39,799 nucleotides of DNA, taken from the NCBI GenBank assembly GCA_030680805.1, contig JAUXUK010000084.1:1-39799 (forward strand), read 5' to 3'. This document shows positions 1 to 39,799 of the stretch, one piece after another; position 1 is the stretch's first letter, and each line of letters begins with the position of its first letter. This DNA comes from Sulfuritalea sp. (GTDB lineage: Bacteria; Pseudomonadota; Gammaproteobacteria; Burkholderiales; Rhodocyclaceae). The notes under the pieces are model-generated. The model made no database searches, had not been told where the DNA came from, and saw nothing but the letters and a program-made list of their open reading frames with translations. Made by a program: the position numbers and the translations under genes.

Positions 1-134
1 CCAGTGCCGGCACACCGCCGACGATCGTGCCGCCGCAACAAGGCATCCAGGTCACCATGCCCAGTTCGATCTCGCAAGGCAAGGGCGGTGGCAAGGGCAT
101 CGGCAAGGGCGACGACGCCGAATGCAAGATGTAG
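1..134 (+). CDS. C-terminal end of a truncated protein with Gly/Lys-rich tail
   Basis: The frame is open from the window edge to a TAG at 132-134, giving about 43 residues of a protein whose start lies outside the window. The visible part begins with a Pro/Thr-rich stretch (AGTPPTIVPPQQ) and ends in a low-complexity tail of Gly-Lys steps (QGKGGGKGIGKG) followed by acidic DDAE and a terminal CKM. Such tails occur on secreted or surface proteins, but no domain is visible and I do not recognise the family. It lies 65 bp upstream of a sulfotransferase on the same strand, so the two could share a transcript. Whether this is a true coding end rests only on the open frame and a plausible stop. Confidence 0.4.
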   Translation, partial: SAGTPPTIVPPQQGIQVTMPSSISQGKGGGKGIGKGDDAECKM

Positions 135-171
135 CCTGCCCCCGAAGGGGAATCCCAGGCTGGCAAAGCCC

Positions 172-192
172 CGCCGTACCGCCAGCGCCGAC
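172..192 (-). repeat. Dispersed 21-nt element, copy 1
   Basis: On the minus strand this reads GTCGGCGCTGGCG, GT, ACGGCG. It fills the gap between the truncated gene (stop at 134) and the sulfotransferase start at 200, ending 7 bp before the ATG. It matches five other copies in the window at all 19 fixed positions and shares its variable pair (GT) with the copy at 16492. Confidence 0.85.
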
Positions 193-199
193 TTTTTAA

Positions 200-1024
200 A
201 TGCAGCGTTTTCATTTCATTTCCGGATTGCCCCGTTCCGGCTCGACCCTGCTGTCGGCGATCCTGAGCCAGAACCCGCGCTTTCATGCCGGTGTCAGCAG
301 CCCGCTGGCCGCCTTCTTCTCTTCACTGGTGGCCCAGGTCAGCGTTGGCAGCGAATGGTCGGCGCGCGTGAATACGGCCCAGCGCCGCCGTCTGCTGCAT
401 GGCCTGTTCGAGTCCTACTACGCCGATCTGCCGCCCGAAAAACAGGTGGTGTTCGACACCAACCGGGTGTGGACGGCGCGCCTGCCGGCCTTGCTGGATC
501 TGTTTCCCCAGGCCCGGGTGATTGCTTGCGTGCGCAACGTCGGCTGGGTCATGGACAGCATCGAGCGCCTGTACCGCAAGAACCCGTACGAGAACACGGC
601 CTTGTTCAGCAACGATGCCGAGCGCAGCACGGTGTTTACACGCACCGAGACGCTGGCCCAGCGCAACCGGCTGGTGGGCCTGGCCTATTCGGGGTTCAAG
701 GAAGCCTTCTACAGCGAACAGGGCCGCGCCATGCTGGTGGTCGATTACGACCTGTTGGTGCAGCGGCCCGCCCACGTGATTCCGCTGATCTACCAGTTTC
801 TCGGCGAGGAAGCGTTTCCCCACGATTACGACAACCTGCAGTTCGACACACCCGACTACGATGAAGGCCTGGGCCTGGCCGGGCTGCACAAGGTGCGTCG
901 GAAAGTCGGCCCCGAGCCGCGCGAAACGATTCTGCCGCCGGACGTTTTCGAGCAGTATTCCAAGCTGTCCTTCTGGAACAACGCGGCCGGCAGTCGCTGC
1001 AACGTGCTTATGGTTCGCCCCTAG
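200..1024 (+). CDS. Sulfotransferase family protein (PAPS-dependent)
   Basis: This 274-residue protein probably transfers a sulfuryl group from PAPS to an unidentified acceptor. The N-terminus carries the 5'-phosphosulfate-binding loop (SGLPRSGSTLL, residues 8-18) typical of the Sulfotransfer_3-like families, followed by a region rich in aromatic and basic residues. A candidate 3'-phosphate-binding segment is CVRNVGWVMDS near residue 110. The start at 200 is chosen because the P-loop begins a few residues in, as is usual here. There is no strong Shine-Dalgarno; a copy of the 21-nt element sits just upstream. Its stop overlaps that of the convergent cysC by 4 bp, and cysC makes its donor. The acceptor (polysaccharide, lipid or protein) cannot be read from sequence. 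The family assignment is firm. Confidence 0.85.
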   Translation: MQRFHFISGLPRSGSTLLSAILSQNPRFHAGVSSPLAAFFSSLVAQVSVGSEWSARVNTAQRRRLLHGLFESYYADLPPEKQVVFDTNRVWTARLPALLDLFPQARVIACVRNVGWVMDSIERLYRKNPYENTALFSNDAERSTVFTRTETLAQRNRLVGLAYSGFKEAFYSEQGRAMLVVDYDLLVQRPAHVIPLIYQFLGEEAFPHDYDNLQFDTPDYDEGLGLAGLHKVRRKVGPEPRETILPPDVFEQYSKLSFWNNAAGSRCNVLMVRP

Positions 1025-1617
1025 CGGGGAATGTTGCCGCGGCCCTGCAGAAAGCCGACAAGCTGCGCTACGCAGTCGTCAATTCCCATTTCGTTCGCGG
1101 CGAGCACGACTTCAGCGTGCTCGGGCGCTTCGTAGGGCGAGTCGATACCGGTGAATAGCGGCACCTGCCCGGCCCGGGCGCGACGGTAGAGCCCCTTGGG
1201 GTCACGCTGTTCGCAGACTGCAAGCGGGGTATCGACGAAAACCTCGATGAACTCGCCGTGCTCGAACAGCTTGCGAACCGTGTTGCGCTCGGCGCGGAAC
1301 GGCGAGATCAGCGCCACCAGCACGATCAGTCCGGCATCGACGAACAGCCGGGCGAGTTCGCCGACGCGCCGGATGTGTTCCTGCCGGTCCGCATCCGAAT
1401 AACCGAGGTCGCGGCTCAATCCCAGGCGCACCGCGTCGCCGTCCAGCAGGTAGCAATGCATGCCGCGATCGAACAGCGTCGATTGCAGGCCGCTGGCGAT
1501 GGACGACTTGCCTGCCGCGCTCAGCCCCGTCAGCCAGACGACGCAGGGTTTTTGCCCGAGCGCCCGCGCCCGGTCGCTCTTGCTGATGTCGCGCAAATCG
1601 CTTTGAGTGGAAGGCAT
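1021..1617 (-). CDS. cysC: Adenylyl-sulfate (APS) kinase
   Basis: APS kinase phosphorylates adenylyl sulfate to PAPS, the donor used by the two sulfotransferases in this region. The 198-residue length is normal for a stand-alone CysC. A Walker A loop (GLSAAGKSS, residues 31-39) is followed by LLDGDAVR, the R-E-HIRRVGE block that binds APS, and ALISPFR, whose Ser105 is the family's phospho-serine position. The DPKGLYRRARAG segment matches the CysC lid. The start lies 6 bp after the stop of the upstream peroxidase-like gene, so the two form an operon. No sulfate adenylyltransferase (cysD/cysN or sat) is visible, so APS must come from elsewhere. With two sulfotransferases nearby the likely role is sulfation, though assimilation cannot be excluded. 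Confidence 0.95.
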   Translation of the reverse strand: MPSTQSDLRDISKSDRARALGQKPCVVWLTGLSAAGKSSIASGLQSTLFDRGMHCYLLDGDAVRLGLSRDLGYSDADRQEHIRRVGELARLFVDAGLIVLVALISPFRAERNTVRKLFEHGEFIEVFVDTPLAVCEQRDPKGLYRRARAGQVPLFTGIDSPYEAPEHAEVVLAANEMGIDDCVAQLVGFLQGRGNIPR

Positions 1618-1623
1618 GGCTTT

Positions 1624-2208
1624 CTACTTCTGCTTCGCCACCCGCCCCATCAGGTAGAACTCGTCGTTCGGCCGCATCCCGGTCATGTTCGCCATGCGGT
1701 TGGACAGGCCGAAAAACGCCGCTACCGCGCCGATGTCCCAGATGTCTTCGTCATTGAAGCCGTGTCCGTGCAGCGTGGCGAAATCGGCGTCACCGATCGC
1801 GCCGGAATCGAGCGCGACTTTCATGGCGAAATCCAGCATGGCTTTCTGGCGCGGCGTGATATCAGCCTTGCTGTGGTTGACGGCGACCTGATCGGCCACC
1901 AGCGGGTTCTTTGCACGAATGCGCAGGATGGCGCCGTGGGCGACCACGCAATACTGGCAGCCGTTGGCATTGGAGGTGGCGACGACGATCATTTCGCGCT
2001 CGGTCTTGGACAGGCCGCTGTCCTTTTCCATCAGCGCGTCGTGGAAGGCGAAGAAGGCGCGCCACTCGGCGGGACGATGCGCCAGCGCGAGAAACACGTT
2101 GGGGATGAAACCGGATTTCTCCTGCACTTCGAGGATGCGGGTGCGGATGTCGTCGGGCAGGTCTTCCAGTTTCGGGATCGGATAGCGGCTGATGGGTGGG
2201 GTGCTCAT
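1624..2208 (-). CDS. AhpD-like / carboxymuconolactone decarboxylase family peroxidase-related enzyme
   Basis: This 194-residue protein belongs to the peroxidase-related branch of the AhpD/CMD superfamily. The active-site pattern is a Glu (E70/E72 in SKTERE), then C84-x2-C87 (GCQYC) and H91. In AhpD the equivalent residues relay protons and reduce peroxides through the Cys pair. The frame stays open far upstream, but the start at 2208 is supported by a GAGG Shine-Dalgarno and by the family's usual N-terminus (YPIPKLEDLPDDI). It is the first gene of a tight pair with cysC and is divergent from the dienelactone hydrolase-like gene across 72 bp. The substrate is unknown. The link with sulfate activation may be only positional. 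Confidence 0.85.
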   Translation of the reverse strand: MSTPPISRYPIPKLEDLPDDIRTRILEVQEKSGFIPNVFLALAHRPAEWRAFFAFHDALMEKDSGLSKTEREMIVVATSNANGCQYCVVAHGAILRIRAKNPLVADQVAVNHSKADITPRQKAMLDFAMKVALDSGAIGDADFATLHGHGFNDEDIWDIGAVAAFFGLSNRMANMTGMRPNDEFYLMGRVAKQK

Positions 2209-2280
2209 GGTGTCCTCGTTGATATGCGGTGCGTGTCGGGGTATTTTACGGGTTCCCCGAACATGCAAGAGGAGATCCCG
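2209..2280. promoter_or_regulatory. Divergent promoter region between peroxidase-like gene and hydrolase
   Basis: Both flanking genes start from this 72-bp gap, so it must serve both directions. Shine-Dalgarno sequences are visible on both sides (GAGG before the minus-strand ATG, AGAGGAGA before the plus-strand ATG). I could not pick convincing -35/-10 pairs. Confidence 0.35.
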
Positions 2281-3180
2281 ATGAACACGACTGAAGCGAA
2301 AACCGCCAGGAAGAGCGACGGGCAGGCCGAGTTCGACAGCCTGCTGCCGGCAAGCCAGGTCAACCGGCGCGGCTTCATCGTCACCGCGCTGGGCGCCGGC
2401 TTTGCCCTGTCGGTGCAACCCAGCGCCGCGCAAAGCCCGATCAAGACCGGTAGCGAGGGCCTGACCGCGGGCGAGGTCAAGGTGCCTGTGGCCGACGGTG
2501 AGATGGTGGCCTACCGCGCCATGCCGGCGGGCAAGACCGGCCTGCCGGTGGTGCTGGTGGTTTCCGAAATTTTCGGCGTGCATGAGTACATCGCCGACGT
2601 CTGCCGCCGTCTGGCCAGGGAAGGCTACCTGGCGATCGCGCCGGAACTCTTCGCCCGTTACGGCGATCCGCGCAAGTACACGAGCGTCGCCGATCTTTAC
2701 GCGGAGGTGGTGGGCAAGGTTCCCGATGCCGGCGTGGTGAAGGATCTCGACGCCTGCGTCGCCTGGGCCGGAAAGAATGGCGGCGACGCCACCCGGCTGG
2801 GCATCACCGGTTTCTGCTGGGGCGGTCGCCAGACCTGGCTGTATGCCGCGCACAATCCCGCGCTCAAGGCCGGCGTGGCCTGGTACGGCCGCATCGACGG
2901 CGAGGTCAATGACCGCACACCGAAATATCCGCTCGATTTTGCCGATCAGATGAAGGCGCCCGTGCTGGGTCTTTACGGCAGCGCCGACCAGGGCATCCCG
3001 ATGGACGACGTGCAGGCCATGAAGGATGCGCTGGCCAAGGTTGGCAGCAAGTCGCAGATCCATGTCTACGACGGCGCGCCGCATGCATTCCATGCCGACT
3101 ATCGGCCAACCTACCGCAAGGAGCCGGCGGAGGACGGCTGGAAGCGAATGCTGGAATGGCTGAAGCGGAACGGAGTTTGA
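2281..3180 (+). CDS. Dienelactone hydrolase family protein with Tat signal
   Basis: This 299-residue alpha/beta hydrolase resembles dienelactone hydrolases. Residues 26-51 form a twin-arginine signal (NRRGF at 28-32, then a hydrophobic stretch ending PSAA), so the protein is likely exported folded to the periplasm. The catalytic triad is visible as C179 in GFCWGG, D236 in GSADQGIP and H268 in GAPHAF. This Cys-Asp-His set is the DLH hallmark, as opposed to the Ser triad of ordinary esterases. The ATG at 2281 follows a strong AGAGGAGA ribosome site, which settles the start although the frame is open much further upstream. The natural substrate is not evident. Many such exported DLH-like proteins have unknown roles, so a role in dienelactone breakdown should not be assumed. 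Confidence 0.88.
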   Translation: MNTTEAKTARKSDGQAEFDSLLPASQVNRRGFIVTALGAGFALSVQPSAAQSPIKTGSEGLTAGEVKVPVADGEMVAYRAMPAGKTGLPVVLVVSEIFGVHEYIADVCRRLAREGYLAIAPELFARYGDPRKYTSVADLYAEVVGKVPDAGVVKDLDACVAWAGKNGGDATRLGITGFCWGGRQTWLYAAHNPALKAGVAWYGRIDGEVNDRTPKYPLDFADQMKAPVLGLYGSADQGIPMDDVQAMKDALAKVGSKSQIHVYDGAPHAFHADYRPTYRKEPAEDGWKRMLEWLKRNGV

Positions 3181-3223
3181 ACATGCCCGCCATGACTGCC
3201 ACTGCGGGCCGTAGCGCCGGCCG

Positions 3224-3901
3224 ATGAAGAAATCCGCGCCGCGCCGGCTGGTGATCTTTGGCGCCAGCAATATCGTTTCCGACCTGTTCGATTGTGCGTT
3301 GGCCAACGGGCTGCTGCCGGCCAAGGTGGTGCTGCATTTGCCGGAATCCGCCGGCGCACGGGACATTCCCCTGGCGGCACGCATTGCCGCCTTGAAGGGC
3401 TTGTGCGATCTGCCGCAGGTGCAGCGCCTGGACGACTTTCAACCCGGCGCCGGCGAACTGTATCTGCTCGGCCCGACCACGCCGACCCGCGCCAATCTGG
3501 CGGCAGAACTCGAACGACGCTTCGGCCTCGGCTACCACACGCTGGTTCATCCGACGGCCTATGTTTCCCCGTTGGCGCAGCTGGGCCAAGGGGTCTTTGT
3601 CGGCGCCAACAGCGTGATCGGCCCCGGCGCGCGTCTCGGCGACCATGTCTTCGTCAACCGAGGCGTGACCATCGGGCACGACACGCAGATCGGGGAGTTT
3701 TCGCGCATCCAGCCGGGCGCGAACCTGGGCGGGCTGTCGCGAATCGGTCGTGGCGTCACGGTGGCCATCGGTGCGACCCTGCTCGAGCGCTTGATGATCG
3801 GCGATGGCGCGTTTGTCGGTGCCGGCGCCGTCGCGACCGAGGATGTTGCCGAGGGCGTGCTGGTGCTGGGGATTCCGGCGAAATTCAAGAAGGCGCTGTA
3901 A
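3224..3901 (+). CDS. NeuD-type sugar O-acyltransferase (left-handed beta-helix)
   Basis: This 225-residue protein has the two-part layout of NeuD/PglD-like acyltransferases. An N-terminal Rossmann-like region (RLVIFGASN at 8-16) is followed by hexapeptide repeats from about residue 105, seen as HPTAYVSPLAQLGQGV, FVGANSVIGPGA and VTIGHDTQIG, ending in the PAKF loop. These enzymes move an acetyl or similar group from acyl-CoA to an amino or hydroxyl group of a sugar. The start at 3224 puts the Rossmann segment at the N-terminus. Its 3' end overlaps the convergent glycosyltransferase by 17 bp. With the glycosyltransferase and sulfotransferases nearby, a role in decorating a surface glycan is likely but inferred. 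Confidence 0.82.
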   Translation: MKKSAPRRLVIFGASNIVSDLFDCALANGLLPAKVVLHLPESAGARDIPLAARIAALKGLCDLPQVQRLDDFQPGAGELYLLGPTTPTRANLAAELERRFGLGYHTLVHPTAYVSPLAQLGQGVFVGANSVIGPGARLGDHVFVNRGVTIGHDTQIGEFSRIQPGANLGGLSRIGRGVTVAIGATLLERLMIGDGAFVGAGAVATEDVAEGVLVLGIPAKFKKAL

Positions 3902-5429
3902 GGCGACTTTTGGCGAGCGCCGCTGCCTGCTTGCACGCTGATACCAGCGCGGGTCCCGAGGCCTCGATGTCGAAGCGCTCGGCAAAGCGTTTGCGCAAGA
4001 CCTCGCCCGTGCTGCGGCGAAGACCGGAGTCTTCCGTCAAGGCCGCCAGACGTTCCAGGTAGGCGTTCATGTCCGGCAATGCCAGGTCGCCGACCTTGTC
4101 ACCTCCGTCGGAGCCGGCAAAGGACGTCACCGGCAGGCCTTCGGCCATGGCTTCGGCGACGCTGAAGCCGCCGCCCATGCGCGGCGGATTGAGGTAGACA
4201 TCCGAGCAACGCAGGACACCAGGCAGGTCGTCGCGGGTGGCGAGCGCACGTATGCGGCCCGGCGCCGCCGACAGCAGGGCTTGCGGCAGCGTGCCGGTGC
4301 CGCCCACCAGCAGCCAGATGACATGCGGGTAGCGGGACATCAGGTGCAGGATTCGGCTGGCCCACTCGCCCTTGATCTCGTGTTCGAGGCGGAAGCCGGC
4401 TGTGATCCAGACCACGGCGTCGTCGGTCAGTCCGAGTTCGGCCCGCGTTACACGCGACGGCTGCTTCGAACGCCTTACCCGCCAGGGGTGAAACACCGGC
4501 AACGGCGGCGGAAAGATCGCGCCCCAGGTGTCCCGTCCGGCAAGCGCCGGATCGCCGGTCAGCCAGACATCGACGGGCGCAATCGGCGGGACGGTATTGA
4601 CGCTGATGCCGACGACCGGACGGACGGTGTGCAGCGCCGCCGCGAGCGGCGAGTAGAGCCCGACCAGCAGCACGACATCGGGATCGAAGCCGGCCAGCAC
4701 CGTCATCAGGTTGCGCCAGCGTCCCTCCAGGCTGAAGCGGCTATCGCTGATGGTCATGCCGACGCCGGCAGGCAGGAGGCTTTGCCACGCCTGCGCGTTC
4801 AGCGGTGGCAGCTTCAAGTCGCGTCCGTCGCCGCGAAACAGCGGCGCATCCGGTGGCGTGAGTTCCTGCGCGGAAAACAGGCGGACCTGCCGGCCTTCAC
4901 GCGCGAGCACGGCGCATTGCTCGACCGCCATGACGCTCGGCGTATGGTACTGATGGCCGACGTAGGGAACTACTACCGCAACGCGCTGAATTGCTTCCGG
5001 CGCGCGCGGCAGGAAGCCTGGCGGGATCGTGCGGGACGCGTTCTGCATCAGCCGTCCGGCCATCTCGGGCACTCGCGCGGCAGCGAGGGCGGTCGTGAAA
5101 TCAGCTCGGCTTTCCAGGTACTGCAATGCGCTCAGCCATTGGAAAGCCATGAAGGCGGCCAGCCGATCCGGGTCGCCCGGTTCCACTGCCAGAACGTGAT
5201 CCGCGGCAGCATTTTCAAATCGGGATTCGCCGCTTGCGCCAGCCAGAAATGTCAGCCGCAGGATGTCGGCGCGCGGGTCGCCGGCGGGCAAAGCCTCAAG
5301 AATGTCGAGCATCGACCGTCGTGCGGTCTTGTCGCCGGTTTCCAGCCAGATCGCCATCAGGCTGCGCCAGCGCGGCGCGCACTGGGGCTCCTTCAGGGTC
5401 CGGTCGAGTGCATCAAGCAACAGTGTCAT
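3885..5429 (-). CDS. Glycosyltransferase, GT-B fold, with helical N-terminal extension
   Basis: In this 514-residue protein the C-terminal half looks like a GT-B glycosyltransferase. Signs are a fold start near 172 (VAVVVPYVGHQYHTPS), a donor-domain switch near 320 (VTRAELGLTDDAVVWITAG) and the GT4-like signature GGGFSVAEAMAEGLP with its Glu pair. The first 160 residues are Ala/Leu/Arg-rich and read as a helical, possibly TPR-like region (MLDILEALPAGDPRADILRL). It is the last gene of the minus-strand operon that begins with the second sulfotransferase, 76 bp after the CapK-like gene. The ATG has no strong ribosome site. Donor and acceptor sugars are unknown. It might act on a protein or lipid acceptor. 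The family call is fairly sure and the role is inferred. Confidence 0.78.
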   Translation of the reverse strand: MTLLLDALDRTLKEPQCAPRWRSLMAIWLETGDKTARRSMLDILEALPAGDPRADILRLTFLAGASGESRFENAAADHVLAVEPGDPDRLAAFMAFQWLSALQYLESRADFTTALAAARVPEMAGRLMQNASRTIPPGFLPRAPEAIQRVAVVVPYVGHQYHTPSVMAVEQCAVLAREGRQVRLFSAQELTPPDAPLFRGDGRDLKLPPLNAQAWQSLLPAGVGMTISDSRFSLEGRWRNLMTVLAGFDPDVVLLVGLYSPLAAALHTVRPVVGISVNTVPPIAPVDVWLTGDPALAGRDTWGAIFPPPLPVFHPWRVRRSKQPSRVTRAELGLTDDAVVWITAGFRLEHEIKGEWASRILHLMSRYPHVIWLLVGGTGTLPQALLSAAPGRIRALATRDDLPGVLRCSDVYLNPPRMGGGFSVAEAMAEGLPVTSFAGSDGGDKVGDLALPDMNAYLERLAALTEDSGLRRSTGEVLRKRFAERFDIEASGPALVSACKQAAALAKSRLTAPS

Positions 5430-5505
5430 GACGAAGGCAACTTGATCGTGAGCATGCGCAGATTGGCGGATGTTACCGCGCCGCGCCGAAGAGGCGGCAG
5501 CGGCG

Positions 5506-6897
5506 CTAGGGAATTGCCGCGACCGGCTCGATCAGGGAAATGAACTGTTCGATCTTGCCGTTGGCGGAGTTGCGGATGGAGTCGACATAGTCGAAGCGCA
5601 GGCGGAACGGATAGCCCAGGTTGCCCTGAATGAAGGTGGTCAGGTTGCGAATCTCGGATTCGTCGAGAGCCCGCGCCATGACCAGGCGGACCTGGATTTC
5701 GTCGAGACTGGTCTGGATCATCTGCATGAGTTCGATGGGTGCGATGGCCTGCAGCTTGCTTTCGTAGCCAAGGCGCGGCCATAGGCGCGTGCCGTTTGGC
5801 AGGGTCAGCAGGTTGCGGTAACGGCCCATGATGCGCTTCAGCACCGGCAATCCCCGGCCGCAGGAACATGGCTCGCCGACTTCTGCGAAGTCGCCGATTT
5901 CGTAGCGGATCAGTGGTGTGGCGAAGTTGTTGAGGCAGGTGATCAGGACGCGGCCGACTTCCCCCGGTGCGCAGGCGTGGCCATGCTCGTCTACCACCTC
6001 GAGCAAGACGTTTTCGGCCTGCACATGGTAGTGGGGATGATCAGGGCATTGCAGCGCAAGGTAGCCGGCTTCCTGGCAGGAGTACATGTCGACCATGGGG
6101 ACATTCCATGCCGTGCGGCAGGTCTCGCGCAGCGCGTCATCCGGGCTTTCGCCCAGCGTGCGCACTTCTTGCAATCCGGGCAGCGAAATTCCATGAGCGA
6201 GGCAATGCCGGGCGAGACCCATGACCATGCTTGGGTGGCACAGCAGGTAACCGGGACGATCTGCGATCAGGCGTTCGACGAGATGGGCGACGCCGAGCAG
6301 GATGTCGTAATTCACCGATGGTCCGGTGACCGCGACGTCGTCCGTGGCGGGTCCCCAGCCGGCGGCCTGCGTCCCGGCAGGCCCCTTCAGCGCCGGACCC
6401 CTCTGGTAACGGACCACGCAAAGCTTCTCGCGCAAGTCACGGCGATGCCATAGATGATCGCGCAGGCAGAACACCTGCCAGAACAGGGTGGTGAGATCCG
6501 TACCGAGCACCTCGACCACCATGCCGGTTGAACCGGATGTACTGATGGGAAAGGTCTTGCCGTGCGCTTGCGGGATGCTGTCACTCTTGAGACTGCCAGC
6601 CGCCTCATGCAGTGTCTTGCGGCTCAGGACCGGAACCTCGTGCCAGGTGTCCGCGTTGATGCGCTCCGGCGGGAAGCGGTCCCCAAGCGTTTGTCGATAA
6701 TGAGGAACGGAAGTGGCGGCGAAGGAAACAAGCTGTCGTATCTGATCGAATTGCGCCGAGGCGATCTCCGCCGGCGTGCGCCACTGGTTCTGCTCCAGCT
6801 GAAACAGCAGCGCCAGCTTGTTGGCGGCCATGGGTGCCGGAAAGGCTGGCCAGGTCAGGTGGGGGAGGGCCGAGCGGTAGGCGGTATCGGGCTTCAT
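5506..6897 (-). CDS. CapK/PaaK-like adenylate-forming enzyme
   Basis: This 463-residue protein belongs to the phenylacetate-CoA ligase-like group (PaaK/CapK), which activates a carboxylate as an acyl-adenylate. The AMP-binding loop is STSGSTG (119-125). A later YSCQEAGY segment, the PLIRYEIGDFAEV block and a CSCGR cluster are typical of the group. Members with the CapK name sit in capsule and exopolysaccharide clusters, and their exact reaction is often unknown. The start at 6897 follows an AGGAT ribosome site, 9 bp after the methyltransferase stop, so the genes are co-transcribed and probably translationally linked. With sulfotransferase, methyltransferase and glycosyltransferase partners, acylation of a surface product is more likely than phenylacetate catabolism; no paa genes are visible. 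Confidence 0.85.
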   Translation of the reverse strand: MKPDTAYRSALPHLTWPAFPAPMAANKLALLFQLEQNQWRTPAEIASAQFDQIRQLVSFAATSVPHYRQTLGDRFPPERINADTWHEVPVLSRKTLHEAAGSLKSDSIPQAHGKTFPISTSGSTGMVVEVLGTDLTTLFWQVFCLRDHLWHRRDLREKLCVVRYQRGPALKGPAGTQAAGWGPATDDVAVTGPSVNYDILLGVAHLVERLIADRPGYLLCHPSMVMGLARHCLAHGISLPGLQEVRTLGESPDDALRETCRTAWNVPMVDMYSCQEAGYLALQCPDHPHYHVQAENVLLEVVDEHGHACAPGEVGRVLITCLNNFATPLIRYEIGDFAEVGEPCSCGRGLPVLKRIMGRYRNLLTLPNGTRLWPRLGYESKLQAIAPIELMQMIQTSLDEIQVRLVMARALDESEIRNLTTFIQGNLGYPFRLRFDYVDSIRNSANGKIEQFISLIEPVAAIP

Positions 6898-6906
6898 GGC
6901 CGCATC

Positions 6907-7728
6907 CTAACCGCTTCGCCGCAGCGTGACGATCGGGCAGCAGGCGCCCAGCGCATAGCGCGGCTCGACCGTGTCGACGTGCTCGAAGCCACCGGGATCG
7001 TCGGTGGCCATCCGTACTACTTCGCGAGCTTCGGTCAGGTGGTAGACCGCTGTGCTGGCGCGATGCAATTCCAGCGAGCGAACATGTTCGAGCGGCCAGC
7101 CATGATCCTCCGCGAGGCGGGTGAAATCACCGGCCGCGGCAAGAATGCGTTCGACCACCTCGCGCGGACGGACTCCTTCGCGAGCGTCGCCATGCAAGGC
7201 GCCCCACAGGCGCAGCTTGAGGGCATCAAGGCTGGTGACGTTGCCTGCGCGGAGATCGGCAAACACTTCCTCGGTCGTACCGGTGCGCCCCTTCGGCGCG
7301 AACAGCCGAACCACGAAGATCCCGTCAGGCGCGAGCACCCTGTGCAACTCGCGCAGCAGTTCCATCTGCCCGTCTGGGTAGGAGAGCATGCCGAACCCGC
7401 CGTCACAGGCGACGATATCGCAGGAGCCGGCCGCCAGAGGCATGGCTGTCCAGGAGCCGAGGAGCGCGGCAGCGGGTCGGCCTGGCCAAACGGCATCGAT
7501 CATCTGTCGCGAACCGTCCAGCGCAAGCAGCGCGGTGCCCGTCGGCCATCGAAGACCGTGCAGCTCGGGTGTTACGCCGAGAATGAGCGCGCGCGGAGCT
7601 CTGTCATGGGGTGCGCACCACTGGTCGATGGTTTTCTGGAATACGGCGATGTCCGCCGGCGCCGGCCGCAATGGCGGGCCGACCAATCGCCAGAGTCTCG
7701 CCATGCGCGACCAGTGACCTCCGCTCAT
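6907..7728 (-). CDS. Class I SAM-dependent methyltransferase
   Basis: This 273-residue protein shows the Rossmann methyltransferase layout. Motif I is ALILGVTPEL (residues 47-56), where the usual GxGxG is relaxed. An acidic residue in LLALDGS follows, then SCDIVACDGGF and the LRELHRVLAPDGIFVVRLF block typical of the Methyltransf_11 group. The start codon overlaps the stop of the upstream sulfotransferase as ATGA, which implies translational coupling. It is the second gene of the operon with the CapK-like enzyme and glycosyltransferase. The methyl acceptor is unknown; given its partners it may cap or modify the same product that is sulfated. The fold call is good and the substrate is open. Confidence 0.8.
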   Translation of the reverse strand: MSGGHWSRMARLWRLVGPPLRPAPADIAVFQKTIDQWCAPHDRAPRALILGVTPELHGLRWPTGTALLALDGSRQMIDAVWPGRPAAALLGSWTAMPLAAGSCDIVACDGGFGMLSYPDGQMELLRELHRVLAPDGIFVVRLFAPKGRTGTTEEVFADLRAGNVTSLDALKLRLWGALHGDAREGVRPREVVERILAAAGDFTRLAEDHGWPLEHVRSLELHRASTAVYHLTEAREVVRMATDDPGGFEHVDTVEPRYALGACCPIVTLRRSG

Positions 7729-8696
7729 CGGTAGTCCGCGACAAGCTCAAAGTCGGCCAGGCTGCGGTCGAAGCGCGCGCGGTAGGCATGCAACTGCTGT
7801 TCGGTGAGGGCGGCAACTCCCTCGCCTACCTTTCCGTGGCGAATGAACTGGCTCGAGTCGCGCACCAGGTAGGGCGCATCCGTCCTTCCGGCAAAGTGGT
7901 CGTTGCGCGGCGCAAACCGGGCCTCATTCTGTTTCATGTACTCGAAGCTGCAGCGCTCGAGAACGCGCGCCATGGTGGCTTCGGGCGCATCGATTCCGCA
8001 GGCTTCGGCCACGCGCCGCACCGTCGCCAGGAAATCGTTCTTCAGATCCTCGAAACGCACGTATTCGATGGGCAGTCGCGAGGGGTTTTCCAGCCAGGGT
8101 CGAATGTGATCGAACCAGTTGTAGTCGGTTCCGTTGAGGAAGTCGTCGAAGTGCTGTTCGAAGCTTCCGTCGTAGCGCTTGAAGTTGCGCCGATGATGGA
8201 ACAGGGACAGGCAAACGTCGCGGCCGTCGCGGACGACGAATACGAACCGGCCGCGCCGGCCTTTGGTGAATCGTCCGTAGCGATCGTGCGACTTGATGAT
8301 CCGCGGCTGCGGCGTGCGAACCGGGCTGACTTCGCGCAATGCCGAGTAGTACACCCAGGGCGATATGTCGAACAGATGATCGAAGTCCATTCGCCCGTCG
8401 GTCGTCAACTGGTACAGGATCATCTGCATCCAGGTGGTGCCTGACTTCGAGTAGGTCGCCACCAGAATATCGTCGTCACTCTCGCCGAATTCCGCCAGGT
8501 AGCGCCGGTAACGGAGTTCGAACTCCCATGCTGCCGACCGGGGAGAATGCAGGACCGCATTCAACGCCTTGCCCCCGACGTGCAAGGCTCGGCAACACGC
8601 GATATCCCAGGCGCTATGGATCAGTCGAGCGTCACTCGATGTGGCAAGCGACGCGGTTATGGGGCTCATGGGTCTTTGAAATCCCGGGAGAATCAT
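7725..8696 (-). CDS. Sulfotransferase (Sulfotransfer_1 family)
   Basis: This PAPS-dependent sulfotransferase is of a different subfamily from the one at 200-1024. Counting from the in-frame ATG at 8669, the 5'-phosphosulfate loop is YSKSGTTW (73-80), the probable catalytic His is H128 in IIKSHDR, and the 3'-phosphate segment is VVRDGRDVCLSLFHH (145-159). All three are hallmarks of cytosolic-type sulfotransferases. The longer start at 8696 is listed, but 8669 is equally possible; neither has a clear Shine-Dalgarno. The gene opens a four-gene operon and its stop overlaps the methyltransferase start. The acceptor cannot be deduced. Two unlike sulfotransferases and cysC within 9 kb suggest more than one sulfation step on a product made here. 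Confidence 0.9.
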   Translation of the reverse strand: MILPGFQRPMSPITASLATSSDARLIHSAWDIACCRALHVGGKALNAVLHSPRSAAWEFELRYRRYLAEFGESDDDILVATYSKSGTTWMQMILYQLTTDGRMDFDHLFDISPWVYYSALREVSPVRTPQPRIIKSHDRYGRFTKGRRGRFVFVVRDGRDVCLSLFHHRRNFKRYDGSFEQHFDDFLNGTDYNWFDHIRPWLENPSRLPIEYVRFEDLKNDFLATVRRVAEACGIDAPEATMARVLERCSFEYMKQNEARFAPRNDHFAGRTDAPYLVRDSSQFIRHGKVGEGVAALTEQQLHAYRARFDRSLADFELVADYR

Positions 8697-8779
8697 TCGG
8701 CATGCAGCCGCATTGTAGTTCGTCCCGCAGCCGGAAGTTTCAAGGACGAGGCAAGACCTTGCCAGTGATCATCCTATGT

Positions 8780-8798
8780 CGTCGCTGTTGCAGCGACG
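8780..8798 (-). terminator. Perfect 8-bp stem-loop downstream of gntR
   Basis: CGTCGCTG and CAGCGACG are perfectly complementary around a 3-nt loop. The hairpin lies about 25 bp beyond the gntR stop, between gntR and the sulfotransferase operon on the same strand. No U-run follows, so it is a weak terminator candidate or an mRNA-end stabiliser. Confidence 0.35.
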
Positions 8799-8822
8799 GT
8801 AGCCGCGGGGCCGATCGCCAGG

Positions 8823-9494
8823 TCAGTTCGAGGTCGCCAGCCGCGCCAGCGCTGCACGCCCCGAAAGCAGATGCTCATGCATGCGCTGTCCCGCCAGGTC
8901 GGCATCTTTCAGGCGCAAGGCCTCGAGGATTTGGCGGTGCTCCGCCAGCGATTGCTTGAGGCGGCCTTCCAGCCGCAGCGAATCACGGCGGGTGAGTTTG
9001 ATGACTTTCCGCGCATCGTCGATCAGTTGCGCCAGATAGCGGTTGCCGGCGATTTCCTGCAAGGCAGTGTGGAAGCGCTGGTTGGCCTCGAAAAAGCGAT
9101 CGGCGTTGTTGGCGGCCGCGTGCTTTTCGAGGTCGTCGTGAATGGCGGCGAGTCGGGAAAACTCGGCGCTGGTGATACGGCGGGCGGCGTCTGCGGCGAC
9201 TTGGCCTTCGAGCAGCGCCATGACCGGGAAGACCTCGTCGATGTCCTGTTCCGACAACTGGGTCACATAGCAGCCGCGGCGCGGCTTGAGCACGACCAGG
9301 CCTTCGGCGGCGAGTACTTTGAGCGCTTCGCGCAGCGGTGTGCGGCTGATGCCGTACTCCAGAGCGAGTGCTTGCTCGTCGATCCAGCCGCCGGGCGGAA
9401 GCTCATGCGCGAAAATGCGGGTGCGCAAGCGCTCGGCCACCTGTTCGTACAAGGCGGGTGCGGTGAGAATGTGCGAAGATGGTCTTGCATTCAT
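8823..9494 (-). CDS. GntR family regulator (FadR/FCD subfamily), likely of propionyl-CoA genes
   Basis: This 223-residue regulator has an N-terminal winged helix (about 13-80, with YGISRTPLREALKVLAAEGLV as the recognition helix region) and an all-helical FCD ligand domain. The FCD metal-site residues are recognisable in FEANQRFHTALQEIAGN and the later AEHRQILEAL. It is divergent from scpA across 129 bp, the classic arrangement for a local regulator, so it probably controls scpA-meaB-pccB-pccA and itself in response to a propionate-pathway metabolite (inference). A 22-bp near-palindrome covers its own start codon. No Shine-Dalgarno precedes the ATG, and the best promoter would start the transcript only a few bases upstream, so the mRNA may be nearly leaderless. 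Confidence 0.88.
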   Translation of the reverse strand: MNARPSSHILTAPALYEQVAERLRTRIFAHELPPGGWIDEQALALEYGISRTPLREALKVLAAEGLVVLKPRRGCYVTQLSEQDIDEVFPVMALLEGQVAADAARRITSAEFSRLAAIHDDLEKHAAANNADRFFEANQRFHTALQEIAGNRYLAQLIDDARKVIKLTRRDSLRLEGRLKQSLAEHRQILEALRLKDADLAGQRMHEHLLSGRAALARLATSN

Positions 9495-9514
9495 AATTAT
9501 GGATGCAGTATCAT
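9485..9514 (+). promoter_or_regulatory. Possible sigma-70 promoter of scpA-meaB-pccBA
   Basis: TTGCAT (9485-9490) and TATCAT (9509-9514) lie 18 bp apart on the plus strand. The operator palindrome fills the spacer, so a bound repressor would block polymerase. This would leave a leader of about 100 nt before scpA; no riboswitch-like structure was recognised in it. Confidence 0.35.
9486..9507. promoter_or_regulatory. Near-perfect palindrome, probable GntR operator
   Basis: Outer arms TGCAT and ATGCA flank the self-complementary core CATAATTATG. Only one symmetric base pair breaks the 22-bp symmetry. It is strikingly AT-rich for this DNA, covers the gntR start codon and abuts the promoter elements, so binding would repress gntR and could affect scpA. 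Binding of this regulator is inferred from position. Confidence 0.6.
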
Positions 9515-9535
9515 AGCTCCTCGTCAGGAAGTCAA
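9507..9535 (-). promoter_or_regulatory. Predicted sigma-70 promoter of gntR
   Basis: On the minus strand TTGACT (9535-9530) and GATACT (9512-9507) are separated by 17 bp. Transcription would start within about ten bases of the gntR ATG, inside the palindrome, giving a very short leader and agreeing with the lack of a ribosome site. Confidence 0.45.
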
Positions 9536-9623
9536 GCGTCAGCCTTAAAAACGAAGTTTCAGTGGAGGCTCACGCCGGCAGCATCGGCGTCAAGCGCAGC
9601 GGCCGTAACCAAAAGGAACAGAC

Positions 9624-11789
<2,166 letters not shown>

Positions 11790-11809
11790 AATGTATGCCT
11801 TGCCCCCAT

Positions 11810-11830
11810 CCCCTTTCCCAAGGAAAGGGG
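11810..11830. repeat. Perfect 9-bp hairpin after scpA
   Basis: CCCCTTTCC and GGAAAGGGG pair perfectly around a CAA loop, 20 bp after the scpA stop. There is no T-run, so it is likelier an mRNA-processing or partial attenuation hairpin than a full terminator, since meaB follows on the same strand. Confidence 0.5.
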
Positions 11831-11842
11831 TGACGACGGTTC

Positions 11843-11857
11843 GGCGGCTGCGCCGCC
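11843..11857. repeat. GC-only hairpin between scpA and meaB
   Basis: GGCGGC and GCCGCC pair around TGC. It is the second of three hairpins packed in the scpA-meaB gap and could add to transcript stabilisation or attenuation. Confidence 0.4.
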
Positions 11858-11875
11858 TCCGAAATATTGACTCTC

Positions 11876-11904
11876 GCCTCCCTTGGGGCGGCCCGGCGGG
11901 AGGC
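11876..11904 (+). promoter_or_regulatory. Hairpin burying the meaB ribosome-binding site; shares palindrome arm with 29516-29534
   Basis: GCCTCCC (11876-11882) pairs with GGGAGGC (11898-11904), which contains the GGGAGG Shine-Dalgarno of meaB. Folding would lower meaB translation. The strand carries CCTTGGGGCGGCCCGGCGG at 11881-11899, whose reverse complement recurs at 29516-29534 between pilI and pilH, so this is part of a dispersed palindrome family. Confidence 0.5.
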
Positions 11905-11909
11905 TGACG

Positions 11910-12923
11910 ATGCAGCCGAAGCCCGAACTGGGCCACATGGACGTGGATGCGCAGGACATTGCCCTGGTCGGTGGTCTGCTGGCAGGCAGCCGGCGCGACC
12001 TCGCCAAGGCGATCACCCTGGTCGAGTCGACCCGAGCCGAGCACCGCGCACGGGCAGGAAAACTCCTCGACGCCCTGCTGCCGCACACCGGCCGCTCGAT
12101 GCGCATCGGCATCTCGGGCGTGCCCGGCGTCGGCAAATCCACCTTCATCGAAGCGCTGGGCATGTCCCTGATCGAAAGCGGGCATCGCGTCGCGGTGCTC
12201 GCGGTCGATCCCTCTTCGACCGTCCATGGCGGCTCGATCCTCGGCGACAAGACGCGCATGGAATTGCTGTCCCAGCGCACCGAAGCCTTCATCCGGCCCT
12301 CGCCTTCTTCCGGCAGCCTCGGCGGCGTCGCCGAACACACCCGCGAAGCCCTGCTGCTGTGCGAGGCCGCCGGCTACGACATCATCATTGTCGAGACGGT
12401 GGGCGTCGGCCAGTCCGAAACCGCGGTGGCGGGCATGACCGATGCCTTTGTGCTGCTGATGCTGCCGAATGCCGGCGACGACCTGCAGGCGATCAAGAAG
12501 GGCATCATGGAACTCGCCGACCTGGTGGTGTTCAACAAGGCCGACATCGATCCCACGGCGGCCCAACTGGCCGCGGCGCAAATGCGTTCGGCGCTGTCGA
12601 TGCTGCATCCTGCTTCCGCCAACTGGCAGCCGCCGGTGCTGACGCTGTCGGCCATCCGGAAAGACGGCCTCGTGGAATTCTGGCACGTCATCGAAAAGCT
12701 TCGCCGAACGCTTGACGCCAGTGGCGAGTTTGCAGCAAAGCGCCGCCATCAGGCGCTGGCATGGATGTGGCAGCAAATAGACGCCGGCCTGCGTGGGCGC
12801 TTTCGTGAAAATCCGGCGGTCAAGACGGCGCTGGCAGAGATTTCAGTTTCAGTCGAATCCGGCGCGACCACGCCAGCGGCGGCGGCACAGCGCCTGCTGG
12901 CGCTGGCGAGCCGCACTTTCTAG
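11910..12923 (+). CDS. meaB: Methylmalonyl-CoA mutase-associated GTPase MeaB
   Basis: This G3E-family P-loop GTPase protects and loads cobalamin into methylmalonyl-CoA mutase. From the ATG at 11910 it is 337 residues. Walker A is GVPGVGKST (70-78), followed by AVDPSS, the GDKTRM block, ETVGVGQSE as switch II/Walker B, and FNKAD as the base-specificity motif. An upstream in-frame TTG at 11883 exists but lies inside a palindromic repeat and would place GGGAGG within the coding region, so 11910 is preferred. It lies directly after scpA, as is standard for this pair. A hairpin over its ribosome site may keep its level below that of the mutase. Confidence 0.95.
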
Positions 12924-12945
12924 TTTTTGATCGGAGGTATCGGGT

Positions 12946-14478
12946 ATGCACGACATCATTCACCAGTTGGACGAAAAGCGCGGCCGGGCGGCCTTGGGCG
13001 GCGGCCAGAAACGCATCGACGCCCAGCACGCCAAGGGCAAGCTGACGGCGCGCGAACGCATCGAGATGCTGCTCGACGATGGCACCTTCGAAGAGTGGGA
13101 CATGTTCAAGGAGCATCGCTGCGTCGACTTCGGCATGGGCGGTGACCACATTCCCGGCGATGGCGTGGTGACCGGCTATGGCACCATCAACGGACGCATG
13201 GTGTTCGTCTTTTCGCAGGACTTCACCGTGTTCGGCGGCGCCCTGTCGGAAGCGCATGCCGAGAAGATCTGCAAGATCATGGATCACGCGCTGAAGGTCG
13301 GTTGCCCGGTGATCGGCTTGAATGACTCCGGCGGCGCGCGCATCCAGGAAGGTGTCGCCGCGCTCGGCGGCTATGCCGATGTGTTCCAGCGCAACGTGAT
13401 GGCGTCGGGCGTGATCCCGCAGATATCGATGATCATGGGCCCCTGCGCCGGCGGCGCCGTGTACAGCCCGGCGATGACCGACTTCATTTTCATGGTCAAG
13501 GATTCTTCCTACATGTTTGTCACCGGCCCCGAGGTGGTGAAGACGGTGACGCATGAAGAAGTGACGGCCGAGGAACTCGGGGGTGCGGTGACGCACTCGA
13601 GCAAATCCGGCGTTGCCGACCTGGCGCTGGAAAACGACGTAGATGCCTTGCTGATGCTGCGCCGCTTCTTCAATTATCTGCCGCTCAACAACAAGGAAAA
13701 GCCGCCGGTAAGAGAGACCAACGATGCGGCAGACCGCCTCGACTTCTCGCTCGACACGCTGGTGCCGGACAACGCCAACAAGCCCTACGACATGAAGGAA
13801 CTGATTCTGAAAATGGTCGATGACACCGACTTCTTCGAGATTCAGCCCGACCACGCCAAGAACATCGTGATCGGCTTTGCCCGCATGGAAGGCCAGACCG
13901 TCGGCATTGTCGCCAACCAGCCGATGGTGATGGCCGGCTGCCTCGATATCAAGTCGTCGATCAAGGCCGGTCGTTTCGTGCGTTTTTGCGATGCCTTCAA
14001 CATCCCGATCATTACCCTGGTGGATGTCCCCGGCTTCATGCCGGGGACGGCGCAGGAATACGGCGGCATCATCAAACACGGCGCCAAGCTGCTGTATGCC
14101 TATGCCGAATGCACCGTGCCGAAAGTGACGCTGATCACGCGCAAGGCCTACGGCGGCGCCTACGACGTGATGGCCTCGAAGCACTTGCGCGGCGACGTGA
14201 ACTTCGCCTGGCCCTCCGCCGAAATTGCGGTGATGGGGCCGAAGGGCGCCGTCGAGATCATTTTCCGTGAAGAGAAGGGCGACCCGGTCAAGGTGGCGGC
14301 GCGCGAAGCCGAGTACAAGGCCAAGTTCGCCAATCCCTTTGTTGCCGGCGCGCGCGGCTTCATCGACGACGTGATCATGCCCAATGAAACGCGCAAGCGC
14401 ATTTGCCGCAGCCTGGCCATGCTGCGCGGCAAAGACATCAAGAATCCGTGGCGCAAGCACGGCAACATTCCGCTGTAA
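12946..14478 (+). CDS. pccB: Propionyl-CoA carboxylase, beta (carboxyltransferase) subunit
   Basis: This is the carboxyltransferase subunit that moves CO2 from biotin to propionyl-CoA, forming (S)-methylmalonyl-CoA. At 510 residues it is full length. It begins with the usual [21 protein letters not shown] block, then shows [61 protein letters not shown] and the second-half [25 protein letters not shown] with [16 protein letters not shown] ribosome site sits in the 22-bp gap after meaB, and pccA follows after 15 bp. The adjacent mutase identifies it as propionyl- rather than acetyl- or methylcrotonyl-CoA carboxylase, although sequence alone does not fully settle acyl preference. Confidence 0.95.
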
Positions 14479-14493
14479 GCGCCGGAGAAGAAC

Positions 14494-16479
14494 ATGTTCA
14501 AGAAAATACTTATTGCAAATCGCGGAGAAATCGCCTGCCGCGTCATCAAGACCGCCCGCAAGATGGGCATTGCCACCGTCGCGGTGTATTCGGAAGCGGA
14601 CAAGGATGCGATGCATGTCGAGATGGCCGATGAGGCCGTCTGCATCGGCCCGCCGCCATCGAAGGAGTCCTACCTCTCGATCGACAAGATCATTGCGGCC
14701 TGCAAGGAGACCGGCGCCGAAGCCGTTCATCCGGGCTACGGCTTCCTTTCGGAGAACCCCGAGTTTTCGCGCCGGCTGGAAGAGAGCGGCATCATCTTCA
14801 TCGGGCCCAAGCACTACTCGATGGCCGCCATGGGCGACAAGATCGCTTCGAAGAAGCTGGCGCTGGAAGCGAAAGTCAACACCATCCCCGGCCACAACGC
14901 CGCCATCGACACACCCGAGCAGGCGGTGGAGATCGCCAAGGGCATCGGTTACCCGGTGATGATCAAGGCCTCCGCCGGCGGCGGCGGCAAGGGCCTGCGC
15001 GTGGCCTACAGCGACAAGGAAGCCCACGAAGGTTTTTCCGCCTGCAAGACCGAGGCGAAGAATGCCTTTGGCGACGATCGCATCTTCGTCGAGAAGTTTG
15101 TCGAAGAGCCGCGCCACATCGAGATCCAGCTGATCGGCGACGCCCACGGCAATACGATCTATCTGCAAGAGCGCGAATGCTCCTTGCAGCGCCGCCACCA
15201 GAAAGTCATCGAAGAGGCGCCGTCCTCTTTCATCGACCCGGTGACGCGCAAGGCCATGGGCGAGCAGGCCGTGGCGCTGGCGAAAGCGGTGAATTACGAG
15301 AGCGCGGGGACGGTGGAGTTCGTCGTCGGCAAGGACAAGAGCTTCTACTTCCTTGAAATGAATACGCGCCTGCAGGTCGAACACCCGGTGACCGAATTGA
15401 TCACCGGGGTGGATCTGGTGGAGTTGATGATCCGCGTGGCTGCCGGCGAGAAGCTGCCCTTCAAACAGGAGGATGTCAAACTCGACGGCTGGGCGATGGA
15501 ATGCCGCATCAATGCCGAAGATCCCTTCCGCGGCTTCCTACCCTCCACCGGTCGCCTGGTGAAGTACTTGCCGCCGCCGGAAGTGCATGGGGTTCGTGTC
15601 GATACGGGCGTGTATGAGGGCGGCGAAATTTCGATGTTCTACGATTCGATGATCGCCAAGCTGATCGTCCATGCCGCGACGCGCGACCAGGCCATCGCCC
15701 GCATGCGCGACGCACTCAACCAGTTCGTGATTCGCGGCGTGGCGTCGAATATCGCCTTTCAGGCGGCGCTGATGCAGAACCCGCGCTTCCTGTCCGGCGA
15801 CTTCAACACCGGCCTGATCGCCGAGCAGTACCCCAAGGGTTTCAATGCGGCGGATGTGCCGCACGCCGATCCGGTGATGCTGGTGGCCGTGGCCGCGGCA
15901 ATTCATCGCCAGTACCTGGCGCGCAATGCGACCATCACGGGCCAGATGCCGGGGCATGAATTCACCCCGGGCGAAAATTTCGTCGTGTTGCTCGCGGCTG
16001 GCCAGCATCAGGTCAGGGTGCTCGAAGCGGAAGCGGGTTGGGACGTCAGCTTCGACGGTGAAACCTTTGAACTGCGCTCGAGCTGGCAATTCGGCGACCC
16101 GCTGTATGTCGGCACCCTCAACGGCCAGCCGATCTGCATGCAGGTGGAGCGGCGCGGGCTGGTCTATCGGTTGTTCCACTGGGGCGTGCAGGCCGACATG
16201 CAGGTGATGTCGGCGCGTACTGCCGAGCTGAGGGCGCTGATGCCGGTCAAGGCCGCGCCGGACATGTCGAAGTTCCTGCTCTCGCCCATGCCCGGGTTAT
16301 TGACGCAGGTCGCCGTCGCTGTTGGCCAGGAGGTCAAGGCGGGTGAAATCCTGGCCAAGATTGAAGCCATGAAAATGGAGAACGTGCTGAAGGCAGAGCG
16401 TGACTGCGTGGTGGAGAGTTTGCTGGCCAAGCCGGGCGAAAGTCTGGCGGTCGATCAGGCCATCATCGCCTTCAAGTAG
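14494..16479 (+). CDS. pccA: Propionyl-CoA carboxylase, alpha (biotin carboxylase/carrier) subunit
   Basis: This 661-residue subunit carboxylates its own biotin using ATP and bicarbonate. In order it has the biotin carboxylase domain (FKKILIANRGEIACRVI at the start, ATP-grasp glycine loop ASAGGGGKG near 165, FLEMNTRLQVEHPVTE near 285), a BT linker domain (about 460-590) that contacts the beta subunit, and a C-terminal biotinyl domain with EAMKMEN, biotin-accepting Lys627. The BT domain separates it from stand-alone acetyl-CoA carboxylase AccC. GGAGAAG precedes the ATG. It is the last gene of the scpA-meaB-pccB-pccA unit. A 21-nt dispersed element follows 12 bp after its stop and no canonical terminator is visible. 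Confidence 0.96.
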   Translation: MFKKILIANRGEIACRVIKTARKMGIATVAVYSEADKDAMHVEMADEAVCIGPPPSKESYLSIDKIIAACKETGAEAVHPGYGFLSENPEFSRRLEESGIIFIGPKHYSMAAMGDKIASKKLALEAKVNTIPGHNAAIDTPEQAVEIAKGIGYPVMIKASAGGGGKGLRVAYSDKEAHEGFSACKTEAKNAFGDDRIFVEKFVEEPRHIEIQLIGDAHGNTIYLQERECSLQRRHQKVIEEAPSSFIDPVTRKAMGEQAVALAKAVNYESAGTVEFVVGKDKSFYFLEMNTRLQVEHPVTELITGVDLVELMIRVAAGEKLPFKQEDVKLDGWAMECRINAEDPFRGFLPSTGRLVKYLPPPEVHGVRVDTGVYEGGEISMFYDSMIAKLIVHAATRDQAIARMRDALNQFVIRGVASNIAFQAALMQNPRFLSGDFNTGLIAEQYPKGFNAADVPHADPVMLVAVAAAIHRQYLARNATITGQMPGHEFTPGENFVVLLAAGQHQVRVLEAEAGWDVSFDGETFELRSSWQFGDPLYVGTLNGQPICMQVERRGLVYRLFHWGVQADMQVMSARTAELRALMPVKAAPDMSKFLLSPMPGLLTQVAVAVGQEVKAGEILAKIEAMKMENVLKAERDCVVESLLAKPGESLAVDQAIIAFK

Positions 16480-16491
16480 TCGAAGTAGAGA

Positions 16492-16512
16492 GTCGGCGCT
16501 GGCGGTACGGCG
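16492..16512 (+). repeat. Dispersed 21-nt element, copy 2 (left border of porin gene)
   Basis: Reads GTCGGCGCTGGCG, GT, ACGGCG on the plus strand. It fills most of the 34-bp gap between the convergent pccA and porin stops, ending one base before the porin stop codon. With copy 3 it forms an inward-facing inverted pair around the porin gene. Confidence 0.85.
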
Positions 16513-16513
16513 T

Positions 16514-17848
16514 TTAGAACGTGAGTTCGACGCGCGCACCGATCAGCGTTGCATTGCGCGCCGCCGATCCGCCGCCGGGATGGCGGACGTACTGCAGATT
16601 GGGTTGCAGCGCGAACCAGGGCGTGATCGCCGCGCGCCAGGTGATCTCGAAGGCCTCCTCGGCGCTTGCGGTGCCGGTGCCCGCCGCCTGTTGCGCGCTG
16701 CGCCACTTGGGCGCCAGGCGGTTGCGCGTCCATCCCAGCGCAAGACTGTCGTCAGTGCGGCCGGCGAACGGGCCGCGAATGCGCACACCGAGGTTCCACA
16801 TGCGATCGATGGCGGTCGCATGGCCGCTGCTGAAGGCGTAGCGGCCAAAAGCCGTGACGTCGCGGCCGGCCTCGCTGCCCAGGCTGAACAGGGTCCGTTC
16901 AGCCAGCAGGTAGCCGCCCTGCGAGCGGCGCTGGATCGGGTTGCCGTTGGCATCGACGTCAACTTGATCCTGAACCGGGTTGCCATAGCGCCAGAAGCCG
17001 ATGGCGTACTTGCTGATCCCGCCGTACTTTTCGTGGGCAGCGAGTTCAGGGCTCGGCCTTACCCGAGCCGGATCGACGGGCTCGAAGACGTGGCCTGTTT
17101 CCAGCGGCGTCCAGCCGATCTCACCGATGACAAATGCGCCGTCACCCTTGGCAAAGCGGATTGCCGTGGCCTTCGGTCGCGCCGGGTCGTTGGGAACGCC
17201 GTCCATCAGCGCGCCCATCGCGTAAAACTCGCGGTTCCCCGACAGCCACTTGGCGCGGATGCCGAAGGCGGCGTTGTTGAATACGGATGGCGCGTTGGTC
17301 AATGCGAGGTCAGCCGGTGTGCCATAGGCCGGATACAGGAGCGTCGCCGCCGAATCCATGGTGAAGAACTCGGAGTCGATCGGGTAGATGCCGGCGAGGA
17401 CCAGAAGGCGATCGTCGAGAAAACCCTTCTGCAGCCAGGCATGAAACAGGCGCGTGGTCGGCACCGGCACCTCGATGTTGCTGACGCCTGCCAGGCTGCC
17501 GGTGCGCCGGGCATTGATGCCGGCGCCGCCGTCCGTATCGGTGTTGATGTAGGCGATGGTACTGTTCCAGCCCAGCAGCTTTTCCAGGTCGGCACGCAGT
17601 TTCAATTCCAGATGGCTGACCGTTTGGCCGCCATCGCGCAGCCCGCCGCGATTGCGCAGGCTATCGAGCTTGAGCCCGGCTTCGAGCGCGATGCCTTGCC
17701 GCCACAAACTGCTGCGCGTGCCGCCCCAGTCACCGGTCAGGGTTGTCGCGGCATAGTCAGGGGCGCTTTCCTCTGCCGCCGCCGGCTGCACCAGAGCGGC
17801 GAGCAGTCCGATGCCCGCGGCGATCTGTTTTCGTGACAGCATTCGCAT
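16514..17848 (-). CDS. OprB-like carbohydrate-selective porin
   Basis: This 444-residue outer-membrane protein has a signal peptide at 1-25 (basic start, hydrophobic core, cleavage after QPAAA). The mature N-terminus GDWGGTRSSLWRQGI is characteristic of OprB-type porins. Alternating beta strands follow, and the chain ends in RVELTF, the terminal Phe signature recognised by the Bam machinery. The ATG at 17848 is chosen because it gives the signal peptide; no clear ribosome site is seen since the 21-nt element occupies that space. It starts 8 bp after the Old Yellow Enzyme stop on the same strand, so it is probably co-transcribed. The solute is not deducible. The gene is bracketed almost exactly by two inverted copies of the 21-nt element. 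Confidence 0.85.
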   Translation of the reverse strand: MRMLSRKQIAAGIGLLAALVQPAAAEESAPDYAATTLTGDWGGTRSSLWRQGIALEAGLKLDSLRNRGGLRDGGQTVSHLELKLRADLEKLLGWNSTIAYINTDTDGGAGINARRTGSLAGVSNIEVPVPTTRLFHAWLQKGFLDDRLLVLAGIYPIDSEFFTMDSAATLLYPAYGTPADLALTNAPSVFNNAAFGIRAKWLSGNREFYAMGALMDGVPNDPARPKATAIRFAKGDGAFVIGEIGWTPLETGHVFEPVDPARVRPSPELAAHEKYGGISKYAIGFWRYGNPVQDQVDVDANGNPIQRRSQGGYLLAERTLFSLGSEAGRDVTAFGRYAFSSGHATAIDRMWNLGVRIRGPFAGRTDDSLALGWTRNRLAPKWRSAQQAAGTGTASAEEAFEITWRAAITPWFALQPNLQYVRHPGGGSAARNATLIGARVELTF

Positions 17849-17851
17849 GAT

Positions 17852-17872
17852 CGCCGTCACGCCAGCGCCGAC
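17852..17872 (-). repeat. Dispersed 21-nt element, copy 3 (right border of porin gene)
   Basis: On the minus strand it reads GTCGGCGCTGGCG, TG, ACGGCG. It contains the stop codon of the Old Yellow Enzyme gene (the TGA spans the variable bases) and ends 3 bp before the porin ATG. It therefore replaces the expected ribosome-binding site. Confidence 0.85.
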
Positions 17873-18966
17873 ACGTGTTCCAGTGTCGGATAGTCCGTAT
17901 AGCCCCGCTCGCCGCCGCCGTAGAAAGTGGCGGTGTCCCACTTGGCGAGCGGCGCACCGCGGCGCAGGCGCTCGACCAGGTCCGGGTTGGAGATGAAGGG
18001 CTTGCCGATGGCGATCAGGTCGGCATGGCCACGCGCCAGAATCGCTTCGCAGGCGGCCGCTGTCTTGAAGCCGCCACAGGCCACGATTCCTCCATGAAAG
18101 GCATCGCGCAGCGCCGGCATCATCGAATGCGTGGCATCGTGAATCCAGTCGACGGTCTGGCAGTAGATATGCAGAAAGCCTATGCCGCGCTGGTTCAGTT
18201 CGCGCGCCAGCCACGGATAGGTCTTCAGCGGCTCGGGGTCGGCGACCATGCCGTTGCCCAGGCCGTAGGGCGACTGGCGCACGGCGATGCGTTCCGGCCC
18301 GACTTCCGCCGCCACCGCGTCGACCACCTCCAGCAGCAGGCGGTAGCGATTGGCCAGCGTTCCGCCGTAGGCGTCGTTGCGGTTGTTCACCGCCGGACAG
18401 CGAAACTGATCGAGCAAGTAGCCGTTGGCGCCGTGAATCTCGACGCCATCAAAGCCGGCCTGCATGGCCAGTTTGGCGGCGTTGGCGAATTCGGCGACGA
18501 CTCCATGGATTTCCTGGAGGCTCAACGCCTCCGGCTGGCCGCAGTCGACGGACACGGGCCTGCCATCCGCTCCCGGGATCATGGTTTGCGTGGCCGCCGC
18601 CTTGATCGACGGCCCCGCCGGGGCGCTGCCATCGGCGTGGAGTGCGGCATGCGCGACGCGGCCGCAATGCCATATCTGGGCGAACATCGTGCCGCCTGCG
18701 GCGTGCACCGTATCGGTGACCTTCCTCCAGCCGGCCGCCTGATCTTCGTTCCACAGCGCCGGCGTGTTGAGATAGCCGCGCGCGCGATCGGAGACCGGCA
18801 CGCCTTCGGAAATGATCAGGCCCGCGCCGGCGCGCTGCCGGTAGTACTCCACGATCAGGTCGTTGGGCACGGCGTCGCGATGGTCGGCGCGGCAGCGGGT
18901 CATGGGCGCCATGGCGATGCGGTTGGCAAGCTGAAGGGCTGAATTGGAGTAGGGATCGAAGAGCAT
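17857..18966 (-). CDS. Old Yellow Enzyme family FMN oxidoreductase (NemA-like)
   Basis: This 369-residue protein is an NAD(P)H-dependent FMN flavoprotein of the OYE/NemA family, whose members reduce activated alkenes, N-ethylmaleimide, nitrate esters or quinones. Visible marks are MAPMTRCRAD (19-28), QIWHCGRVAH (97-106), the substrate-anchoring pair H178/N181 in HGANGYLLDQF with Y183 near, and the C-terminal GGFKT and IAIGKPFISNPDLVERLR phosphate-binding segments. The usual QLWHxGR motif has Cys101 in the variable place, which I note as atypical. Its end is formed by the 21-nt element, so its last residues (VSALA) are encoded by that repeat. The porin follows in the same direction. The physiological substrate is unknown. 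Confidence 0.88.
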   Translation of the reverse strand: MLFDPYSNSALQLANRIAMAPMTRCRADHRDAVPNDLIVEYYRQRAGAGLIISEGVPVSDRARGYLNTPALWNEDQAAGWRKVTDTVHAAGGTMFAQIWHCGRVAHAALHADGSAPAGPSIKAAATQTMIPGADGRPVSVDCGQPEALSLQEIHGVVAEFANAAKLAMQAGFDGVEIHGANGYLLDQFRCPAVNNRNDAYGGTLANRYRLLLEVVDAVAAEVGPERIAVRQSPYGLGNGMVADPEPLKTYPWLARELNQRGIGFLHIYCQTVDWIHDATHSMMPALRDAFHGGIVACGGFKTAAACEAILARGHADLIAIGKPFISNPDLVERLRRGAPLAKWDTATFYGGGERGYTDYPTLEHVSALA

Positions 18967-19091
18967 GGGCGTATTCTGGACGTGGCAAAAGACTGATTCT
19001 ACCCAAGTGACGGGCCACGTCTCGGCGCGCCCGTGTCGGCGGCCGTATCCATTCGGATAGAATTTGACGCGTATTCCAACCGGGTTTTACC
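18967..19091. promoter_or_regulatory. Divergent control region, OYE gene / diguanylate cyclase
   Basis: This 125-bp gap has to drive both genes. On the plus strand GATAGAATT (19056-19064) contains a TAGAAT -10-like hexamer, and the same nonamer occurs upstream of thiD at 30824-30832. No good -35 accompanies either, so the call is tentative. Confidence 0.3.
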
Positions 19092-20924
19092 GTGTCGCGC
19101 ATTCCCGTTTTTTTCTTGCTGCTGTGCTGTTGGGTCGGCCATGTCGGCGCCACGCTGGCTGCCGTGCGGCTGGCGCCGGGTGTCGCATCGATTGCCCTGG
19201 CGGCAGAGGTGTCCGTGCTGGAAGACCCGGGTGGCCGCTTGTCGCTAGCCGACGTTCAGGGCCGCAGCGCCGAGTTTCGGCCGTCCGGGCTGGTCGGCGA
19301 TGCGGCCATCAACTTCGGCTATTCCGCTTCTGCCTGGTGGCTGCGTTTCGAGATTGAAGCGAGCCCCGCCGTGTCCCGCAACTGGATGCTGGAAGTGGCT
19401 TTTCCGACACTGGACCGGGTGGACTATTTCGGGCCCGGCGGCGAGCATCTGGGTGCCGGCGACCAATTGCCTTTCGCGGTGCGACCGGTTATGCACCGCA
19501 ACTTCGTGTTCCCCTTGCGTCTGGGCGACGCAGGTGCCAGCACGGTCTGGCTGCGGGTGGCGTCCGAGGGCACGCTGACTGTCCCGTTGCGGCTGTGGCA
19601 AACCGAGGCTTTCTGGCAGGAGTCGCATGCCAGTTATGCCGTGCTGTCGGTCTATTTCGGCATGTTGCTGGCACTTGCCCTCTACAACCTGCTGTTGTGG
19701 TTTTCGCTGCGCGATCACAACTATCTCACCTATGTCCTTTTCGCCGGCAGCATGGCCGTCGGACAACTGTCCCTCAACGGCTTGGGCACCGAGTTCTTCT
19801 GGCCGGCCTGGCCGGCCTGGGGCAATCTCGCTTTCAGCAGCGGTTTCGCTGCAACAGGTTTGTTCGGCGCCCTTTTTACCCGCGGCTTCCTCGAGACGCG
19901 GCGCAATACGCCACGGCTGGATGGCGCCATCATCGGACTCGCCGCGCTGTTCGCGCTGTGCATGGTGGCGCCACTGTTCGCACCCTATCGTTTGGCGGCA
20001 ATTCTTACTTCGCTGACAGGAGTCACGTTTTCCCTGGTGGCGGTGATCGCCGGCCTGCGTTGCTGGCGGAAGGGCCAGCCCGGTGCGCGCGTGTTTCTGC
20101 TGGCGTGGACACTGTTGCTGCTGGGTGTCGCCGTGGTCGGCCTGCGCAACATGAACCTGCTGCCAACCACGTTCTTCAGTTTCTATGCCATGCAGATAGG
20201 CTCGGCGCTGGAAATGCTGCTGCTTTCATTTGCCTTGGCCGACCGGATCAATGGCCTGCGACGCGAGAAGGATACGGCCCAAGGCGAGGCGATTGCCGTC
20301 AAGCAGCAACTGGTAGGGGCACTGCGACGCTCCGAGGCGAGCCTTGAGCGTCGCGTCGCCGAGCGTACGGAGGAACTGGAAGCGGCCAACGCACGCCTGC
20401 GCGAAAACGAGCGCCAACTGCAGGCTCTGGCCCATACCGATATCCTGACGGGCCTGGCCAATCGACTGCTGCTCGAGGCCCGTTTGCTGCAATCCATGCA
20501 GCATGCGCGGCGCACCCACGGGCAGGTGGCGGTGCTGCTGGTCGACCTCGATCATTTCAAGCCGATCAACGATGGCTACGGCCATGCCATCGGCGATGAG
20601 GTATTGCGCGGCATGGCGGATCGCCTCCGGGCGACGGTGCGCGAGGTCGACACGGTGGCGCGGCTGGGCAGCGATGAATTCGCGATCGTCCTGACCGGCC
20701 TCGGCAGCGGCGCGGACGCCGAGCGCATGGCGGAGAAGGTCGTTGCCAGCCTGGGCGAACCGATGCGCGTGCTTGGCCTGCCACTGGAGGTTGGCGCCAG
20801 CATCGGTATTGCACTGTTCTCCAGCGGCGATTTGTCACCCGCTGAATTGATGCGTCGCGCGGAACAGGCGATGTATGCGGCTAAAGACGCCGGGCGCAAA
20901 TGCTATCGGGTGTTTGCCGGCTAG
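19092..20924 (+). CDS. Membrane diguanylate cyclase with 7TMR-DISM sensor (GSDEF variant)
   Basis: This 610-residue protein starts at a GTG. A signal peptide (1-23) leads to a periplasmic 7TMR-DISM extracellular domain (about 25-165), then seven hydrophobic segments (about 178-385), a coiled coil (about 390-440, ASLERRVAERTEELEAAN) and a GGDEF domain (about 445-605). The active-site loop is GSDEF at 526-530, not GGDEF. The metal Asp (LVDLDHFKPIND) and the RxxD inhibitory site (REVD, five residues upstream) are kept. It may therefore still make cyclic di-GMP and be product-inhibited; the Ser variant occurs in other cyclases but activity cannot be assumed. DISM domains are thought to sense extracellular ligands. 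It stands alone, next to but not in the Pil-Chp operon. Confidence 0.88.
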   Translation: MSRIPVFFLLLCCWVGHVGATLAAVRLAPGVASIALAAEVSVLEDPGGRLSLADVQGRSAEFRPSGLVGDAAINFGYSASAWWLRFEIEASPAVSRNWMLEVAFPTLDRVDYFGPGGEHLGAGDQLPFAVRPVMHRNFVFPLRLGDAGASTVWLRVASEGTLTVPLRLWQTEAFWQESHASYAVLSVYFGMLLALALYNLLLWFSLRDHNYLTYVLFAGSMAVGQLSLNGLGTEFFWPAWPAWGNLAFSSGFAATGLFGALFTRGFLETRRNTPRLDGAIIGLAALFALCMVAPLFAPYRLAAILTSLTGVTFSLVAVIAGLRCWRKGQPGARVFLLAWTLLLLGVAVVGLRNMNLLPTTFFSFYAMQIGSALEMLLLSFALADRINGLRREKDTAQGEAIAVKQQLVGALRRSEASLERRVAERTEELEAANARLRENERQLQALAHTDILTGLANRLLLEARLLQSMQHARRTHGQVAVLLVDLDHFKPINDGYGHAIGDEVLRGMADRLRATVREVDTVARLGSDEFAIVLTGLGSGADAERMAEKVVASLGEPMRVLGLPLEVGASIGIALFSSGDLSPAELMRRAEQAMYAAKDAGRKCYRVFAG

Positions 20925-20931
20925 CGCCGGC
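20916..20931. terminator. Hairpin over the diguanylate cyclase stop
   Basis: GCCGGC and GCCGGC, a self-complementary hexamer repeated, form a 6-bp stem around TAGC, which contains the stop codon. It lies between convergent genes. No T-run follows, so it is only a weak bidirectional terminator candidate. Confidence 0.3.
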
Positions 20932-20942
20932 AGCAAGCAGCG

Positions 20943-21428
20943 TCAGGCGAGGCGGGAAAACGCCTCAATCACGTCGGGAGGGGCCTGTACCAGCTCGATC
21001 AGCACCCCCTCTCCGGCAATCGGGAACTGCTCGTTGGCCTTCGGATGCAGGAAGGTGATGTCGTAGCCGGCCGCGCCCTTGCGGATGCCTCCCGGAGCAA
21101 AGCGCACGCCCTGCGCCGTGAGCCAGTCCACGGCAGCCGGCAGGTTGTCGATCCAGAGTCCGACGTGATTCAGCGGCGGTTCATGCACCGCGGGCTTTTT
21201 CGCCGGATCGAGCGGCTGCATGAGATCGACTTCCACCTTGAACGGGCCGCTGCCCATGGCGGTGATGTCCTCGTCCACATTCTCGCGCTCGCTGACGAAA
21301 TTGCCGGTTACGACGAGGCCGAACATGTCGACCCAAAGCCTTCTCAGGCGATCCTTGGACGGGCCGCCGACGGCGATCTGCTGGATGCCGAGCACTTTGA
21401 AGGGGCGTACGGCGAGGGGCTGCGTCAT
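20943..21428 (-). CDS. VOC superfamily protein, candidate methylmalonyl-CoA epimerase
   Basis: This 161-residue vicinal-oxygen-chelate protein has two beta-alpha-beta-beta-beta modules. Its C-terminal half resembles methylmalonyl-CoA epimerase: LNHVGLWID with metal-ligand H88, [15 protein letters not shown], then GVLIELVQ with E145. The epimerase is the one step missing between the carboxylase and mutase encoded in this window. Against this, the first expected ligand (His in a DHIGIAV-like segment) is not found; the equivalent region reads GIQQIAVGG. The substrate may thus differ, for example another lyase or dioxygenase-like VOC role. The ATG at 21428 follows an AGGA site. It lies 22 bp after chpA on the same strand and so appears to be the last gene of the Pil-Chp operon. 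Confidence 0.7.
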
Positions 21429-21450
21429 GATGAATCCTGCTGAAGAAAGC

Positions 21451-24400
21451 TCATTTCCCTTTGTCGATGCACTCGCGTATGCAAGCCAGCAGTTCCTCTT
21501 CGTCGTAGGGCTTGCCCAGGTAGTGATCGACGCCGATTTCCTTCGCATGCTGGCGGTGTTTGTCGGCGGTGCGTGAGGTGATCATGATGATCGGAATATG
21601 CCTCAGGCGCTTGTCGGCGCGGATATTGCGCGCCAGATCGAAGCCGTCCATGCGCGGCATTTCGATGTCCAGCAGCATGACATCGGGGATGACCTCGCCC
21701 AGTTGTTCCAGTGCATCCACGCCGTCCTTGGCTGTCAGCACGTGGTAACCGTGGCGGGCGAGCAGGCGCCCGGCGATCTTGCGTACGGTGAGCGAGTCGT
21801 CGACGACCATTACAGCAGCGGCCGTAGCGGCGGCAGCGGCTGCTGCAGACGCGATGATCTGGGTTTCGGTCGGAGCCGCCACTTCCGGCGGCGGGGCGCT
21901 GGCGCGTTCGCCGGCACGCGTCGCCAGTCCGACGGGGTTGAGAATGAGTGCCACCTCGCCGTTGCCCAGCACCGTGGCGCCTGCCAGACCGGGAACCCGT
22001 GCCAGTTGCGGTCCCACCGCCTTGACCACGACTTCCTGGTTGCCGGTCAGGCTGTCGACTTCCAGCGCGACGCGTTCAGTTCCGCCCTTGACCAGCAGGA
22101 TCCAGTGCCGCCGCGCCGGTGGCGGAGTCGCACCGCGTTCGCCCAACAGCACCGGAAGGTAGTGGTAGGGATAGCGATTTCCCAGCCACTCGGTACTGCC
22201 CGTGCTGCGCATCTGTGCGGCAGAATCGGGCTTGTGGGCCGTCGCCTGCTCGATCATCGACGACGGAATGGCATAGATCCGGTTGCCGGCCGTGACCAGC
22301 ACCGCCTGGGTTACGGCCAGCGTCAGCGGCAGGTAGATGCGGAAGGTGGAGCCCTGACCGGTGACGGTGGTGACTTCGATGCGGCCGCCGAGACTCGAGG
22401 TTTCGCTCTTCACCACGTCCATGCCAACGCCCCGCCCGGAGAGCGCCGTGAGTTCGGTGGCGGTGGAGAAACCGGGCTGGAAGATCATTTGCGTCAGGGT
22501 CGCTTCGTCGGTTTCCGCGTCCGCTGCAATCAGCCCGCTGTCGATGGCGCGCTTGCGAATGCGCTCGAAGTTGAGGCCGGCGCCATCGTCCGTGATGGAC
22601 ACCACGATTTCGTTGCCTTCTTGTGCCAGCGAGAGGGAAATCTGGCCAATGGGTTCCTTGCCTGCGCGCGTACGTGCGGCGCTTTCTTCCAGGCCGTGAG
22701 CGACGCTGTTGCGCAGCAGATGCTCCAGCGGGCCGGCCATTTTGTCCAGCACCGAGCGGTCAATTTCGGTCTGGCCGTGGCGGATGTCAAGGTTGGCGCG
22801 CTTTTCAGAATCCTTCGCCGCCTGGCGCACCACGCGATGCAGGCGCTCAGCCAGGCTTTCGAAGGGAACCATGCGCACGCCCATCATGCGCTGCGAGAGT
22901 TCGCGGGAGAGGCGTGCCTGCGCGGCTACGGCGGCATTGGCATGGTCGAGATTGCGCAGCAGGTTTTGCTGGACGGTGGCAACGTCGTTCACGCTCTCGG
23001 CCATCATCCGGGTCACTTCCTGGAATCGCGTGAAGCGGTCGAACTCGAGCGGATCGAATTCCTGCGAGCGTTCGCTTGCCAGGGTTTGCTGTGACTGCAT
23101 CTGCGACTCGGACTGGATTTCCACTTCGCGCAATTGCTTGCGCAGGCGAATCACGTTTTCCGTCAGTTCCAGCAGCGAGGCCTTCAGTGCCAGCATTTCG
23201 CCCTCGATGCGGCCGCGCGCGATGGCAACTTCACCGGCCTCGTTGACCAGTTGGTCGACCAGATCGGCGCGCACGCGCAGGTGCACCTGCGGGGCGGGAA
23301 TAAAGGCGGCAGCGCCCGGGTGAGCCGGGCCCGGGGCATGCACGGCCACCGCCGCTGCCTTGTGTTCGGGGTGCACTTCGGCCTTCGCCGATTCGACGAC
23401 GGCGACGGGCGCGGGATGTTCGGCTTCCTCTGTTTCCGGCAGGGCCGCGTCGGGATTGCGCAGATGCTCGATCAGCATCGCGGTGCGGTCATACGAGGTT
23501 TCCAGGCCGTCGATGGTTGCCGGCTGTACCGACTTCATGGCGGTCGCCTGTTCGATCCGGTCTTCCATGGAGTGCAACAGTTCGCCGCAGCCCATGGCGC
23601 CGGCCATCCGCGCGCTGCCTTTCAGCGTGTGCAGCGCGCGCTGGAGCGAGCGCGAGATCTCGACGTCAGTCGGGGCGGCACGCCAACTGCGCAGTCCCTC
23701 GCCGATTTCGCGCATCAGATCGACGCTCTCTTCGAGGAAGAGCGGCAATATCTGCTCGTCGATCTCGTCTTCAATCCGCGCTGCCCGACGCTCGGCTGCG
23801 GTCAAGGTGATTTCCGGCACATCCGATGCAAGGGGTTCTGCGACAGGCGGTTCGACCAGGGACTCGGCCGCGGGCTCGAACGATGTGATGGAGACCGGCG
23901 TCATCGCATTGAGCTCGGCGGCGAGAGCGGTTTCTTCGCCGGGCATGCGGCGCTCGGCAACGGCACCCAGCATCCCTTCGAGGGCGCCGGCGCAGCGGGC
24001 GAAAACAAAGCGCTGGGCGTCGCTCGGCGTCGCATCGACCAGCGACAAACGCACCAGCGCATCTTCCAGCGCCCGGGCCAGGCTCGAGATCGGCATCATG
24101 CCCGTGGCGGCGGAAATGCTCGCAGTCGTATGGGCGGCACGGATTACTTCATTGTCGGGCACTGCTTCCAGCCCAAGGTTGGCTTGCAGTGTGGCGATGT
24201 GTTCGCGAGTTTCGTCGAGATAGAGGTTGTAGAGCGTGGGCGCCACTTCCACGTCGCCGATGCGGACCGGTGGTGGTGATGGGAAGGAGACGACTTCGGC
24301 CGATGGCTGCTGTTCGCCCGCCTCTTCCGGGATCGCTTCCTCGGGAACGACTTCCTCGGGAATGACTTCTTCGGGAATGACTTCCTCGGGAACGACTTCC

Positions 24401-26862
24401 TCGGGAACGACTTCCTCGGGAACGACTTCCTCGGGAACGACTTCCTCGGGAACGACTTCCTCGGGAATGACTTCCTCGGGAATGACTTCCTCGGGAATGA
24501 CTTCTTCGGGAATGACTTCTTCGGGAATGACTTCTTCGGGAATGACTTCTTCGGAAGTCGGCGCTGGCGCTACGGCGATATCGGCCTCGGCATCTTCGGC
24601 GCCGCCCAGAATCTTGCAGCAGCGGAACAATTCAGCCGCATCGAAATGGGTGCTGCCGCCCGCTTCGAGTTGCACGACCCATTCCTTGAATATCCCGGCA
24701 GCCAGGTCGAGGGCGTCGATCAAGGCTTTTGTGGCGGGGCGCGCCTCGTGCAGCCAGCCGTTCATTACCTGTTCCACCGCCCAGGCGGCTTCGCCCAGAT
24801 CGGTCAGGCCCACCATGCGCCCGCTGCCCTTCAGGGTATGGAAGCTGCGGCGCAGCGTGACGAGCGAGCCCTGGTCGTTTGGCGTCGCATGCACCAGCGG
24901 CAGATGCTGGTTGATGGTTGCCAGCACTTCGTGGGCTTCTTCGAGGAATATGGAGAGCAGTTCGGCGTCGAGTTCTTCCTCGCTGGCGTCCACCAGTCGC
25001 GAGGCTTCGGCGGAGGGTGCCGGAGTTTCGATCGGTGTTGCCGGCGGCGGCGGAGGCTCGGGCGCGCTACTTGGCGCGACGTCGAGAGCCTCGACTTCGA
25101 AGTCCGGCAATGCTTCTTCAGGCGTCGCTGGCTCGGCAGCAAATTCTTCGGTCGGCGCCAAAGCCGCCGGCACGGGCGCCTCGACTTCCTCGGGGACGGC
25201 ATGCGCGGCGGGCGGCGGCTCAAGAATGGCGTCAATGTCGGCCGCGCCACCTTGCAGCTGCGTGACGAAAAAGCCCAGCGCCGAAAGCTTCTTCGCGACG
25301 TCTTCGAAATCGCCGGCTTGCGGTGTGAATCCGGGTTCGGCGAACTGCTCGATGGCCGTTGCGCATTCGCCGAGTACGGTGTTGGCACGGTCCTGGCCAA
25401 GTACCATCAGTGCGCCCTGGATCTGGCGAATCGGCTGCTTCAGCGCGGCCAGGGTGGCTTGGCGCGAGGTGTCGCGGAAGAAGGCGTCCAGCGTTTGTTC
25501 GATGGCGCCGAGGTTGGAACGGATTTCGCGCGCCACCGATTCCAGCAGCAAACGCTCCTGGGCGCGCCGGGACATGGCGTCGAGGTGCGGCAGTTCCAGC
25601 GTTCCGAGTTCTTCACCGCGACCCAGCGCGGCGAGGCGGTTGACGATGGTTTCCGCCGAGTGCGCGAAGTCGGCGTCGAGCGACTGGAAGTTTTCCAGGG
25701 CGGATTCGGCGAGAAGGAGTGCGGTAGCCATCTCCAGCGCCATGATCTCGTCGTGTCGCGCCGGATCGCGGCGCAACTGGTCTGTCTGCTCGAGAATGGC
25801 GGCAGTCAGCCGCATGTAGCCGGGCTGACCGGTGGCGGCGCCCTCTTCGGCAATCTTCGCCACGCGCTCGTGGAACGGCGGCAGTGCGGCGGCGGTACCG
25901 GCGCACAGGCGATTCCAGTCATCCTTGGCGGCGGCCAGCAATTCACGCAAACGGCGAATGTGTGGCAGCAGCCTTTCGGTTTCCGAAGGCGTTGCCGTGG
26001 GCACCATGCCGTCCAGGCGGTAGGCGGCACGCACGATGGCCAGCGCTTCGCCACCGGCCGTGGCGCAGGCCGCCTGGTAAAGCGCCTCGCGCAAGAGCGC
26101 CTCGTCTGCCTCGGCCTTGCCGTCGATGAGTTTCTTGATCTGCGCCCCCAGGCGCATGGCAAAACGCTTGGCTTCCGACAAATCGGCGAGTCCGTTTGCG
26201 GCGAGCGCATCGAGCACGCCCAGCGCGATCCACCAGTAGGCACGGGCAGCGGGAGTGCCGCGCGTCATTTCGATCATGGCCACCGAGACTTTCATCTCGG
26301 CGATGCCCTTGGGATCATTCTTGATCCACTTCAGCAGGCCGCGCTCAAAGCCCAGGCGCGCTGCCTTGAGGCGCGCCGCGAGGGCCTCCGGGGTCAGTGG
26401 CGAGGGTTCCTTTTCGCGTTTCGGCGGGCGCTGGGTCAGATCGGGGAAAAACAGTTCGGCCGGCCCCGGCGCCGGCAGACCGCGCGCCACAAGCATCGCG
26501 CGGTAGGGGAGAAACAGCCGCAGCGGCTGGTTCGGGTGGCCGGCCATCAGGTCGTCGAGATAGCCGCGCAACGCAGTAAAGCCGCCTTGCGCCGCCGCAA
26601 TTGCAGCGCCGACATCCTGGGTTGGGTCTTCGCCCAGCGTCGCCAGCAGCTGCTCGATTGCATCGGCGAATTCCGTAATGCCGTCGAGACCAACGATCGC
26701 CAGCGCGCCATGCGCCTGGTGCATGCTGGCGCGGGCCTTCTTCAGGTCATCTCCGGCGGCATCGGCCGCGCAGGCGGCGAGGCTCACCCCGGCTCGTTCC
26801 AGGGCAAGGTCGATTTCCCCCTTGACCCAGGACAGTGGTCCGATGTCGAGATCCATGCTCAT
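21451..26862 (-). CDS. chpA: ChpA/PilL-type hybrid chemotaxis histidine kinase
   Basis: This 1803-residue CheA-like kinase belongs to the type IV pilus chemosensory system, which controls twitching and surface responses. In order: an N-terminal Hpt-like module (H48/H51 in MHQAHGAL), degenerate helical modules, a true Hpt (HTLKGSG, H675), an acidic Pro-Glu linker of fifteen [10 protein letters not shown] units (770-844), a degenerate Hpt (HTTASIS), a second true Hpt (HTLKGSA, H1078), the CheA dimerisation and ATPase core ([28 protein letters not shown]), a CheW-like domain and a C-terminal receiver with D1732 (LLDIEMP). P. aeruginosa ChpA has more phosphotransfer modules, so this is a shorter relative. 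It lies 40 bp after pilJ with no pilK between. One 21-nt element lies inside, next to the linker. Confidence 0.94.
24331..24555 (-). repeat. Fifteen tandem 15-bp units in chpA
   Basis: Exactly 225 bp are built of a 15-bp unit (plus strand AATGACTTCTTCGGG and close variants with AACGACTTCCTCGGG), read on the minus strand as Glu-Glu-Val-Ile/Val-Pro. Central units carry C at two positions and outer units carry T, which suggests expansion by unit duplication. Gain or loss keeps the frame, so it would change linker length, not switch the gene off. Confidence 0.95.
24557..24577 (+). repeat. Dispersed 21-nt element, copy 4 (inside chpA)
   Basis: Reads GTCGGCGCTGGCG, CT, ACGGCG on the plus strand, opposite to chpA, where it encodes the Ala/Pro-rich AVAPAPT of the linker. 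It starts one base beyond the 15-bp tandem array. Confidence 0.85.
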
Positions 26863-26902
26863 GAAAAGCTATTCACCACGCCGTGGTTCATGTGTCCTCT
26901 GA

Positions 26903-28939
26903 TCACACCTTGAAGCCCGAGACCGAGCCCTTGAGTTCGACAGCGAGTTCAGTAAGCTCGCCAATCGACACGGCGGTTTCCTGCGTGCTGGTGGTCGTTT
27001 GCCCGGTAATCCGCAGAATGCCCTGCATCGAGTCCGCCACCTGGGTGGCGATGTCGGCCTGGGCTTGCGTATCGGTCGAGATCGCTTGAATGAGGCGGGC
27101 AAGATCCTGCGACACGCTGGAGATTTCGTTCAGCGCCTGGCCGGCGGCGTCCGATAGCTTGGCCCCTTCCACCACACCCTGCGTCGAATATTCCATGGCG
27201 GCCACGGCATCGTGGGTGTCGGTTTGAATCGTCTTGACGATGGCGGCAATCTGCTTCGTTGCCTCGCCGGAACGTTCGGCCAGTCGTTGCACTTCTTCCG
27301 CCACCACCGAGAAGCCTCGTCCGGCTTCACCTGCGGAGGCGGCCTGAATGGCGGCGTTCAAGGCCAGCACGTTGGTCTGCTCCGTAATGTCGGAAATCAG
27401 TTCCACGATTTCGCCGATCTCCTGCGAAGATTCGCCAAGCCGCTTGATCCGCTTCGAGGTTTCCTGGATCTGGCTGCGGATTTCGTTCATGCCCGAAATC
27501 GAGTTCGACACCGCCGCCGCACCCTTCTGTGCGGCATCAAGCGAGGCGCGCGCCACACGGGCTGATTCCAGGGCCGAGGAAGATACGGTCTTCATCGAAT
27601 TGGCCATTTCCAGAACCACCGCGTTGGCGTTCTGGATTTCAGCAGACTGCACCCTGGTGGCCGCGATCAGATCGTTGGAGGTGCTTTGCGCGGCGTTCGA
27701 GGCGCGGGTCACGCGTTCGGCCGCGTCGTTGATGCGTCGTACCAGCACGGCGAGTTCTTCAACCGTGTAGTTCACCGAGTCGGCAATGGCGCCCGTAATG
27801 TCCTCGGACACGGTGGCGCGGATGGTCAGGTCACCGTCGGCGAGGTCACCCATTTCATTCATCAGACGCAAAATGGCGCCCTGTGTTGCATCCTTTGCCG
27901 CTTCTGCGATGCGGCGCTGGTGATCGGCTTCGTCGCTGCGGCGGAGACCTTCGTCGTTGAAGGCCTTGACCATCAGCACCAGCATGACCAGAGCCAGCGA
28001 GCCGAAAATGGCGGCCGAGAATGACGAGACGTCCTGCTCGGTGATTTCCTTTTCATAGGCCTTGACCAGGTTGTCGGTATTCGCGGCCATTCCGCGCCAA
28101 CCGGCGATCAGGGAGGCGCTTGCCGTGCGTGCCTGCACGAGGGGCTTGAGATCGCCGGCCAGCGTCGCAATGGCCGGCTGCATGGCTTTCAGGCTCTTGG
28201 CCAGCTGGGTATCGCCGGTCGCCAGTTCCTGGGCGGTGGCGATATCTTTCGCCAGTTGTGCGGCGACAGCTTCGTCCAGGCCGGGCGCCCAGGCGAGCTG
28301 GGTCGATGCACGCAGGATGCGTTCCGTCAGATGCGGCAGTTTGCCGCCGGCCGCCTCCGCAGCGGCAGTCATCGCCTTGCCGTTCTCCACGGATTCCTTG
28401 GCGAGACGGCCGATTGCCGTGAAGCGGTTTTCCTGCGCCAGCAACTGGCTGACGATCGCTTCCTGCTTGCCCCAGGCGTCGCGCAAGGCGTCGAGCGCGG
28501 GTCGTGCTTCGAAGCTGGTGGCCGATACCTTGATGCCTCTGACCTCGCCCCCTTCCACGAGACCCTCGATCAGCCGGCCGAAGTTGTCGCGCGCGTCGCG
28601 CAGTTCGGTGAAACCTTCTGGCTGTCCCTGCATGGCGGTTAGCGCGGACTTGGGAATCTGCTGGGTCAGCGGTGCGATGTGGCTGACGACCGACAGGTAG
28701 GTGGTACCCCGGGTGGTTGCCTGGCCTTGCATGAAGATCGCGGCGATGGTGATCAGGAGGCTGATCAGAAAGATCGTGCCGAGGATTCGAAACTGGGTCT
28801 CGATATCGAGAAGGCCGATCAGCGGCAGGCCTTTGCGGCGGCGGTCTTCGGCAGGCGCCGCTGCAGGGGCGCCCTCCCGGGCCGCCTCCCGGGAGCGTCG
28901 GTCGAAGTTTGGCAGCGAGAAGGGCAGCTTGAAGGCCAT
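26903..28939 (-). CDS. pilJ: PilJ-type methyl-accepting chemotaxis protein
   Basis: This 678-residue transducer feeds the Pil-Chp kinase. A Pro/Arg-rich cytoplasmic start is followed by TM1 (about 52-70), a periplasmic PilJ-type sensor (about 71-305, with [19 protein letters not shown]), TM2 (about 307-327), a HAMP-like region and a long signalling coiled coil. The conserved tip ([21 protein letters not shown], here one residue group short of quoting in full) lies near 520-545 and contacts PilI and ChpA. The C-terminus lacks a CheR/CheB-tethering pentapeptide. In P. aeruginosa PilJ senses pilus-related surface contact; the same is expected here but is inferred. It sits between pilI and chpA in the standard order. 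Confidence 0.94.
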
Positions 28940-28960
28940 GGGTAGTCCTTTCCGGAACGC

Positions 28961-29503
28961 TCAGAGAGCGATATCGAGGTAGTTGGGGTCGGCCAGCAGC
29001 GCCGGGATGCGCAACTGGGTCCAAATGACGTCTTGCGCGTCCGTATAGCGGCCGCCCAGCCAAGGCGCCGTGTCGCCAGCGCCGACTTTTGCCTCGGCTG
29101 CCGCATGCATCTGCAATTGCGGACGCAGCCCCAGTGCGCGACGCACCAGCAGGGCGCTGTTGATGCCATGTCGCGCACCGACCAGCAGCAGCCGCGATTG
29201 CGCGTTGATGGGTGTTGGCGCGCCACCGCGCCAGGCGGAAAAATCCACCACGCTGTAGAGCACGCCGCGAATGTTGGCGATGCCGGCGAACCACGGCTTG
29301 GTCAGCGGCGCAGGGGTAAGTTGCGGCAGGGGCGACACTTCGCCCGAGTCGGCCAGATCGATCAGCCAGTGGCTGCCACCGGGAAGGTCGTCGGCACCCG
29401 ATTCGATGCCAAGCAACGCCTGGGCGCCTTCGCCGCGTCGTGCGGACAACAGGCGCTCGGAGAGGCCTTGCTGGAATTCGCGCAGACTGATGCGCTTGGC
29501 CAT
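28961..29503 (-). CDS. pilI: PilI, CheW-like adaptor
   Basis: This 180-residue single CheW-domain protein couples PilJ to the ChpA kinase in the type IV pilus chemosensory array. The fold is seen from HWLIDLADSGEVSPLP through FAGIANIRGVLYSVVDFSAW to RLLLVGARHGINSALLVRRALG. A copy of the 21-nt element lies in the coding region and gives the segment KVGAGDTAP near residue 140, in a part likely to be a surface loop, so the protein may have gained these residues from the repeat. Gene order and size support the name. It is followed by pilJ after 21 bp and separated from pilH by a 128-bp gap holding a large palindrome. Confidence 0.92.
   Translation of the reverse strand: MAKRISLREFQQGLSERLLSARRGEGAQALLGIESGADDLPGGSHWLIDLADSGEVSPLPQLTPAPLTKPWFAGIANIRGVLYSVVDFSAWRGGAPTPINAQSRLLLVGARHGINSALLVRRALGLRPQLQMHAAAEAKVGAGDTAPWLGGRYTDAQDVIWTQLRIPALLADPNYLDIAL
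29066..29086 (-). repeat. Dispersed 21-nt element, copy 5 (inside pilI)
   Basis: On the minus strand it reads GTCGGCGCTGGCG, AC, ACGGCG in the same direction as pilI, encoding Val-Gly-Ala-Gly-Asp-Thr-Ala. The variable pair (AC) matches copy 6. Frame and strand differ from the chpA copy. Confidence 0.85.
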
Positions 29504-29515
29504 AGTTCAGGCCTT

Positions 29516-29555
29516 CCGCCGGGCCGCCCCAAGGGGGGCCTGCGCCCCCTTGGGG
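29516..29555. repeat. REP-like palindrome between pilI and pilH
   Basis: CCCCAAGGGGG (29527-29537) and CCCCCTTGGGG (29545-29555) form a perfect 11-bp stem with a 7-nt loop. The left flank (29516-29534) is the reverse complement of 11881-11899 upstream of meaB. Palindromes of this look are, to my knowledge, common between genes in betaproteobacteria. In the pil transcript it could weaken read-through or protect the upstream pilGH mRNA. Confidence 0.75.
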
Positions 29556-29631
29556 GGCAGCGAAGCAAAGCGAGCGTTGCATGCCCGCGAAGCGGAATTC
29601 CATGCACGCAAAGCGGTGGGGCCGTTCATTG

Positions 29632-29997
29632 TTACCCCAGTGCGGCGATCTTGGCCAGCAAGGCCGGGCCATCGACCGGCTTGGTGACGTAATCCTGGGC
29701 ACCCTGCCGCATGCCCCAGACCTTGTCGGTCTCCTGATCCTTGGTGGTACAGATGATGACCGGAATGCCTTTTGTCGCATCGTCTCGCGACAGCGCCCGG
29801 GTGGCCTGAAAGCCGTTGGTGCCCGGCATCACTACATCCATCAGGATGAGGTCGGGCTTGATCTGCTTGGCCCGTTCGACGCCTTCGTCTCCGCTGTCGG
29901 CGGTACTGACTTCATAACCACCGCTCAGCAGGAGTTGGGTCAGGATGTGGCGCTCGGTGGGGGAATCGTCAATGATCAGAACAGTTTTGATGGGCAT
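29632..29997 (-). CDS. pilH: PilH-type single-domain response regulator
   Basis: This 121-residue CheY-like receiver has the acidic pair D10-D11 (IIDDSPTERH), phospho-acceptor D54 (LILMDVVMPG), the conserved Thr in ICTTKDQETD and Lys in VTKPVDG. There is no output domain. In P. aeruginosa PilH is the second CheY of the system and counters or drains signal from PilG, favouring retraction control. The order pilG-pilH-pilI-pilJ-chpA supports the assignment over PilG. The ATG has only a weak ribosome site and lies 33 bp after pilG. Confidence 0.92.
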   Translation of the reverse strand: MPIKTVLIIDDSPTERHILTQLLLSGGYEVSTADSGDEGVERAKQIKPDLILMDVVMPGTNGFQATRALSRDDATKGIPVIICTTKDQETDKVWGMRQGAQDYVTKPVDGPALLAKIAALG

Positions 29998-30030
29998 GAT
30001 GGTCAGCTCGCAAAAAAGGGAACTACTCGG

Positions 30031-30423
30031 TCAGGAACGCGCGGCATGTGCGGCCACGGTTTTAAGAAGACTATCCTTGGTAAAAGGTTTGGTCAGATAC
30101 TCGTCGGAACCCACCATGCGTCCGCGCGCACGGTCAAAGAGGCCGTCCTTGGACGACAGCATGATCACCGGGGTCGACGCGAATTTCGCGTTCTTCTTGA
30201 TCAGGGCGCAGGTTTGATAGCCATCGAGGCGCGGCATCAGGATGTCGCAGAAGACCACGTTGGGCAGGTGATCATTGATCTTTGCCAGCGCATCAAAGCC
30301 GTCTTCGGCCAGCACCACCTGGGCGCCGGCCTGCAGCAGAAAAATTTCGGCAGGCTTGCGGATGGTGTTCGAATCATCGATCACCATTACCTTGATGCCG
30401 GAAAGCGGGGGTGTGTCGCTCAC
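30031..30423 (-). CDS. pilG: PilG-type single-domain response regulator
   Basis: This 130-residue CheY-like receiver is the first gene of the Pil-Chp operon. It has the acidic pair in VIDDSNTIRK, phospho-acceptor D60 (VFCDILMPRLDG), the conserved Ser of MLSSKDG and Lys of LTKPFTKD. PilG is known as the regulator that promotes pilus extension and cAMP signalling in P. aeruginosa. The SGIKVMVIDDSNTIRKPAE start and gene position match PilG rather than PilH. The promoter for the operon should lie in the 161-bp gap upstream. Confidence 0.92.
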   Translation of the reverse strand: MSDTPPLSGIKVMVIDDSNTIRKPAEIFLLQAGAQVVLAEDGFDALAKINDHLPNVVFCDILMPRLDGYQTCALIKKNAKFASTPVIMLSSKDGLFDRARGRMVGSDEYLTKPFTKDSLLKTVAAHAARS

Positions 30424-30584
30424 GTTACTCCATGCTGGATGCTGACTTCAATCGTGGCGGCCGCGGGTGGAGCAGAAAACCAGCCATGAAAACCTCGCCC
30501 TTCAAGAGCGCAATTTTTCATATCCCCCCGCCGCCCCGTTCGTTGTTTTTTGCCGGGGTCAAGCATTGCTACCCTCAATCATAC
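30424..30584 (-). promoter_or_regulatory. Presumed promoter region of the pilGHIJ-chpA operon
   Basis: This 161-bp gap separates the rubredoxin gene from pilG on the same strand. It contains TTGACC and AT-rich tracts (AAAAAACAA, GATATGAAAAATT) on the minus strand, but no well-spaced sigma-70 or sigma-54 pair that I would defend. No small reading frame with a ribosome site was seen. Confidence 0.3.
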
Positions 30585-30767
30585 TTAGATTTTGACCATT
30601 TCGAAGTCTTCCTTGCGCGCACCACATTCCGGGCAGCTCCAGTTGGGGGGTATTTCGTTCCAGCGTGTTCCGGCGGGCAGACCCTCTTCCGGCAGCCCAG
30701 TTCTTTCGTCATAGATGAATCCGCAGGTCAGACACATCCATCTGGAGGTGGTCGGCTCGTGGTTCAT
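30585..30767 (-). CDS. rubA: Rubredoxin
   Basis: This 60-residue one-iron electron carrier has four Cys ligands in two knuckles: C12-x2-C15 (MCLTCGFIYDE) and C45-x2-C48 (SCPECGARK). The aromatic core residues and the G-x-P-x-G-T segment (GLPAGTRWNEIP) are typical. The N-terminus is a few residues longer than in clostridial rubredoxins. It donates electrons to oxygenases, peroxide-detoxifying or other redox partners; no partner is adjacent. It is divergent from thiD, and together with the thiD-thiE-hemL genes forms a neighbourhood familiar in Rhodocyclales and related betaproteobacteria (recalled, not searched). Confidence 0.95.
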   Translation of the reverse strand: MNHEPTTSRWMCLTCGFIYDERTGLPEEGLPAGTRWNEIPPNWSCPECGARKEDFEMVKI

Positions 30768-30821
30768 GGTGGGGCTGTCGGTCTGGTCCGCCGTGGCGGG
30801 CGCCGGGGGACGGCATCCCTT

Positions 30822-30849
30822 CAGATAGAATTGCGGAATATTAACTCAA
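30822..30849 (-). promoter_or_regulatory. Possible promoter of the rubredoxin gene
   Basis: On the minus strand TTGAGT (30849-30844) and TATCTG (30827-30822) are 16 bp apart in the only AT-rich part of the gap between rubredoxin and thiD. The -10 is poor in its last three bases, so confidence is low. No THI-box/TPP riboswitch was recognised in the other direction. Confidence 0.3.
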
Positions 30850-30890
30850 GCCGCTGACCGCTCGATAGCCCGGGATGGATCAGGACATTC

Positions 30891-31751
30891 ATGACCGCCG
30901 CCCCTCTCGCCAACCTGTCTCCGCCCATCGTCCTGTCTTTTGCCGCCGCCGACCCGACCGGCGGTGCCGGGTTGCAGGCCGACATTCTGACGCTGGCCAG
31001 CCTCGGTTGCCACCCGCTTACTGTCGTGACGGCGATTACCGTCCAGGACACGACGGGCGTCGAGGGCGTATTGCCGATAGATGCCGAGTGGGTCGCCGAC
31101 CAGGCCCGCGCCCTGCTGGAGGACATGCCGGTGGCAGCGTTCAAGCTGGGCATGATGGGCAGCCTCGAGGTCATTGCGGCAATTGCCGAGGTGATTTCGG
31201 ACTATCCCGATATTCCCGTGGTCCTCGATCCGGTGCTGGCGTCGGGGCGCGGCGATCAGTTTGCCGACGAGGAAATGATCGAAGCCATGATCGGCCTGCT
31301 GCTGCCCCAGACCACGCTGCTCACGCCCAACAGCCTCGAAGCCCGGCGGCTTGCGCAGCAGATTGGAGAGCCCCACGAAGACGCCCGCCTCGAACTCGGC
31401 CTCGCGGAATGCGCCCACCGCCTCATCAATGCCGGATGCGAATATGTGCTGGTGACGGGGACCCATGAGGGAACGCCGCAAGTGGTCAATACGCTCTATG
31501 GCAGCCATGGTGCGGTGCGCAGCGATCGCTGGGACCGCCTGTCCGGCAGTTATCACGGTTCGGGTTGCACGCTGGCCTCGGCGATTGCCGCCCACCTTGC
31601 CAGCGGGTCTGACGTGGCCGAGGCGGTCATGGGTGCGCAGGAATATACCTGGCGCACACTGGCTGCCGGTTTCCGGCCCGGTATGGGACAATTCATTCCC
31701 GATCGCCTGTTCTGGTCGCGGGAAGAGGAGGATGAGCCACATGAAGCCTGA
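30891..31751 (+). CDS. thiD: Hydroxymethylpyrimidine/phosphomethylpyrimidine kinase
   Basis: ThiD phosphorylates HMP and HMP-phosphate to HMP diphosphate, the pyrimidine half of thiamine. The 286-residue protein shows SFAAADPTGGAGLQADI at the N-terminus, DPVLASGRGDQFADEE in the middle, LLTPNSLEARRL and the ribokinase-like anion hole GSGC (223-226) with the family's Cys226. Length is slightly above the usual 260-270 because of a C-terminal tail (FWSREEEDEPHEA). An AGGAC ribosome site precedes the ATG. The thiE gene follows after 30 bp, so the two steps that make and join the pyrimidine half are co-transcribed. Confidence 0.96.
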   Translation: MTAAPLANLSPPIVLSFAAADPTGGAGLQADILTLASLGCHPLTVVTAITVQDTTGVEGVLPIDAEWVADQARALLEDMPVAAFKLGMMGSLEVIAAIAEVISDYPDIPVVLDPVLASGRGDQFADEEMIEAMIGLLLPQTTLLTPNSLEARRLAQQIGEPHEDARLELGLAECAHRLINAGCEYVLVTGTHEGTPQVVNTLYGSHGAVRSDRWDRLSGSYHGSGCTLASAIAAHLASGSDVAEAVMGAQEYTWRTLAAGFRPGMGQFIPDRLFWSREEEDEPHEA

Positions 31752-31781
31752 TTTTCCGCGCCGTTTTACGGATGCTTCCAG

Positions 31782-32441
31782 ATGATTCTCCGGGGTCTTT
31801 GCGCTGTCACCGTCGATGACCCGCTGCTGCCGCGGCTGTCGGCGCTGGTAAAGGCGGCGCTTGATGGCGGCGCGCCCTTCGTCCAGTACCGCAACAAGAT
31901 GGCGTCCCGCCCCCTGCGCCGCGCGCAGGCCGCCGAGATGTTGCGAATATGCCGGGCCTCGGGCGCAAAGCTGATCATCAATGATGATGTCTGGCTGGCG
32001 GTGGAAATCGGGGCCGATGGTGCTCACCTCGGTCGTGACGATGCGCCGGGCGGCTCGCTGGCCGCCGCACGCGATGCTCTCGGGCCAAAGCGCATCCTCG
32101 GCGTTTCCTGCTACAACGAACTGGCTCGTGGCGAAGAGGCTGTAGCCGCGGGCGCGGACTATCTTGCCTTCGGCAGCATGTTTCCTTCCCGCACCAAACC
32201 CGCCGCGGTGCGCGCTCCACTGGAACTGCTGGGCGAAGCGCGGCGCCGCTTCGGCCTGCCGGTGGCCGCCATCGGCGGCATCACGCTCGACAATGCTCCC
32301 GAGGTGATTGCCGCCGGGGCGGACATGCTCGCCGTGGTCAGCGATCTGTTCGATGCAATGGACATCAAGGCGCGGGCCGAGGCCTATCAACAGTTTTTCA
32401 ATCAAGGAGCACAGCGCGATCATGGTCGGCAGGCTTCCTGA
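31782..32441 (+). CDS. thiE: Thiamine-phosphate synthase
   Basis: ThiE joins HMP diphosphate to the thiazole phosphate to make thiamine phosphate. The 219-residue TIM barrel has the pyrophosphate-binding QYRNK (35-39; more often QLRxK), NDD (67-69), HLGRDD (82-87; usually HLGQDD), the Ser/Cys-rich ILGVSCYN strand, FGSMFPSRTKP (equivalent of the FGPxxxTxTK loop) and AIGGITLDN. These changes are mild and the active site looks intact. The start lacks a strong ribosome site, so coupling to thiD translation is likely. The hemL gene follows 55 bp downstream. Confidence 0.94.
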   Translation: MILRGLCAVTVDDPLLPRLSALVKAALDGGAPFVQYRNKMASRPLRRAQAAEMLRICRASGAKLIINDDVWLAVEIGADGAHLGRDDAPGGSLAAARDALGPKRILGVSCYNELARGEEAVAAGADYLAFGSMFPSRTKPAAVRAPLELLGEARRRFGLPVAAIGGITLDNAPEVIAAGADMLAVVSDLFDAMDIKARAEAYQQFFNQGAQRDHGRQAS

Positions 32442-32496
32442 CCCACTCTGCGCCTGGCACGCCTTTCCGGATCAATCGGATCAATAGGACCCTTTC

Positions 32497-33774
32497 ATGA
32501 CTCGCAACGAAGAACTCTTCCTTCGCGCCCAGAAAACCATTCCTGGCGGCGTCAATTCCCCAGTGCGCGCCTTCCGTTCCGTCGGTGGCGCACCGCGCTT
32601 TTTTGCATCGGGCTCCGGCGCCCGCGTGCGGGACGCCGACGGCAAGGAATACATCGACTACGTCGGTTCCTGGGGTCCGCTGATCCTTGGCCACGCCGAC
32701 GCCGACACCGTGCGCGCGGTGCAGGAAGCCGCGGCGAAAGGACTTTCCTTTGGCGCGCCGACGGAAGGCGAGATCGAACTGGCCGAACTGCTGGTAAAGC
32801 GCGTGCCGAGCATGGACATGGTGCGTTTGGTTTCGTCAGGCACCGAGGCCACCATGAGCGCGATCCGCCTCGCCCGCGGCTTTACCGGGCGCGACATGAT
32901 CATCAAGTTCGAGGGCTGCTATCACGGTCATGGCGACAGCCTGCTGGTCAAGGCCGGCTCGGGCATGTTGACCTTCGGCAATCCATCGTCGGCGGGTGTA
33001 CCCGCCGATCTGGCGCGTCACACCCTGGTGCTCGACTACAACGATGAACAGGGTCTGCGCGAGGCCTTCATCAAGCATGTCAAGGAGATTGCCTGCATCA
33101 TCGTCGAACCGGTGGCCGGCAACATGAACCTGATCGCGCCGAAACCTGAATTCCTCGCCGCCATGCGCGAGATGTGCACGCAACATGGCGCGCTGCTGAT
33201 TTTCGACGAAGTGATGACCGGCTTTCGCGTCGGCCCCGGTTCGGCGCAGGGCTTGTACGGCATCACGCCGGACCTGTCGACCTTCGGCAAGGTGGTCGGC
33301 GGCGGCATGCCGCTGGGCGCCTTTGGCGGGCGCCGCGAGATCATGGAACAGATTGCACCGCTGGGGCCGGTGTATCAGGCCGGCACGCTCTCGGGCAATC
33401 CGCTATCGGTGGCGGCGGGGCTGGTGACGCTGAAGAAGATTGCCGCGCCGGGCTTTTACGAATCACTGACGGCGAAGACTCAGGCCTTGGTCGAGGGGCT
33501 GGCCGCCGTCGCGAAAAAGCGCGGCGTGGAGTTTTCCGCGCAGTCGGTAGGCGGCATGTTCGGCGTCTATTTCGCCGCGACGCCCCCGACTTCCTATGCC
33601 GAAGTGATGGCCTCCGACAAGGACGCCTTCAACCGCTTCTTCCACGCCATGCTGGATGCCGGTTTCTATCTCGCGCCCTCGGCCTTCGAGGCCGGCTTCG
33701 TCTCGGCTGCGCACAGCGATGCCGACATCGCCGCGACGATCGCCGCGGCCGATGCGATTTTTTCAGCCGGCTGA
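32497..33774 (+). CDS. hemL: Glutamate-1-semialdehyde 2,1-aminomutase
   Basis: HemL converts glutamate-1-semialdehyde to 5-aminolevulinate, the C5-route entry to haem and cobalamin, the latter needed by the mutase in this window. The 425-residue PLP enzyme begins [17 protein letters not shown] and shows [26 protein letters not shown], the cofactor Asp in [13 protein letters not shown] and the Schiff-base lysine K265 in [17 protein letters not shown], the same number as in E. coli. All expected blocks are present. It follows thiE in the same direction. Confidence 0.97.
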
Positions 33775-33790
33775 TTCAGGCCGCTGAAAA

Positions 33791-33811
33791 GTCGGCGCTG
33801 GCGACACGGCG
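33791..33811 (+). repeat. Dispersed 21-nt element, copy 6
   Basis: Reads GTCGGCGCTGGCG, AC, ACGGCG on the plus strand. It occupies the short gap between hemL (stop at 33774) and the SMR exporter (start at 33823), ending 11 bp before that ATG. Confidence 0.85.
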
Positions 33812-33822
33812 ATGGAACCAGA

Positions 33823-34161
33823 ATGCCCGCATTGACGCCTGCCACCGCCTGGCTCGTCTTGCTGATCGCCGGGCTGTGCGAAGTGGGCTGGGCCATCGGC
33901 CTCAAGTACACCGAAGGTTTCACGCGCCTCGTGCCCAGCGCCTGGACGCTGGCGGCGATGGCTGTATCGGTGCTCCTGCTCGGCTGGTCGCTGAAAACGC
34001 TGCCGGTGGGCACCGCCTACGCGGTATGGACCGGCATCGGCGCGGTCGGCACTGCCTTGCTCGGCATGGCCTTGTTCAATGAGTCGCGCGAGGTCGCGCG
34101 CCTGGTCTGCATCGGCCTGATCGTGGCCGGCATACTCGGCTTGAAGCTGGTGTCGGATTAG
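33823..34161 (+). CDS. sugE: SMR family guanidinium exporter (Gdx/SugE type)
   Basis: This 112-residue protein has four transmembrane helices and functions as an antiparallel dimer in the inner membrane. The family's essential Glu is E20 ([15 protein letters not shown]). The GLKYTEGF and [22 protein letters not shown] segments match the Gdx (formerly SugE) branch, which exports guanidinium in exchange for protons, rather than the EmrE multidrug branch. No guanidine riboswitch is visible in the 48-bp gap after hemL; that gap is largely the 21-nt element. The end overlaps convergent corA by 4 bp. Confidence 0.9.
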
Positions 34162-35483
34162 CGCAGCCAGCCCTTGTGGCGGAAGATCGCAAACGGCACC
34201 GCCACTGACACCAGCATCAGCAACAGCGAGAACGGATAGCCGTACTGCCATTCCAGTTCGGGGAACCAGCCCTTGAAGTTCATGCCGTAGATGCTGGCGA
34301 TCAGGGTCGGCGGCAGCAGCGCCACCGACGCCACGGAAAAGATCTTGATGATCTTGTTCTGGTTGATGTTGATGAAGCCGACGACGGCATCCATCAGGAA
34401 GTTGATCTTGTTGAAGATGAAGGCCGTGTGCCCGTCGAGCGACTCGATGTCGCGCAGGATCGCGCGCGCGTCTTCATGCTGGTTCGGCGCCAGCAGGCGC
34501 CCACGCATCAGGAACGACAGTGCGCGACGCGTATCGAGCACGTTGCGCCGGATGCGGCCGTTGAGGTCTTCTTCCTTGGCGATGTCGGCCAGGATGGCAC
34601 CGGCTTCTTCGTCGGTCATTCGGGTGCTGAGCACCTTGCGGCCGACCGCCTCGAGTTCGGCATAGACGTCTTCCAATGCGTCGGCGGAGTATTCGACATC
34701 GGCGGCATAGAGGTCGAGCAGCACATCCTTGCCTTCCGACACCATGCCCGGCTGGATTCGCGCGCGCAGGCGCTGCAGGCGGAACACGGGCAACTCCTCG
34801 TCGCGCATCGAGAACAGGATGTTCTGATGCAGGATGAAGGCCACGGTGACGTTGCGCGATTCGTCTTCCTTGTCGAGCAGGAAGTCTGAATGCATATGCA
34901 CTTCGCCGTTCTCCTCGATGTAGAAGCGGGCGGATTCCTCAAGGTCGGTCAGGTCGTCGATGTCGGGCAGGTCCAGGCCGAAGATTTCCTCGATCCACTT
35001 GCGCTCGTCGCCTGAAGGCGCAATCAGGTCGACCCAGATCGGCTTGGTCGCGGCAAGTTCGTCGCGGCTTTCGACCGGGATTTGCCGCAAACGTCCGTTG
35101 TGCAGCTCGAACGCGTTGAGCATGATCGGCTTTCGCTGGTAGGTCTGGGTTGCCGTCAGTGTCTCGCTGACGGCCTCGGAAAGATCATCGAGAATCGCGC
35201 TGCCGCGGTCCGGCGCCACCATTTCCCATACCAGCAGGCACTCGTCCTGCGGCAAGGCCTCGAGGACGCGGGCGATGCGGGCCGGATCCATCTGCGCAAG
35301 CGCGCTGCGCAGTTCGACCAGAGCTTGTTTCTGAACAGGGCTCTCGACCGCATTGCCTTGCCGCGGCGCGAGTCCTTCGACCGGCTTCTGGCGCGCCAGC
35401 AACAGCTGGATCTCGCGCAGGCTGTCCTGCACGTTATCGGGCTGGGCTGTCGGGTCGCGCTCGGGGCTGATCGGTTCGGTCAT
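34158..35483 (-). CDS. corA: CorA family divalent cation transporter with MgtE_N-like domain
   Basis: From the ATG at 35483 (AAGGA ribosome site) this is 441 residues; a GTG seven codons further upstream is less likely. The N-terminal part (about 50-120, [31 protein letters not shown]) resembles the helical MgtE N-domain, which is not part of classical CorA. The CorA cytoplasmic funnel follows, then two C-terminal membrane helices with the pore signature YGMNF between them ([15 protein letters not shown]). It should carry Mg2+ and possibly Co2+ or Ni2+ as a pentamer. The MgtE-like addition may act as an extra Mg2+ sensor (inference). It is convergent with the SMR gene. Confidence 0.92.
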
Positions 35484-35523
35484 GGCGGTCCTTGGGAAGG
35501 ACACGTATTGTAGCCGTGGAAGC

Positions 35524-36222
35524 CTAGGGCGGCACTTCAGCGTTGGACATGCGACCGAGAATAAGCTGCGTGCGCCCGTTCATGTAGGCCGAATAGGGAT
35601 TGCGCTCGTAGCGGCGCGGCGCGGGCAGCATGACGGCCAGCCGCGCCGCCTGTTCCGCGCCGAGTTGCGCCGCCGGGATGCTGTAGTAGCGCCGTGCGGC
35701 AGCCTCCGCGCCGAACACGCCATCGCCCCATTCGACGACATTGAGATAGACCTCGAGGATGCGCCGCTTGTCCCACAGCAGCTCGATCCAGACTGTGATG
35801 ATGGCCTCCTCGCCCTTGCGCAGAAAGGTCTTGCTCGGCGACAGCAGCAGGTTCTTCGCCAGTTGCTGGGAGATGGTGGAGCCGCCGGCGACGACCTTGC
35901 CTTTCTTCTGGTTTTTTTCCAGCGCCTTCTGGATGCCTTCCCAGTCGAAGCCTTCGTGATCGACTAACTTGTAGTCTTCCGCCGCGATCACGGCGCGCTT
36001 GAGGTGCACCGAAATCTTCTCATAAGGCATCCACTGCCGCCGCAATTCAAACTTGGGGTTCTTCTGCCGGCCTTCGTTCAGGCGCTGGCTTTGAAAACTG
36101 GTGGTTCCCGGATTCACCCATTTCCACCAGATCACCCAGCCCAGGTACCAGCCCTGCCAGAGCAGGAGCAGCCCCGCCAGTGTCGCAAGCCCGACTTTGA
36201 GCCAGCGCGGTGCGGGTCTCAT
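35524..36222 (-). CDS. mtgA: Monofunctional biosynthetic peptidoglycan transglycosylase
   Basis: MtgA polymerises lipid II into glycan strands at the periplasmic face of the inner membrane. The 232-residue protein has one N-terminal membrane anchor (about 8-30) and a GT51 domain with catalytic E82 (IAAEDYKLVDHEGFDW), GGSTISQQLAKN (113-124) and the KRRILEVYLN segment. The start at 36222 overlaps the aroE stop as ATGA, which indicates coupled translation. The longer open frame upstream is antisense-type noise overlapping aroE. The tonB-like - aroE - mtgA order fits a single operon. Confidence 0.95.
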   Translation of the reverse strand: MRPAPRWLKVGLATLAGLLLLWQGWYLGWVIWWKWVNPGTTSFQSQRLNEGRQKNPKFELRRQWMPYEKISVHLKRAVIAAEDYKLVDHEGFDWEGIQKALEKNQKKGKVVAGGSTISQQLAKNLLLSPSKTFLRKGEEAIITVWIELLWDKRRILEVYLNVVEWGDGVFGAEAAARRYYSIPAAQLGAEQAARLAVMLPAPRRYERNPYSAYMNGRTQLILGRMSNAEVPP

Positions 36223-37058
36223 GCCTGTTCGCGGAGGACGGCAAGCACCCGTGCGGTGCGGGGCCGCACGCCGCGCCAGACGAAGAAAGCCTCGGCGGCC
36301 TGCTCCACCAGCATGCCGAGCCCGTCGGCGACACGGGCGCCGGCGGCCTGCGCCTGATCCATGAAGGGCGTGGCGCGGCCATAGACCATTTCGTAGGCGA
36401 CGCAGCGCGGCGCAAACACGGAAGTCGGCAGTGGCAACACGGCACCACTGAGTCCCGCCGAGGTGGCGTTGATGACCAGATCGAATGCGCGTCCGGTGAG
36501 GCCGGCGAAGCCGATGCCATCGGGTTTGACACTGAGGGCGCAACCGGGCAGGCGGGCAAACTCCAGGGCGAGGCGCGCCGCCGTTTCTTCGGTGCGATTG
36601 GCGACGACCAGTTCGGCGGGATTCTCCAGCAGCAGCGGCAGGATCACGCCGCGCGCCGCGCCACCGGCACCCAATAGAAGGATGCGCCGCCCCGCCGGGT
36701 CGCAGCCGAGATTGTTCTTCAGGTCGCGCACCAGTCCGGCGCCGTCGGTGTTGTCGCCGATGATGGCCCCGGCTTCGAAGCTCAGCGTATTCACGGCGCC
36801 GGCGGCTTCCGCGCGGGCCGTGCGTCGCGTGGCGAGACGAAAGGCTTCTTCCTTGAATGGCACCGTGACGTTGGCGCCTTTGGCGGGGCCTCCTTTCGCC
36901 GCAGCGAAGGCATGCAGCGCCGCGGCAAAGCCGTCTGTCGGGGCCAGGATGGCCTCGTAGCTGATGTCCTGTCCGGTCTGTTTGGCGAACAGGGCATGTA
37001 TGCGCGGCGACTTGCTGTGGCCGATTGGGTTGCCGAACACGGCGTAGCGATCTGTCAT
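36219..37058 (-). CDS. aroE: Shikimate 5-dehydrogenase
   Basis: AroE reduces 3-dehydroshikimate to shikimate with NADPH in aromatic amino acid synthesis. The 279-residue protein starts MTDRYAVFGNPIGHSKSP, the shikimate-binding signature. The catalytic pair is K69 (NVTVPFKEEAF) and D105 (GDNTDGAG). The NADP loop is GAGGAAR (130-136), followed by NRTEE, the Arg that favours NADP. The ATG at 37058 is set by the conserved N-terminus. It lies 10 bp after the TonB-like gene and overlaps mtgA by 4 bp. Confidence 0.96.
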   Translation of the reverse strand: MTDRYAVFGNPIGHSKSPRIHALFAKQTGQDISYEAILAPTDGFAAALHAFAAAKGGPAKGANVTVPFKEEAFRLATRRTARAEAAGAVNTLSFEAGAIIGDNTDGAGLVRDLKNNLGCDPAGRRILLLGAGGAARGVILPLLLENPAELVVANRTEETAARLALEFARLPGCALSVKPDGIGFAGLTGRAFDLVINATSAGLSGAVLPLPTSVFAPRCVAYEMVYGRATPFMDQAQAAGARVADGLGMLVEQAAEAFFVWRGVRPRTARVLAVLREQA

Positions 37059-37068
37059 GGCGCGTCGC

Positions 37069-37998
37069 TCAATCCGAACGCAGGCGATCGGCGTTGGTGA
37101 AGGTCCAGGTGCGCGTGATTTCGAGCACGTCGGTGTCGCGCCGGATGGCCTCGGGGAAGGCGGCATAGGGAGCGGCCATCTGCACGATGCGGCGCGCGGC
37201 ATCGTCGAGCAGGCTCTTGCCCGACGAGCGGCTGACTTCGACGCGCTCCAGATCGCCATTGGCCTTGATCACCACAGTCAGCACCAGGCTGCCGTAGAGG
37301 CGGCCCTTGGCGGCGTCGGGATAGTTGAGGTTGCCGATGCGCTCGATCTTCTGCCGCCAATCCTCGACGTACTGGGCGAAGCGGTACTCCTCGACGCGGG
37401 CACCGATGAACTTCTTGCGCGGCCGCTGGTTGTATTCCTCCAACTGCCGCGAGATCTGGCCTTCGATGCGCGCGATCGCCAGCGCGCTGCTGGCGAGATC
37501 GGCCCCGGAGCGGGTCGGTTCGGGCGGTGCTGCCTGGTTGTTCTGGGTCTTGTTCGTCGCAACCGCCCGCTCGCTCTTCAGCCGCGTCATTTGCTGCTGC
37601 TGTTGCGCTTCCAGCTCGGCGACGCGGCGCTGCGCTTCCAGCAGCTCGCGGCCCTCTTTGGTATCGGGCGAAGGCGGCAGCGGCGTCTTGGCGCGGCGGT
37701 CTTCATCGGTATTGCCGCCGCCATCGAGATTGGTTTGCGCCTTGGCCTGCGCCTTGTCGGGCCTGCTCTTGCTCTTGCTGTTGACCAGAATGACGTCGAG
37801 CGCCCGTTCGCGCGCCTTGTCGATGAAGTCGGGCGGCGTGAAGCGGATCGTGAGCAGCACGGCGTGGAGCAGCAGCGACGCGCCAATTGCCAGCGTCAGA
37901 TGGCGCCGCGGTGCATCCATCGCCGCAAGAAACGCCGGAAATGGCAGCGACGGCAGGGCAGGCCAGGAGAAGCGCGACGGGCTGGGCAGGTTGGACAT
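37069..37998 (-). CDS. TonB-like energy transducer (TonB C-terminal domain)
   Basis: This 309-residue protein has one membrane helix at about 33-52 (HLTLAIGASLLLHAVLL), a charged periplasmic spacer with a Gln/Glu-rich coiled coil (about 115-150, VAELEAQQQQQMTRLKSE) and a C-terminal TonB-type domain (about 215-300, NYPDAAKGRLYGSLVLTVVIKANGDL). The spacer lacks the long Pro-Lys/Pro-Glu run of classical TonB. The protein is therefore of the family found near aroE in betaproteobacteria and its receptor is unknown. No exbB/exbD genes are adjacent. The start at 37998 has a weak ribosome site; an ATG at residue 27 is an alternative. It might transmit force to an outer-membrane receptor or be structural. 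Confidence 0.82.
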   Translation of the reverse strand: MSNLPSPSRFSWPALPSLPFPAFLAAMDAPRRHLTLAIGASLLLHAVLLTIRFTPPDFIDKARERALDVILVNSKSKSRPDKAQAKAQTNLDGGGNTDEDRRAKTPLPPSPDTKEGRELLEAQRRVAELEAQQQQQMTRLKSERAVATNKTQNNQAAPPEPTRSGADLASSALAIARIEGQISRQLEEYNQRPRKKFIGARVEEYRFAQYVEDWRQKIERIGNLNYPDAAKGRLYGSLVLTVVIKANGDLERVEVSRSSGKSLLDDAARRIVQMAAPYAAFPEAIRRDTDVLEITRTWTFTNADRLRSD

Positions 37999-38011
37999 AA
38001 GCCCAACAATT

Positions 38012-39799
38012 TTACTCTGCGACTTCTTCGCCCTCGTCGTCGGCGAAGGCGGCATCAGAGCCCGTATTCGGCGCCAATTCGGGCGCCAGCCCGAGATAGC
38101 GCAGGCGCAGTTCGGCCTCCAGCAGATCGATGCCCTCGATCGCGAGTTGTACACGGGCGCCTCTCGGCAACTCGGGCAGCGAGGGCGCGCGCGCCACCAG
38201 CGGGATGGCGTCGAGCCGTGCCAGGGCTTCGCGCAGCACGTGCGCCAGTGCCGTCTGCATGCCCTGTTGCAGCAGCCAGCGCAGGCACCAGTAGCGCTCC
38301 ATGCCGCGCTGGAATTCGGCGTAGGCGGCATAGGTCAGTTCGAAATCGCGCATCGCGGCCAGCAGGTCCGCCGATTTCGGCGGGAATGGCGGCACTTCTT
38401 CGCGCAGCAGGGCGATCAGTTGCCACTGGTTGAGCAGGTCGCAGTAGCGCCGCAGCGGCGAAGAGGACCACGCGTAACACTCGACGCCGAGGCCTTCGTG
38501 CGCTGCCGCGACCGTGCTCATGCGCACCTTGCCCGCCGTCTGCACGCGGTACAGGGCGGGGATGCCGGCGTCGCGCAGCATCGCGCCCCAGGTGGCGTTG
38601 GCCATGATCATCAATTCGGCGACCAGCGTATCCAGCGGACTGCCGCGCGCACGCTCGGCTATGGTGACGAAACCCTTGCCGGGTTCTTCGGCGAGGCCGC
38701 TGTCGGCGGCCCAGTCGACGATGAAGTTGTAGTCCTTGCGCGTGCTGTTGTCGGAGGGCTTGCCGCGTCCGGCTTCGAGCACCTGGGCGAATTCCCAGAG
38801 CAGCTTCAGTTCGTCGCGGTAGGGAAAATCCGCCAGGCCTTCGGCCAGCGTGGCTTCGTTGAACACCGGTTCGATGTCGTGGTGGCGCAGGTTGGCGACG
38901 ATCGGCACGCGTTCCATGCGCGTCTCGTGGCCGAGCAGGCGGTAGTCGGCGGCGACATCGAGGTAGAGCGAAATCGCGGCCACGGTGTGCCCGGCGGCGA
39001 GCGTGAAATGCTCGACGATGTCTTCCGGCAACATGGTGATCTTGCGCCCCGGCATATATACCGTTGACAGCCGTTCGCGGGCGATGCGGCCAAGGTCGGA
39101 ATCGGGGCCGAAGCCCAGGCCCGGCGCCGCGATGTGGATGCCGATGTGCCAGCCGCCGTCGGGATTCGCGGTGACGGAGAAGGCGTCGTCGATTTCCGTC
39201 GTGTGGGCGTCGTCGACGCTGAAGGCGGCAACCTTCGCCAGAGGCAGGTCAAGGGGCTCGATCGGCGCGGCGAAATGGCCGAACCCGGTGCCGCCCTTGC
39301 TCTCGGGAAAGAATTCGAAGAGGAAACGCCCGAGGTGATAGTCGTGAGTCGAGGGCAACGCGCCGCACTCGAACAGCAGGCGCGCAGCGGACTTTCCGGT
39401 TTCGCCGCAGGCGGCTTCGAGCGCCTTGGTCTCGGGGCGATTGCGGTCGGGCTTGTAGATGAGATGCGTCAGTATCGGCGTGAACTCGGCGGGCAGTTGG
39501 CCGTTCTTGAGTTCCTCGACCATGCGCTCGATCGCGGCGGCCTGCTGGCGCTTCTTTTCGAGGCCGGCCAGGGCCGCTTGCAGGATTTCGGGCGGCGCCT
39601 TGCGGAAGCGACCGCGACCCTTGCGATGGAAGTAGATCGGCGCCGAGTGCAGGCGCAGCAGTACCGCGGCAGCCTGGACTGGATCGGGCTTGCTGCCGTG
39701 GTATTCCGCGGCGAGTTCCTCGAAGGCGAACTCGGCCTCGCCGCAGACTTCCCAGAGAAAATCCACGTCGATGCCTTCGGCTTCCGCTTCCGCGCGTTC
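38012..39799 (-). CDS. RNase II-family (RNB domain) exoribonuclease, 5' end cut by window
   Basis: The open frame runs from a stop at 38012 through the window end without interruption, giving at least 595 residues. The GTG at about 39766 is probably internal because the frame continues upstream. The RNB catalytic core is marked by SVDDAHTTEIDDAFSV, whose Asp cluster binds Mg2+, and by the late SSPLRRYCDLLNQWQLIALL segment. A poorly conserved N-terminal region precedes it and a short S1-like region ends the chain. The enzyme should degrade RNA from the 3' end. It differs from classical Rnb/Rnr in length and ends and matches a subfamily common in betaproteobacteria (recalled). It precedes the TonB-like gene by 13 bp on the same strand, so the genes are probably co-transcribed. 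Confidence 0.9.
   Translation of the reverse strand, partial: ERAEAEAEGIDVDFLWEVCGEAEFAFEELAAEYHGSKPDPVQAAAVLLRLHSAPIYFHRKGRGRFRKAPPEILQAALAGLEKKRQQAAAIERMVEELKNGQLPAEFTPILTHLIYKPDRNRPETKALEAACGETGKSAARLLFECGALPSTHDYHLGRFLFEFFPESKGGTGFGHFAAPIEPLDLPLAKVAAFSVDDAHTTEIDDAFSVTANPDGGWHIGIHIAAPGLGFGPDSDLGRIARERLSTVYMPGRKITMLPEDIVEHFTLAAGHTVAAISLYLDVAADYRLLGHETRMERVPIVANLRHHDIEPVFNEATLAEGLADFPYRDELKLLWEFAQVLEAGRGKPSDNSTRKDYNFIVDWAADSGLAEEPGKGFVTIAERARGSPLDTLVAELMIMANATWGAMLRDAGIPALYRVQTAGKVRMSTVAAAHEGLGVECYAWSSSPLRRYCDLLNQWQLIALLREEVPPFPPKSADLLAAMRDFELTYAAYAEFQRGMERYWCLRWLLQQGMQTALAHVLREALARLDAIPLVARAPSLPELPRGARVQLAIEGIDLLEAELRLRYLGLAPELAPNTGSDAAFADDEGEEVAE

What the first reader, a model, noticed from the sequence alone, without database searches (positions are those of the whole stretch)
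172..33811. Six-copy dispersed 21-nt DNA element of unknown function
GTCGGCGCTGGCG, two free bases, ACGGCG occurs at 172 (-), 16492 (+), 17852 (-), 24557 (+), 29066 (-) and 33791 (+), with all 19 fixed bases identical. Under a uniform-base estimate the chance of even one extra copy in 40 kb is of order one in a million; GC bias raises this but cannot give six. Variable pairs are GT, GT, TG, CT, AC, AC. Flanks often extend to AA before and AT after. A density of one per 6-7 kb would mean several hundred copies genome-wide, the range of DNA uptake sequences, REP families or a conserved protein-binding site.
Basis: seen in the sequence. Interest (0 to 1): 0.78.

Follow-up and report, generated by a model that had tools for sequence, protein, structure and literature searches.

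The report
Putative DNA-uptake word in Sulfuritalea relatives
A 25-27-letter DNA word is scattered through the genomes of some environmental bacteria and evolves the way the 'self' tags of naturally transformable bacteria do, which suggests, without proving it, a third lineage that can recognise its own kind's free DNA.

Summary
In detail: six exact copies in the window, none in 100 shuffles. The window's genome has 181 exact copies on both strands, 0 of the reversed word. With flanks the word is about AAAAGTCGGCGCTGGCGRNACGGCGAT. It is abundant in a genus that is probably Sulfuritalea and in five other genera of its family; elsewhere 0-7 copies.

In complete genome G002 copies show no replication-strand bias and are three-fold enriched between genes, yet 63 of 101 lie inside genes. 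They replace existing letters rather than being inserted. At orthologous sites 14 of 23 are exact. One clade of three genomes has T instead of C at base 3 in about 200 copies each, in place at 7 of 8 retained sites. One genome has all but lost the word; two are strongly reduced.

This resembles DNA uptake sequences, described in Neisseriaceae and Pasteurellaceae. ComEC, DprA and ComP-family pilins are widespread in the genus but do not separate rich from poor genomes. Uptake is untested. REP-like, Chi/KOPS-type and protein-motif readings are not supported. Verdict: probable new uptake-type word; function inferred.

The parts
172..192 (-). exact copy, NN=GT, preceded by AAAAA; just upstream of a sulfotransferase-family ORF (200-1024 +; start uncertain, my caller put it at 329)
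9162..9182 (+). imperfect copy (2 mismatches) with A-run kept; probably a decayed copy
16492..16512 (+). exact copy, NN=GT, in the gap between the convergent ends of a propionyl-CoA carboxylase-type biotin carboxylase gene (14494-16479 +) and an OprB porin gene (16514-17842 -, start uncertain)
17852..17872 (-). exact copy, NN=TG; covers the last codons and the TGA stop of an NADH:flavin oxidoreductase gene (17857-18966 -); no A-run
24557..24577 (+). exact copy, NN=CT, inside a CheA-like hybrid kinase gene (21451-26862 -), read as IAVAPAPT
29066..29086 (-). exact copy, NN=AC, inside a CheW-domain gene (28961-29503 -), read as KVGAGDTA; the orthologues aligned vary at this site
33791..33811 (+). 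exact copy, NN=AC, in the short gap between a class-III aminotransferase gene (32497-33774 +) and a small multidrug resistance-family gene (33823-34161 +); counted by eye, 20 of 26 aligned orthologues keep it within about 3 mismatches, with T at base 3 in the three T-dialect genomes

Best explanation
The word is a DNA uptake-type sequence: a self tag read on free double-stranded DNA by a surface receptor of the type IV pilus/competence machinery, most plausibly a minor pilin. Tagged DNA is taken up preferentially and recombined into the chromosome. Because tagged alleles are taken up more often, near-matches at tolerant places are turned into the exact word and kept there, and a change of receptor specificity rewrites the word in place across the genome (a dialect). 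Shown here: abundance, extent of the word, distribution, replacement rather than insertion (five genes), retention at orthologous sites, an in-place dialect switch, reduction or near-loss in three genomes, and competence genes in the genus. Inferred: that uptake is the process, that a minor pilin is the receptor, and that recombination of taken-up DNA is the drive.
For: 181 exact copies in the own genome and 306 in complete genome G002, on both strands, reversed control 0. Among 12-mers seen at least 30 times in a 1.2 Mb sample of G002 the most enriched belong to the word (AGTCGGCGCTGG 143 against 2.0 expected). No leading/lagging bias (52/49, P=0.84) and no ori/ter bias (52/49). 63 of 101 inside genes against 84.4% of random positions; 65% is reported for H. 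influenzae and 35% for N. gonorrhoeae (PMC1939737, passages). Counts per 20 kb slightly more even than Poisson (variance/mean 0.63, P=0.013). Replacement of existing letters in conserved enzymes. 14 of 23 orthologous sites exact in G002, their flanks 56-85% identical. T dialect: 192, 224 and 216 copies in G001, G027 and G016, at most 3 in each of the 28 other genus genomes; the three form a clade, 100/100; 7 of 8 retained orthologous sites in G027 carry T. Decayed copies and no exact copy at 3, 6 and 2 distinct orthologous sites of G017, G025 and G022. ComEC over cut-off in 29 of 31, DprA in 28 of 31, ComP_DUS in 30 of 31 genus genomes.
Against: No uptake experiment could be run. Density is several-fold lower than in Neisseria (10-mer about 1900 per genome, PMC3630211, section 6). 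ComEC, DprA and ComP-family pilins are also in the poor genomes G017 and G025, and no pilin orthologue among those extracted is in all four rich genomes and missing from both poor ones. G005 (99% complete, 291 copies) has no DprA match over the cut-off and the T-dialect genome G001 (83% complete) none at all. G025 and G022 still hold 40 and 26 exact copies. Copies were not significantly enriched in shared DNA (19 of 101 against 13.4% of random positions, P=0.11). At two orthologous sites the whole 21 nt is gapped (G027 at L465; G024 at the 29066 site), which deletion or insertion could explain. Phage-like contigs also carry the word.
Confidence: 0.7

Rival explanations
1. The word is the binding site of an intracellular protein that organises, segregates or repairs the chromosome, and the dialect switch followed a change in that protein.
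For: Long asymmetric word with an A-run, slightly even spacing, kept at orthologous places, concerted change of one base.
Against: No ori/ter or strand pattern in G002; 63 of 101 copies inside coding sequence; nearly lost in one genome, reduced in two others and on/off between genomes of genus g43 (0 to 202 copies), which is odd for a chromosome-maintenance site.
Confidence: 0.14
2. It is a recombination signal (Chi-like or another hotspot) whose spread is driven by gene conversion without any uptake step.
For: In-place concerted replacement, and near-copies in excess of control.
Against: No replication-strand bias; far longer than Chi-type words (recalled); on/off variation between related genomes.
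Confidence: 0.08
3. It is a very short mobile or REP-like repeat spread by a transposase.
For: Strong consensus in unrelated flanks; clade-restricted; at two orthologous sites the whole 21 nt is gapped (G027 at L465; G024 at the 29066 site, where the gap is longer than the word).
Against: No palindrome. In five informative genes homologues align through the encoded peptide with gaps of 0 to 5 residues and none of 7-9. Three of the five G002 sites without a recognisable word align gaplessly. Dialect change in place at 7 of 8 sites.
Confidence: 0.04
4. It is a self mark in a defence system (DNA with the word is spared), which is why some phages carry it.
For: At least 120 stretches of viral contigs carry the exact word against 1 for the reversed word; 9 of 10 proteins tested from 8 of these stretches match phage families.
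Against: The same stretches hold 17, 16 and 15 copies with 1, 2 and 3 mismatches (control 0, 0, 2), so phage copies look like decaying acquisitions; uptake words are also reported to accumulate in Pasteurellaceae prophages (PMC7371117, passage).
Confidence: 0.04

Closest known systems
DNA uptake sequence (DUS) of Neisseriaceae, read by minor pilin ComP
   Same: Dispersed exact word on both strands, genic and intergenic; dialects that follow clades and can differ by one base; some related genomes without it; a ComP_DUS-family pilin (PF16732) in 30 of 31 genus genomes.
   Different: Different word, about twice as long, with a free pair and an A-run; several-fold fewer copies. Close pairs are rare: none within 200 bp among 101 copies of the G002 sample, though a few are listed in G000 and G001. 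Different family; no functional test.
Uptake signal sequence (USS) of Pasteurellaceae
   Same: Long discontinuous motif with an AT-rich part; 62% inside genes in G002 against 65% reported for H. influenzae; not insertions (PMC1626085, passages).
   Different: Different word, AT-rich part mainly upstream instead of downstream, lower density, unrelated lineage.
REP/BIME repeats
   Same: Short, dispersed, clade-limited.
   Different: Not palindromic (their palindromy is recalled), not insertions in the genes tested, dialect switch in place.
Chi, KOPS, matS and similar chromosomal signals (recalled)
   Same: Short words in many copies.
   Different: No strand or domain bias here; on/off between related genomes; 25-27 nt.

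Membership tests
DNA uptake sequences (DUS/USS as a functional kind) | Strongly over-represented exact word, hundreds to thousands per genome, both strands | tested here: met
   181 and 306 exact copies, control 0; top 12-mers of the G002 sample. At the low end: DUS and USS number about a thousand or more.
[quoted passage not shown]
   52 leading, 49 lagging, P=0.84, in a 32% sample of G002
DNA uptake sequences (DUS/USS as a functional kind) | Excess in non-coding DNA | tested here: met
   38 of 101 intergenic against 12.4% of random positions (gene caller of my own)
DNA uptake sequences (DUS/USS as a functional kind) | Not insertions: existing letters are replaced | tested here: met
   6 genes chosen of 63; 5 informative, gaps 0-5 residues, none of 7-9. 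Two DNA sites have the whole 21 nt gapped. For DUS, many new copies are said to arise by recombination rather than point mutation (PMC2397512, passages).
DNA uptake sequences (DUS/USS as a functional kind) | Dialects that follow phylogeny | tested here: met
   C and T dialects; the three T genomes are one clade, 100/100, on a gene tree of up to 2.8 kb
DNA uptake sequences (DUS/USS as a functional kind) | Enriched in core, absent from recently acquired genes | tested here: inconclusive
   19 of 101 against 268 of 2000 random positions, P=0.11
DNA uptake sequences (DUS/USS as a functional kind) | Natural competence machinery present | tested here: met
   ComEC 29 of 31, DprA 28 of 31 over cut-off. 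Both also in poor genomes G017 and G025; G022 has only a contig-edge ComEC fragment; DprA missing or below cut-off in word-rich G001, G005 and G014.
DNA uptake sequences (DUS/USS as a functional kind) | Tagged DNA is taken up preferentially | not testable with these tools
   needs an uptake or transformation assay
Neisseriaceae DUS | The DUS word | tested here: not met
   the canonical 10-mer printed in PMC3630211 (section 4) is not contained in the word on either strand; the other dialects are in a figure that is not held
Neisseriaceae DUS | ComP receptor that varies with the word | tested here: inconclusive
   PF16732 in 30 of 31 genomes, poor ones included; alignment of 30 members inspected by eye only; not searched in genera without the word
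REP/BIME repeats | Palindromic unit spread by insertion | tested here: not met
   word not palindromic; gap tests
Chi/KOPS-type signals | Skew to one replication strand | tested here: not met

The most novel reading that the evidence does not exclude
A third, independently evolved self-DNA uptake code, in the family that holds Sulfuritalea, that splits into dialects and has been reduced or lost in separate genomes; and phages of these hosts that carry the host's word may let their DNA re-enter cells through the competence route.
Probability: 0.12. Interest if true: 0.88.

Novelty: new variant of a known kind. Interest (0 to 1): 0.72.

Why it matters
[quoted passage not shown] A third, unrelated word in environmental bacteria would show that such codes evolve repeatedly. 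It comes with a natural experiment, two dialects and word-poor genomes among 31 examined, and with word-bearing phage contigs, all usable to look for the receptor by co-variation and to test molecular drive against selection.

Tried and rejected
Chance: rejected. Shared protein motif: rejected; genic copies are read in four of six frames, 38 of 101 copies are intergenic, and the homologues found for six genic copies are different enzymes. KVGAGDTA resembles a PfkB-type motif (recalled), but most copies are read otherwise or lie between genes. Mobile element: not supported, though two DNA sites with the whole 21 nt gapped stand against a clean sweep. Replication polarity: rejected.

A hidden dialect in the poor genomes: no variant of the word was enriched in samples of 96-125 kb of G017, G025 and G022. 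The word itself is still enriched in G022 (AGTCGGCGCTG 6 against 0.33), and unrelated enriched words such as TATCCCAGTGA in G022 were not examined.

Receptor: no extracted pilin orthologue is in G002, G008, G018 and G011 and missing from both G017 and G025; four PF07963 matches on G011 contig C42 were not fetched, and very short pilins were missed by that script (seen). ComP-family pilins are in rich and poor genomes. G017's member lacks the cysteine before the conserved tryptophan that 22 of 30 aligned members have, but members of several word-rich genomes lack it too.

Core enrichment: not significant. In one search, 100 of 245 ortholog pairs had a gap inside the 21 nt, many at one intergenic site with variable spacing; one search counts distinct sites instead, looking 45 bp to either side. 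Group statistics compare the poor genomes only with the T genomes, so separate losses rest on the drawn tree, where G022 and G025 lie apart on forks of middling support (94/95 and 94/90) and G017 on an unresolved fork. PMC4212676 says in a passage that uptake in Verminephrobacter eiseniae may be limited by sequence specificity; no word is named in the passages seen. Structure prediction and fold search were not used.
Full report
Observation. GTCGGCGCTGGCGNNACGGCG occurs six times exactly in the window, at the stated places, with no match in 100 dinucleotide shuffles; a seventh copy with two mismatches lies at 9162. The window's assembly (G000, 3.14 Mb, 86% complete) holds 86 forward and 95 reverse exact copies and none of the reversed control. 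With up to two mismatches there are 451 against 2 in the control, and 697 against 3 in the complete genome G002. Flanks extend the word to about 25-27 nt: A at -3, -2, -1 and 0 in 67, 83, 86 and 97% of 36 own copies, A and T at 22 and 23 in 67 and 56%, and position 14 is A or G in 89%; further out the flanks are unrelated.

Who has it. All 31 genus genomes examined have at least one exact copy (1 to 306; G017 has one). Of six genomes from other genera of the family three have a single copy, and none of 24 genomes from other families of the order has any. A family scan with AGTY at the start (249 genomes, 59 with a match) found high counts in the window's genus and in genera g32, g43, g62, g70 and g88, with on/off variation within g43 (0 to 202), and 0-7 elsewhere; the control was 0 throughout. 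In 300 genomes of the order, ten genomes outside the family had 1-3 copies. I infer that the genus is Sulfuritalea; no named locus matched other held host loci at 95% or more. NCBI places Sulfuritalea in Sterolibacteriaceae.

Where it sits. In 60 evenly spaced 20 kb pieces of G002 there are 101 copies, 54 on + and 47 on -; 52 on the leading strand, judged by GC skew, and 49 on the other (P=0.84); 52 in the ori half and 49 in the ter half. Counts per piece are slightly more even than Poisson (variance/mean 0.63, lower-tail P=0.013). With a simple gene caller of my own, 63 of 101 lie inside genes against 84.4% of random 21-mers (P=1e-7), and 38 are intergenic against 12.4%. Inside genes 32 run with the gene and 31 against it, in four of six frames; the same-strand frame that reads RRWR and one opposite-strand frame were not seen. 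AGTCGGCGCTGG occurs 143 times against 2.0 expected from an order-4 Markov model. No two of the 101 copies lie within 200 bp, though a few close pairs are listed in G000 and G001.

How it evolves. Gap test: for 6 genic copies, chosen by me from 63, homologues of known structure were aligned through the encoded peptide. HoxF-like: gapless to 7t2r_B, two 2-residue gaps to 5xf9_A. Acyl-CoA dehydrogenase-like: gapless. NAD(P)H-hydrate repair enzyme-like: one residue, or none. CobT-like: one residue, where homologues read KVRPGTAN and this gene KVGAGGTAN. Acetolactate synthase-like: 5 or 2 residues. In the sixth the word lies outside the alignment. No case shows the 7-9 residue gap that insertion predicts. 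At distinct orthologous DNA sites G002 has the exact word at 14 of 23, one mismatch at 3 and two at 1; flanks of the 14 are 56-85% identical. Of the five G002 sites left, three align gaplessly to unlike letters. Against this, two sites elsewhere have the whole 21 nt gapped: G027 at L465 and G024 at the 29066 site. The spectrum in the G002 sample is 101 exact, 92 with one, 36 with two and 35 with three mismatches; control 0, 0, 0 and 11.

Dialect and loss. In G001, G027 and G016 the word has T at base 3: 192, 224 and 216 copies (pattern with a leading A), against at most 3 in each of the other 28 genus genomes, while these three keep 25, 24 and 32 copies of the C form. They form one clade (100/100) on a gene tree of up to 2.8 kb. 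Of 14 distinct orthologous sites in the G027 sample, 8 keep the word within two mismatches, and 7 of these 8 carry T where the compared genome carries C. So the change happened in place, as far as 8 sites can show. G017, G025 and G022 have 1, 40 and 26 exact copies (G025 is rated 10% contaminated), show no enriched variant of the word, and have 0 exact of 3, 6 and 2 distinct orthologous sites (overlapping loci counted once). On the drawn tree they sit apart from each other among word-rich genomes, but G017's fork is unresolved and the other two have middling support. Separate reduction or loss is the simplest reading.

Machinery. ComEC is over cut-off in 29 of 31 and DprA in 28 of 31 genus genomes, both in G017 and G025. 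G022 has only a contig-edge ComEC fragment. G005 (291 copies) and G014 have DprA matches below cut-off only, and the T-dialect genome G001 none. A minor pilin of G002 beside a GspH/FimT-type pilin matches Pfam ComP_DUS (43.9 bits, cut-off 27.3); the family is found in 30 of 31 genus genomes and 0 of 14 control genomes. It is a candidate receptor, no more: it is in poor genomes too, and was not searched in genera without the word.

Phages. Of the 120 stretches, 119 are under 10% similar to the host DNA held; 9 of 10 proteins tested, from 8 stretches, match phage families such as portal, terminase and primase. The stretches hold 17, 16 and 15 copies with 1, 2 and 3 mismatches (control 0, 0, 2), more than the second exact copies seen in at least nine stretches, as expected if copies enter phages from hosts and decay. 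Uptake words are reported to accumulate in Pasteurellaceae prophages too (PMC7371117, passage).

Interpretation. Abundance, lack of polarity, intergenic excess, replacement rather than insertion, retention at sites, dialects by clade and word-poor relatives together match DUS and USS (PMC3630211, abstract and sections 4 and 6; PMC1939737 and PMC1626085, passages; PMC2397512, passages). The match is not perfect: PMC1939737 doubts that uptake words are very evenly spaced, and PMC2397512 says many new DUS arise by recombination. I know of no process other than biased uptake with recombination that accounts as simply for rewriting about 200 dispersed copies; a chromosomal binding protein is the main rival. 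Searches for 'uptake sequence' with Sulfuritalea, 'DNA uptake sequence' with Rhodocyclaceae, and the 13-nt core found no paper; 'uptake signal sequence' with betaproteobacteria found one review listing; of 84 papers holding two of 'uptake sequences', Rhodocyclales and 'natural transformation', none of the 15 listed holds Rhodocyclales. The 2025 introduction names only two families (PMC12616744). The library is open-access only, so absence is not proof.

Noticed in passing
L153-L272 (IMG/VR stretches): Phage-like contigs with the word; one cluster of 19 homologous sites, and a tail CTTTTGNCTGCYAACG in 17 of 120 stretches, often a short way downstream of the word: a possibly phage-specific extension.
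   Followed up: partly
window 29507-29621: GC-rich, partly palindromic repeat with 58-115 bp matches in at least 23 of 31 genus genomes (capped list); no Rfam match in the window.
   Followed up: partly
L292 (G018), orthologue of window 33791: The word is split by 24 extra bases.
   Followed up: no
G002 sample L303-L362: A second enriched motif, TCCGCAGATT and TTTCGCAGAT (34 and 31 copies, about 2 expected each). One palindromic arrangement was searched and not found.
   Followed up: partly
L427, L433, L439, L445, L452, L458: Very short type IV pilins of about 60 aa, like the short PilA of Geobacter (recalled), in each of the six genomes inspected.
   Followed up: no
window about 24457-24556: Tandem 15-nt repeat (GGGAATGACTTCCTC type) in the CheA-like gene directly beside the copy at 24557.
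   Followed up: no
L346 (G002 2709001-2729000): Local cluster of five copies on one strand in 20 kb.
   Followed up: no
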